Source of the DNA: Agrypnia vestita | Taxonomy: Eukaryota > Arthropoda > Insecta > Trichoptera > Phryganeidae | DNA: 64,000 bases | NCBI GenBank assembly: GCA_016648135.1 | Contig: JADDOH010023091.1 | Location: forward strand, 124,001 to 188,000 | Reading direction: 5' to 3' | Shown here: piece by piece, positions 1 to 64,000 of the stretch | Layout: each line of letters opens with the position of its first letter | Numbering within the stretch: the stretch's first letter is position 1 | The notes under the pieces: model-generated | Told to the model about the DNA's origin: nothing | Database searches by the model: none | What the model saw: only the letters and a program-made list of their open reading frames with translations | Made by a program: the position numbers and the translations under genes

Positions 1-124
1 GGGGCTGCCGTGCAAGGGGGAGCGGGCGCCCCCTCCGTGGCCGGGGCGGCGGCCGGGGACGGGCAGCTCTCGGGGCTGGGGGTGATGGGCTTCTGAGGCT
101 CCGAGGTCACGGCCTGCTGGTTGC
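1..124 (-). CDS. nocte: nocte exon 17, partial (residue 2477 onward)
   Basis: Acceptor CATCAG|GC at 125. It encodes NQQAVTSEPQKPITPSPESC followed by Ala/Pro-rich sequence and runs off the left edge without a stop. The true C-terminus and 3-prime UTR are outside the window. Confidence 0.87.
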
Positions 125-3100
125 CTGATGGAAGAGGAACAACTATAAAAATCATTATAGGGAGAGTGTTAGTTGGTTAGTAATATCAATAATACATATA
201 TTACAATTATTTCAAAATATTGTTACATGCTATTTATTCTACTGTATCTCCTTAACTATTGATGTCAGGTCATTGATTGCGTGAACATTTTCCACTCTAG
301 ACAGGAATCTACCTAGGAATTAATCATAAATCTAGGAATTACAGCGAGTAATATTATGCATTTATTGCATTCAATCAGATCGAATTTAGCTTCAGATTTG
401 TATCAGTCGGCAATTCCTATCAAAGAATGGGGATCATCATTTTGAATGCATTTTCTCGAATCGTTTTTAAAATGAATTTTGTAACATTTGACATCTCACA
501 ATTAAAAATATCAATTGAGCAGCAACAGAAATTAACATCAAAATTTAAAAAAAGCTAATACCTATATATTTATTAATTAGTAAATACAAGTAAAGAAAAC
601 GTAAGTGCATTTATTTATTATTGAATTTTGCCACACTAGGTAGGTACCGTATAAAATTTTGTTTAGAAATGTGTTTGGTCAATTATGTTTTTATTGATTT
701 TCATAGATGGAGGCGGTAGTGTGCCGCCATATATATTGTATGAAAACTTCGAATAAGTATTTAAAAATTATCACATAAAATTTGAGAATGTAAATCATTC
801 AGGGTAGTTATTGTTTAAATTAATGTAAAAAAAAGTATTTATTGGATAGTTTTGAAGATGTAAGCCAAAATATATAAAAGGTACAACATCCACACGCTTG
901 ACACCAGCCTCTCAACATATATACAAAATCAGACGTATTGGCTGGTAGTGTGCGTCTTCATTGAGATGGCACTTGCTGGACATTGATTTGTTTATAAACG
1001 ATGATTTTTTGTCCATCGTGCGTGCTCTGCGCTCATTGGTTAGCACTAGGTTTATGGCACCTGTCAAATTGATGGATTTCCGATTTGCTTTGTAAATTTT
1101 ACCAAACAGGCAGAAATTTTTTCTGATTATTTTAAATGAGTTTTTATAATGGATCAGTGCAAATATATTTACTGTTTTTTTATTTATTTGGAAACCTCTT
1201 ATTTTTGAAAATCTTGTTGCTTTATACCTATCTTTACAGACACCTGTCAAATTGACGGATTTGGTAGTTTAAAGAATATCCCTCTTGAATTTGTCCATTG
1301 AAATTATTACTTTTGAAACAACATAATCACATTTCTACAATTTGTGTGAAGCAATGAAGAAAGAATGTCATCAATGTTTAGAAAATTTTGTTTCAAACAC
1401 AAATTACAAGTACCTGTGCACTGGGTAAGGCATTTGGAGCATTATGATTTATGGGTCAATTAAAAAAGGTCTCTTCCAGGGTTGATTTCTGGCAATGTTG
1501 ACCATATGAAAATCTTCAGTTTTAGAATTGTAGCCTGTTTATGAAGACTGTATCAAGTTTTAAAATTTTAGCAATACAAATATTTGGAAAGAAAAAATCT
1601 ATTATCTATTATTTTCTAATATTAACTAATTACTTTTGCAATAATATTCATTTTATCTTCACCCATTTTTAGCAAGCATGGGCTTTGAAGCAAATGGGTC
1701 CAGCGGTAGACTGCCTGTTCACCCAATATTCAAAGGTGTCGCAGGACCTACTGGATATTCCAAAAGAAATGTGATGTCGGGTCATGTGCGAACTGCCTTC
1801 GAACTAATAATTGATACGCTCATGTTAGAACATATCAAAGACTGCACAGAAATAGAAGCGCGTTGTGTTCTAAAAAATAATTGAACCATTTCAATTGAAC
1901 AATTGAGGACTTCAGTTAAAGAAAACAGTTAAATAAAACATTTAATACAAAAAAAAAATGAAGTACTTATGTGCATCCGTCAATTTGACGGGTGCCGTAG
2001 AGATAGGTATATCAAAAATGCCCGTAAACCTAGTGTTTAATGAAATTCCGCGTGTCTTATTTCCTGTTACCCATTTTCACGAAATCACTGCCAAAGATTG
2101 CAGGAAAGCGAGAGGGAAGATGTTAACACATCAAAAAAACACATTGAACATTTTTACACTGTCCGAGAGCGACATTGTAACATTTTTATATGCCATTTGG
2201 GGAACGGCGCATTAACACTAAGACCATAGAGGATTTTACAGCTCAAAATAACATTGCTATGAAAACAGTATCACATTTGAGCGTAACAATAAATTGAGTA
2301 ATCAATCGTAAGGTAAAATAATCATACGTAATCAGAAAAAAAAGGGGGCAACTAATTTACATACAGAATGGTTCACATTATTTGCAAGCCAGGCATCAAA
2401 CCACCACAAAATAATAAGATTGAGGTCATTATAACAGGTCCTTCTGAATGTATCTATCTTTGGTATAGGTTAATGTCCTGATTTCAAAATAAAATTGACG
2501 CGCAAGTACAGTTTTACCCTGTTAATTCAAAATTTTTAAAACATGTCCCAAAATGTGAATTTCATAGTAAATTAACCCTGATAATTCGAAAATCCCCTTA
2601 ATTTGTAATATTTTTTAGCCCCTTGCGCCATAAATCAATACATTTTAGTTTGCGTAATTCGATTTTTTTTTGAAATTTGACGATATTGAAAAAATATTTC
2701 AATTTTTTTTCACAAGTGAGAACAACAAATATGTCAATATCGGGTACTTTGAAATGTTGCATAACAAACATTGCATTTTCGAAATGATTTCTTGAAATAT
2801 GAAAAACAGACCTTTTTCAGAAAACAATGGCTTTTTCATGAGTTTTACGATTCTTGGGGTATTTCGCAATCAATTCACAGTACCTTATGGAATGCTCTTA
2901 TCTATACATATTGTGTCGCGATCCCTAAAATTGGGGAATCTTGTGTATGCTTTCGTCTGTTAGCTGCCTTGATATGCGCTGACTTAGTTTGCGGCGTTTG
3001 CGCTAATCCTCATACCTAGACGGGTTTTAAATTGTTTTTAAATTTGTCTTTAGTTCAATTTTTTTCCTAATAACGGTGTTTGTGTTATTAAAATGTTTAA

Positions 3101-6100
3101 TTATCTTTATAAGATGTTATTAGTGATTTACTTTATTGTTTCACGTTTTTATTGACAATTGTATTTCTAGTAACTGTACATTGTTGGTTTGAGGCAGAAA
3201 AAAGGCGGGATCAAAAGTTGAACTCGTGTGAAGATTGAAGAAGCGTTCCCATAAATTCAAGTATAACTAAACATTTTTGAATATGGCTATCCATTCAGAC
3301 GTGATGGAAACAGAATTTTTTTTCGCAACTGAGAACAGCAAATATGTCAAAATGTCACGATCTTTGCATTAACATAATAAATATTGTGTTTTCAAAGTGA
3401 TTTCTTTAAATATAAGCATAAATTTATTAAAATAAAGTTTTTTTTTAAGAGTTTTATATTTTTGGCAAATTTTATGGGTCCCTTGAATATCGAATTGACG
3501 AGGTTTTACTGTATTAAAGAAAATATTACACTTAAAGTTTCGAAAACTGCACCATACTTTTTGACATTTGGTAGGTGATATCTGTGGATGAAGTCTAAAT
3601 CGTAGGACAATATTTACACAACAACAATTTTATTTATAGACAATACCAAATGTTTATCATTGACATAATCATAGACAGAAGAAATATGATAAATACAAAA
3701 CAAAAGATTAGGTGTTAGGTTTGATTTAGTTTAGGTTAACATTTCTTCATTAGATAAAATTAGCTAATTTAGTTTTGATTAGGTTTGGTTTCTTTAGTTT
3801 AGGTTACGATTGAAATTGTTGCATAATATTTTTTAACTTGTTGTGGGCCGTAAATTTTCGGAATTTTTTGTGATTTTTCTTTTTACGAAAAAACCATGAA
3901 AACACACACATTCATATTATTTTATCGTAAGTGTCGAAACGCAATGATTTTTTTATCATTTAAGTAAAAAAAATAATCTTTTTTTGAATTTCCATAATGT
4001 TGCCAGCGCAACATTTTCTGAAAAATAATAATATTTTTTTTATTTGTTTTTAGAGACAACACTACTATTAATAATAATAATCTTCTTCTGTGTGATATAT
4101 TTTGTTGCACGGCACGGCACACGACGGGACATCGCACTCATAACACATAAATATGATACACTTTCACACACACACATATTTCAAATAAACGCAACAAAAT
4201 TGCGTGTATTTTTGTTAATAAATCACTATTAGTATTCAATTGAATCATAAACCAACAAAAACTGACAAATATCGCAAAACATATCGTATATATTTGTATA
4301 TACGTGTACAAATAAATCGAAAATCGAAAAAATAAATCGTATTTCCCGCGCACATTGCGCGTGACCTTGACGATGGAATATTTGAATTTCGATTGCACAA
4401 CACGCGATCGGGGCGACATCTACAACTTCTCTATACGATTTTGACGGCAGAAAAACTTCCGTTTTGATTGTTGATTTAAAATATAATCGGTGATGTTTTT
4501 GAGTTGAAAATGGAACGACAGGTCACAACAGGATTTCTCTATTGGGAAAAAATTACGTTTTTCAAATTCGATACGCGGCCGTCGATAAATAAATTATTTT
4601 GTGCCTGTCGGATATGTGCGTCCGCGGCCCAGGGGGGGTTAATGTGTATGGTTTGTGTTTCGTCTTAGTATATCTTTTTCTATAGTCCTTAAAATGACTT
4701 ATATGGTGCAATTTTCGAAACTTTAAAGCGAAATATTTTCTTTAATACTTGCCCGTCAATTCTGCTTTGTTCTGAAATCACAACTGAAAACACGACAATT
4801 ATATCGATGATACTTTCGGGATCTGTTATAAATGACCATATTCTTTGATTGTGCCAATGGTAAAACTGAATAAATCCGATACACAAATGAAGTAATGAAA
4901 ACACGTTAGCAGTGAGAATGACTAGTAGATGTACAAGATACTCACTTCTGGGAGGGTTCTGTTGGTAATACCCTCCGCCCGCATGGCGCGTGTGCGGCGG
5001 GCCGCCTCCGGGGTGCCTGTTGCCGCCGCCCCTGTAATATCAACAAATACCTTAGTCACCTGCAGCTAATATTACCAATGTAGGACTATTTATTATTGTT
5101 TACCTCATAATCTAGGTTTCCTCAGTTTAAATTACACTAGGAAGGATCCATTGGATATTAAACCATTTAGAATCATTGGCAAAGCATAGGGTGAGAAAGT
5201 CATTCATGTTGGAAATAAAATAAATAATAATCGCAAAAGGCAAGGGACTGAAATTTTTTGCTGTCAAATAACAAAGCACCGCTTATTTTAAATTCATGAA
5301 AAAATCAAAATAATAACTGTATAAACGTGGAAAGGATTTGATGTACATATTAAATTTTAAATTAAATGAAAATTCACTTGGATACCACTATCGTTTTGGT
5401 AACACCAACCAGTTTCGGAACCATTGCACATTTTAGTTATTTGGACTGTACTTGCTACTGGAACCACCATTTTTTTTCAGGGTACACTATAAAATGTGGG
5501 CAATTATATTTTTAGCAACTTTTTTTGTGTGTACCTGCTGTATAACATTATTTTCAACATTCATTTGTCTGTTTTGTTTCCTTTTTTTCCAAAATTATTT
5601 CAATTTTAATGTGCATTTCTTAATTTGGAACTTGACAACCATTGCATGTATGTACTAGCATCTAGGTACATCTCGTTATAACGAACCCCTTTATACCGAA
5701 AAATGTCATATATCGAAATTTTTTTTAAAATTAATCCCACAAAATAAATTTTTCATACAAAAATGTATTTATATAGCGAAATTTCGTTAATATGTATAAC
5801 AAAATAATTTTAGTTCCATAGGAAAGACACATCCATACATTTACGTAAATATATAAGGAATTTTTTTGTCAAAATGTCATTGAGAGATGGATAGTTTTAC
5901 GGCCTGCATGCCAGCCATGTAAAAGGCAATAAATCTCTGGGCATGGGCTCCTGCAATTTTTGTATTTTTGGGGTTTTTAAATTCTTTAAAATTTCTCCTT
6001 AGGATTTTAACCCGCCCCTATAAAGCATTTTACCATAATCCCTGTGAACTCTAGTTGGGACAATAGTTTTATTGCCCATTGTCAAAAAAGGTTAGAATGA

Positions 6101-9100
6101 GGCATGTATGTATTGTCTTCTAGAATCACGTAAAAATATTACATCGAATTTTTCATACAGATTGTACTTAAATCGAAATATCCCAATATGTATGACGAAA
6201 AAAAGTTTGTTCAAACAAAATAATAATATTGCGCAGATTTTTTTCGCACAAACACGCGATGGGGAATGACCCCGCAAGCCGCCGCGTCGCAGGACACAAA
6301 GTCGCACGCATGTGTACGGCCGCTTTGAACTGTGAGCGCCTCTACGATCATTTATTACGCGCAATATTATCAGAATTTTTCATTTTCACTATTACCTTCA
6401 ACTTTTATCACTTTTCATATTGTACTTCAATATTTACATTGATTGCATTGTGTACGGCATTTTCGAGGGCCAGAACTACCAGCGCGGCGCGGCGTTCGCG
6501 GCATTTTCTGTCACCAAAATTATCATGTGAGATTCTTATTTTGAGTCAAATAACTGAGTTAATTAAATACAAAACTAAACAAGGGAAAATAAATTATATA
6601 ATTTTAAGAGATCGATGTTTTACTGTACGCGTTTTACGGTATACGTACCTATGTAATTTATGTGATTATTAATTTTAGAAAAAAGTGTCAGATTTCTCAG
6701 GGACATTAGTTTTAAATGCTCGTAACTTCCTTTGATTGCTAAATGTCTTATTACGTAGCATCCGCATAAACCGACAATGGGGACTTATTCAAAACCATTT
6801 GCGATCTCTTTTAAGGCCGCGGTACTTTTTTTGCTATGGCGCACAATATACATATTAGAAAAAAAAATTGTTATATGTGGGAATTCGTTATAACGAAATT
6901 TATATTTATCGATCCCTTGGATTTCGCAATAACGAGGTTTTACTGTATGTGTCTTTTTAGTTGAAATAAAATAAGTGTCAGGTGCTAAATGGTGCACAAA
7001 TTGGCAAGTACAGCCAAAAAAGTTAAAACGTATGGTGATTCCGAAACCGGTTGGTGATACCAAAAATATAACAGTTTAAAACAAGTGAAGTTTTTTTAGT
7101 CTGCCATTGTTAGTAAAGAAATGTAGGTGGATACGCTGGACATTTTGTTTGCAAACCATATGTAAATGTATCTTCTAAATTGCAATAAAAGCTTTAAATG
7201 TGTAGCTGCAACTCGATATGACACATTTAATTTTGTACCCAAAAAAATTTGCTATCATTGTACCCAATGGATAGCAAATTTTTTTGGGTACAAAATTACA
7301 ATGTACAAACAATGGTTTTTAAAGTATTATACAAAAATAATATTATGTATTAGGCAGTTGGCCATGTTCCAACCTGTTGGTATAGGAGGGCGGCGGCTGG
7401 TGATGGGGCAGAGGGGGCGGCCGCTGGATCGGCGGGGGATACCGCTGCTGCTGCAGCCCACACCTGCTGATGGCCATGTTCAGGGAAGCCTGTCTGCCGT
7501 TGGGCTGGATCACCTGGAAACCACGATGACACACAAATGTTACTCAAGGTCGAGGGCTGACTGATAAGCTGCACAGTGTTATTTACTCGCCTCATAGTCT
7601 AAGTTTCCTCAGTTTAAATTACACTAGGAAGGATCCATTGGAATATTCGATCAATTATAATCATCGACAAGTTCAGTTTTAATTGAATGCCATAACTAGT
7701 GGATAAAGTACCTGTTGCATGTGCTGGTACTGTTGATACTTGTGGTGGGGCGGGCTGTGCTGCTGCTGAGACTTGCCCCCGCCCTGCTGCTGCTGCTGGC
7801 CGAAACCTCCTCCGGCTCCCTTGTTGGGGCCCTGCTGCTGCGCCTGCTGGGGACCCTTGGGCGAGGGGGCCCCTCCGTGCCCACCGGCCCCCTGCTGGGC
7901 GAACCCAGAGTTGGATAGTTGGCAGAACATGCCGTTGTTTTGGTGTTCCTGAAATGAGGATGATAACTTTCTTGATTCCAAACATGGCATACTTCAAATA
8001 TTTTACCAACTGTGATTATCAATTTAATACTTAACCCTTTACATGGCATTTTTTTTTGAAATTCAAAACCGGATGGCACACCATACGTAAAAAAAAATGG
8101 TTGCGAATGATAGAGAGCAAACTTTACGTTTCTGGACATTTTACCAACCAATTAACATTTTTGAGAATGTCCTAGATTACTAAGGTTGATACTAAGAGTT
8201 ATATATTAATTATTGACCCAAAATGATTAGTCGACACATCTACCAGTTTTGGCCTAAACCTTATAAAGTTTTCAGTAACTTTGAAAATCAAAGGAATTCT
8301 GTATCAGTTATAAACCTGTTTATTTTTGGTGAAACCTATTTATGAAAAGCGAAAGTAAAACATACAAAGCAATTCAGAACTGTCAGCCACCAAATGAGAA
8401 ATCTGCAAAAATTTTTTGGAAGTGATTTCCTATGATCCCTAACCAAAATGAAGTACAATGGCTTCATAGTAAATTTATGTGGCTTAAGGCGGAACATTCA
8501 TTTTTCAAGCTGTCAAAGTGGCGATATGTGTCGGATATATCATGCTATTTCAATACGAGATCGAGACATGAACAAACGTCATATCAGATAAACCTTGCAA
8601 GAGCGTATTTTTTACGTGCCTTGTGAGATAGAAAGGTTGCGAGGAAACGAGACAACCATATGGAGTACCGACGTTTAAAATATATGGGAACGCAAGTCAT
8701 GCTCGCGTAATATTATTAGAATTTTAAATGTTTTAAGTCTAGAATATAAAAAAGCGTATGTATATTTCTCCAATAATTTAGGTGTTGTAAAAAAAAAAGT
8801 AAACAACAATTTTTCTTATATCACTGTTTTTTAATTTAAAACTTTTGTCGAATAAGCAGATTTAGATATTATTTTGACTTCCGACTGAAATGTCAAAACA
8901 CCTGTGAAAATAATTGAATTTAAATAATTTTTATTTAAAATAAACAAAAAACTACTACAACAATATGTATTGAATTAAAAATAAAATTAAAAACCATTTA
9001 TCTATATTTTAAAAATTATCTCGTAAATTAATATCTTACTTGACTTTCAAATAACAATGACATCAACACGAATATAGCGAGTAATAGCAAGTCAGCAAAA

Positions 9101-12100
9101 ATGACATGCGTTCAATGTTAGGTTATGAGTAGAAATGCAATTTAATACGAAACTAGTTAAAAAAAACATTATTATCTGCGATGAATAGATTGCTTTCGAA
9201 TATATAAAATGATATTATTTTGAACTAAAGTCAAATTTGGCATAAAAACATGTTTTAAAGTGATTTTTTTATGAAAAAATGATCGGACCACATGAGTGCG
9301 TCCGCCCCTCCCGGCTGGCGCGCGGATTGTGATCTCCAGACTGCGTAATATTTTGACACATTTCATACTATAGAATTTGTATTTTTAAATATTAAGTAAC
9401 GTGTTTTTTATAAAAAAAAATTGCTTTTTAATAGTGAATGAAGACTCAAAGTGCGAATATAGATACAATATATCGTTTAAAATCATCTTTTTATATGAAT
9501 AAACAACATTTGAAAATGACCAAAAATCGTAAATATTTAAGCATGTTTGAAAAATGATATCTTTTTTAATATTGAATATTTCTTAATTTCCTACGTACGG
9601 ATTCTAGATAATTAAGTAAACTTTATATGTATGAAAAAACATATTATGCTTACATACAAATTTTAAACGAAACACTCTTTGCCCGGGAACATTAAAAACG
9701 TTTTTTTTGCCGCGGCCTGTGGATTAATGCCTATATTTTTCTTAATTATTGTAAATAATGTTCAATTTATTACTTTTATATAAGAATAAAGGTTCTATCT
9801 AAGTTAACGCCCTAAAAAAATTGAAATCTATCATATACATTCTGATATAAATGAATAATAAAAACCCACATTTTCTTAAAAAATGCCGAAATATGCATTT
9901 GCAGTGAATGTACCGCCTTAAGGCTGGACATTCGTTGCAAATGCATATTTCGGCATTTTTTAATGAAAATGTGGTTTTTATTATACATTTATATCAGAAT
10001 GCATACTCTAGACTGCAATTTTTTAGGGCAATAACTTAGATAGAAACTTTGTTATTATATAGAAGTAAAAAAAGTAAAATGGGCTCCTGCAATTTTTTTA
10101 ATTTTAATTTACAATAAACTGAAGTATTAAAAAAATCTAAGAGTAGTTTATTTAAAAAAGCATATAGTCAATGTTTTCATTTTATTTAATAAAAATTTGA
10201 AAATCATATTAATTTTAAAAACGAAATGGTTTTTTTTATAATACTTGTACCTATGCTTATTTAAGGTTTAGAAACTAAAATAATATTTATATTTATTTTT
10301 TGCGTCTGTCATTTATTAAAAAAATAATGTTACGAGTTTTTGTTTGTGTTTGCGAGCACTGTTACTCATACTAATGCAAGTGGCTTTCCTAAAGTGAATG
10401 GACTCTACCTTAATGCGTTGCGCTTCAGCATGATAAATAAATAATACGCCATAAACAATAAATAAAATGTTTTATACAAAAAATGTGACGTGCAATATTT
10501 CAAGAATAGGTATATCTGATGAACTAAAAGTACCCACAAACTTATCGAAATATATATATATATATTGTGACGTTTCGATTGCCCGGTAAGGCAATAACAT
10601 GCCCCATTCAGAAATAGTGGAACCTACTGAGTAACGTCTGTTAGTTTATGCACCCGCTATTTGTCTATGGTGGTTTACCCAAGCTTTATCTTTGAATTTT
10701 TTATCATATTTTGACAAGCCTCGGAAAGAACATGTTTGAATAGGAGGTCCACGAGATTTTGGCGGCCCCAATGGGTAAGAATTAGTATTGACTATATTTA
10801 CCAATATCTTAGGAACAATACTATATGATAGCAAACATTAGGTCATACCATTGTTAATTATAATCCTTTTTGCATAGGGCCGCTTTATGGAATGTCGCTG
10901 TCGTGTCGGAATGATTTGTAAATTTTGACCACCATTACAAGATGGGGAAAACCTTTTTCAGAGGACTACCTGACAGAGATATGGGCCATTTGTTTCCTTT
11001 TATAATTTCATTATTTGATTTAGAGTAATCCAGGCTGCTCTGACCACACGCGTTGTCTAACCTAGAAGGCGCGCCGAAGAATTTCAAGTAAACTCACAAA
11101 TTCCTACTAACAGGAGACGACAGTGTGTAATCATATCTTAATCAGGAGACGACAATGTGCAAAATCATATCATATATAAATTTTGTTACAATAACTTCCT
11201 ATTTTATTTTGTTAACATTTGGAATGACACTGCCAATATTATAAATTCAATAAAAACTGCTTTATAACAATAATTTCAACTACCCTACATTTTTAATTTA
11301 AATTGGTGTAATAAGTAAACGTAAATTAACTTTTATTTGAAAATTTAAGTAATAATTGTCTGCCGAACCTGGTATTAATTTGCAATAACTCATCTTAATA
11401 AATTGTGTTTTTTTGTCAACCGACATAATTTTGGCTTTAATTTCACAGTATTCCCATGCAATCACATGGCCAATTATATTTACATGCTTGTATAATTAAT
11501 AATTATATTTTTCATACTTTAAATCCAAATATTAAGGGCCCACATTTTTATTGTTCTGCTACTAGCTGGTCAGTGGCGAATAGAAACTGGTTCCGATTTG
11601 CGCCCTAGTATGACGGGCGGCATATTGGATGGTTCTTAATTGAAATTTTAATTATAAATCCAGTTTCTACAGTACGGCCACTCTATGATGGCACTTTTGA
11701 CGTTTAGACTTGCATGAAGTTTCGTAATTAATGACAGCTAAACATTGGAGGACAAATGCTATACTTTATTGCGCGAATGCCAGAGTAGTGATGTCCATCA
11801 ACATTAAATATGGAATGAACGAAATGATTTAAAATGTTATAGGATTTTGATTGCCTGTATAATATGCGTAGAATACGCAGAATAAGTATCCAAAATAACA
11901 CAACAAATCTGACAGATCGATTGTACCCTCTAAATATGATCTTTTTCTATGGCTTTATTAGAGGGCAAAGAAAACGGCTACAAAACAATAAAAGACGGAT
12001 CAGACCGGGTGATGTTTTTTTGTCTCTTTTTCTCTCATGTGTCGCCATATTGTTTAAACTGAGTAAGCTCTATTTTACCACGTATAAAATTTTGGTAAAA

Positions 12101-15100
12101 TGCTATATATATTGTAGATACTCTAAGGTTTTGACAGTTTTATTTTAACGTTGTTACGCACGCTGTGATTACGATATTGTTTTTTACCTGGCTTTAGATT
12201 TCGGACATTGATACTTTTATATTTTGACCCCTGCTCGTTAATTTGGACTTTGTTTTTACCTTTTTTATGTACAAAGACTTTCTCAACTCACACCGTGCGA
12301 CGAATTTTTTTTCGTCTGAATTTTTTAGTTAATGATTTTAAGTGTGTCACAACACTATTACGATCTATCAAAAATGCCATCTTACGATGGCTCGAGTTTG
12401 CTTGCTTGTTAGCTTGCATTATTGCATAATAAGCTTGCAATATATATATATATATATATAATTGAATATGTAAAATGAAGTACGTTGAAATATGGAAAGT
12501 ATGGGGTTCAAAGGGTTAAGAGGAAGAAATATTAAAATAATTCTTACTCTCATTTAGAAATGAGTGAAGATGTTCAAAACAAACCAAATAAGAGATTGAA
12601 ATGATGGGTCTGGAACAAACATAGATGAGTTTCAAATGAACGAGGTTCTACATATAGAAATTCACACATATATTTTTAATTTTGCTTTTCTCATAATAAG
12701 AGTTTCCTCAGTTTAAATTACACTAGGAAGGATCCATTGGAATATTAAACCATTTATAATCATTGGCAAGCAAATTGTTATAACAGCGGAATTATCTAAT
12801 ACACAAATCAAGTAAACCATTCGCAGTTATTCCATCTACAAATCCGAGTGCATCGTTAAGTTGGTTACCTGCAGAGGGCTCTTGAGCTGCTGCGGCCTGG
12901 AGGGGTGCGGCGGCTGGGGGGCGGGGTGGTGCTCCTGCTTGCCGTACTGCTGCTGGGGCTGCTGCTGCTGGTGTTGCTGGGCGGCCCGCCCAAACTGTTG
13001 CTGCATGGCCGCCGCCGCAGCCATTTGGAATGGGGAGGATAACACCTACAGACGGAGGAGTTATATCAGTATTTTGGTTAGGTCTAAATTTTTTATATAT
13101 TTTTACATTGAATGCTAACGCAGATTATATTAAAAGAGTTACTTGTTTTTTAAATACAGATGGCCCCTGCTTTATGACAGTTCTATTTATGGCCCGTCTA
13201 GGAACTTCAATATAAAAAATTACACCTCTTCAAAATATCACATTTTTTGGATTAAGTTTTGTTTTTGGTACATATTATTAAGATTTGTATTTAACATTTT
13301 CAACTGTATACATTTAATAATTGAAAATATACATGTTTATCAATGCTTTGAATATACTACAAATGCATATATTTTACAGCAAATTAACTTTATATTTCCC
13401 ATTATAATTGGCTTTATTATACGCTGTTTTCTAAGAGTTGGAAATTGTGGCACAGACCTAGGGCTACCTGTACTTTCAGAAATGTATTAAAAAAAAAAAA
13501 AAAGTAAAATGGCACTCCTTCAACTATTTAATGTCTCGTTTCAATAGCATTATTAGTTCCTTCAGTCTGTTGGGGAAATTGTGAATTACCTCATAGAGAT
13601 ACCTCATAGAGACAAAGCTATTTTTTATATGGGAATGTAGGTACGGAAGCCTTTTTGGACATAAAGCTTTTGGGTGTTCTAAGTGACATATCGTATGGCT
13701 GACTAAAGTGATCCCTTATGTAACATTCACAATTCCACTTTTGATAGACTATAACATCTATAAAATGTTGGAAGTTGTACATATGTTTACTTTGCACGCC
13801 TTGTTTCACATGAGTTGTATTTTTACTACCGCCACCTTTGGTTGAAATTTGTCATTCCCATTAACCAGTAAAGATGTCGCCGTTGGTAATGAGACATCTA
13901 TATTTTTATTTTTTAAAGTAACATTCTTTTTATATGTATGTATATGACATTCTTCCGAATTATTAATATTACACTAGCATATGCCTGAGAATGATATTTA
14001 ACTTTTTTACAATTTTTAACTTTTTTTAACTTTTAAAACTTTTTAGACCAGTTTTTATATACAGTGAAACTCGCTTAATAAATTCACTTTTAATAAGTTT
14101 TCCCGCAAAATAAGTTTAAATTCTGCGGCCCCGAAAAAGTCCCATACAAATCCTATATTTTTTTAAGGCTTAATACGTTTCCCGCTTATTTTCGTTTCTC
14201 GCCTAAGTAGTGAAAATATTTATAGCCGAACTCAATTTATTCACACAAATAAATCTTCATAATACGTTTTTCGGAAGAGGAAATTTTGTTCAACATTCCT
14301 AAAAATGAAAAATGGGCGCAATAAAAATTAAATGGTATTGGCTGCGTCACAAATGTTCTAGCCGCTGAAAAAATCCTGTAGTATTTGAATAGACTAATAA
14401 AATAATATTTAATAAATAAATTTATTCGGCGATTATTTACGATAATTTTTTATATAGTCGCCTAAACGAAACTGTTTTCATTTTTGTTGTATTTCTTCGA
14501 GGAAACAGTCAGCGATATTAATAACGTAATATCTCCTATCGTTTTCTAAGTCCGGCGTCACACTAGGTGTATCTTCCGTCGCGTCTTTGACGCCGCGGAA
14601 TGCCGCTACTACGCGGATCATCGATCGTTCCGCCGCCGGCGTCTGTTCGGTTCGTCGCCCGCGGAACTTACGTCAACGTAAAATCTGTGACGTCACGTCT
14701 CGTGGTTTTGATTGCAACGCGCCACATTTGACAGATTATCTGCACGTGTGTTTGTTCTCCGCGCGGTCCGCAGCGGAATATACTATGACTGCTAAGAGCC
14801 TATCCAGATGACCCTTTTTACGCGCGAGTGCACTCGCGCGTTTTAGAGATACTGCTGCTACATACATCCCGTCCAGCTGCTGACGCGCGTTCGCTAACTC
14901 GCGCGTAAAATGTTTTTTTTTATAAAACAGAGTTTAAAAATTGTGGAGTCATTGCGTTTGCCATATGCGCCAACATCTACTGAAATAAAACAATAATTTG
15001 CATATCTGGATGCAATATAAATTGAAACGTGCGAGTGGTCTCGCGCGTAAAACGCAGTATCTGGACGCAAAAATTGAAATGCGCGAATGGATTCGCGCGT

Positions 15101-18100
15101 AAAGCGCGTCATCCGGACAGGCTTTAAATTCGGTTGCGGATTTGACGCGACAGAAGAAACGCATAGTGTGGCGCCGGCCTTAATGAGTTGAAATTTAGAT
15201 AACTTATATAAATTTCTTTTAAAATTAAGGTTTGCCACACAGGTATGACATACCTACATAAGTTATTTTATGGTTTCCTTTTAGTATGGTTATTAATAAA
15301 ATATTTTTTGACAGTACTAATTTTTTTTTGTTTTGGTGGTTTTTATTATTTTCTGACATAGGTAATATTTTACAAATGTAGATATTTACCTGCTTAATTT
15401 TTAAAAATAAAATGTCCTTAAATTGTCATATTATATAAATGAAAATTCAATTAAAATACAAAATCAGAAAGTGTAAATAATATATGAAAAAAATATTGAA
15501 ATCACTGTTAATATGTTTTCACGCCTAATAAGTTTTTATTTGCTGGTCCCTTGAAAAACGTATTAAGAGAGTTTCACTGTATTCAGAATATTTTTAGTAT
15601 GTTTTAATTTTTCAAGAACACAATACTGGATTTTTTTCCAGGGGGGACATCATTAATCGAGAGATATTACAGATGTCTCATAGAGGCGAAGATATTTTTT
15701 GAAGTGGGAAAGTAGGTATGGATCCTGGGGACAAAATCCAGTACAGTGTTATAGAAAAAATTGAACATACTCAAAATATTCTGAAAAAATTTGTTCCCCA
15801 TTCCCAGAGAAACTCCTCATCCAGAGAAAGCCCAGAGGCCGGAGATGACAAGCGCGAGTCTGAGGATGGAGGTACCATATTGTAGCACACTTATGACTCA
15901 AGCGTTTCCTATGTTAATCAGAAACGGATCTAAGGAGCGTGCGGATTGATTGTTTTTAGAAAACACCATTCTTTGAAATATGTACCTGTGACCCGAAGCT
16001 CTGTATGCTGGCACTGTTATGGCTCTGGTTGGGTTGGCCAAACTGTATGCCATAGTTGGCCGACACATTCCCCGGCTGCTGGTAAAAGCCTGTCTGGCCA
16101 CCTGCAACAATAATCATTCTTTGTGTAATATTATGCTCTACATTTTAAGCGATCTGAAAATAAAATTAATATTTATTTTGAAAATTATTGTTGTAAACAG
16201 TGTGGTGTGATTTTATTACTCGCCTCATTGTCTAAGTTTCCTCAGTTTAAATTACACTAGGAAGGATCCATTGGAATATTTGATCACTCAATATAATAAT
16301 CATCGGCAAGACTATGTTTACAAATTTAACCACGCCGCTGTAAGGTGACGAGTGAATGAAAGAAAAATCTCTCGGGAGTGCACTGTATCACAATCAAAAA
16401 TGATTACGGGTGAATAAATATGGAGTTTCAGAAAAGTGCACTCCTGCATGTGATATATCAATTGGGGAAATATTATTTTCGTGGGTGCAAATTACGTTAC
16501 AATTACTCCAATTACAAATAAAGCCAAACGAGGTTTGAAATTGTAACTTCAGCTGTATGCTAAATTTTTAATACAAAAGTATGAAATTACATTAGAAAGA
16601 AACAATGAATGATGTAGAAGATTAGCCTACCAGTGTTCTGCGAGTAGTAGGTGTTGGGAGGCTGGAGAGGGGGCGCCGCAGCCGCCTGGGGAGCAGCCCG
16701 CACCAGTGAGGGGGGCGGCAGAGCTGCTGCATAAGGAGGAGGGGCGGTCGCATCGTGGGGCCCCCCGTAGCCTAGGTATTGCTGAGTCTGGTACGTGCTG
16801 CCCTTAGTACCTGCAGTATTTTGATGCAATTAAAGCGCATTTACGAAATGCAAAGACTGATAAAAACCAAGAATGTGACGGCGCAGGCTGTGAACGAGCA
16901 ATTAGTGAAGAAATAATAACGGCGGGGAATCTCACCAATTGCTCCGATCTGCTGAGTGGACGGCTTGACGCTAGCTGACATGAGTGAATTAGTGGAACTG
17001 GAAATGAGCACGGTGCTGGGGTTGGTGCCGAGCTGGCCCGACTGGCCGAAGGCAGCACTGCCTGCAGCCTGGAATAGGTCTTGCTGCAAACAGAAACCAA
17101 ACATAATTGATACAGGGATATTTTCACCACTACAACTGTAATATTTGTGTCTTTACAATACAATACCCTCGATAATTGTAATAGCAATAATTAATATAAA
17201 TTAATTTTAAAGTAATTTGTTGGGTTAATGCAAAAGGTTTGATATTTACTTGACATTTATAAAAAAAAATCTTCTAACTGACGACTATCATCCGCTTTCA
17301 ACCTATTGTATAAAGAAAGCTTTCTTTTACAATTTCGGTTTAACCAACGAACAGTAAAGAGCCATTTAAATGGATTTTGAAATATCTATTGATAAATTGC
17401 ATTTCGTCCCTGTTTACTTTACGAATTTCGTAAATGCTATACTGCGATTGTGGTGGTCAAACAAATTTTGCGATATGTGCACAGAAAATGTTACTAAAGT
17501 TTGACCGACACAGAAGTGGCTTTGAAAATTCCAATCTGAGGATTTTAGCTAGTGGACAAATAGAGAACCAGGCTTCCTCCGAAGTCTGAAGATGGCATAT
17601 TGATGGTCATAACTGAGCCTGAACTATGTCAAAATACCGGAAGGATCACTTTGAAGATGGGAAGTCAACCAATCAACTGTGGTGAGGCATTCGAAGCGCA
17701 CAGAGATGATTTTGCGGTACGATGCTCTGACTCCTTTCCAATTCTCAGCTGCCACGTTTCGTTTCAACGTGTTTAATTGACAATGTACTAGACAAGAGCG
17801 CAATTGCTGGCACTAAACTGAGACGAGTGGAGGACTTGAGGAGGTGATGATATGCTCGTAAAAAGGTGGAAGACAGTTATAACAACCAATGTAAATTATA
17901 TTGTTTGAGAAAATAAAAAGTAACAAAAAATTTGTTAATATCTCATAAAAAACATTAAAACTTCTTCATCAACACCAATAATTGGAAAGTTTGTAACAAT
18001 GCGTACTAGATAAAATGAACAAATCTTACCATTCTATACTGTCCCTGCAGTCCTTGGAACATATCCTGCGGCTGGTAGTTGTAGGGGGCAGATCCTGCCC

Positions 18101-21100
18101 CGTAGGGTCCGCCAGGGAATCCTCCAAACTGGTTCCTGCTCTGGTCTATCTGGAAGGCATTGTATAGTCCTCCCTGAGATGGCATCTGTTGCGAAGAGTT
18201 CAGCAGCTGCTGGGACGAGTTGAACACTACAGTGGGCGGTGAGGGAATAGCTGATATTCCGCCGTATTGGCTCGGGGGGTAGTTGATATGGTTGTAAGCA
18301 TGCTGCATGGGAGGCGGCGATAGTCCCATCACTCCGCCGACCCCCTGCATACCCCCTCCGACATTGCCCATTGATTGTAGAGCCGTGGCTGTCGCTTGTG
18401 ACATCCCCTGGAGAGCCGTGTTCTGGCCAATCAGCGTGGCCTGCATATTCTGTAGAGCATTCTGCGACATCCCCTGCGATGCCGAATGCAGCGCTTGCTG
18501 AGTTGGCTTCACCTTACACACGTTAGTGGTTTGATTGTTGACGCTGTTTCCTCCCGGAGAGAAACCTTGTGACTGTCCTACATCATTTCCATTTTGATGG
18601 TCTTCGAAACCCGATGTGAATTGACCAGAAGAACTGACACTCATGTTATGTTGGGAGCCGAGGCCGTGCTGGGAAACCAGGTTGTGTTGAGACATTCCGT
18701 GTGGCGAGCCCAGCTGTTGGGAGAGGTTGTGTTGCGACGTCAAGTTGTGTTGGGAAGCGAGGTTGTGCTGAGATGTCATGTGGTGGGCTGACATGCTGTG
18801 CTGCGACGACAGACTGTGCGATGACGAGACAGACATGTGCTGAGTGGCCATGTTGTGTTGGTTGAGATTAGAGTCATCCGTGTTTGTGTGTTCTATTACT
18901 GTGGGCATAGAAGTATCCCACACCTTCTTTACGCTGGCAATCTTCATGTTCAGTTCTTGATCAGTAGCTGTGGATATGGTGTTCTGTGAGGGAGAGCTCA
19001 AGGCGTGTATCGAACGCCCCAAACTCTTGGCCGTTTTGTCCTCAGTCAGCTGACTAAGTTCCGAATCAAACGCAAAATCTAGTTTCATATCGGAAGAATC
19101 TTCCGAGTTCTTGGAAACAAATGATATGGGAAGTTGAAGAGATCCGGAATCTTGCTTCACACTGGACTGAGAATTATCATTAGAGATTAAATCAGAAATG
19201 AATGGAGCTGATTGTGGAGCTTCACTTCCGAAACCGAGAATCTGATTATCCAGATCAGAGCCTTGTATGTTAACCGGCACCATGGTCTTTGGTGTTCCGA
19301 GCTGCTGTATTTTAGCAGGCGCTCCATTGGTGGGGGACTGTTGTTGTCCAACCGGCGACGATACAAACTTTTGCTTCAGAGCCTCCGGTGCAGACTTGTA
19401 ATTAGTATTCTCAAATATGATGGTCTGAACCGGTGTCGTAGTTCCATCTAGTATACTGGACTTGTCCATGTTCACTAAGCTACCCGGAGCCTTCTGTTCA
19501 ACGGTGGTCGAGTTGTTAGGGGTACTCCTTTGACTGGACTGAGCGGAATGATTCTCAACAATTCCCACATCATTGGATTCTATGTTACTGATCACAGTAT
19601 TGATGACAGTTTGTTCAGTTTCCAGATTCCCTCTCAGCGATTGGTTTATGGGCTTATCCCAAGCGCTTATCGGGGATGGAGGGACAGGATTGAGATCCGC
19701 ATTAGGACCGGGAGGGTTGAACCCTTGACCGATCTGTTTTTGTATGCGATTATGTTCTCTCTGCCTCGCTAGGCGCGGGGGCAAATTGTTCTGTCTGAGT
19801 CTGTCGAATTGCGACGGCTTGTTGGAATTTTGCGGAGGTCCCATTTGTCTATCGTGGGGCTGCGGCATGGTCTGCGGACCGTTAACCTTCACCGGATTAG
19901 GAGGACCAGAATTGACCCGGCCACCCCCGCTGCCTCCTGATTTTTCACTTGAGCTTCGAGTTGAAGAATTATTCCTTTGACCTTCTAAAGGTTTACCTTG
20001 CTGGGGTTTTTGAGATCTATTTTGCTGTTGCATATCTTCTTTCGGAGGCTGTCCTCGTGAGTCTTTCACATTTTTCTTACTCCTGACTTCCTGGAATCCA
20101 TCATCCCCAACTTCATGTTCCTCAGGAGAATCTTTCTCAATTTTTTTTACATCTTTGCCAGATTTCTGGCCAGATATCTTCAACTCAGTCAGAGCACTGG
20201 TGACGGCATTAGTATCATTGTACTTTACATCATCCACTCTATTGACTGTGGTTGTGGAAGAACTGAAGGGCATAATATCCTTTTTGTTGGGTTGATTATT
20301 TCTAGTAATGCTTCCTGAAGAATTTTGTCTGTTAGCTGGAGCGTTGGGTCCACGGTTCTGAGATGAAGGATTTTGCTTTTTATCGGGATTGGGAGCTTTT
20401 GGGCTTTGATTGGCCTGCTGGCCGGTGGACTGTTTATTGGTTTGATGTTTGTTACTAGACTTAGTCTGTTTGGTCCCACCTTCGGAGTGTTCCGAGGTGG
20501 TCTCCCAGGCCTCTTCTTCTCCACTCCCTCCGGTCCTGTTCCTGCTCTTGGCATTCTTGTCCTGCATTCTGGGTGGGACACCCCGCCTCTCCCTCCCGAT
20601 GATGCCTGCGCTGAGCGCCTGCTGCTTGAGTTTATTCTTCTCATCCGAGCTGAGGTTATCCGATTTCGAAGGGTCATTATCCGATACATCCGCAGCCTGC
20701 GAGTTGGGTTGTCCGAATGGACTCTTGGAGCTGGGCGGGCCCGGTCCGTACCCCATGTGCACGGCTCCCCGGCCCCTGAAGCTGCCTCGCCCCCGGCGGG
20801 AAGGTTCTCCCCTGGGAGCGAATGCTTCTCTTCCTTCCCCTCTGCTGTCGTGCCTTTTCCTCTGATTGCCCCCAGAAGACTCGTTGGGGAACGGTCTGTT
20901 TTCATTCTGATTGGATCCTTGGTTGTTAGACGAGTTATTTTGATTTCCTACACTTCTGTTTCTGTCGTCTTTATCTGATTTTTTCATCTGACCCTTGGGA
21001 CTCCTGGCGCTCCTTCCCTTGTCTTGCTTGTGTTCGGGATGGTGGTGGACTTCGTCTCCGCTAACCTCAGACTCGCTGTACATGGAGTCTCTGTTGGACC

Positions 21101-24100
21101 TTCCTCGCCCCGGTCCTCTCCTCCTCCCATCGCCCCCTCTGCTCTGCCAGTTTCCTCCGCGGTACACGACAAATCCTCTTCTGCTGCCGCCGGAGTCCAG
21201 CCGAATTCTGCTTCCAATATTAGAAGATTTTTTCTCTGATCCCGAACTGCTGAGTTTTCTTTCAACTCTTTCCTTCCCAGAGTCGTGATACTTGGATTCG
21301 TTACTTCTGGAGTTTTCTATTTCCTTCTCATCTTGTTTGCTGGAATCACCAATTAGATTTTTAATGTTCTCATTAGCTATGGTAATAGGACTGATGGAAT
21401 CGGCCCATGCCTTTGGACTATTTTCCGTTCGAGGCGGGGGGAGGGTTGCATTTGTTTCGACTACTTTGGGTGTGGTGATTTGACTCTCCTCCGATTCTGT
21501 TTTTTCTTTAGGAGATTGCACTTCTGGCTTTTGCAGGTTAGACGGAGTCTTCTTGGTGTGCTGCTTTCCGTAATTTCCTCGTTTACTTTCATCCGAATCT
21601 GACTTGTAATCTTTTTGCGACCGTTGATCTCTGTAACTGCTTCCGTAATTGGTATCGTACTTGGTCTCTGTCTTTTCGGGAAAATGAGTTTTCTCTTGGA
21701 AGGCTATTTTGTTATTCTTAGCGTACATTGCATCCTTGTCGTACGGCTCACAAGGAGCATCAGCCCATGAGCCTGTAAATTCCTTGTCTGAGAATGTTTC
21801 AGCTTTGAATGAATCCCTTGTGGACTCGCGCGAATGTCGCGAATTTCTCGAGTCCGGTCTGTCGGGTTGCTTGTTTGTTTCTGACCTTTCATCTCTTCTT
21901 TCATATTTATCTACAGATTTCCTTTCATAGGACTCAGACTTTCTATCGTTGAATTCTTGTCCTGCAGTCTTCCTATCGAATCCTTCAGACTGCTTGTCAA
22001 CATTGTTTTTGGTCTCGTAGCTGTCAGATGATTTGCGATCGTAGTCATTTTTTCTCACACCATCGCTGAACTCCTTTTGTGACTCCCTGGAGCTTTGTCG
22101 ATCTATATCCCTGTTGTAATTTCTCGACTGTTTCTCCGCATAGTCTTTGTCGGGGGCCCTCCAATCATACGAGCCCTCCCTGTTGTTATCCCTCTGGGGA
22201 GCGTGCTCGTTGTACTCAGTATGTTTCTTGTCTTCAAAATTACTGCCACCTCGCCTGTCGTGGTCCTTTTCCCAGCGATAGTCTTCGTCTCTTTCATCGT
22301 ACTCCCTTAAAAAAAAAAAGAACACTTTCTGAAGTAGACTGATTCAACCGCACTGTAATAAGGTGCAACAAAATTACGGATAGCTACTCCTAAAATTAAA
22401 GTTAAATTTAAATACATATTTACAATAGTAGAAACAGTTATATCCAATCAGACTGGATTTAGCTTCAGATTTGTATTTTTTTATTTATTTATTTAAAAAT
22501 CCTTGTTTACAAATAAGATACTTAATACTAATTTAACAATAAAACATAAGATAAAACATAAGATAATTTACACATTTTTTTGTTTTGTTTAATTTGTGGA
22601 TTATGCCACTCTACTAGGCTACGCCTGTCCCAGAGTGGCGTTATAGCACACAATTATAATATTTTTTCGAGTTCGTCAGTAGTATTTATTTTCATAAGGT
22701 AGTTATTATGTATCTGTAGAGTATCAAGTGGAGTGTTAGTGAAAGTTGAGTTAGTCATAAGTCCAAGTGTAAATATGTGTAGAATAATTGTTTAATGTAA
22801 AAAGGGTTAAAGTTTTGTTTAAGATTATTTTTTTATTTTCCTTAATTAATTAATTAATTTATATAGGTATATATTTTTATTTAAGACATTATTACGCAAT
22901 TACAGTAAGTAAATTTTCAGTTGCTGTTCTACCTTTGGAGGTAAGCCAGTTGTTTGCTAAAGCTTTTATTTTATTAATTGAGTATATTCTGATTTCCGGG
23001 AAGTCTGTTTTAAATATGTTAAATATTTTAGGCCCTATGTATGAGTAATTTTTCTGTCCATGTGTTGTCTTAGTTTTTGGTATTTCGTCAAGGTTTCGTA
23101 ATGCTTGTCTAGTATTATGTGAATGCGAGTTACTGGTTGCTGTTAGGTGGTTTGTGTTTTTAATGTAGAAGATGAGGGTAGACTTAACGAACAGCTGTCT
23201 AACGTCCAGTACATTAAATTCTCTGAATAGTCTGTCTGATTGGTATGTGAATGGTTTCTTATTAATGACTCGGAGCAAGGTTTTTTGTGCCGTTATAGCT
23301 GGTTTTAATGTGGTTTTGTAAGTACCTCCCCAACTTGGAATCGCATAGTTCAAAAATGACTGGGCAAGAGCATAATAGATAGTTTTGAGTTGCTGTTTAT
23401 TAAAAATATTACGTATGGATTTAAAAAGGTAAATGAGTTTTAAAAGTTTTCCCGATAATAGTTCAATGTGAAGTTTCCAGTTTAGGTGCCTGTCTATTAT
23501 GATTCCCAAGTATTTCACACTATCTGCATTTTCCAAGGGGGTGCAATCACAGTTTTGGTGTTGGCAATCATGCATAGTCAATTTTTAATCGCTAGATGGC
23601 TGCCCTCTTTTATCTATGCTGAATGTCAAATACTTAGTTTTTTTGAGATTGACTGTTAGCAAATTATTTTCCAGCCAGTGTTTTACTATGTTGCAACCCA
23701 GTTCAGCTGCTTTGAAAACAAGATCCCACGATGAAGCGTGGAACAGGAGTATTGTATCGTCTGCAAAAGTAACTACTTTCCCCCCCGTTGTTAGCTTGCA
23801 TAAATCGTTTATGTATAGGAGGAATAAAACAGGTCCTAGTGTACTTCCTTGAGGGACTCCGTATTTGATGTAATGTTCGTCACTTTTAGTTTTGTCAAGT
23901 TGTGTAAATTGTGTTCTGTCTGTAAGGTAAGTTTTGAACCAGTTGTAACTTGCTTCCGAAAGTCCAGTCTGTTTTAGTTTGTGAAGCATTTTTTCATGTG
24001 AAACTGTGTCAAAAGCTTTCGTCAAGTCTAGTGCTATTGCTATACATTTTTTATTATTGTCAAGTTTGTCTGAAATATAACCAATAACTTCCTGTATTGC

Positions 24101-27100
24101 TTCTTGTGTACCCCGATTTTTTCTAAATCCAAACTGGTTGTTGGCTAAAATTTGATATTTTTCTAAAAAGTTGGTGAATTGATTACAAACACATTTCTCT
24201 AGCAGCTTAGATAGTAAATTTAGGATGGATATAGGTCGGTAGTTATTTGGATCGTCTTTATTGCCAGCTTTATGTACGGGTGTGATTTTAGCCGTTTTTA
24301 GTTGGGACGGGAAAATACCTTTTGTGATGCTTAAATTAAATATATGAACTATAGGTTTTAGTAATATTTCTTTGAACGATTTAATTACTCTAGCGGATAT
24401 TCCGTCCGGGCCTGGAGAGCAGTCTATGTTCAGGTCATCTACTATTTTTTCCACATCTTTGTAACAGATAGGGGAGATCTCAAATTTGGGGAGATGGGGT
24501 CCGTTAGTTTTTATATTATTATAGTGTGACTGCTGTTTGTATTTATTTAATACTTTACGCGCTAGTGTTTCACCAATTGTGGAGAAGTGAAGGTTTAGTT
24601 TATCTGCTATTTCTTTCTTATCAGTGATGGTAGTGTTGTTGTGTACCAAAGTATTAATGTTACTTTTTTTATGTGTTTCAATACCATTTAATTCTTTTAC
24701 GACATTCCATATGTTTTTAGTATTATTGTTTTGTTCGATTTTTTGTTTGTAGTGTTGTTCTTTCCTTTTTTTTATTATGTTGTTACATATATTGCGGTAT
24801 CTTTTATAATACTGATATAGTGAATGGTTGAATGGATGTTTTTTTACTTGCTGATGAAGTTGGTCACGTTTGTGAGTGCATTTAATTATATTCGGTGTTA
24901 TCCAGGGTTTTATACATTTATTTATTTTTCTAACATAAGAGGTAGTATTTTTTTCAATATGTTTATTAAGAGTGTTTAAGAATCTAGATAAAGCTACATC
25001 CGTTTGTTTTTCTTTTAATACGTCTATCCAGCTTTCTGTAATTAGATCAGTTTTAAGTTCTTCGAAGTTTATTTGTTGGGTTTTTGTTAGATGTTGCTTA
25101 CTTTGTAGTTTTGTGGTATTGCCGTGTAGCCCTAGCACAGTGCTGTAATGGTCGGTAATTGTTGATTTAATGACAGCAGTCTGTATGCTTAGTTTTGATT
25201 TTACATATATGTGGTCAAGACAAGAACCTGACTCTCTGTTTTCCCGTGTTGCTACGCTTATTGTTTCAAGATAGCCATATGCTGACATTAGACACTCGTA
25301 TTCGTGTGCTTGTTTGTGTTTGAGACCAATAGTGTTGATATTGATGTCACCCGCTATAATACAAGTCTGATAAATGTTAATGTTATGTATGTTTTCTTCT
25401 AGTGAGTTAATAAATTCCGTAATACATGCGTTGCTAGGCGATCTGTAGATAGCTAGTATTGCAAGGGTGTTGTTAATTATTATTTTTAAACAATTTGCAT
25501 GTAATAAGGTAGGTTCATAGATAGTGACGTTTTTTACTTGTTTATTTATATATACAACAACACCATCCGATCTGTTTTGAGAAATTTCTGTCCTGAATGG
25601 TTCATAATTGTTAATGGGTCTGAGTATGGTGTTGTCTGTCGTCCAACACTCAGTCAGGATTATTATGTCAAATTCCATGTTGGTGTCAGTTAGGAATATT
25701 AATAAATTGTCAAAGTTTTTTTCTAGCGATCGGATGTTCAGATTAAGTATTTTTATGTTGTATTGCCTGTTAAATGAAAGTGAGCATTTAGAGGCACAGT
25801 CTAGCGTGTCGGTTTTTATTTGCTTTATTGTATCTAAATTATTTATACATGAGAAAGCCATTTTTGTTTGGGAAGGTAATGTAGTATTCTGGCTTGTCTA
25901 GCTTTATTTTGCATTTAAGACATATAACCATATTTATTTTTTTGTATTGTAAGCAACTAGCACTTTTGAATTTATTATTTTTATGTTTTGGCCAACCATT
26001 ATATATTGACGTTTTATAACAGAAGAACGTTTTTAATACCCTGAATTTTATATATTGTTTAACCCCCAAAATGAAACCAGTTAATTTTTGAGTTATAAAA
26101 GTAGTGTAGTGTAGTCATATAATCTTGTTCAAATCGTTATCATTTAATATTTTTATTATTTTAGAGTTATCTGTTGCGCGTACGTATATAAATCCATTAC
26201 AATTAACCCACGAGTATTTATATTGCGTTTGTTTAGCAATATCGCGAACTTTTTTGTATAAATTTCTATTAGATTTGGTTAAGTTAACGTTAACATAAAT
26301 TAGACCGGTGGAGTTAGTAAATCCCAAGTTAGCGGCAGTAAGACCCTTATGGCGCCGCGCCTCCTTTAACAGTAGATCTCTCTTTAGCTTGCTTCTGAAG
26401 CGCAGTACATGGATGGTGCGTTGAACGGCTGTGTGAGTTTGACCGGATACTGATAGCTGCGACGGCCTGGATTGGCCAACACCGCCAATAGTGACTGCAT
26501 GATTGGAGGTGGCGGGTAACGTAATAGTGTGCGAGTATTCGATGTCATCCTCGTTCAGTTCGATATTGTAACATCTGGCTAAATTTTTGAATGTGTCGAA
26601 CAAATGAGTTTCACTAATCGGAGGAAGGCCGTGGATTTCGATGTTTTTTGAACGCTGCCATTGTTCTTGTTGGTTCAATGTGTCCCTTTGTTGATTTAGA
26701 TCAGTCTTTAGTAACTTCAGTTCCTCTTCAAGATTGTCAAGAGGTTTGATTCTCTTATCCAATTCAGACACCCTATTGTCTACTTCAACGATCCGGTTCA
26801 AGCAGAAATCAATCGATTTACTTATTTCGGTTTTTAAGTTCGATAATTCTGTTTTAAATTCCTGTCTAATTTTCGTGATTTCTTCGAGAATGGAAGCAAT
26901 ATTCTCCTCCAATGAGTTGTTTAAAGGCTTATTGGTGGTCTTTGTACATATTGTGTCTTGGAAGAGGCAATTTTTTTTACACTTCCAACTTTTTGATTTG
27001 TCACCAAGTTTTCGGAAGTTCCGTTCACTCTGGCCAACGCAGGAATAATGGTAGGTATCGTTGCAGACAGAGCAAGTTAACGCGTCCTCAAGCAATAGCG

Positions 27101-30100
27101 GGGATTCGCACTCCTTCCTCGCACAGTGCATGATTGCTTTTCACTTTATTGATTGTTTTTATTTATTATTATTTTTATTTACTTTATTACTCTATTGCAC
27201 TTAATGTAGGTGGTTGAAACTAAATTATTATTATTGTCACTTTCTTGAGACTTATTGTTCTTCAAGTATATTTGCGATATTATTTATTCTAAACCTTCTC
27301 TTGTCGCCAAAATGAATTCACTAAATTAATCACAGTTCTATTATCAATGTACATTTATATCTTCCATAGCACTGTTGATCGAATTATTGTTTTAGAGACA
27401 GTTCAACACAGAGAATGATAGAACGCGTGTGTCAACAACCACTGACGAATACGTAACGTATCAGTCGGCAATTCCTATCAAAGAATTAGGATCATTATTT
27501 TGGATACTCACGAGATACCTAATGAATGAAAAAATGATTCCATACAATGTGAACTCACCTATTGGACTGATGTCTGCCATCACTGGAGGCAGAGAGCTTC
27601 CTGGGCGGATGGCGTCCCCCCCGCGGCTCATCAGGCGTGTGCCTCTCCCTTCTCCTATCCTCATCCTTGGCCGCAATTTCGGAGTCCGTCCTGATCCTGC
27701 GTAGACCTTTGCCCTCTCCCTCGTTCCTCTTGCCAGGCACCGAGTTGGAGGAGTGGTGGAAATTCTCACGCTGAGGACCACCCTGTATGGGCTTCATGTT
27801 GGGGAAAGCCCAGCGCGGGTCATATTGCTGCGAGAAAGGCACCGAGCTCTTGTCATCGATATTTCTCTGATCATTTCTGTGTTTGGAGTCCTGGTTAAAG
27901 GAGCCTCCGCTGTTTGATCTTGGGAAATCCGATCTATCAGAAATGTTGAAGCTCATCCTGTCTTGCTGCTGCTGCTGCCCGCCTCCCCGGCCCTGCTGCT
28001 TGGCAAACCTCGGGGGGAGATTGGAGTTGAAGTATTTGTTAAATCCAGGTCCATCTCTATCGGACCTCGTGTCCCTGTCCCGCTCGCGCTCTGGTCTGGG
28101 ATGGTTGTCCCAATCTCTGTCTCTGTCCCGATCAGACTCCCTGTAGAAGTCTCTATCTCGAGGGTAATCTCGATCCCTTCTGTCTCCACCTCTCTCTTTT
28201 TGATCTCTAAAATTCCTGGGATCCCCGATCTGCGTGAGCTGCCGGAAGTCAGATGACGGTTGATCAGGACCGTTCCTGACGCTATCTCTGGAAGTGGAAC
28301 GATCCAGGGGAGGAGCGTTAGATGGGGATCGTTCGGTTTCCCGAGGAGTCTGCGGGGTCTTTTCTGGCTCCTGAGTCGGACCCTGAACAACCTCCGTCAC
28401 GGCCTCCACAGCCTTGGGCTCCTCGGGCATAGCGGCTGCGGCCTCCTGCAGTTGTTGCTGGTAGCGCCGTTCTTCTTGCAGTTTGCGCTGGCGAGCGCGC
28501 TCTACAGCCGCTGCCACCTCATTGGAGTGCTGACGCTGCCTCATGGCCCACACTTCGTCATCTTCAATGCTCTTGGCCAGCACCGCGGGCTCGCGGGGCC
28601 TCTCCTTTTCCGGAAGGGGTTGCGGAACCCTCTGTTTGGGGGTCCCGGTCTCCTTGCTCGGACTTTCTTCATCGGAGAATGCCAACTTTTGGCTAAAAAT
28701 AAAAATAAAAATCAATTATAGTTATTAGAACTACCCAAAAAAATTGTAATCTTCATAAGAAAAATAATGTTTTTGGAGTGAAATAGCAATGCAGACATTA
28801 AAGTTTTTGCATGTTTTGGATTCCATTTTTTAGTCTGGCATTCCTACTTAACATCTCAGTCATGGGAGGCTGTATGAGGCTTTCTGAATGAATGCGCGCG
28901 TTGCTATACGTATCAAGATTCCAACCCCACTCACTTGTAGTCAATGTCATCGTGGGTCGCCCAGCCGGCGTCCTTGGCGATGTCGTCCATGCTGGTCAGC
29001 TCCTCCTCACGGATGATGGGCCGCTGGACCATTTTGTCTATGGTGGGCACTTCGCGCATGCGCTAGAACACGTAAAAAAGATTTTTTAAATAACCGCCTA
29101 AAGAACCTCAAGATAATATACATAGTTAAAAACATATTTTTAAAAAAGTATAAAATGAAATGGGCAGTTGTATCCAATCAGACAGAATTTAGCTTCAGAT
29201 TTGTATCAGTCGGCAATTCCTATCAAAGAACTAGGATCATCATTTTGGGAAGAAGCTACCCGTGATATATGGCCATACAATGTGAATGACGTCAGTCTCA
29301 CCTGCTGTCCCCGGTTGGGTGGGGGGTGGTGTCTGGAGGAGGACGGTGCTCCTCCCGAGGCCCCGAACACGGGCGGGTACCCCCCGGGCCCGCCCGCACC
29401 TGTACTACCTTTGCACATCTAGAAAAATGAACACGGTCAGATAATGTAGGTTAAAATACAAAGGGTGCCAAAATTGCTAATTATGTATCTTGACAGTTAT
29501 TGTATAACATAGTAATGCCACCAATTTTGACGGGTTTAGAAATCAATGAATTCAATCAATCTGAAAGCTCTAAAATGTAAACATTAAGTTATTCACAATT
29601 TTGAATACTGACCTTTCTAATTAATTGAATTCCTTAATTTCAAACTTGCCAAACATAAAACATGAAAATTGACTTTAAATTGATAAAACTTCAATATTAT
29701 ACAATAACTGTTAAGACACAGAATTAGCATATTGCTTAGTTCAGAATACGGCCAAATGTCTTCACAGCCCATCACAAAGATAATTTTACCCATTACAGTT
29801 TATGTATAAAGCCCGCCATTCACGGGCATGCCATCGCTCCAAAATACGCTAATTGAACCGCATGGGTATTGACATCACAAGCGTATTTTGGAGTGATGGC
29901 GTGCCATTTGGAACGATGGCACGCCCGTGAATGGCGGGCTTAAATGTATTATTTTGCATTTGTACGCAGAAATACTTTATCTAAACTGTGAAAGAACGGT
30001 GTCAGTGGATTGAAATAGCACTACAAACATAAGCGTTTGTGTGTTTTGGATTCCGCCGTTACTCTGGCATTCTTATCTAACATCGCAGCCATGGGAGCTG

Positions 30101-33100
30101 GATGTGGCTTTCTGAGTGAATGAATGCTGGTGGCTTTATTTAGGACAAAATTACTTTATTTTACTTGAGAAATGTTGGTAGCAAGTTAAATATGAACAGT
30201 TAAAATATTGAGCTACTATTCCTCTAGTGACAATAAGATAAATATGGTAACTTTAACAGTTCAATGATTCGGGAGAGGAGGTGGGATAGGGATAGATTAA
30301 CCTTAAATTAACATTAAAGATGTAACCCAAGTCTGTTCCCATATATTTTATGCTTGTGAAAGATAAATAAATAATCTCAAATTTCTTAATAAGTTTGTCA
30401 CATTTCACTCCTTGTTTACACTGACAGGCAAGGTCCATCATCCATTATGACAATATGTTTTTTGGTCACGCTGGATGTTTTTTGTAGGTGTATGAATAAA
30501 AATTTGTAAACAAACTCACAAAATAGGTAAGCTAAGATCAGTAACTATGGAAGGAAGGAAGAAAAAAAAAAACCAAGCATGCCCAACCAAGACCCCCACA
30601 ATATATTACAAAAATACTAAATTACATGCGCACTATAAAAATTTAAAATTTTGTATTAAAATACAGAAATAGGGTGACAGGATGCTCTCTCCTGATGATG
30701 CTGGATAAGACTTCGGCGAAACGTCAAGATTTGGTTTTCAGTGAAATATATGGTTCGTATAAAATATCCCTTTCATTAACACTAAATATGTGTACAACCT
30801 TAACAGATTTATTTATAATACAGTTTATTTATAGTACTGTTTATATACAGAATATAGTACTGTTTATAATACAGAAAAAATATAAATCATTGCATCAGTA
30901 AGCAAGTATTTATGCATAAAAGTAGTGTTGTTAGTAGTCTGTTTAGGGACATCACTTACAAATGGAGGCAGGGGTAGCGCGCGGTTGAAGGCGGCGCGGG
31001 GGTCTGAGGCGGGCGCGGGGCCGTCGGGCGCTCCAGCGCGCGAGCCTCCCCCGGCTAGCCAGCTCCCTTCCGCTGTTCAAAGAGCAAACAAATGCATCAG
31101 GATATTTCAGAGTACATTATACACGGGGCTACTCGACCATTGTTTTGCAAAATTATAATATAAACAATCAGATCGAATTTAGCTTCAGATTTGTATCAGT
31201 CGGCAATTCCTATCAAAGAATTAGGATCATCATTTTGGTTAGTTGGATTCAGAGTAAAAAGTTGAGCGTGAAGAGTACTTACTCTGCGGGCGGAGCGAGG
31301 GCTGGTGGGGCGGGGGCCCACCGTCCAGAGAGGGGAACTCCTGCTGGAACTGCGCAGTGCGGTGGGGGGGCAAAGCGGCCCAGCCCCCCGGGTAACCACC
31401 CGCATGCTGATGGGACTGGAAACAAAAACAAAGTCATATGTAACGCGCCGTCTACTTTCATTACTTGAAATTTGCCAAGAAACCATTAAAAAAAATGTGT
31501 GTGAAGACTTGCAGGCTAAAATACAGGATGTTGTCAAGCTCAGCTCAGCTCTGAGATTTATTAGATATACACAAATGAATTTCGTAAAAAATTTTCTAAG
31601 TACAGAATTAAGCAAATGAAATAGGAAATCAGGCAGGTATAGCAATATCTTACATAAAAAATTCAGTTATTCTTTTCATATTTTTGATGTATATACAGGG
31701 TTATTTGTTTTACACTAATAACCTCGCAGGACTATATTCCTGCCTTGATTGTGAGTCGAAAATGTTCAACCTATTATGACCTAATATCAATAGTTTAGGT
31801 GATATGCGACATCAAAGTTTGCATTTTTTTTTCAATATTTCCGACTTATTTTTTGTAAAACGTTGGACAATCATTACAGTAACTTATATCAAATATGAAA
31901 AATTCATTATCTTTAATACAAGTCAAATAAAAAAATAAAAACCCTCGACTTCCAATTGGAAAACATTCCAATTGGAATTTTTTCGGGGTTTTTATCATTT
32001 TATTTAACTTGTATTAAAACGAATGAATTTTTCGTAATCGATAGAGTTACTGTAATGATAGTCCAACGTTTTACAAAAAATAAGTCAGAAACGAAAAAAA
32101 AAAATGCAAACTTTGATGTCGCATATCTCCTTAACTATTGATATTAGGTCATAATATCTTGAACATTTCGACTCATAATCAAGACAGGAGTATAGCACTG
32201 CGAGGTTATTAATGTTTTACAAATAACCCTGTTGACTTTGTGGTTGGACATATTATATGTAATTATTAATTCGAGAAAAAACAAACTTTGTATAAATTAA
32301 AATGTATAAATAAACAAAAATATATAAAGTTAGTTAATTTTTGCAAATTAATAAGGTTGTATTTTTTATTAACTAAAATTCAACTTTTATCTTATAACAT
32401 TATCTGAAAATAAATCCAAAAAAGTAAATTGGATAGCTTAAGATAAAAAAACATGCAAATATAATTTTTCAGATTCAATATTTTACGTGGGACACTCTAT
32501 ATATTGCCTTCAAACTGTGATATCAAATTGTGAGCATAAAATGTAGGTATTGAATAATAAGGATAATTTTTATTACAAAAATATTTCAATATACTTTGCA
32601 ATTTTTTATCATATTCTCAGTGAACATGTCTCTTGTTCAATGTTTGAATTTGCATTCATAATGATACCTAAGAAACATTGACACTAGCAATTCATGATGT
32701 ACCTATATAAGCAATTAAGTAAAAAATTGAGTAGAGCACGAGGGTCACAACTCTAGTAACCGGGATCTCGAGCGATATTGACGCTTACCTAGTGTCAATA
32801 CACAGGTAACTAGCTATTAATCTGTATTGCTACTGACCAACAGTTAAAATAAATAAATATTCATATTTATAAAATTCTGGTACCGACACTAATGTATGGA
32901 AGTGAAGCCTGGAGCTGGTAGAAGAGGAACGAAAGTAGATCGAATGCAGTGGAGATGAGGTCCCTTAGACGTATGTGTGGTAAATCCATGTATGATAGAG
33001 TAAAGAATGAAGATATTAGGAATGAATGTAAAGCTGATCATAGCATAAAAATAGGGTTGGTCAGGTGGTTTGGGCATGTTGAGTGAATGAATGAGGAATG

Positions 33101-36100
33101 AATGGTAAGAAAGATATATGATGCAAGTGTTGACGGCGCCAGAAAGAGAGGGCGACCACGGAAGACGTGGCATGACCAGATTAACCAGATACTGGAAGAT
33201 GGTCCTGTTAGAAGCCTGAACAACCGTCGAGCTTGCATGCATGAATGTAGACGCAAAGATGTATGAATGTAGACGAAGCGAAAGTTGTATGTCAGGACAG
33301 GACAGGACAGAAGAGTATGGCGCTCTATCCTCTCTGCCTACCCCCACGGGGAAACGGTGTGATGGTAAGTTAGTTAGTTATAAAATGTATAAAATCAGAA
33401 CTATTATAAAGGGTGTTGCCATGTTAAAATGTCAAGTCACAAATCAGACCGTCAAGTGATCATCAGCTGTGTATCAGTCGGCAATTCCTATCAAAGAATT
33501 TGGATCATCATGTTTGTGACTGACGGTTAAATTTCTAATTCCAAGGACAACGAATAGTGAAATGCATATTTGACTAAACATGATCATTACTGCTATGATG
33601 GCATATTTTGATGATAGTTATTGTGTAGTGCACGTATACTACTTTCAATAATAAAGTCTGTGAAGTCGGTAGACCGGAACACAAGTTGTTTGTCTTATCT
33701 GTTTGCATCTTACATAGCGAGTCGCTTATCGTGTGGTTCATTGTGTAATACATATATATTTGTGCAAGATTTCATTCTCAATTGTATAATCAAAATGCTT
33801 TTTGTATTTTATTATTTTTTTGTGTTCTTCAAACAATGCGCTAAATATTTAGAAACAAATATTATTTCTTTTTTACTTATTTTGAAATTAAAACAGGCCT
33901 GTGCCTGCAAATTATAAATGAAGACTGTTGTAATATGGGATTGATATAATACTCGACTAAGCGGTGGAAAGAGCACCAAACATTTCTCTACTGGCGCGTC
34001 ACACCTGCCTCATCCAGACTCGGATTGTTGAAGCTTCACGAAATAGGGACATTCTCCAATATTTTGCTTATGTGATCATGCCAGCTATTTCTATTCCTGT
34101 TGGCTTTAACATCCGCTTCGAATGTTTTCTTCATCATCCTCTCCTCGCTCAAACCGCATAACGAATCCAGCATATTCCAAAATTAATATTATTTTTCAAT
34201 ACCAATTCCAATTTATATTTTGTTTCATATTAAATAAAGTATAAAAAAATTGAGTAATTTTGCATAATTTTAATTTAGATGATAGATAGACCGAGATGAG
34301 TGGAGGAAAATTATTGAGGATGCCAAGACCCACCAAGGGTTGTAGTGCCAAGAATGATGATGATGATATTAATGTCTGTTTTACATTTTTCAAGAGTAAT
34401 TTTTTAACATGTATATATAGTTACCGTGGTGTTCTGCTGCGGCTGCGGGCATGTCTGTCCGGGCTGTTGGGGTGCTGCTGTGGGTGGGGAAGGAGGAGGG
34501 CCCGCGGGGGCCGGGGGGGCTGCGGGTGCTGTGCCCTGTTGCAGCGGGGGAGGCTGCGATGGCGGTGTGCTGCTGCTACTGAGGGCCCAACAAAACAGAT
34601 TAGCTTCCTTAGGCTACACATATCCATGTTCCAACACAGTGATACATTACTCGTCAGATACGATTCCGATCTTCAATTATGTTTCAGTCGGCAATTCCTA
34701 TCAAGAAAATGGATCATCATTTGAGTTTTTTTGTATCTTAGTACTAAGAGAGTTTGTGAAAGATTTAAAAAATGATAAATATTTGGTAGAAAATCAATAA
34801 CACGTTAAAGAAGCCCTCAATATGATGGATGGAACACTGTCGTACTTATTCTCAATCATGTGTTGAAAATAGCAATAATCTTAAATATATATAAATAGCA
34901 AGATTGTTATGGTTATTGTTACCTCAACACTCAGAAATAAAAGACGCCTGTAATTTTTTTTTTAAATAAAGATGCGAACATGGAATACGTGTCACATTAA
35001 TATTCTTACTATTTTTAAACTAAGCTAAACGCCTGTGCTATGAAAATAGGACTATCTTGGTAGTCTGGAGTGAGGTTCGAACCCGCGACCTTTGGATCAC
35101 GAGGCGAGTGTCCTAACCACAAGATTAACAAGCTACCCTTTTTCTTTTTTATATATAATTTTATAAATAATATATTTTTTTATATACATGTGTAATGAAA
35201 ATTTTGTTTTTAATTTAACATCTGAACTCTTTGTATGAAGAATCAGTGTGAGTGAAACATACTGATTTGTGATAACTTTAAAAATAAATTTAGTACTTAT
35301 TTTATATAATATTCGTCACTCATATTTTATCCAAAACTCCAGATTGAAATCATCGGGTCGTGTGGTGATCGAAATGTTTGACATTTTTATCGCCGAGACA
35401 TCAAATAAGTGGGTATTTCTTTAGTACACTAAACACTACAGTACATGGGTGTAACAAAATATTGATGTACCTATTTTGATTTAAAATCGTTTATATGCCA
35501 TTGTTCTAAAAGTGGCATTACATCTATGTAGACAGAAACCCACGTTGGTTATTAGTCTTATAAATCCCTTACACTACCAATTTCTCGTACTGAACATGTT
35601 ACCTTGATTAGACCACACAGATTAAGGATTTATTTCCAAAGATCTCATCCAAAAATGCAAGTTGTAAATGCAAATTAATTAAGTGATTACACGGGCATAA
35701 AAATGTCCCGTCTATTTTTTAGTGTTGCGAGACAATCACCAAATAGCAATATTGTTATTTTCAGAATGGGTCGGACAATGACGGTTGTGTTCGAGCCGAG
35801 ACCACGGCTACAATGCCAATATTCAGCACTTAATGAAACTCGGAAATTAACGTTGGATAAAGGTTCACAATCACAGCTACCTACATACCTGCTAGTGTTG
35901 GTTTCCTGTCCTGACTCGGTCTTCAAGGAAGGCAGGTTGGCCGGGGGTCGGCGGGCCGAGGGGACCTTGCCCAAGCTTTGCATGCCATGTTTACGGGAAA
36001 GTTGAGATTTCACTGACGACGGTTCTAAATTTTCACCCTGCAACAAGACAATCAACGCATCCTATTAGATTGAAATATCCACTTTAAAGGTAATATACTT

Positions 36101-39100
36101 TGAAAGGTCTTTGAACTATGTGTGTTATTAAAACGTAGCGGAAATTTGAAAAATATTATTTTTGCAAGGCTTCGCAATTTCTCAGAAAACAAATCAGAAA
36201 TATTAAAAAAAAAAAAAAAAAAGGAATATTTTGAAATCGCTCATCTCCATAACTGTATACATATCACCAATATTCAAAATTGAATGAAGAAGACTCCCCT
36301 AAAGTTTTTGCTACTAGCTACGAGACACCTGTATAAAGGGAAACATTTGTATATTGATTAGTAATAAACTGGAATGAATAACCCAACCCAGTGGAAAAAA
36401 AACTTATCTGGAGTAATTGCATCTCGTGCAACTCTACCCGTACAATGTTTGATAAGCGGTCATATAACGATATTGATTTAACATGAACATTTACTATCTG
36501 TTACGCTGCAAATTATCAAAATAATCCAGAATTAAGTTGATTCAAATTTTTCCATCGAAAATTTTACTACACTTCTGAAAGATAATCAAATGTATCGTTG
36601 AGAAATATGTTATCATTAGGGTTATTTAAAGTTTGAAATATTACGATGCAAGATTGTAAAACTATTACTATTTGTCACTCCGTCAGAAATGTTTCCGATC
36701 TTCAGTTGTGTTTCAGTCGGCAATTCCTATCAAAGAATAGGGATCATCATTCGGAGAACAAATACGGAGTGGAATAACTGTACCAGATGGCAGTTTAATG
36801 GTCAAGGTTAGTGCACCATCAGAATCCAGCACAAAATAATGTTGACAAGTTCAAATACCTCAGAGTGCAAGTCTCTAATGACAGGAGAGGCCATTAATGG
36901 TGTTACCTTTATAATGTGGTGATAATGAAATCTAAGATTAGTGTCAACAGAAAACTGACTACATTTAAAGCTATGGATGAATGCACCAAACATACAGGGA
37001 GAGTGAGGTTTAGAATCCAGGCTGCCATAATGAATGCTTAGATTTTCAATATAGCAGCCAAGAGTAATAATATCAGACCGATTGAGAAGTTGCACGGGGC
37101 TCTTACTTCTACATATTGCGGGCTCAAAACACGAATTAGAGAGAACTGAGATAGTTACACCAAAAAAATCTTCAAATAGTAAGCTATTTAATGCTAAAAC
37201 TAGATAATTATAAGTAAACTAAATCATTAGCTTTGGTCGAGTGACGCTACGAAAGGGAGTAATAAAAAATTTCCAAAAATCCAAAATTATACTATAATCA
37301 GGTTCCGTGTCTACCAGACACGTTGAAATGTTTTCATACAACTTAGTAAGTTGTATGAAAAAAGCATTAAAAATTTAAAAAATCCAAAAATTTATTAATT
37401 TTTTAACGAAAATTTGATAGATATTCTTGATCGTTGCCACGAGTCTGCTTGCAAAGTTTCAGCTCAATTGGATCATGGGAAAAGGGTTAAAAATCGATCC
37501 AAAGTTTTTTCGTCAAGGAAACAGACGCCACGAGTTAATATAAAGGGAGTAAAAAACTAACCCATAAAAACAAAGTTTTTATTTTACTCCCTTTCTTTGT
37601 AAATTAAGTTTACCATCATGTAATTAAATAATTGATTGACTGAAAACGAAACATGTCTAGTCAAATATTTATGTCAAAAATCTCTAAAAATATCTCTTTA
37701 TTATTTGATTTCTTCCCAAAAAAATCAAAGTGTGCTGTCATGTGTGAACCAATTGTCATAAATTTTCTAAATTCGTAGTGAAGAACCTATTATACCTACC
37801 GACGGAGTAATTCAAATTTTAAATACTCCGTGACGTTATCGGGCCACCAGTGCCATTGGTAGTAATCAAACTTTTGTAATGATTCCAATTTGAAAAAACC
37901 ATTAAAATTTCTAAAAATCCAAAATCATACTATAATTATTAATTTTTTTTAACGAAAATTTGATAGATCGTCTTGATCGTCACTACGAGTCTACTTGCAA
38001 AGTTTTAGCTCGATTGGATCACAGGAAAAGGGTTAAAAATCGATCCAAAGTTTTTTCTTCAAGCAAACAAGCAAGCAGACGCCATGAGTTGAAGTAAAAA
38101 TAGATAACAAGAAAAAATAATTATGTTTAAATGGTATGATTAAATATCTGATTTTATGATAAATAATTACTTCCTTCAATTGTGATTAAGTCTGCATTAA
38201 ACAGATCACAAATAATCATTCTGATATTTAACTGTAATTTTGGATATTTTATACGCACCGTATGTATTGTGCGTATACATACGGTGTGTATAAAATATCC
38301 GAAATTACAGTTAAATATGTCTAACGACCGTAATAACAACCTTAACTCTTTAATCATTCTGATGTATTTATGTATATAATAAGGATGATGGGTGTTTTCA
38401 AAACCAAAGCTGATTAAATTGAGCTATATGAAGAATCAAATTCCAGAAAATGGTCTTATGAAATTATCAAGTTTTTGGGCCCTGTATTTAGATTCTATGG
38501 GTGAATGTCATGGAATGTAGAAAGCATACTATGATTAGTTTTTATTACATATATCTTAAGATTTGTTTGTCAGTGTAGAAAATGTGTTCCATACTCATTT
38601 TGTACTATGAAGTTATTTTCTGATCTTCTAGTAGAAGAATTATGAATTGTGAAATCAGTGAGCAGATTGCATGAGCCTTAGGTTGTTAGCGATCAATGTG
38701 ATAATATTCGTATCATTGGTGGCATCTAATTTTTTTTCATAGAGATTTCATTGTATTTATCTCAAGGGTTCATTATAATGCTATTAATAAATTATATTAG
38801 AAAAAAAAGTGCACTGAAGATTATAATTAGCGAGAAGAAGGACTTTAATATGCATGAAAAATTAAACTGCAACCATTCACAACCATACTTTTTCAGTTAT
38901 TAAGTTCTAGTGTTCAGCCCACGAAATATAAACATCTTAAGCAGAAACATATCTTGTCAAGACTTTGGGATGAAAATGATGATGACGATGAATGAAGAAT
39001 AATATTACTGTCAGACCCAAGGTGACTGTTTGGGTAATTATTATGAATTTGACGTTCAGCGATGCATCAGACCGGGGTAAATAGTCTACTTACCCTGCTG

Positions 39101-39234
39101 TGGCAATAGAGATTATTGATGTCCAGCTTCTGAAACTTGCTCTTGCCGGAGGTGGCGGGCTTGGAGTGCTGGGCGGGTGGAGCCGCTGGTGCTGACGAAG
39201 TCCCTCCGCCGCCCGGCGCCGACAGTGCAGACAT
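1..39234 (-). CDS. nocte: PRRC2/nocte (BAT2 N-domain protein), 17 coding exons, C-terminus outside window
   Basis: Spliced gene read on the minus strand. The 17 exons listed separately join with consistent phases into one frame of at least 2,517 codons. Family identity rests on the BAT2 N-terminal block (residues about 33-92, KFQKLDINNLY then SLGKVPSARRPPANLPSLK), the EFPSL motif (174-178), RPII with a following acidic stretch (284-292), FSDEES (about 317), the RG-rich centre, and the C-terminal blocks GQLGTNPSTVLISS, TNSLMSASVKPS, QQIGAIG and TYQTQQYLGYG that mark PRRC2 proteins. PRRC2 proteins are cytoplasmic, disordered, RNA-associated proteins linked to translation initiation and stress granules. 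Drosophila nocte is needed for temperature entrainment of the clock. Composition is Gln, Pro, Ser and Gly rich with no membrane segment. The gene ends beyond position 1. Confidence 0.93.
366..450 (-). ncRNA. C/D-box snoRNA, family A copy 1 (nocte intron 16)
   Basis: C box ATGATGA (434-440), D-prime box CTGA (403-406), D box CTGA (375-378). The ends form a perfect 9-bp terminal stem, TGCATTCAA with TTGAATGCA, one base outside the C box and directly against the D box. Same strand as the host gene, 241 nt above the exon 17 acceptor. The D-prime guide (GATAGGAATTGCCGA) is shared with all family members. Confidence 0.85.
2509..3511. mobile_element. Pogo-like non-autonomous DNA transposon in nocte intron 16
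   Basis: Ends begin CAGTTTTACCCTGTTAATTC on the left and, as reverse complement, CAGTAAAACCTCGTCAATTC on the right, both flanked by TA. No transposase frame is visible inside. Confidence 0.6.
4946..5031 (-). CDS. nocte: nocte exon 16 (residues 2448-2477), Gly/His-rich
   Basis: 86 nt, acceptor TTACAG|GGG, donor AGAA|GTGAGT. It encodes RGGGNRHPGGGPPHTRHAGG and GYYQQNPPR. Supported by phase on both sides, good splice sites and a GC content far above the intron. Confidence 0.87.
5099..5183 (-). ncRNA. C/D-like snoRNA, family B copy 1 (nocte intron 15)
   Basis: Ends pair as TTTGCC with GGTAAA (one G-U). C-box-like AATGATT follows the stem and ATGA precedes the 3-prime stem; a perfect CTGA lies inside. 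It contains TCCAATGGATCCT, complementary to the 18S rRNA sequence AGGATCCATTGGA. It lies 67 nt above the exon 16 acceptor, the typical distance for intronic C/D snoRNAs. Confidence 0.65.
5660..6946. mobile_element. Degenerate pogo/mariner-like element in nocte intron 15
   Basis: The right end (as reverse complement) reads CAGTAAAACCTCGTTATTGC and the left end retains CTCGTTATAACGAA. Internal copies of the CGTTATAACG motif occur. The centre (6230-6350) is a GC-richer patch with reading frames on both strands that resemble nothing I know and are not called as genes. Confidence 0.5.
7229..7297. repeat. Perfect 28-bp inverted repeat in nocte intron 15
   Basis: Arms 7229-7256 and 7270-7297 are perfectly complementary (outer part AATTTTGTACCC), with a 13-nt loop that itself contains a second copy of the word GTACCCAA. 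A stable hairpin in the primary transcript. Confidence 0.85.
7374..7513 (-). CDS. nocte: nocte exon 15 (residues 2402-2448)
   Basis: 140 nt, acceptor TTCCAG|GTG. It encodes VIQPNGRQASLNMAISRCGL, then QQQRYPPPIQRPPPLPHHQP. The donor AACAG|GTTGGA is weak (no A at +3, no GTRAG core) but joins exon 16 in frame. Intron 14 upstream (7514-7711) is only 198 bp and carries a family B snoRNA. Confidence 0.86.
7585..7672 (-). ncRNA. C/D-like snoRNA, family B copy 2 (nocte intron 14)
   Basis: Terminal stem ACTTGTC with GGCGAGT (7 bp, two G-U pairs) flanking GATGATT and ATGA. Same 18S-complementary core and internal CTGA as the other family B copies. The whole intron is only 198 bp and the element ends 71 nt above the exon 15 acceptor. 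Confidence 0.65.
7712..7948 (-). CDS. nocte: nocte exon 14 (residues 2323-2401), Gln/Gly-rich
   Basis: 237 nt (79 codons, phase 0 both ends), acceptor TTTCAG|GAA, donor CAACAG|GTACTT. It encodes EHQNNGMFCQLSNSGFAQQG, then Gly/Gln-rich low complexity, ending KYQQYQHMQQ. Open reading frames in the other five frames here are shadows of this GC-rich repeat. Confidence 0.92.
9778..10061. repeat. Foldback (palindromic) MITE in nocte intron 13
   Basis: Two arms of about 130 bp, inverted around position 9915, with scattered mismatches (shared words include AAATGCCGAAATATGCATTT). Flanks are TA-rich. Part of the expansion that separates family B copy 3 from exon 14. Confidence 0.75.
12681..12774 (-). 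ncRNA. C/D-like snoRNA, family B copy 3 (nocte intron 13)
   Basis: Core identical to the other B copies (18S-complementary segment, internal CTGA). The outer ends can pair TTTGCTT with AAGCAAA, but a few bases further from the boxes than in copies 1, 2 and 4. It sits close to the exon 13 donor, not near an acceptor; the rest of intron 13 is expanded by repeats. Confidence 0.55.
12869..13045 (-). CDS. nocte: nocte exon 13 (residues 2264-2322), Gln-rich
   Basis: 177 nt (59 codons), acceptor CTGTAG|GTG, donor CTGCAG|GTAACC. It encodes VLSSPFQMAAAAAMQQQFGR and a Gln/His/Pro-rich tail ending LKSPLQ. Phase 0 at both ends, so skipping it would keep the frame. Confidence 0.92.
13530..14059. repeat. 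Interspersed repeat family E, copy 1
   Basis: Shares long similarity with 15585-15850, 42520-42930, 51420-52090 and 59135-59410. Shared words include GGGAA(A/T)GTAGGTA, a GAAG-CTTTTGG-TGT stretch, ACATCT(A/G) and GTAACATTC. Some copies are inverted. No coding capacity; probably a non-autonomous DNA transposon whose family I cannot name. Confidence 0.6.
14062..15579. mobile_element. TA-flanked DNA transposon with a second MITE nested inside (nocte intron 12)
   Basis: Outer terminal repeats CAGTGAAACTC(G/T)CTTAATA at both ends in inverted orientation, flanked by TA. Inside lies a second element (about 14548-15183) with ends CCGGCGTCACACTA and, inverted, CCGGCGCCACACTA. No transposase frame survives. 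Confidence 0.7.
14548..15183. mobile_element. Nested GC-rich MITE with internal CTCGCGCGTAAA repeats
   Basis: Inverted ends GGCCGGCGCCACACTA-like on both sides. The interior repeats a CGCGCGTAAA(A/G) motif at least five times on either strand (about 14820, 14900, 15050, 15095). Base composition is strikingly higher in CG than its host element, a composition shift typical of a separate, later insertion. Confidence 0.6.
15585..15850. repeat. Interspersed repeat family E, copy 2 (partial)
   Basis: Contains the GGGGACATCATTAATCGAG, GGGAAAGTAGGTATGGA and ACTCAAAATATTCTGA segments of the family. It abuts the right end of the TA-flanked element at 15579, so that element probably inserted into an existing family E copy (the left half being 13530-14059). 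Confidence 0.6.
15986..16101 (-). CDS. nocte: nocte exon 12 (residues 2225-2263)
   Basis: 116 nt, acceptor TTGCAG|GT, donor TCACAG|GTACAT. It encodes GGQTGFYQQPGNVSANYGIQ followed by FGQPNQSHNSASIQSFGSQ. Both splice phases agree with the neighbours. Confidence 0.92.
16219..16310 (-). ncRNA. C/D-like snoRNA, family B copy 4 (nocte intron 11)
   Basis: Terminal stem CTTGCC with GGCGAG (6 bp, one G-U), C-box-like GATGATT, end box ATGA, internal CTGA. The same 13-nt complementarity to 18S rRNA is retained although the segment between C box and guide differs from copies 1 and 3. It ends 117 nt above the exon 12 acceptor. Confidence 0.65.
16631..16810 (-). CDS. nocte: nocte exon 11 (residues 2165-2225)
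   Basis: 180 nt, acceptor CTGCAG|GT, donor ACTG|GTAGGC. It encodes GTKGSTYQTQQYLGYGGPHD followed by a Pro/Ala-rich part and NTYYSQNTG. TYQTQQYLGY matches the family. Intron 10 upstream of it is only 125 bp, the shortest in the gene. Confidence 0.94.
16936..17083 (-). CDS. nocte: nocte exon 10 (residues 2116-2165), PRRC2 C-terminal block
   Basis: 148 nt, acceptor TTGCAG|CAA, donor ATTG|GTGAGA. It encodes QDLFQAAGSAAFGQSGQLGT, then NPSTVLISSSTNSLMSASVK and PSTQQIGAIG. This is one of the best conserved segments of the PRRC2 family C-terminal half. Confidence 0.95.
17084..18029 (-). other. Intron 9: no snoRNA or mobile element recognised
   Basis: 945 bp. The stretch 17480-17870 is clearly less AT-rich than other introns but has no open frame, no boxes of families A-C, and no similarity to the repeats elsewhere in the window. 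Its nature is unknown. Confidence 0.5.
18030..22305 (-). CDS. nocte: nocte exon 9, giant exon (residues 690-2115)
   Basis: 4,276 nt of uninterrupted frame. It starts REYDERDEDYRWEKD with many Arg/Asp/Ser/Glu-rich repeats and DRKS-type units. It continues through SNIGSRIRLDSGG, FVVYRGGNWQSRGG and an RGRG-rich stretch, then a long Asn/Gln/Ser/Pro-rich disordered region, a SQHN repeat, and ends MFQGLQGQYRM before the donor ATG|GTAAGA. The RG-rich centre is the probable RNA-binding part. The acceptor is unusual: a T-run followed by AAG at 22306-22308, not CAG or TAG, yet the phase fits exon 8 exactly. An additional tiny exon in intron 8 cannot be excluded. Confidence 0.94.
18630..18865 (-). repeat. 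SQHN-type tandem coding repeat inside nocte exon 9
   Basis: About twelve degenerate units of the form S-Q-H-(N/S/G)-(M/L) in a row (for example SQHNLASQHNLTSQHNL). At DNA level each unit is a GTTGTGTTGGGA-like 12-15 nt block on the plus strand. Such His/Gln repeats vary in length between populations and are a likely source of length polymorphism in this protein. Confidence 0.85.
22441..22476 (-). pseudogene. Family A snoRNA copy 2, 3-prime half, split by a LINE
   Basis: Holds the D guide, the D box CTGA (22448-22451) and the 3-prime stem TTGGATA of a family A snoRNA. The 5-prime half is found about 5 kb away at 27458-27506, on the other side of the CR1-like LINE. The break falls just after the D-prime box, at GTAT. 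The copy cannot make a normal snoRNA. Confidence 0.8.
22892..25861 (-). pseudogene. LINE ORF2: AP endonuclease plus reverse transcriptase, one in-frame stop
   Basis: 758 codons, a TAA at 23585-23587, then 231 further codons in the same frame with only AAA-TTG between stop and continuing sequence. Endonuclease motifs: LNLNIRSLEKNFDN, ILTECWTT, YRSP, IAGDINI, DHYS. Reverse transcriptase: NYRPISILNLLSKLLEKC, QFGFRKNRGT, ALDLTKAFDTVSH, GVPQGSTLGPVLFLLYINDL, catalytic FADD at residues 699-702. After the stop comes the RT thumb region (VKYLGIIIDRHLNW). Both catalytic domains lie before the stop. Confidence 0.9.
26115..27131 (-). CDS. LINE ORF1 protein with N-terminal PHD-like zinc finger
   Basis: 338 residues, intact. 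The N-terminus has a PHD-like Cys4-His-Cys3 pattern (CESPLL..., CSVCNDTYHYSCVG, WKCKKNC; residues about 3-55). A coiled coil follows (residues about 75-160, heptads in EEITKIRQEFKTELSNLKTE and following), then a C-terminal domain with a basic, nucleic-acid-binding look (TIHVLRFRSKLKRDLLLKEA). ORF1 proteins of this type bind the element RNA and form the ribonucleoprotein particle. The C-terminal WVNCNGFIYVRATD resembles other insect CR1-like ORF1s. Confidence 0.82.
   Translation of the reverse strand: MHCARKECESPLLLEDALTCSVCNDTYHYSCVGQSERNFRKLGDKSKSWKCKKNCLFQDTICTKTTNKPLNNSLEENIASILEEITKIRQEFKTELSNLKTEISKSIDFCLNRIVEVDNRVSELDKRIKPLDNLEEELKLLKTDLNQQRDTLNQQEQWQRSKNIEIHGLPPISETHLFDTFKNLARCYNIELNEDDIEYSHTITLPATSNHAVTIGGVGQSRPSQLSVSGQTHTAVQRTIHVLRFRSKLKRDLLLKEARRHKGLTAANLGFTNSTGLIYVNVNLTKSNRNLYKKVRDIAKQTQYKYSWVNCNGFIYVRATDNSKIIKILNDNDLNKII
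27458..27506 (-). pseudogene. Family A snoRNA copy 2, 5-prime half, split by a LINE
   Basis: Holds the 5-prime stem TATCCAA, a mutated C box (ATAATGA instead of ATGATGA, 27492-27498) and the shared D-prime guide and CTGA. The stem still pairs with the other half (TATCCAA/TTGGATA), so the two pieces were once one RNA gene in intron 8. GTAT occurs at both junctions and is the likely target-site duplication of the LINE. Confidence 0.8.
27559..28692 (-). CDS. nocte: nocte exon 8 (residues 312-690), coiled coil and RD-rich segment
   Basis: 1,134 nt between TTTTAG|CC and AATAG|GTGAGT. It begins QKLAFSDEESPSKE and then encodes a charged helix (VWAMRQRQHSNEVAAAVERA and RKLQEERRYQQQLQEAAAA), likely coiled coil. 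A run of Arg-Asp dipeptides (about plus-strand 28060-28180) follows, then RG/Gln-rich sequence. The preceding acceptor lies only 72 nt downstream of an H/ACA snoRNA in intron 7. Confidence 0.93.
28765..28895 (-). ncRNA. H/ACA-box snoRNA, family C copy 1 (nocte intron 7)
   Basis: The 5-prime hairpin is closed by GCATTC/GAATGC (28890-28895 with 28838-28843), directly followed by box H AGACTA (28831-28836, ANANNA). A second hairpin (ATGCA/TGCAT inner stem) follows, then TCC, four bases and ACA (28768-28770). Total about 131 nt, the normal H/ACA size. It ends 72 nt above the exon 8 acceptor, on the coding strand. Confidence 0.7.
28935..29062 (-). CDS. nocte: nocte exon 7 (residues 270-312), RPII block
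   Basis: 128 nt, acceptor TTCTAG|CGC, donor TACAA|GTGAGT. It encodes RMREVPTIDKMVQRPIIREE followed by ELTSMDD and DAGWATHDDIDY. The RPII(K/R)EE motif followed by an acidic DD...GWA segment is a PRRC2 family block and continues into FSDEES in exon 8. Confidence 0.93.
29174..29248 (-). ncRNA. C/D-box snoRNA, family A copy 3 (nocte intron 6)
   Basis: C box ATGATGA (29237-29243), shared D-prime guide and CTGA, D box CTGA (29078 region of the repeat, precisely 29178-29181), terminal stem CCAA/TTGG. Only 54 nt below the exon 6 donor and 111 nt above the exon 7 acceptor in a 239-bp intron. Its D guide (AAGCTAAATTCTGT) is nearly that of copies 1 and 4. Confidence 0.82.
29302..29418 (-). CDS. nocte: nocte exon 6 (residues 231-269)
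   Basis: 117 nt (39 codons, phase 0 both ends), acceptor TTCTAG|ATG, donor CAGCAG|GTGAGA. It encodes MCKGSTGAGGPGGYPPVFG and then a Ser/His/Pro stretch ending NRGQQ. The internal Met here is not a start because exons 1-5 join into it in frame. Confidence 0.88.
29808..29943. repeat. Foldback MITE in nocte intron 5
   Basis: Arms AAGCCCGCCATTCACGGGC and GCCCGTGAATGGCGGGCTT are perfect inverse complements and continue inward imperfectly over about 55 bp each. It lies about 50 bp from the family C H/ACA copy 2 but is separate from it. Confidence 0.8.
29997..30127 (-). ncRNA. H/ACA-box snoRNA, family C copy 2 (nocte intron 5)
   Basis: Homologous to copy 1 over its full length. 5-prime hairpin closed by GCATTC/GAATGC, box H AGAGTA (30060-30065), second hairpin with ACAAAC/GTTTGT, closing pairs CGGCGGA/TCCACTG, and ACA at 30000-30002. 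Spacing of H and ACA boxes equals that of copy 1 although the sequences between differ, as expected for conserved structure. Confidence 0.72.
30960..31072 (-). CDS. nocte: nocte exon 5 (residues 193-230)
   Basis: 113 nt between GAACAG|CG and TTT|GTAAGT. It encodes EGSWLAGGGSR and an Ala/Pro/Gly-rich tail ending PLPPF. Only the phase match with exons 4 and 6 and the high GC support the full extent; the content is weakly conserved in the family. Confidence 0.87.
31162..31240 (-). ncRNA. C/D-box snoRNA, family A copy 4 (nocte intron 4)
   Basis: C box ATGATGA (31227-31233), D-prime CTGA, D box CTGA (31168-31171). Terminal stem CAA/TTG with further A-T pairs beyond one mismatch. The intron is 210 bp and the element lies about 90 nt above the exon 5 acceptor. 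D guide AAGCTAAATTCGAT is the same as in copy 1. Confidence 0.8.
31283..31415 (-). CDS. nocte: nocte exon 4 (residues 149-193) with EFPSL motif
   Basis: 133 nt between TTCCAG|TCC and CAGA|GTAAGT. It encodes SHQHAGGYPGGWAALPP and then FQQEFPSLDGG; QxEFPSL is a signature of PRRC2 N-terminal regions. It leaves with one base of a codon, which exon 5 completes as threonine. Confidence 0.93.
31696..32231. repeat. Foldback MITE, CAGGGTTATTTG family, copy 1 (nocte intron 3)
   Basis: Left end CAGGGTTATTTG, right end its inverse complement; arms of roughly 240 bp meet near 31965 at TTCCAATTGGAA. Second copy at 54471-54971. Diverged single-arm relatives at 240-310, 36120-36345, 48540-48830 and 55850-56095 share TTTGATGTCGC(A/T)TATCTCC. 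Confidence 0.8.
32875..33385 (+). mobile_element. Degraded LINE 3-prime fragment (RT C-terminal region)
   Basis: Conceptual reading with frame breaks gives YGSEAWSW, RSLRRMCGKSMYDRVKNEDI, WFGHV, RGRPRKTWHDQI and LSAYPHG. These are motifs of the C-terminal tail of RTE-like LINEs common in insects. Opposite strand to nocte; followed by GGACA tandem units. Confidence 0.7.
33435..33521 (-). ncRNA. C/D-box snoRNA, family A copy 5 (nocte intron 3), new D guide
   Basis: Perfect 9-bp terminal stem AGTCACAAA/TTTGTGACT around C box ATGATGA (33505-33511) and D box CTGA (33444-33447). It also has a clear C-prime box (TGATGAT in CTGATGATCA). The D-prime half is the family standard but the D guide (ATCACTTGACGGT) is unlike the other copies, so this paralogue probably has a different second target. 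Confidence 0.85.
34425..34578 (-). CDS. nocte: nocte exon 3 (residues 97-148), Pro/Gln-rich
   Basis: 154 nt. The acceptor CCTCAG|T completes the split serine codon from exon 2 and the donor is ACG|GTAACT, phase 0. It encodes a low-complexity segment of serine, proline, alanine and glutamine. The GC content is far above that of the flanking intron, as for every exon of this gene, which helps fix the borders. Confidence 0.88.
34649..34726 (-). ncRNA. C/D-box snoRNA, family A copy 6 (nocte intron 2)
   Basis: C box ATGATGA (34714-34720), D-prime CTGA, D box CTGA (34654-34657), stem ACTC/GAGT. D guide AGATCGGAATCGTAT resembles copy 7 only in its first part. It ends 70 nt above the exon 3 acceptor, the classic spacing for intron-encoded C/D snoRNAs. 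Confidence 0.82.
35061..35138 (-). repeat. tRNA-derived SINE head in nocte intron 2
   Basis: On the minus strand a B box GGTTCGAACC (35074-35083) and an A-box-like TTGTGGTTAGGACA lie at tRNA spacing, and the ends can pair GGTAG/CTACC. The anticodon arm does not pair, so this is a tRNA-related SINE remnant, not a working tRNA. Confidence 0.6.
35570..35780. repeat. Segment shared with 58790-58941 and 60298-60345
   Basis: Similarity covers words such as TTAGACCA, AAATTAATTA, GGGCATAAA, CGTCTATTTTT and ATCACCAAA. The distant copy is interrupted by a hAT-like element; this copy shows the uninterrupted order. Unclassified interspersed repeat. Confidence 0.6.
35889..36037 (-). CDS. nocte: nocte exon 2 (residues 48-97)
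   Basis: 149 nt between TGCAG|GGT and AGCAG|GTATGT; it enters at phase 0 and leaves with two bases of a codon. It encodes the most conserved block of the BAT2 N-terminal domain: LSRKHGMQSLGKVPSARRPP followed by ANLPSLKTE. This block alone identifies the PRRC2 family. Confidence 0.95.
36678..36756 (-). ncRNA. C/D-box snoRNA, family A copy 7 (nocte intron 1)
   Basis: C box ATGATGA (36744-36750), D-prime CTGA, D box CTGA (36683-36686), perfect stem CTCCG/CGGAG. D guide AGATCGGAAACATTT. The standard D-prime guide is intact. Confidence 0.83.
37250..38095. repeat. GGGAGT/ACTCCC repeat family D, copy 1 with internal direct repeats
   Basis: Two direct copies of a 250-bp unit (37255-37545 and 37865-38095) contain ATCCAAAATTATACTATAAT, GCAAAGTTTCAGCTC and AGGGTTAAAAATCGATCCAA. 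They flank a segment with ACTCCCTTT and CGGAGTAATTC. Related copies: 47480-48435, 50215-50815 (inverted), 61120-61190. Confidence 0.6.
38224..38318. repeat. Foldback hairpin element
   Basis: Arms of about 43 bp with one or two mismatches (outer part ATATTTAACTGTAATTT), short loop. Located in nocte intron 1. Confidence 0.8.
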
Positions 39235-39292
39235 GCTGCCACCTTGACACCATTAGAGAACCAACAGGACACCCGGAGAACGAGACCCGTTT
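39094..39292 (-). CDS. nocte: nocte exon 1: 58 nt of 5-prime UTR plus codons 1-47
   Basis: The ATG at 39232-39234 has A at -3. It opens a Gly/Ala/Pro-rich leader followed by KSKFQKLDINNLYCHSR, the start of the BAT2 N-terminal domain. The donor is AGG|GTAAGT at 39094/39093, phase 0. A strong acceptor (long pyrimidine tract then GCAG) sits at 39293, so this exon is not the transcription start and there must be an upstream non-coding exon. The UTR part is 39235-39292; it contains an out-of-frame ATG at 39253. Confidence 0.9.
39235..39292 (-). promoter_or_regulatory. 5-prime UTR with out-of-frame upstream ATG overlapping the nocte start
   Basis: The spliced leader just before the start codon contains an ATG (39251-39253) 19 nt upstream of the nocte ATG and in a different frame. 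It has C at -3 (weak) and G at +4. Its frame runs about 50 codons through the nocte start and stops only in the exon 1 / intron region, so it is an overlapping uORF. The main ATG has the better context, implying leaky scanning. Confidence 0.75.
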
Positions 39293-41264
39293 CTGCGCAG
39301 AGAGAGAAAAAAGAATAAACAAAGAGGTCAAGTCGTCTAGCAGCATCGTAACGATATACACCACACCTCAACACATGTTAATCAGAAGGGATTGTCGCAG
39401 TCGTAATGTGAATGAGTGTGGAATATTCGTTTTTGCGCTGGGCAGTTTAGAGAAAATTTTCAAAAGTCGATTTGGTTCAAGCTGAACAGACTCTATTTAT
39501 ATATGAAGCAAAGGCAGCAATATTTTTTTGAATGAATAAAATTACATTTTCAATGCAGCACTAAGGATTACTAATCTAGAATGTACCGAATTCGCGATTT
39601 ATAGGAAGCATTGCACTATCCCTTCCAAGATCATGTTTCTAAATAACTATCAAAAGCAAAGACAGCAATGTTCTCGTAGCGTAAAAAGCAAGGGCGGCAA
39701 TATCCACTTCAACCAATTAAACCTCAAGGATGTATCACATGACAAATAGGCCGCTTCATATTAAAGTGAAAGTTGATGTCGATTTTAGACTGAAACATTA
39801 TAGCAAAGATAGCTATATCCAATTATGTAAATAGCAATAGCAGTAATGTCCACTAATTGATAGCAAAGAGCAATATCAATATCCACGATAAAAAGTGAAA
39901 TATTTATTTATAAACATATTTAAAAAGAAAACTGAGGCGGCAATTGTTTTTTTAATATCTTATTTTCCTTTAGTGATAGGTTTTTTGTATTTGTTAAAAA
40001 AAGAAACACCTCAGTGGTATATTTTTGCCTTTGCTTTTTTACCCCTCACATAACAAATCTTTTAAACACTTCTTTCTTTAGTTTCAGTCCTCAACTGATC
40101 GCTTTTTATCAAAACTACAACATCCCTCGCAGTTCAATGATAATTAAAAAGATTAAATAAAAACAACAGTTCACTTCTGCGAACGCCTTGTGCACTTACT
40201 CCCGTAAACAAAAGCACACGAACGTGACATTTAAAATAATTTCAACCAGGAAATTGTTTGTTCTTTAATTCATAAAATTTGCATCGTTTCATTTCTACAC
40301 ATAACAATAACGTGGAAGCACCATATTGATAATGAAGTACAAACGTAAATTAATGAAGGTCACTTCTACACTGCCGGTGTGTGCTTTATTTTGCGTTGGA
40401 AGTTTGTGTGATGACAATGCCACAATGTTCACCTTGACCAACCAAACTTGCATCATTCATTGGCAAAGAAGCGCCGATATTAACATTTTGCAATAATAAT
40501 AATAATGTAGACAATAGATTACCGGTGGCTCTATAAAATCCTTCTAACACAAATAACGTTGACTATTTTTTTCTTACGCTACAGATTAACAAAAACTAAG
40601 TCTATTAGAACCCTATCTGTTACAATCACTTCAAATGAATTATTTATACCTGTTCATTGAAGATTTTTTGAACTCTTACGTACTTTAACACTGCAATAAT
40701 TTGATATTGGGGAACAAATATTTATTCTATGTAAGTAAGCACCGTTTAATTTGTGGAAATAATTCAATTCATAATTGTATGTAACTCGCACCACTTGACA
40801 ACTTGTTAGATAACTTTGTCTAGCGCAAAATATGATCCTGTATATTTCATACTAACATCGAAAGGTCATTGACACCAAATAACACATTTGAACCCATAAT
40901 CGACCATGTGCTTGCAAACAATAACATAAAGCCATCATAAAATTTAAAACATAATATTTTTGATAGGAGAGAGCCCAGTTGTTAGTTGTCAATCTTTTCA
41001 GGGCGAACCAAGAAGAACTAGTCAGTGTAAGTAAATGATTAATACACACTTGAGCCATTGTCTCGAGCAAAACATACAATTTAATATAAACAAATACCCA
41101 CACACTCTCCCAGCTGATACAAGCAATGTATTCTTCCAGCGCCTTATTCAAAACATTTACCCGCCCTACTGATCTACCCACTTATGTTGCGCAGACAAAA
41201 CAAATAGAACAATGTTCACATATTTTTATCACGTAACATTTTACATATTCTTTTATAATAGGAA
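39293..41264 (-). other. Presumed 5-prime UTR intron, repeat-poor part
   Basis: No frame with coding character. A degenerate run of short GCAA-rich words (AAAGACAGCAATGTTC, AAAGCAAGGGCGGCAATATC, AGCAAAGATAGC) recurs about six times between 39500 and 39960, as if from an old tandem repeat. Nothing else recognised. Confidence 0.4.
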
Positions 41265-41830
41265 TTCTTCTTCTTGCTGCATGTGTTAACTGTTCAATTG
41301 ATGTTGGTTATATCACTTTTTAACTGCGACCTGGAATAGCTCTTCAGTAGACTGTCAAAGCACTGTCTCAGATGTTTTAGCCACGATGTTCTCCCTTTTC
41401 CAGGGCCCCGCTTCTGGCAATCCTTCCCTGCATCACGAGGTGCGAGATCTCATATTTCTCTGGATGTCTCGTGGCATGTCGGAGATATTTTAGCTTTCGG
41501 ATTTTCATTGTTCTAATTACTGCATCTTTTCCTTTGTACATCCGAACCATAACATTAATTCGTAACTCCGTTCATCCAGCTTATTTGGAGAATTCTTCTG
41601 TAGACCCACATTTAGGCTTCAAGTCGCCTTATTAATTCTTCAGCAAGTGTCCATGCTTCCATTCCATAAAACAATATGGAGAATACGTAGCATCTGAATA
41701 TTTGCATTCGCAATCCTTTCATGCGGATAAAAGTTGCACGAGCTTGCTCAACATGGTATTTGATTTCAACAGAAGGAACCCGAGGTACGCAATATTTTGT
41801 ACCTCGTCTAAATTCATTCCAGCAATATAA
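41265..41830 (-). mobile_element. RTE-like LINE 3-prime fragment, degraded
   Basis: On the minus strand the sequence gives pieces of the RT C-terminal region (LFYGMEAWTLAEELIR-like, KIRKLKYLRHATRHPEKYE) and ends in a GAAGAAGAA tail at 41270-41280. The same family is seen on the plus strand at 48855-49110 and 63290-63660. Confidence 0.65.
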
Positions 41831-42270
41831 AGAGATTCATTGTCAATTGCACGATGTTTGCTAATGGGATATATCTAAAGTGATGTGGATTTCCCCGGTA
41901 CCCATTAATTCGTGGGGTAACATTGAACTCCAACCTACCGCAATTGACAATTAATGTTTTAACTTCTAAAATGTCTGGGAAAATGTGGCAATAATTTTTT
42001 TTTAAATTGCTATAAATAAAATACAAAATATCCCCACGACAATACTATTGAGACGGATATAAATATTTTGAAGTCGCAATTAATAATATACTGCGAGTGA
42101 AATATCAAAGGAGGAGAGCTTTTTTGAATTCTAAATTGATCACATCCAAAACACACATTGTTATAATGTTGTCGCTTATCTATTTTCATAACTTGTTCTA
42201 TTAATCTGATCACGCATTATGTTTATTTGCGTAAGTGCAGATCTTGTATATGTCGCAAAGAGTTAATTTT

Positions 42271-42375
42271 GATAATGTATACATTAACTAGTTTAACTTA
42301 TTGCTAGTGCATATATATATATTAGTTATAACTCATAGTTTGTGTATAAATATACTAGTTAATGTATACATTATC
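42271..42375. repeat. Foldback element with 22-bp perfect arms
   Basis: GATAATGTATACATTAACTA at 42271 and its inverse complement ending at 42375 flank an AT-repeat core. Part of the presumed 5-prime intron of nocte. Confidence 0.7.
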
Positions 42376-42519
42376 GAAATTTAGCACAATGTAACGTTCT
42401 CTATTTCCACCCATGATAGAATACAAAAGTCTACTAATTTTTCTTGGAAGTTGTATATATTTTAATTATACGGCTTGTTTCGTATATGTGTTGCAAACAA
42501 TCCTCAGTGCGGCTGGCAA

Positions 42520-42930
42520 CCAAAGCTTTTTCATTCCCCTTAAATGATCACAGATGTCACTAACGAGACATCTATTTTTGATTTTTCGGAGTTTGTTGGC
42601 AATATTCTTTATTTGTGTAATGAGATTCTTCTAAATTATTAGCATTACACTAGAACATGTCAGAAATATTATTATAAATTTATTCAACTCCTTTTTACCA
42701 GGGTTCTCATTCAAAATATTTTGAGTACGTCCATATTTTTCAGAACAGTACTGGGTTTTTACGATAGGTCGTAAGCCCTGTGTACACCCAAAGACTTCTG
42801 TACCTACTTTTCCATAAAAAATACAATTTCGTCTATGTGAGACATCTATAATATATTGATTGATTAATGATGTCTCTGTGACAAAAATCCAGTAGTTCTG
42901 AAAAATTTGGACATACTCAAAATATTGTGT
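42520..42930. repeat. Interspersed repeat family E, copy 3
   Basis: Carries ACATCTATTTTTG, AAAGACTTCTGTACCTACTT and TCAGAACAGTACTGG-like words, in inverted orientation relative to copy 5 at 59135. Confidence 0.6.
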
Positions 42931-42969
42931 AATTTAACACTTTATAACATATATACGTAAATCAATGCT

Positions 42970-44460
42970 AACCTTTTAACTGCCAGCCATATTTACTATG
43001 AGGGACACCTATAGGCCAGACATTTTTCCGTAAAATAAAGTAAATAAAAAACAATAAAAATAAACATAAAATGATGAAAAAGTGCAAGGACTTATCAAAA
43101 AATTATGTTTTCCGAATTTATGATGGAATTTTTGAATTAAAATCAAAATAAATTCATTCCACAAAATATACAACAGGGTCATATGTCACAATATCCCTTT
43201 TTTGTTTTTTAAACCTATTTTTTAATGTTACACATTTAATATCTTATGTAGTCTTCCTGCATGTGGTATATTTCAAAACACGGTTCAACACATAGCCTTA
43301 CTTGACATTTTTTGCACACGTATAAAAAACGTCTATAAAAACGTAAATTTCATTGACGGTCGTATCGGTCCATTGCTGCAATCGACTGGTTACTGAAGAG
43401 CTTCTATTTTTTATATGTTGATGTTGTCGGTTGGTTTCATTTACAATGTGATCAACTAATGCCACAGAAACAAATATTTAAAAAAAATCAGCTTCCCGCA
43501 AGCCTTCACCGGTGGCCAATTTTGTGCCTGACCAAGATGAATCAAAATTATGCTTTTGAGGCACGATTGGATTGCTATCCCAGTGAAATAATGGTCTATC
43601 GACGTGTAGTAGAGGCAATATTTTCTATTTCGTCAGGCACATCATTTTCATATTCGTCCGGCCCAAAAAACTCCGGCAATTCTAATTCCACATTACTCTC
43701 ATCAGATTCGGCGATTTGTTCAATAATCTCATCATCATCATATGTAAAATCACAAAAAGAAATATGAAAAATGTTTATAAAAAAATAGAGAAATAAATTA
43801 AGTCACGCAAATCTCGCTAAAATAAAGTAAAAAATTAACACAATTTTATACACACATTAAATAGATATACTCACTTACAATGCACTATATACAGGAAAAC
43901 GGTGAAATAAACCAACGGATATTTTAAATAATCGTGAACAAAATCAAACTGAAGTACTGAAAAACAGAGAAACAAAAAATTCAGTCGAATCTCGCTAAAA
44001 TAAAGATAAAAAATTAATTCTATAGACGCATAAGAAGTTATATTCACTCACAATGCTTTAAAAACACGAAAACGGCGAAAAAACCGATGAATATTGTCAA
44101 TAATTGGGAACAAAATCAAGCCAAATGCAGTTTAAAACCGAAGTATTCGAAAGGATTCCCCGTTTCTCCGCAATAAACTTGGCTCACGCTAACCCTAGCG
44201 AACTCTGAGAACTGTCAGATGAAACACGTTAATAAATCGCCAATTTTACGAGATTTAGTGGTTTTAAAAATAAGGTAACTGCTTAGCATCGCTGTCAATA
44301 GATGCCAGTACGATCTAAAATTGGTGACGGGTTAAAAATCCTTTGTCATTGTGCGCACTTATATCAAAAAATTCCCGCACGGTAACGCGTAGCTGGCCCC
44401 ACAGGACATGCAAAGTTTCGCGCGTTTACGCGTCAATGGCACTGATCGGGTTAAATACAC
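42970..44460 (-). mobile_element. Probable piggyBac-like transposon remnant
   Basis: TTAA occurs at both outer borders. On the minus strand 43770-43480 reads, with a stop and frame shift, DDDEIIEQIAESDESNVELE, LPEFFGPDEYENDVPDEIEN and WDSNPIVPQKHNF. An acidic N-terminus followed by a W-DS-P block is the layout of piggyBac transposase N-termini. Terminal inverted repeats are not convincing. The DDE domain is missing. Confidence 0.4.
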
Positions 44461-44660
44461 ATTGCATGTCTAAAATGCCAACAACTTCTGCAGTGGTCAG
44501 AAGTTAGAATATTAAATACCTGAATATCGAGCAAAAACCCCTGGTGGGATTTGCATGAGTTTATTAATATTGATTCAGACGGACAGACCAGACGTAAGGT
44601 TCAATCACCTCACATGACTCAATTGAAAGGTAATCAAACAACAGTGTTAAAATTCTCACA

Positions 44661-44740
44661 CACTCAATCAGACAACTTACTCTTCATATGTGTTTCAGTC
44701 GGCAATTCCTATCAAAGAATATGTTTCATCATTTTGAGTG
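44661..44740 (-). ncRNA. C/D-box snoRNA, family A copy 8, upstream of nocte exon 1
   Basis: C box ATGATGA (44726-44732), D-prime CTGA, D box CTGA (44668-44671), perfect 7-bp stem CACTCAA/TTGAGTG extendable by a G-U. D guide AAGAGTAAGTTGT is unique. It lies 5.4 kb above coding exon 1, on the same strand, and most simply resides in a 5-prime UTR intron. Confidence 0.82.
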
Positions 44741-46879
44741 CGAAAAAATTACGATTAACTGTCTTAGATTTTATAAATACAATCAAGAAGAAGGCTGATT
44801 CTTAGGAGTGATATATCTTGATGCCGGGCTATTTATTATTTAACAGAAATCAGCTTTAGGATCGTCAAGACACTTGAGTGAAATAAGAGTGGTCAACCAA
44901 CCTTTCCCATATGGTGCTAACATTGGAACACGCGTTCCAGTGCTGTAAAGTCAGTGTTCATGTAGACTTTTTTGATTTTTAAGTCAGATAAATATGAATA
45001 TTTTTATTTTTTCATTTATATTTATCATTAAAATAATGTATATAAGTGAATATATTATCAATTATTGTCTAAGAGTGAGAAAAACATTGGTCATCGTGAA
45101 CGGCAGCATAAAGATGCATTATACTCGTCTGGCTGGGTGGACAGCTCTACTCAAGGGCGAAGGTCAACAATCTAGCGCACTATGCATCGCAATCTTCGCA
45201 CCACTCTTCTGTACAATACATAGACGTATTGACAAATTAACGTCAAGTTTCTTCAGAAAAATAATTTATTATATATTCTAATTATTATTGAATACATAAA
45301 TATATTTCAGAGGAATATCTGTATTTAGTATATTTACAGAGATATTCACATAGTTAGAGGCAATGTTAACTCAGTTTCTAGTACCGGAAAGGAATGTTAG
45401 TATATTGCTGTTAGGGAAGTATTCCAATTTAATATATGTTTTAGATAGATTATATAGACATAATTTAAATGTTTACCTGTGTCAATTAAACCACAAGACT
45501 AAAAATAACAATTATTCATAAAATCAAAATGGCTACTTTATAATATAGGATGGTGAAATAATTATATTTTGAAAGTGGGAGTGACTTCTAACTTTAATGT
45601 ATCACAGATTGGGTTGATTATGGCCCAGCCAATAATGACTGACTAATGTTTGCCAATTTTACATGAAAGATAATCTTATCACAAAATATGGGAACAATGC
45701 TCTGTTTGGTTGTAGATACTTTAATGATTTGAGTCACACTTTCACCATGCAAATTGAAATATCTGCATTTGCCACCCAGAGTAATATTTCAAAATGGAGT
45801 AACACATTTAGAACACGGTACCTTCTGGTAATAAAAATGTCAGTTTCACACTGAAGCATCACCCATATTGAGTGGCAGCTAACGTATTTAAACACCGAAT
45901 CACATAAAATACCACTTTTACGCGAGCATTATACAAATTGAAGGTTATGTGAAAAAATTCAACCCACTTACAACATAAAACTTGAACTAATATCACTCGA
46001 TCACTTTTAGGTTAAATGGTTCGTTTTGAGTGCAACCAACTTATATAAGCGAGGAACCCTAATAATCACTGGCGTACACAGTAACACGAACATCCATTAA
46101 AAAACGCTGGTATGATGATTGCTCCACGCATAATTAGACGGACATTTTGCATTCTAAAATGAAATTTTCAAATAATGTACAATAAGAGATTGGAGAAACA
46201 CGTTTCACGATTTACTGTTAGCGGTGCATTCTCAAAAGCATTCGTAATATCAACTTATTCGATGTACAAAGCAAAAAGAGAGTCGATGATTTACGAAAAA
46301 CCCAAACGACACGGCAGCGATTGGACGAACTGTACATCGACAAAAAATATTTGCCCAAAACCACCGTATTCAGATTTTCCACAGTAAAAACGGTTTAATG
46401 TGACGTTAAATGAGCGAAACATATAAATGAGTAGATATTTCAATGTCGAATAAACAAAGAGGGCAAAGTGATAGGTCTACTTACGTCAAATTCTCGGAAA
46501 AGCGAAGCACAAGATAGCATTAATTGTAAAATTAAATATAAACGGCTACAACGGATAGCGGGCAGACTCATCAAAGACGAACGCAAGATACAAAATATAC
46601 AGAGGATGCTGACCCCGACAGGGTCTATTAGCCCAACCCCTCGATTGACACTCATTTTTGACTAGAGGAAATGCTATTCACAGTTATTTTTCGGAGTTTC
46701 AGGCACCGTGCTTACTTACACAATACAGCAGATGATAAAATAGTAAAGAATATTAAAACTCTTAACGATTCTTCAAAAAGATAACGAAATTATAAAATAT
46801 CGTCGGCAAAATTTAGGAGCAATAACAAAGATGAAATTATGGTTATATTACGGCAAATCCGCGAAAAATTGTCAATTAC
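44741..46879 (-). other. No gene recognised between snoRNA copy 8 and the candidate first exon
   Basis: AT-rich, unique-looking sequence without coding frames of more than about 95 codons. Minus-strand donor-like sites GACGTAAGT (46484) and GTGTAAGTAAG (about 46712) are alternatives for the first splice of nocte. Confidence 0.35.
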
Positions 46880-47110
46880 CTTGGTCCGTTCCAAAGGGTG
46901 TACAATAAATAAACAGGAATAAATCCAATTGGGTCAATCCAAGCTAGGATGATCGCGGATTTTAATGTTAACTTGTTAAATTTTAATATCACCTCGGCCA
47001 CTTTTTCACAGTTTGCCAAGATGGCGTCTATAAAGACGACGGGCGATCTTTCATAGGATCAATATTGTGACGTCACAAAGACGCGTTCACGTGGCGCGGG
47101 CTAGTGTTAT
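46880..47110 (-). promoter_or_regulatory. Candidate promoter / first non-coding exon region of nocte
   Basis: A local rise in GC carries a full CRE palindrome TGACGTCA (47068-47075), an E-box CACGTG (47088-47093) and a YY1-like AAGATGGCG (47018-47026, plus strand). On the minus strand a good splice donor, CCAAG|GTAATT, lies at 46880/46879. A promoter here would explain the acceptor before exon 1 and the intronic snoRNA at 44.7 kb. No transcript evidence is available; other donors exist at 46484 and about 46712. Confidence 0.4.
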
Positions 47111-47479
47111 AAAATTCAAACACTTTTGACGTGCTACTGTGTGCATCTATTGTCATCTTTCAGTACTAAAAGTTTATCTTTACTGACATCTTTTGGCAAA
47201 AATAAAAGATTGTTTTTTTGAAATGGATGATGCTTGTTTGTTTGACAAAGGTTATTAATGTTTTAATTTGAAAATGTTTTTCAACGCTAGATGTCCGTAT
47301 CGGTACCGAATTATATTCTACGGATCGTTTCCGTGAGATTAGTTTTCCAAATTTTGAAGTTAACCAAATCCTCAGCCATTGACACAGCAACGGAACTGAT
47401 TTTTGAGTATTTTATGTCAAGCGATAGTCTAATTTGTGACTAATAGTTTTGTAACATCTGATTATCAACGGCGATGGAG

Positions 47480-48435
47480 ATGTTCATTATTAGTTTACCC
47501 ATAAAAACCAAGTTTTTATTATACTTACTCCCTTTCTCATTTGTATTGTTTCCAATTTGATACTCAATCAACATATTCCTCTTGCTTTAAGTTCACGTGG
47601 AAAATCTATTCCATGTACCTATATTATTTATTATTCTTAAAACTTATAGAATATTGAAAACGTAATAATTGGTATAGGGGGGCACGGCGTAGGCGAAACC
47701 GTCTGATCGGACCCATGGCTCGAGTCAGACTGGTCTAAACAGGTTTCGCGCCTTCTCCACGCGTCGGGCTCCTTTCTCATTTACATGGTTTCCAATTTGA
47801 AAAAACCCTTAAAATTTCGAAAAATCCAAAATTATACTTTGGGATGGTCCCGAGTTCTCACGTCAGGGTCGCCACTTTGGGTGGTTTGGAGATGGTTTGG
47901 AGCAGTTGCTTTTTCAGGTCACCACCGTCATGCGATGGAAAAGTTTCAAAGGCGTAGAATATTTGATGATTTATTATCTCGATAAAACAAGTACAAAATA
48001 TACATGAGTATGATTATACAGACAATGATAGATACTCTAAGGGCCATAGCCTCCGGCCACCCGCCGGAGGTTTATGAAGGATTAACATGCCTGCCTAGGG
48101 CGTGTGCCTTTACAATTTACGAACAAAGGAGTCTTGGAGTGCGGCTGTGTGAGTGTGAAGAAATCGTCCGAAATGCTGATGGTGTGTGAATGTGGTGGGT
48201 CTTGCTCGTGCCTCTTATTTGCTTATGTAGCATACCTTGCCACTGTGTGTGTGTGGCTTAAATTGGTAGCTTTCTGCATTGCGGTATTAAATTTTTTAAA
48301 CGAAAATTTGTTAGATCAGCCACGAGTCTGCCTGCAAAGTTTCAGCTCGATTGGATTACGGGAGGAGCGTTAAAAATCGATCAAAAGTTTTTTCGGCAGA
48401 AAGCAGACGCTACGAATTAAAAGAAAGGGAGTAAT
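47480..48435. repeat. Repeat family D, copy 2, disrupted
   Basis: Pieces of the family (ACCCATAAAAACCAAG, ACTCCCTTTCTC, TCCAATTTGAAAAAACCCTT, GCAAAGTTTCAGCTCGATTG, AAAGGGAGTAATG) are interrupted by a GC-richer insert 47675-47770 that can fold (GGCGAAACC with GGTTTCGCGCC) and by 47840-48290, where I see no gene. Confidence 0.5.
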
Positions 48436-48854
48436 GAAATATTTATATTACATTTAATATAACAAAAAAAACTAAGATAGGTCTCTTTCGGTTTGGTTGG
48501 CTTGGTCACAGATGACCATTCTTCTTTGAAAAATATATAAATGTATATATAAGTTTTATTTGACTTGTATTAAAGCGAATGAATTTTTAATATTGCGTAC
48601 AAGTCACTGTACCTAGTGATAGGTATTCCAATATTTTGCAGAATGTAGGTAAGTCAATAATATTGAAAATATACTAACTTTGATGTCGCTTATCTCCGTA
48701 ACCGTCGACATTTCACCCAAAGTGTGAATACTTTTATAAATAATAATAAAACAAAATATTATCTATTCAAAATTGAACGACGAAGACTCCCTTGCATTTT
48801 TTGCTAATATTTTTCTACAGAAGATTACTCAAAATAAGCTGGATGGACGGAGTT

Positions 48855-49110
48855 ACAAATGAAGATGTTACCGTTCGGATGAATAAAGAAAAATAAATTA
48901 TTAAAACAATAAAAATTCGAAAAACTTTAATATCTCGGACATGTAATGAGACATCCAGAGAAGTAGGATATCTTGCATCTCACAATGTAGGGAAGAATGC
49001 CAGAAGTTGGGGCCCTGGAAGAAAAAAAAACCTGAGACAGTGGTTTGGCCAGTCTACAGTTTTAAGCTCGAATTCAAAGTCAATACGTAGATGATTTAAA
49101 GGTCAAGGTA
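48855..49110 (+). mobile_element. RTE-like LINE 3-prime fragment, degraded
   Basis: Near-copy of 63350-63640: shared words include CGTTCGGATGAATAAAGAAA, ATATCTCGGA and CTGGAAGAA. No intact frame. Confidence 0.6.
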
Positions 49111-49577
49111 CGCTTTAGGGGCCATTCAAGTATTACGTAAGCAGCAAAGAGGGGTGGGGGGTCTTTGCTTTGCTTATTTTTGATGATATGGGGGACGGGT
49201 GGTCTGGATTCTGGATGACCATTACGTCAGCAATATTTATTTACTTTTTTTTCAGCAAAATTTAGTACATTCTGTTTTGAACACATATGGTAACCATACT
49301 TGTCTATACTCGAAAGAGCAAAGCGGATTCACGGATTCCCCAAAATAATTGATATTGCTTACCCGCTCTCACGCGATGTTTTATGGTAACGTTAGAAAGA
49401 ACCGAAGTAGATAAATTACAGTATGCGCTATTAATATTTATCTATTTTTCATCTTTTTTTTGTAAAATTTAGTAGATACAGATTTACACACATAATGTGG
49501 CAACCCTATTAGCCTACTGCTGGATTTCTTCCATCTTTCATCTTTGTTTTTTCCCCTTCGCATCCAGGTTCACATAA

Positions 49578-50150
49578 TGTGGCAACCCTTCTTCTTCTTC
49601 TTCTTCTTCATTAGCCTGTTTTTCTCCACTGCTGGATGTAGGCCTCTTCCATTTTCTTCCACTCATCTCTGTTTTTCCCCCTTCGCATCCAGGTTCTTCC
49701 TGCTTGCTGGACTATGTCATCAGACCACCTTTTGGGAGGTCTTCCGACGCTTCTATTTTTTGTCCAGGGCCTCCACTGTAGGATTCTGGGTACCCGTCTA
49801 GTATCCTCCTGTCGAGCCATATGTCCAGCCCACTGCCATTTTAGTTTTGCAATACGGTCCATAATATCGGCAACTTTTGTTCGGCGTCTTATTTCTTCAT
49901 TTCTGATTTTATCTCGAAGGCTTACGCCGAGCATTTGCCTTTCCATGGCCCACTGTGTACATTTTAATTTTTGTATGCTTTTTTCTGTTAGTGTTGCTGT
50001 TTCTAGTCCGTATGTCAACATGGGTAGGATACATGTAAAGAACATTTTTCTTTTCAGGCATATTGGGATTTCTTTATTTTCAAACAAGTGTTTCAATTTA
50101 CCAAATGCTGCCCAGCCCAGACCTATGGCAACCCTACTTGTATACAAATT
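49578..50150 (-). mobile_element. RTE-type LINE, 5-prime truncated, with GAA tail
   Basis: A 178-codon frame (50147-49611) covers the end of the reverse transcriptase: RVAIGLGWAAFGKL, YGLETATLTEKSIQKLK, LKWQWAGHMARQEDTRRVPR, WRPWTKNRSVGRPPKRWSDD, WKKMEEAYIQQW. It ends just before a (GAA)n tail (49580-49610), the usual RTE 3-prime end. A short partial duplicate of the 3-prime end lies at 49505-49578. Confidence 0.85.
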
Positions 50151-50214
50151 ATAAATATCAAATAAAGATATATACCAGTGATTACGTAAGCATGGGAGGG
50201 GAGAGTAAGAGTTT

Positions 50215-50815
50215 TGCCCGATAACGTCGCGGAATATTTTCTAAATTTGAATTACTCCGTCGGTATACATAATAGGTACTTCACTACGAATGTCAAAAAT
50301 CTAAATTGACTGACAAATATTTTTAGAATTTAATCTTCAAAGCATGAAGTGTCTTATCAAAGCTCAAAACATCTGACATTTTATAAAAAATATATTAAAT
50401 TACTAATTAGTGTTATGTTATATGTTTTAATTAGTCTTTAATTGTTGTTATATTTTACAAAGAAAGGGAGTAAAATAAAAACTTGGTTTTTATGGGTTAC
50501 TTTTTTTTACTCCCTTTATATTACCTCGTGGCGTCTGCTTGCTTGCTTGCTTGCCGTCGAAAAAAATTTGGATCGATTTTTAACCCTTTTCCCGTGATCC
50601 AATCGAGCTGAAACTTTGCAAGCAGACTCGTGGCGACGATCAAGAAGATCTATCAAATTTTCGATAAAAAAATAAATAATTATAGTATAATTTTGGATTT
50701 TTCAAATTTTTAATGTTTTTTTCATACAAGTTGTATAGATATTTCAACACATATGGTAGACGCGAAACCCGAAAATGAGAAAGGGAGTATTGTAAAAACT
50801 TGGTTTTTATGGGTT
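50215..50815. repeat. Repeat family D, copy 3 (inverted relative to copy 1)
   Basis: Contains the inverse of the copy 1 unit including TTGGATCGATTTTTAACCC, GATCCAATCGAGCTGAAAC and AAAGGGAGT at its border. Between its ACTCCC blocks is a TTTTTATGGGTTACTTTT segment found twice (50485 and 50798). Confidence 0.6.
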
Positions 50816-51339
50816 ACTTTTTTAAATGAACGAGGTCTTCTGTATGAACAATGTATTCTTTGAGGCCATACTGTATTTGAAGAATCTCGTCATTTTCTTA
50901 TTAGATCCGTTGAAGGGAAATGAGATTTCCCAGTCTACAATACAAATAATTTGCGTGTTCTGTAAAAGTTCGCGAAACTATTTAGGCTTTGCTGCCGCAA
51001 TTTATGTTAGAAATCGTGTTCTAGACGAGATTTATTTACTTTTAATAATATTGTGTTTACGTAATATTGTACGATAAATATATTTCACGAGCGATACGTT
51101 ACGTCCAATTTTCTTTAAATACTAACAATAGTCAAACGAATTGTTATGGCTCGATTGTTGCGGGGAGGGAGTGAGATTATTGGAAAGTATTTTGGCGACA
51201 ATCCAAAAACAACATTTTCTTTTTGGCAACATTTTCGTTACAGCGAAATAAATGGTTGTTGGCTATCTATCGCAAAACATTATTGGGTTATTCTGTTACA
51301 CTGTTACTGTTACAGATATCTACATATTTTTAAGTAAGT

Positions 51340-51413
51340 AATTAAATCATTTTCAATGATTCTTATAGCCGGCTAAAAAGCCGGCTATAAGAATCATTGA
51401 AAATGATTTAATT
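51340..51413. repeat. Perfect 35-bp hairpin with AAAA loop
   Basis: Arms 51340-51374 and 51379-51413 are perfectly complementary (tip AGCCGGCT), leaving only four A in the loop. Confidence 0.9.
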
Positions 51414-51419
51414 CCTCAA

Positions 51420-52090
51420 TCAAGATATCTTACAGATGTCTCACAGAGACGAAGCTATTTATATTTATATTAAAGCGCCCTTGAGGTGAGTATTCGCGAA
51501 AACGGCGCTATATAAGTTATCCAATTATTATTATTATTATGGGAAAGTAGGCATGGAAGTATTAAAAGGCAAAAATATACCACAAAAAAATAGTGTTTAA
51601 TATATCTTTTACACTTCTTGGATTAGGTGTGCAGATACGTGGGATTTTAGATGAAAATATAAAGAAAGCAAGATTTACATTAATAATGAAAAAAATTTTT
51701 TTTATTGGGATTACAGGGATTACGACTATCATTTGGCTGGCTTGAGTGATCATTTTACACTATGTGGCGTTCACCAATTCATGATGGTGTTAGCAAAGTC
51801 ATATGTGGAACAAGTTGTATAAATAACATAAAATATAATCCAAAATTTGATAGATGTGGTGGTCAATTATGGATGGAATTGGTGAACGTTAAATTGTGTA
51901 AAGTGATCACCTAAACCGGCCATATGATAGGTCGTAATCTCTATAAACACCCAACTCCTTCTATACCTATTTTCCCATATAAATAGCTTCGTCTGATGAT
52001 TAAAAGAGAGATCAATTATATATCTTAATTAATTATGATCCCTTTGGGGACAAATACAGTATTGTGTTCTTGAAAATTTTTAACATACTC
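51420..52090. repeat. Interspersed repeat family E, copy 4
   Basis: Has TACAGATGTCTCACAGAGACG, GGGAAAGTAGGCATGGAAG and a second inverted set of the same words near 51900-52080, so it is probably two E copies head to head or a foldback version. Confidence 0.55.
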
Positions 52091-52334
52091 AAAATATTCT
52101 GATTAATAAGAATATTATAATATAAGATAAGAATATTTACAACTCAAAAAATTAAATCAATTTATTCCAATTTAATTTAACACCAGTGAATTTATATTTT
52201 TTGAGTCCTCTACACATAACGGAATTTTGGTACCATTACTAATATTTGTGAAGCCTGGAATTGGCAAAAAAGTAATGAATATTACAGTTACAGGTTTTGC
52301 TCCCATTAGATTCATTGGAGACAACTGATGTGTT

Positions 52335-52425
52335 TGATTCTTTAGCGGTTAAGAGTTAAGACACTTGTCAAGTGATCCAGCGGTCGGAGGTCGAGCCTCA
52401 TTTCAGGAGACCAGAAAATAAGTGT
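52335..52425 (+). repeat. tRNA-derived SINE remnant
   Basis: A-box-like TAGCGGTTAAGAG and B-box-like GGAGGTCGAGCCTC at tRNA spacing, followed by AT-rich sequence. Resembles the intron 2 SINE in design but not in sequence. Confidence 0.4.
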
Positions 52426-53720
52426 TATTTTGATTGTTTAGATATTTGGCTTAATTTGAGAATAACTAATCACTCATTGCATCTCATCTCCTCTTCCTCA
52501 ACCTATACGCTGACTTCACCTCCTCGCCCTTTTCTCCTCATTCCTATTCCTGTGTTACTATCAGCGTTCCTTCACTAATTCATTTATTATTATTCTTTTC
52601 ATATTCAGCTTACCATTTTTTTACTTTAATATTGTCTGTTGCCTACTATAAAATAAATTAAAAATTTTCTCTTCGTCCAACATTGTAGGTACCTAATTTA
52701 CTATGCCTTAAACATCCATGAATCTTTGTAATAGGTTTATGCAATATACACTGTACTCTGATTGGTGAAAATAACATCGATTCTGATCTCCGCTAAGAGT
52801 TCAGAATAAAAACCTCAACTGAGAAACTGAAGTGTACCTATTTGTTCTATTTCCTTCTTGTGTATATGTATTTTTAAAAATATATTATTCCAACTTGTTA
52901 CTTCTATTGTGTTTCCGTTGTTCTTTTATTCTTTTTTTTTATTTACTTTTATTGTGTTTCCGTTATGCTTTTATTCTTATTTGCTTTAATATATTTTTTT
53001 ATTTTAAATTTATTTCCGTTATGCTTTTATACTTATTTGCTTTTATTCTTTTTTTTATTGTTTTTCCGTTGTGCTTTTATACTTAATTGCTTTTCTACTT
53101 TTTTCCTACTAAATATTCCTTTCTGGTGCCTTATTTGGTTATTTATAAATTTTCGCATATTTTTAAATGTATATTTTTTTACATACATAAAATAATTATA
53201 TTATTATATTTACTGTTCTCGGTTTTAAATGAAAATTTGTTATAATGAAAAAAAGCTACCTACCGTAAAACAGGTGTTAAGTATTTATATACCTAGCGAG
53301 GGAGGTAGTGGCTGGGAGGCTTTCTACATACTGTCTTATGTTTGTGTGTTATTTATTAACTAGCCGTACGCCCGTGAAAAATCACGGGAAATAATAATAA
53401 CTACTTGTCTTGCATGACCGCGCAACATATGACGCGCGCTGATTGCGTGTCACACTCTAATTATGTAAAGTTTTGATTCCAACAATTTATGGACTTTTGA
53501 CATAGATACAGACGGACAACGAAATTATTATGTTTGATGATGTGTATGTATTAAGCATGTAATAGTCCAATAAATGCCGATTTATCGGCAATGAAATGAA
53601 GTGATTGAAATGGTAAAGATTTCTTGATAAATAAATGAGAAAATAAATCTAAATCTCAGATATATTTTAGCATGACTCATTCTGTGGAAACGGGCCTTAA
53701 TGAAAATTAGTTTGTTTACA
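52426..53720. other. Intergenic, low-complexity TTTTATTC-rich tract, no gene
   Basis: 52830-53200 is a degenerate repeat of CCGTT(A/G)TGCTTTTAT and TTATTTGCTTTTATTCTT words, about six rounds. 53355-53400 has the GCCGT(A)CGCCCGTG motif often seen in moth repeats. The words CAGACGGACA and AAATTATTATGTTTGAT recur at 56360-56405. Confidence 0.5.
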
Positions 53721-53873
53721 TTAAGGCCCGGTTGCGCCGTCAAAAGTAAGAGTAAAAGTTAAGCAAAAAGCATAGATTTTTACGAAAACGGGTGTTTTGA
53801 TTGGTGGAGAATGCAAAAATCTATGCTTTTTTCTTAACTCTTATTCTTACTTCTGATGGCGCAACCATGCCTA
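53721..53873. repeat. Foldback MITE, 150 bp
   Basis: Ends TAAGGCCCGGTTGCGCC and, inverted, TTAGGCATGGTTGCGCC; the interior arms pair around AAAAGCATAGATTTTT. Confidence 0.8.
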
Positions 53874-54470
53874 ATTATATATTGAAAATATTATGTTGGC
53901 AATATCACTTAACATACACAAGAAATAGTATGTGTAATGTGTAAAGTTGAAGAATCATAAGAGATATTTGATATTTTTTAACGTCTGCATAACTTATTAA
54001 ACATGAAAATGTCCCCTACAGAGCGTATGATCAAACATCACGTGAGAAATAATAAATTCGGCTGGCGGCAGTGGAAAGGGATGTATTTATGATAGATCGG
54101 AAATGAGTTAGGGTGAAGGAGTAATGCGAATTATACAAATGGACGTCAGGAGGAGGAAAAAATAGGAAAAACCCTCTTCCGACCCTACCCGAAAGCGAGG
54201 CTGGGTAATAACATAAAATCACGCTTGAATACACTGATCTCTCGCCGGGAAGGAATAACAGAAGCAATGAAACGGGATAAGATATTTCTTTCCAGGGCGC
54301 GGAGACTGGGAGCGATCGGCAGCCATCGCGGAATATTTTCTGTCCCGCGTTTGGCGGGAAATTACTTAGCCTGCCTGATGATTAGCGACATCTTTGATTA
54401 TTTAGTTAAAACTATCCTTTCGATTTCTCACTGAAATAATTCGTAAGCGAATTCTCGCTTTAAGACTATA

Positions 54471-54971
54471 CAGGGTTATTTGTAAAACATTAATAACCTC
54501 GCAGGACTATATTCCTGCCTTGATTATGAGTCGAAAATGTTCAAGCTATCATGACCTCATATTAATAGTTATGAAGATATCAAAGTTTGCATTTTTTTTC
54601 TCAATATTTCTGACATATTTATTGTAAAACGTTGGACTATCATTACAGTAACTTATATCGATTACGAAAAATTCATTCGTTTCAATACAAGTTAAATAAA
54701 ATGATAAAAACCCTGAAAAATTTCCAATTGGAATTAATATTTTATTTGGCTTGTATTAAGGAGAATGAATTTTTCATATTCCTGTATTCCTGTTACTGTT
54801 ATGATAGTTCAACGTTTTACAAAAAATAAGCCAGAAATATTTAAAAAAAATGCAAACTTTGATGTCGCATATCTCCATAACTATTGATGTTACGTCATAA
54901 TAGCTTTCGACTCATAATCAAGGCAAGAATATAGTCCTGCAAGGTTATTAATGTTTTCCAAATAACCCTGT
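54471..54971. repeat. Foldback MITE, CAGGGTTATTTG family, copy 2
   Basis: Same ends and arms as 31696-32231, flanked by TA on both sides (ACTATA| and |TACTA), giving the target-site duplication that copy 1 has partly lost. Confidence 0.85.
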
Positions 54972-55849
54972 ACTAAGTACTAGGTACCTAATTTTCATGA
55001 GGTCTACTCGTATCCTACGAGAAGTCGGTGGAATTTCATGGCAGGAATACAAAATAGTTTATATTATAATTATTATGTATAATTATCCATAATTTATCAA
55101 AAAATATATTGTTATATAACCAAAAACAATGCATATTATGTACGATTATCATTCGAGGGCGTAGTCATAGTTACCATAAACGTTAATTACTGCTGCGCAT
55201 TTATCATTATTGACCCCGATAGATGGACCTAGAGTGACAAAGTATAAATATTTTATAAACAATTTGAACGTGATAATTACATAATACACTTTCATGATGA
55301 ATTAATATTGAATAATGACTTAATGATAAAAAAGATTGCGAATAATATTCAGAACAAAATAAAGACAAGCGCAAATCAATAAATACAATTTGCCAATGAG
55401 TTGCAGATTAACAAGTTTTTACACAATACGTAATACACTTTTTTTGATAAATTAATAATAAATAAGGCCTCAATGATAAAATAAATTGTAAATAATATTC
55501 AGAACAAAATAAAGACTGTCGAAAATCAAAAAATACAATTTAGGAATGAGTTATTGGTTAGAAAGACTTGCTTGGACGATGGTGAAGAAGTGGTGCTACC
55601 TCTTTCTGGGCCGCCAGAAGAACTTGGAAGGTCAACTCTTTCCTGACTATGCTGGCGTCACCAGCTTTGAAGCGAACAATCCACTCCCGGCAAGCCTTTT
55701 CGCTAATCGTTCCTTCGCCGAAAAGAACATCCAAATCGCGAAATGACTCAGCAGGTTTCCACCCTTCGTCGAAGTGGTAAGCATAATGCGGCCTATATAC
55801 GTATGGTTTTATATATTTTTTAAGGTTTTATATATTTTTTAAGGTTTTA

Positions 55850-56405
55850 ATAATTTTATTTGAGTTGCATCAAAACGAATCATTTTTTAATATTCCATAT
55901 AAATTATTGTAGTGATAGTCCAATGTTTGATAGTAGTGATAGTCCAAAATATTGAAAAATTAATGTGTTAACTTTGATGTCGCTTATCTCCGTAACTGTC
56001 GACATTTCGTCCAAAGTGCAAAGTGTATTTTCTATTCAAAATTGCACGAAGAAGACTTTCCAGAAGTTTTCGCTACTAGCTAAGAGACGCCCTTTATATT
56101 TATGTTAATAATTATGTATATACAATAATGTAGAAAAATGTGTAAACAAACTGCTTTAAAGTTTAGTTCGTTTATTTGTAAGTTACCTACTATCTGCAAC
56201 CCGTCAAAAATGATGCAACATTGCTTCGCGTCTTTGCTAAGCCCTAGTACCTATATATTTTCATCCATTAGCACCCTTTTGGCGCTCCACGGAGAGGCGG
56301 CCGTGGCATTATGCGTGAAACAGAAATTATGGACGTTACACGAAGTAACGGGGACAGACACACAGACGGACTGACGGACAGACAAAGAAATTATTATGTT
56401 TGATT
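55850..56405. repeat. Diverged relative of the CAGGGTTATTTG foldback family, no gene
   Basis: 55975-56095 matches 48680-48830 and 36235-36345 (TTTGATGTCGCTTATCTCCG, CAAAATTG, GAAGAAGACT). The rest is AT-rich and uninformative. Confidence 0.5.
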
Positions 56406-56589
56406 ATTATTATAATGTACAACTAGCCAATCATCTGGCACTCGCAAAAAGTGCCCAAACAACATTAATTGAAATCTCTCCATGTGCATAACCGGGGGCC
56501 CAATGCCGAGAGGGTATTAATGACAGCTAAATATGAAATATGTAATTACGCGGGCCACCAAATACGCGATAATGCGCGACCATTGTAAA

Positions 56590-56830
56590 AAATAAAGTGA
56601 AATAAATATTTCCCTTCGCGTTCCGACCTTTCGCGTCCCCGGCGTCATGTTTTATTCATTAATTTATTTAGGAAATGGCCGCGACAAAATAGACATTTTA
56701 TTGGCTGCGCGACGGCAGATTCGGCTTTATCGTCCGCCATTGTCCCGACGGGATCCAACTGACGCGGCGGCCGGTCCTGGGGAGAGGGGAGGGGGGAGGC
56801 TGCGCGGCGGTTGTTGACAACTTAAATATC
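56590..56830. other. GC-rich patch of unknown nature
   Basis: CpG-rich stretch with GCGACGGCAGATTCGGC and a G-rich run (GGGGAGAGGGGAGGGGGGAG). It could be a promoter or an exon edge of a neighbouring gene, but no frame or splice pattern supports a gene call. Confidence 0.25.
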
Positions 56831-57024
56831 CAGCCAGGTACGGCCCCAACACTGAAAATATGACAATAATAAAATTTGTAATAAATTATAAATTAGTTTT
56901 TGAAAATGGGAAACTGAAATGCTGAATAGCGGGCGCGTGCAGTCAGTAATGATTTTATGACAGTAGTTAATCTTGGAAAAGAAGCGAAATTAAATATTTA
57001 TCTCATGAATATATATCACTCTTA

Positions 57025-57235
57025 GGACACTATACACATACTAAAAGAATGTCCCATTCTAAAGGATACCATGGTGGATCTGATAAGGGGTACAGACCTT
57101 CTCAGGAATGCTAACAATCGTGCTTCAGATCTTTTATTCGGGTGTGGGTATCCCGCTGGGAAATTTTTAGGGGGCCTCTCCGCGGGATGTGACAGTTATG
57201 TGCTGGTTTTCTTTTAATAGATATTTTCGTCTATA
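57025..57235 (+). mobile_element. LINE ORF2 C-terminal fragment
   Basis: Frame HILKECPILKDTMVDLIRGT...GYPAGKFLGGLSAG then stop. H-x(4)-CP near the C-terminus is found in R1/I-group LINE reverse transcriptase tails. Followed by CT/CG-rich sequence 57420-57890 that may be more of the same element or its 3-prime UTR. Confidence 0.45.
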
Positions 57236-58635
57236 ATCCAGTTGATAAGATTTTTTTAAATCCATCCCTGTAACGCCATAAGCTTGATATCTACCGTGGT
57301 TTATGTCTGCCGGCAGTGATTTTCCGGAATAGCGTGTCCTCTGTTTGTTTTGTACAACTTTATTTTAATTTTTCCTCAGGGGGGTGACTACTGTACCTAG
57401 TTTAACTGTCTCTATGGTTAAAACTTCATGAACTCCGCCACCGGAGCTAGATGAACGCCTCTAATCGAGTGCCGGTGCCGGTCCCAAGCCCGGATAAAGG
57501 AGGAGGGCTTCCTTTCCTAAATCCTATCCCTCCCATAGACCATTGCGGTGACCAGCCCCTTTGGCGGCACTCTACCTTATCTCTCCCATAATCCCTACCC
57601 TCTATGGCATTCAACAAACCGCTGCACACCGATCGTCTCGCCTCAGTGTGCCACCGGACCCATGTGCGGCGGGCTGGCCGGTGAGTCTGATGGCGTGCAA
57701 CATCTTTCTCACTCTAACCAAAGTCATACGCACAGCTTCGCCTTCTAACTAAAGTCTCGCAGCGATTTGCAGGAGAGAGTGCGTCTCTCGAATAGGGCTA
57801 TTTCCCATCGCAAAGCTCGTGAGAGGCGCAGCAACAACTGAGTCAGAATGGCGAGGGGATCCTCGATCACGAGGCCCGGCTACAATAACAACAATGGTAT
57901 TTCCTCACATATAAATATGTATATCATTCTATCACATCTCATTCTACTGTTTTGTATTATATGGTTTGCTTTTGATGACAGTGAAGCGGCTTTGTGTGTT
58001 TAAACTAGTATGAGTGCAAGCGCATCGCTTGCACTCATCCGAGTTTAAGTAACGCGGGGAGGACGACCACTTTAGCACAAAAAATGCCGAATTGGGTGGT
58101 GAAAGTGTAGGACCGGTATGGGAGCTATTGATCAGAAAACAGCTTTGGTTGTGTGGTGGCTCCCTCTTCACTACTCTTAGGACAACATTACCACCAACAG
58201 AAAAATGACGGTTTTTACCTTTGAATGTCAAATCAACTGTCTGGTCTAATTAATCTACTTATTTATTACTTAGTTGTGTATACGTTTTAATAAAAGATAG
58301 TTTTAAATTTAATATTATTTATACTGCGTACTGTTATTATCTTTGCTTAAATTTTTTCATTATTTTTCTCTTTACTATATTAATTATAATTTTTTTGTTT
58401 ATTATTAGTTTATTTTTATTGTTGTCTCACATAATTGCATTATGATTATTGCATATTAGTTTTTTTTTATTCTCATGTGTAGGTACATAGTATGTACTAC
58501 TTACTATTTAATAGATATATTTTAAATATAATGATACTCACAAGTTAAATTACTTATATTATATTGTAGTTATTTATATATTAGAGTTATATTACTCATG
58601 TAGAAGAGAAATACCATTATAAAAACTGTTACTAT

Positions 58636-58698
58636 CAATATCACTTTTTAACACCCAACAGTTGCTATACAACTGTTGGGTGTTGAAAAGTGATATTG
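58636..58698. repeat. Hairpin, 29-bp arms with one mismatch
   Basis: CAATATCACTTTTTAACACC / GGTGTTGAAAAGTGATATTG, loop CTATA. Confidence 0.85.
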
Positions 58699-59134
58699 CA
58701 CTATCATGTATTATGTAGAGGTATAAACACAGGGTGCAATTTCTGCTTCCTTTCTTGGGTTATTAATGACAGGCATTTATGTGTCCTTTATGCTCTGCAT
58801 TCCTCTCGATCACCATATCCCACTAATTAGACCATGTAGATTCATGACCACTTTCCAAATGTCGCATCTAAAACTGCAAAAGTCATAAATTAATTAGGTA
58901 ATTACAAGGGCATAAATAAATAAGCCTCGTCTATTTTTGAGCAGTGGTGGCCTTAGAGGGTGGCGAGCAGGGCAATCGCCCGAGGCCTCGCTCTTGCAAG
59001 GGCTCCGAGTAGGAAAAATGATGTATTTATTTTACGTTTGTAGCTATTTTTTAAAACAATGCAATTTTTTAAAAAGGTTTATTCAATGTCATAATCGTAT
59101 TAAAAGATAAAAAATAATCAGTGAGAATATTTAG

Positions 59135-59410
59135 AGTTTGTTCAAACCTTTCAGAACAGTACTGGATTTCATGTCACATAGACATTATTAATCAATTAAT
59201 CTATATTATAGATGTCTCACAGAGACGAAACTGTAGTTTTTTATGGGAAAGTAGGTATAGAAGTCTTTTGGGTGTACATAGGACTTATGACCTAGCTTAT
59301 GGTTGGCTTAAGTGATTACTTTACACAATGTAACATTCGCCATTTGAAATCAATTGTAGATTTTCTCATTTAGTGAGATTAACGACATCTGTGGGAATTT
59401 AGAAGAATGA
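59135..59410. repeat. Interspersed repeat family E, copy 5
   Basis: Well preserved copy: AGATGTCTCACAGAGACG, GGGAAAGTAGGTATAGAAG, GTGATTACTTTACACAATG. It lies inside the hAT-like element. Confidence 0.6.
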
Positions 59411-59449
59411 AAATGAAAATTTAACATATTTAATATAATAGTATATATG

Positions 59450-60170
59450 TACAATGTTATTGTTGATATTTGTGTTCCTAGTCCTCCTCACTAGGGGTTC
59501 CTGTGCTGAGGCGGACTAGTTTATATCTATTTATTTTCTATTTTTAAATTTCTACGTCGTTTTTAATACTCCTTTTAATTTATCTGCATCGACTTGATTT
59601 AGCCATACTTTTATCTTTTTTTTAAACTCTTCAATCTTTTCAAAATTTTTGAAGGTTAGAGGAAGGATGTTGTAGAGTTTTGTTGCAAAATATATATAGC
59701 TTCTTTGGCCAAAAGTTGTGTTGAATGTTGGTATATTTCTATTTACCATTTTACTGCCTTTCGTATTATATACCGGGGTTCTATTATTTTGTTTTGTATA
59801 TTTAAATTTTTGTAAGAGAATGCTCTTGGCATATATTTGTTTTGTGTTCAGCACGTCAAGACATTTGAAAATCTCTTTTAAGGGCGTTCTGATTGGAAGT
59901 TTTAAAATGGTTTTTATAACGCTCTTTTGCGATATATTTAAATGGTTGATATAGTTTGTTGTGGCATATCCCCATGCTAAGATTCCATACTCAATCCGAG
60001 AACGACATAAGGCAAAGTAAACTTTCTTAATATCTTCCTTAGATAGTATATTTCTTACGTTTTTGAAGAAATATATAAGTTTTGTGAGCTTTTTAATAAT
60101 TTCGTTAATGTGAGAGTTCCATCGAAGGTTTTCATCTATTTCCACTCCACTATTTACCGTAAATAGTGTA
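59450..60170 (-). mobile_element. CR1-like LINE, 5-prime truncated
   Basis: A 197-codon frame (60145-59552) gives the RT thumb/C-terminal region: EIDENLRWNSHINEIIKKLT, YFFKNVRNILSKEDIKKVYF, EYGILAWGYATTNYI, FATKLYNILPLTFK. It is clearly related to, but distinct from, the C-terminus of the intron 8 LINE (LGIIIDRHLNWKLHI). The 3-prime end has a small hairpin at 59480-59520. Confidence 0.8.
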
Positions 60171-60297
60171 CTGTTAAAAAACTATGTATGTTTGTAAATT
60201 ATTTCTGAATTAGTTTTATGTGCGATAAAAGATTTATAAAATGCAGGGCCTCGCAAAAATTTGACACGGAGCCCCGCGATTGTTAGGGTCGCTACTG

Positions 60298-61440
60298 TTT
60301 TTTAGCGTTGGGGTAGTAATCACCAAAATAACAATCCTGTTATTTTTGGAATACGGCGGGATTAATTTTTTCGGTAAATTTTCTGTGAATCAAATTCAGG
60401 ACTCGCAGCACAGGCTCCGAAAGCAGAAACGGCGGCAGGAAATGGCGAATCTCGCGCCGGGGCCGGGGGTCGCCGGGGACCGGAAATCGGGACGGCCGCG
60501 CGCGCATCGCGGAAAGCGATTTATGCGGGTAGCCTGCTTCATTAAATTCCATCGCCGCAGAATAACAAAAAATGCAAAGAAAAGTACCTACCTACTGCCT
60601 ATCCAAGTCCAAGGGGGGTCTTAGATGAGGGTGCTGCGGGGCGCTTGTAAAAAGGGAATCGGTACTGCGGAAATTTATCTGTGATTGGACAGCTGCGGTG
60701 ATTCCAAGGTTTCTCGGTTCAATAATGAGCTCCCGTCTAATGTTCGACAGGCTTCTCAGTCCTGGGCTAAAACATTCAACACACAAAAGCGTGTGAGACA
60801 CACGTGGAGCGTCTCCGAATCTCCCTTCACATTCTTGCTAAACAAGCGAAAAAAAAGATTAATCTTAGAATAAATATTTGTACGTAAAAATGACGAAAAA
60901 AACACTAAAAATTAAATAAATCACTTTTCATGATATCCAAAATGTTTTAACATTTTTTTTAAAAAACCCATTATAAGATTTTCTCGCCAGTTGCTTTCAA
61001 AATACCTACCTACTCAATGATATGGATATTTATTTTATCCTTTAATAACCACTTTATAAAACACACTTTATAAACACCACCGAAGGTCCTGATTGTGGAA
61101 AATTCTTGACAGTAAAAATTAACCCACTTCCCGTCATCCAATCGAGCTGAAATTTTGCACATCGACTTGATGTCGATGACAATGCATCCTTACATACATT
61201 TGGAGTCACACATGCACACAAAAGTCGTACGTGTACTCATGTACGCGCGGTAGAAGTTATATTTAAAAACTAAAATAAAAACAAAATTAAATATTAATGA
61301 CGCTCAAAGTATTCATCATTATCGATTATTTTATCGAGTTTCATTAAAAGAAATAAAACACATACTTACAGAAATGTAACTTTGTATATTAAAAATAATT
61401 TCGACAAAATAACTTTCTTAAATTAATGGTTCGCGTCTAA
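60298..61440. other. No gene; GC-rich island 60400-60540
   Basis: 60400-60540 is CpG-rich with frames on both strands (for example plus-strand RKQKRRQEMANLAPGPG) but no splice sites or family match that I recognise. 61120-61190 is a fragment of repeat family D. Confidence 0.3.
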
Positions 61441-61443
61441 GCT

Positions 61444-61597
61444 ATTAATGCTATTAACGCGTAATATAGTATAATATTTTGACGGAATAGGGAGAATCGG
61501 TGGTGGCTACTCATGTGGTTATTAATGCTATTAACGCGTAATATAGTATAATATTTTGACGGAATAGGGAGAATTGGTGGTGGCTACTCATGTGGTT
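61444..61597. repeat. 77-bp tandem duplication
   Basis: Two units (61444-61520, 61521-61597) starting ATTAATGCTATTAACGCG and ending CTACTCATGTGGTT, differing at about one base. The near-identity shows a recent duplication. Confidence 0.9.
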
Positions 61598-61650
61598 GCC
61601 GCGTTGCAGTCCGCTTGTCCGAGGTTCGAGTCTTTCTCCAGTCGTGTAAT
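61575..61650 (+). repeat. tRNA-like SINE head
   Basis: CTCATGTGGTTGCCGCG and CCGAGGTTCGAGTC stand in for A and B boxes. The 77-bp duplication just before it ends within its first part. Confidence 0.4.
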
Positions 61651-61689
61651 TTAGTTTTTTTAGTCGTGAATTCGAACCAAATAATTATA

Positions 61690-63290
61690 TTTAGATATTA
61701 CTTTAACGCTAATTTCAAGTGCATTTATTTCGTGGTCTTGCATTTTATAGTCTACTGGTCAAGTAGTATCTGTTTCGTGACCGCCAAACTCACGCTCTTG
61801 GTCAGGTTGATGCTTAAGATATTTGCACCAATCACGGGTAAGGATTTTGACAGCTATTCAAAATTCCTACCAGTTGGAAAGGACCAGTCAGTTCATGTTT
61901 TGTGTTTGGAACCGACGTCACTCTGCTTCTGATTTGACGAGCCGCCGAAAGAGATTTGCTCTCAAAAGTGACGTTCGCGGACGACAACTTTTGTAGCAAC
62001 GCAACGGCATAAACCTTCGCAGAGCTCTGCCAAAACCGGGAAGGAAGACTACCAGGGCAGCGCTTTGAGTACCTTTCCAGCTGTATAAAAAAATGTTATT
62101 GGTATATGCATTTCGAGTATCCGGACCATGTGCTTTCACCGCAGAAAATTAGACCCAGTTTGGTGACGCGAATCTACCGTCACCAAACATTACCAAAATG
62201 GCGTCATATAGGGGATTTCCTAGGATGAGGGAACAAAGATTATTGTAGGGTAATTAATGAAATTAACATAAAAAGAACCTACCCTTTTGTCGCAGTGGCT
62301 GAAATTAATATCGCCCATTCGTATTGCTCGCCCGGTCAATTTCGATCTTTATATTCCTAATTTCAGTGGAATATTCTACGATTTGGCTTCTGTAGGGGAA
62401 GTTTATGCATAATGTTATTTTGATCGTCGAATTATTGATGTTCGGTTTTACGAGAAATATATTTCATTCCAGGAAACGAACGAGATTTGATTGGTTTTGT
62501 ATTTATTCTATTTGAATTCAAATTACGAGAATAAGAATTGTGTGTGATTGGCATCTACTTATAAATTATCATGTTTATTAGCTTCGGATACTTTCCGCAG
62601 AATTCCGCTACTATTGAAAATGTTAATTCATTCAATGGAATAATCAAAGATGGATCATGGCTTGTAGGAATTGTAAAATAACGAATATTTTTAACAGATA
62701 TAACATTACGTACGTGTAGTGGCATTTCATTACGTCGCAAAAATATAAATTGATTTATTTTACGCTCAATTGAAACTGTATGATAAATATCTGACAATGT
62801 ATGCACCCGAATATAAACAATAACTGTATAGAACGAATGTAACGTGTTTATACCTGTGCTAACAGGTACTAAGACTACTAAGAGCTTGTTTAAAAAAAAA
62901 CAATTTTGTTTGTTTTTGTCTTATTTTAAAAAATAAATACATCTTTTGTCTGCGGCGTTATACAGTCATCAACGAAGTTACAAAGAAAGTTAGTTATTTG
63001 TTGATTTAGTATTAACTCTGTGGAATGACATGATAATTTATATTAAATATATAAATAAAATACTTGTATAAGACCACTTTTGAGTTTAAGTTGTAAACGA
63101 CTAGTTTCGAGAAATACAGATGATCTCATCATCTCATCACAGGTGAGAATATACCTAAACTAAAATATCTTAGATACTGATAGAGGTGGATGGGTTATGC
63201 GTGGGAGAGGAGGTAGCCAGGTGTGGGTCTTGTCTTGGAGGTTGGCTATTGGCTATGGCTAAAAATAACGGTTATATTAATACTATAATA
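61690..63290. other. Intergenic, nothing recognised
   Basis: Frames are short and unconserved-looking. A small inverted repeat TTTGGTGACG / CGTCACCAAA at 62160-62188 is the only structure noticed. Confidence 0.4.
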
Positions 63291-63665
63291 GATTATTTTA
63301 TGGAATGGAAATATGGACGCTTAACAAAAAGTCAAAAGTGACTTGAAGCACTCGATATTTGGATCTACAGAATACTCAAAATGAGATGGATAGATAAAGC
63401 AAAGAATGAAAACGTCACGGTTCGGATGAATAAAGAAAAATAAATAATTACAAAAATAAAATACTGAAAACTTCAATATCTCGGATATGTGATTTTTGAC
63501 CTCATAATGCAGGGAAAGATTGCCAGAATTCGGGACCCTAGAAGAAGGAGAACATCATGGCTGAAAAACTTTGCCAGTCTACTGTATAGCTATTCCGGGT
63601 CCAGTAAATTAAGTCATGGTAGTCAACGACTGTTGAACGGATAGAGCACAAGAAGAAGAAGAATT
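63290..63665 (+). mobile_element. RTE-like LINE 3-prime fragment with GAA tail
   Basis: Frame-broken pieces YGMEIWTLNKKS, QNTQNEMDR and a closing GAAGAAGAAGAA (63650). Same family as 48855-49110 and 41265-41830. 63666-64000 after it shows nothing. Confidence 0.6.
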
Positions 63666-64000
63666 CTTTAAGATTTAACTTATAGTGTCCCTCTCATACA
63701 GTCGTACTTTAATCGACTGTGTCTTAAAATATATTCCTACATGACAAAGTAATACATTATATTTTTAGACAAAACACTTATTTTTTGTTGGGCATTTTAA
63801 TTAAATGTTTGTTCTAAATTAAATACGCCTTACTAATTGCTTCTTCAGTACACAAGTGTTGTACGGATAGTAGAGAAATATTATTAAGGCGCCGACTATT
63901 TATTTGGAAAACAGTAAGCATTATTATACATATGCGACGTATAGGTAAATAATTGTCAAATGAAAAGTAAATAATGCACCTGGGGGTTAAAAATAGAAGT

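Follow-up and report, generated by a model that had tools for sequence, protein, structure and literature searches.

Box C/D snoRNAs of the U49/SNORD49 type (Rfam RF00277, clan CL00062) carry a guide, AUAGGAA(N)UGCCG, near the D' box, in the register of LSU rRNA position Cm4456. This position, Cm4426 in older numbering, is the SNORD49 site (PMC9941101, PMC3511168). The snoR77Y, HBII-135 (SNORD65) and snR77 RNAs (clan CL00057) have a GGAAUU.CCG guide in register with an 18S site that is named Um627 in human and Um578 in yeast (PMC3511168). Finally, snR41 and SNORD62 (clan CL00068) combine the C box AUGAUUA with a CCAAU..UCC stretch that is antisense to the 18S Am541/Am590 region. Cases in which a single host gene holds several copies of a C/D family are also known.

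We analyzed a 64,000-nucleotide stretch of the caddisfly Agrypnia vestita (the window), in which features of all these systems recur. Two families, with twelve copies, occupy one insect PRRC2 gene, nocte, and some copies lie outside the host as well. Such a gene arrangement is of a known kind, of which this is a clean local example. Our best reading of the sequence is that both families are intron-processed methylation guides that multiplied in one host gene, where the eight and four intronic guide RNAs probably direct chemical marks onto rRNA. More specifically, we consider it fairly probable that family 1 consists of nocte-intron box C/D snoRNAs that guide LSU methylation at the U49 site, and that the second family carries an antisense to 18S. 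A ribose-methylation map of Drosophila has reportedly been published. Judging by titles and the beginnings of abstracts, text searches brought up no report of family 1 in nocte, and an earlier description in flies is possible; the word "nocte" is absent from the main text of PMC13228274.

Host gene and box C/D anatomy of family 1

The host is a BAT2_N (PRRC2/nocte) gene. Human PRRC2B is described as associating with the 40S subunit (PMC12700102), and PRRC2A is listed as a host of SNORA38 (PMC5025248). The following exons could be placed:

39094..39292, minus strand: start-codon exon (ATG at 39234; MSALSAPGGGG...KLDINNLY, read from the sequence)
35889..36037, minus strand: BAT2_N exon (PF07001, E 1.1e-22)
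27559..28692, minus strand: large exon; the protein database holds 15 homologues of it, all unnamed
18040..22305, minus strand: largest exon, boundaries approximate

The initial annotation had reported a recurrent element at eight places in the window, always on the host coding strand. We found the element at all eight, each time on the minus strand, which is that of the host:

365..448, minus strand: copy a; terminal stem CATTCAA/TTGAATG; no exon placed downstream, so that its intron is inferred
29168..29251, minus strand: copy b, inside inferred intron 29301-29063
31158..31241, minus strand: copy c, inside inferred intron 31282-31073; weakest terminal stem
33434..33519, minus strand: copy d; terminal stem of 9 bp
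34644..34728, minus strand: copy e; lacks one T before GATAGG
36673..36758, minus strand: copy f, between the start-codon exon and the BAT2_N exon
44658..44740, minus strand: copy g, upstream of the host start-codon exon
27458..27506, minus strand: split copy, 5' half (C box ATAATGA, guide, D' box)
22477..27457, minus strand: LINE retrotransposon (RVT_1, Exo_endo_phos and Baculo_FP_2nd domains; ends approximate)
22441..22476, minus strand: split copy, 3' half (C'-like box, D box, 3' half of the stem TATCCAA/TTGGATA)

An intronic position, as had been proposed, is supported wherever exons could be placed, and the introns in which both splice sites are readable are short and hold one snoRNA each. 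In copy e, the D box is followed after about 75 nt by a putative 3' splice site at 34579. Because the start-codon exon is directly preceded by what appears to be a 3' splice site, copy g probably lies in a 5'UTR intron.

The anatomy is that of box C/D snoRNAs, as previously suggested: a C box, D' box, C'-like box, D box and terminal stem. All seven intact copies have the C box ATGATGA (RUGAUGA) without deviation and CTGA near the 3' end as the D box, and in all seven the C'-like box is UGAAG or UGAUG. The internal CTGA, which corresponds to the D' box and adjoins the guide, does not vary among the copies. The core GATAGGAATTGCCGACTGA is identical in all eight copies, and the alignment of the seven intact copies contains 21 consecutive invariant columns spanning the guide and the D' box. 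The interruption at 22441/27458 proved to be a LINE insertion between D' and C', with ATAC at both sides, and the detached 3' half retains its terminal CTGA.

The terminal stem shows compensatory change on both sides at all seven pairs. Overall, 85.7% of its cells are paired, versus 59.9% in shuffled alignments, and no slid control exceeded 42.9%. One of five measures, covariation counted as further pair types, was equaled by 42 of 500 shuffles, and stems are short in three of the eight copies (b, c and e, with 3-4 contiguous pairs). A model based on the intact copies recovers those same seven, by construction, with E-values of 3.3e-18 to 7.2e-24; it also recovers the split copy, which was left out of the model, with an E-value of 1.5e-10. 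The invariant columns, the stem covariation and the model's E-values rule out a chance origin of family 1. The bare motif ATGATGA is mildly enriched, with 21 occurrences in the window where 13.6 are expected, and 5 of 100 shuffles were as high. A scan for boxes plus stem over positions 1-50000 recovered just three of the eight copies (minus strand) and one weak plus-strand match; a scan of such low sensitivity is hardly informative about other snoRNAs.

Copy number and dispersal

The family had been proposed to be a local expansion within a single host gene. Multiplication within nocte holds, and no further copy (19-nt core, up to 4 mismatches) occurs in the remainder of the 321,580-base contig, as was claimed for the sequence beyond the gene. 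Confinement to the gene does not hold. The 1.32 Gb assembly contains at least 13 copies within one mismatch, all with the exact core, of which five lie outside nocte, on three other contigs. These five probably represent two loci. When four candidate exons of the second locus were compared to Pfam, the single match was to CTC1, below the cut-off.

Copies at different loci resemble each other over about 74-91 nt and not beyond, which is close to the extent of the snoRNA unit. This extent is also what would be expected of functionless short interspersed repeats multiplied by retroposition, an explanation that we regard as very improbable. Such a dispersed, SINE-like repeat is disfavored by the low number of copies within one mismatch and by the absence of direct repeats above background in the flanks of 15 copies, a check proposed at the outset (the split copy is among the 15 and is uninformative there, its 3' flank being the LINE). 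Additionally, no decayed copies occur on contig C18027, where these were sought, the stems are compensated, and within nocte a single strand is used throughout. Under the preferred reading, the copies would have spread as snoRNA units of about 75-90 nt from intron to intron, mostly inside one gene. Selection would maintain the boxes, the guide and the ability of the stem to close, and the remaining sequence would drift. The thirteen copies form a natural series for the multiplication of guide snoRNAs between introns, in which the guide is untouched, bodies drift, stems are re-paired and one copy is broken by a LINE.

Predicted target of the family 1 guide

In our model, introns of the nocte (PRRC2) pre-mRNA would release the family 1 RNAs, which would assemble into snoRNPs. 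For the D' guide UUGAUAGGAAUUGCCGA, adjoining CUGA, the predicted partner is LSU rRNA UCGGCUCUUCCUAUCA, beside the peptidyl-transferase center, and the predicted outcome is 2'-O-methylation of the C matching human Cm4456. Because the species' own rDNA was looked for in the assembly and not found, pairing was tested solely on the rRNA of other eukaryotes. There, the guide forms 14 Watson-Crick pairs out of 16 with the conserved LSU sequence TCGGCTCTTCCTATCA, in the U49 register, where the C of UCGGC faces position 5 from D'. This site is the best ungapped match of the guide in all four eukaryotic LSU-bearing contigs, and on one of these (L018) only 5 of 2000 shuffled guides equaled it. The duplex energy on L018 is -24.7 kcal/mol (counting three outer pairs), versus -19.2 for the SNORD49 consensus when paired with this site.

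The elements had not been recognized as a described family. It is true that no Rfam gathering score is reached; the best scores are 28.4 of 37 for SNORD49, 33.2 of 52 for snoR77Y and 30.5 of 47 for SNORD79. However, the guide agrees with the Rfam SNORD49 consensus AUAGGAAGUGCCG at 12 of 13 bases and matches the same LSU site. Family 1 differs from U49 in one extra LSU mismatch and in its multiplication, with eight copies inside a single protein gene and five at other places in the assembly. A genome search that allowed one mismatch to GATAGGAANNGCCGACTGA found no canonical U49 that is distinct from family 1 and shares its D' register.

The two LSU mismatches are adjacent, at positions 6-7 from D', beside the base predicted to be methylated, and they are invariant in 13 copies. 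This is a puzzle, as drift would not predict it. As the canonical 28S 21-mer was not found in the assembly, we considered an altered LSU in this species that matches the guide perfectly; this has no support, because the extra TCGGCAATTCCTATCA sites proved to be further snoRNA copies. The mismatches would be explained if the guide had moved to, or also served, the 18S site CGGUAAUUCC (Um627/Um578; HBII-135/snR77), which would make it a dual LSU/SSU guide. One base change from the U49 guide creates ten contiguous 18S pairs (nine Watson-Crick and one G-U), in which the U of CGGU is paired with position 5 from D', the register of the snoR77Y group. In addition, snoR77Y is the top Rfam family by bit score in six of the seven intact copies, and the LSU and 18S pairings together cover every base of UGAUAGGAAUUGCCGA. 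Nonetheless, we consider this unlikely. A 10-nt run is reached by 224 of 300 shuffled guides, i.e., at chance level, and the energy is -16.5, against -24.7 for the LSU. The modified base would sit in a G-U pair, where the snoR77Y group has A-U, and there is no extended 18S pairing. By E-value, SNORD49 is better than snoR77Y in four of the seven copies, tied in one and worse in two.

The same mismatches, together with the sub-threshold Rfam scores and a conservation that reaches slightly further upstream than the rRNA pairing, might instead indicate that family 1 merely resembles U49 and is a decoy or an orphan C/D snoRNA whose target is non-ribosomal. We judge this to be quite unlikely, given that the LSU match sits in the U49 register and is rare among shuffled guides.

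A second C/D-like family

A second C/D-like family occurs in the same gene, at 5.1-16.3 kb, and was missed by the initial annotation:

5091..5188, minus strand: copy h; snoRNA-like, with a putative exon that begins downstream, at 5031
7578..7676, minus strand: copy i, inside inferred intron 7711-7514
12677..12775, minus strand: copy j, downstream of a putative donor near 12868
16211..16315, minus strand: copy k

Two guide families are thus placed in a PRRC2-family gene. The boxes of family 2 are degenerate, namely AUGAUUA (three of four copies) or AUGAUUC (one of four), and AUGA. Its terminal stem is 85.7% paired, the highest among all slides, but with four rows this is not significant: shuffles were as high in 118 of 500 cases on pairing and in 88 of 500 on covariation. 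A 15-nt run is antisense to the 18S Am541/Am590 region, on an 18S-like record from another species (L049), and was matched by 1 of 300 shuffles.

The C box AUGAUUA and the CCAAU..UCC antisense are common to family 2 and to snR41/SNORD62. However, the snR41 model has CUGA close behind the guide, whereas in family 2 the CTGA lies 17 nt beyond the GGATCCTT-side pairing, and there is no D or D' box directly 3' of the antisense. This distance is a puzzle. Three of the four copies, run singly against snR41, scored 14.7, 16.1 and 18.7 bits (E-values of 6.6, 2.4 and 0.53), and so reach at most 18.7 of the 50 bits required; the gathering score for SNORD62 is 39. The Rfam scan of the whole window had no match at family 2. 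A genome search with RF00153 also had no matches, but is uninformative, as 14 controls were empty as well.

A more speculative proposal, which we hold to be a long shot, is that one family 1 guide serves both LSU Cm4456 and SSU Um578/Um627, with every base needed, and that family 2 is a guide for 18S folding or acetylation and not for methylation. If so, the invariance would reflect that each base is required by one pairing or the other, and family 2 would act on 18S via a long antisense that does not adjoin the D' box. In that case, the translation-factor gene would serve as a dosage bank for guides that address the peptidyl-transferase center and the 530 loop.

Beyond its four copies in the gene, family 2 has one copy elsewhere, which sits on contig C3815.

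Host gene and intronic setting

Judging from their sequences, the two families of box C/D-like elements (family 1 and family 2) are most likely guide snoRNAs that multiplied within the introns of one host gene. Such intronic multiplication most likely belongs to an ordinary class, seen here in an unusually clean form. The host, on the minus strand, is a BAT2_N (PRRC2) gene; we call it nocte, as did the initial annotation, taking insect PRRC2 genes to go by this name. Large exons lie downstream of its BAT2_N exon; a protein database search with one of them gave 15 unnamed homologues, the best at E 7.2e-49.

Features of the host gene and its intronic elements
39292-39094, minus: start-codon exon
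36037-35889, minus: BAT2_N exon (PF07001, E 1.1e-22)
31282-31073, minus: inferred intron, family 1 copy c as sole snoRNA
29301-29063, minus: inferred intron, family 1 copy b as sole snoRNA
7711-7514, minus: inferred intron, family 2 copy i as sole snoRNA
5091-16315, minus: family 2, four C/D-like copies not named in the initial annotation

The splice sites are putative, as they were read from genomic sequence alone. Wherever both could be read, there is one snoRNA per short intron. Family 1 copy e has a putative 3' splice site 75 nt downstream, and a search for a host exon downstream of copy a found none.

Conservation and terminal stem of family 1

The eight copies reported in the initial annotation are real: GATAGGAATTGCCGACTGA is identical in all eight, every one on the minus strand. 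In an alignment of the seven intact copies, the guide and D' box (the internal CTGA) occupy 21 consecutive invariant columns, and the C box ATGATGA and D box CTGA are likewise invariant. The D'-D stretch and the flanks diverge. Despite sequence differences between copies, 42 of 49 cells of the terminal stem are paired, with two-sided changes at all seven pairs; slid controls gave 29-43% pairing. The pairing score and the covariation score were each matched by 0 of 500 shuffles, the count of doubly changed pairs by 3 of 500, and the count of pair types by 42 of 500. Contiguous stems of 8-9 pairs occur in four of the eight copies, while random flanks reach at least 8 pairs in about 0.6% of draws and at least 9 in about 0.2%. 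Stems are short in copies b, c and e (3-4 contiguous pairs) and in copy f (5).

The eighth copy is split by a LINE, with its 5' half at 27.5 kb and its 3' half at 22.4 kb. This LINE has reverse-transcriptase and endonuclease domains, and a stop interrupts its ORF2. Because the two halves can still form an 8-bp stem, the insertion is probably not very old. The C box of this copy, ATAATGA, may reflect decay.

Copies elsewhere in the genome

We searched the 1.32 Gb assembly that holds the window (C18027:124001-188000) with the pattern GATAGGAANNGCCGACTGA, allowing at most one mismatch; the counts are lower bounds. At least 13 places match, all with no mismatch and with TT at NN: 8 in the window, 2 on contig C8965, 2 on C16747 and 1 on C18091. 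The reversed control gave 2 matches. A search of contig C18027 for more divergent copies, with two or more mismatches, found none there. The proposal of a local expansion in one host gene therefore holds for the eight copies in the window, but not for the five on other contigs. The C16747 and C18091 copies have nearly the same flanks as those on C8965, which suggests that they are probably allelic or lie on overlapping contigs; the five copies outside the window would then represent about two loci. One of them has an apparent 3' splice site approximately 65 nt downstream.

Similarity between the C8965 and nocte copies is limited to about 74-86 nt, and therefore the mobile unit would be approximately the snoRNA itself. 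The initial annotation had also raised target-site duplications as a check on its reading, and the outcome favors that reading: there are no flanking direct repeats above background among the 15 copies examined (10 of family 1 and 5 of family 2).

Predicted target of family 1

At curated thresholds, Rfam gave no match in the whole window. Relaxed thresholds reveal resemblances of the family 1 element to several C/D families. When these are ranked by bits, the top family is snoR77Y for six of the seven intact copies (33.2 of 52 at best) and SNORD79 for the other (30.5 of 47). When they are ranked by E-value, SNORD49 (28.4 bits of 37 at best) is better than snoR77Y in four of the seven, tied in one and worse in two. 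The family 1 guide, AUAGGAAUUGCCG, is one base apart from the SNORD49 consensus guide, AUAGGAAGUGCCG. U49/SNORD49 serves LSU Cm4426, which is Cm4456 in other numbering (PMC3511168, PMC9941101).

The LSU test used eukaryotic LSU rRNA present on four contigs from bacterial MAGs, as distinct from Agrypnia vestita rRNA. In all four, TCGGCTCTTCCTATCA is the site that pairs best with the 16-nt guide without gaps: 14 of 16 pairs are Watson-Crick, and the two mismatches fall at positions 6 and 7, where the guide bases are invariant among copies. On L018, the sole contig so tested, this match was equalled by 5 of 2000 shuffled guides. In C/D guides, the methylated base is the partner of the fifth guide position from D'. 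Here, that position is opposite the C of UCGGC, which we take to be Cm4456 from the alignment to SNORD49 and from position counting. An 18S site, CGGUAAUUCC (Um578/Um627), forms 10 contiguous pairs with the guide in the same register, but a run of this length was equalled by 224 of 300 shuffles and so is not rare. The 18S pairing is also weaker, at -16.5 kcal/mol versus -24.7 kcal/mol for the LSU duplex on L018, the latter counting three outer pairs whose bases are not known to be conserved. Agrypnia vestita rDNA was not found, in that a canonical 28S 21-mer had 0 matches in the assembly; the single TCGGCTCTTCCTATCA from the genome search (C2795:56350-56650, L044) has surroundings unlike rDNA.

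A second family in nocte

A repeat finder located the four family 2 copies at 5.1, 7.6, 12.7 and 16.2 kb. Each copy carries a C-like box (AUGAUUA or AUGAUUC), the invariant stretch CAATGGATCCTTCCTAGTGTAATTTAAACTGA, AUGA as a D-like box, and a terminal stem. Stem pairing is 85.7%, the top of all slides; covariation is not significant with four rows. The invariant 32-nt stretch has five genome matches at up to three mismatches, all exact, of which four are in the window and one is on contig C3815, where the copy has its own terminal stem.

Over 15 contiguous nt, the 5' part of this stretch can pair with the 18S sequence GAGGATCCATTGGAGG in record L049 (equalled by 1 of 300 shuffles), which falls in the Am541/Am590 region served by snR41/U62. 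Rfam snR41 matched all three copies tested singly, but not significantly (14.7-18.7 bits of 50, E 0.53-6.6), and other Rfam families had lower E-values. The CTGA is 17 nt beyond the complementary run, and therefore family 2 is not shown to be a canonical Am541/Am590 methylation guide. L049 (NZ_CP050525.1) is an unannotated record listed as an Acinetobacter baumannii plasmid; it contains an exact match to a 54-nt query from eukaryotic 18S and is apparently eukaryotic rDNA.

Other elements in the window

On the plus strand, 57426-57511 matches the twister-P1 ribozyme strongly, though below threshold (51.6 bits versus a gathering threshold of 67.2, E 1.3e-8); the conserved core is almost whole and the internal stem is longer. 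The segment 38222-38317 is a near-perfect inverted repeat that resembles a MITE-type hairpin; one or both of its strands have weak Rfam matches to mir-975, mir-568 and mir-460. At 9815-10024, two inverted 105-nt arms abut and are 84% complementary, and a tandem pair of a 77-nt unit with 99% identity lies at 61443-61596.
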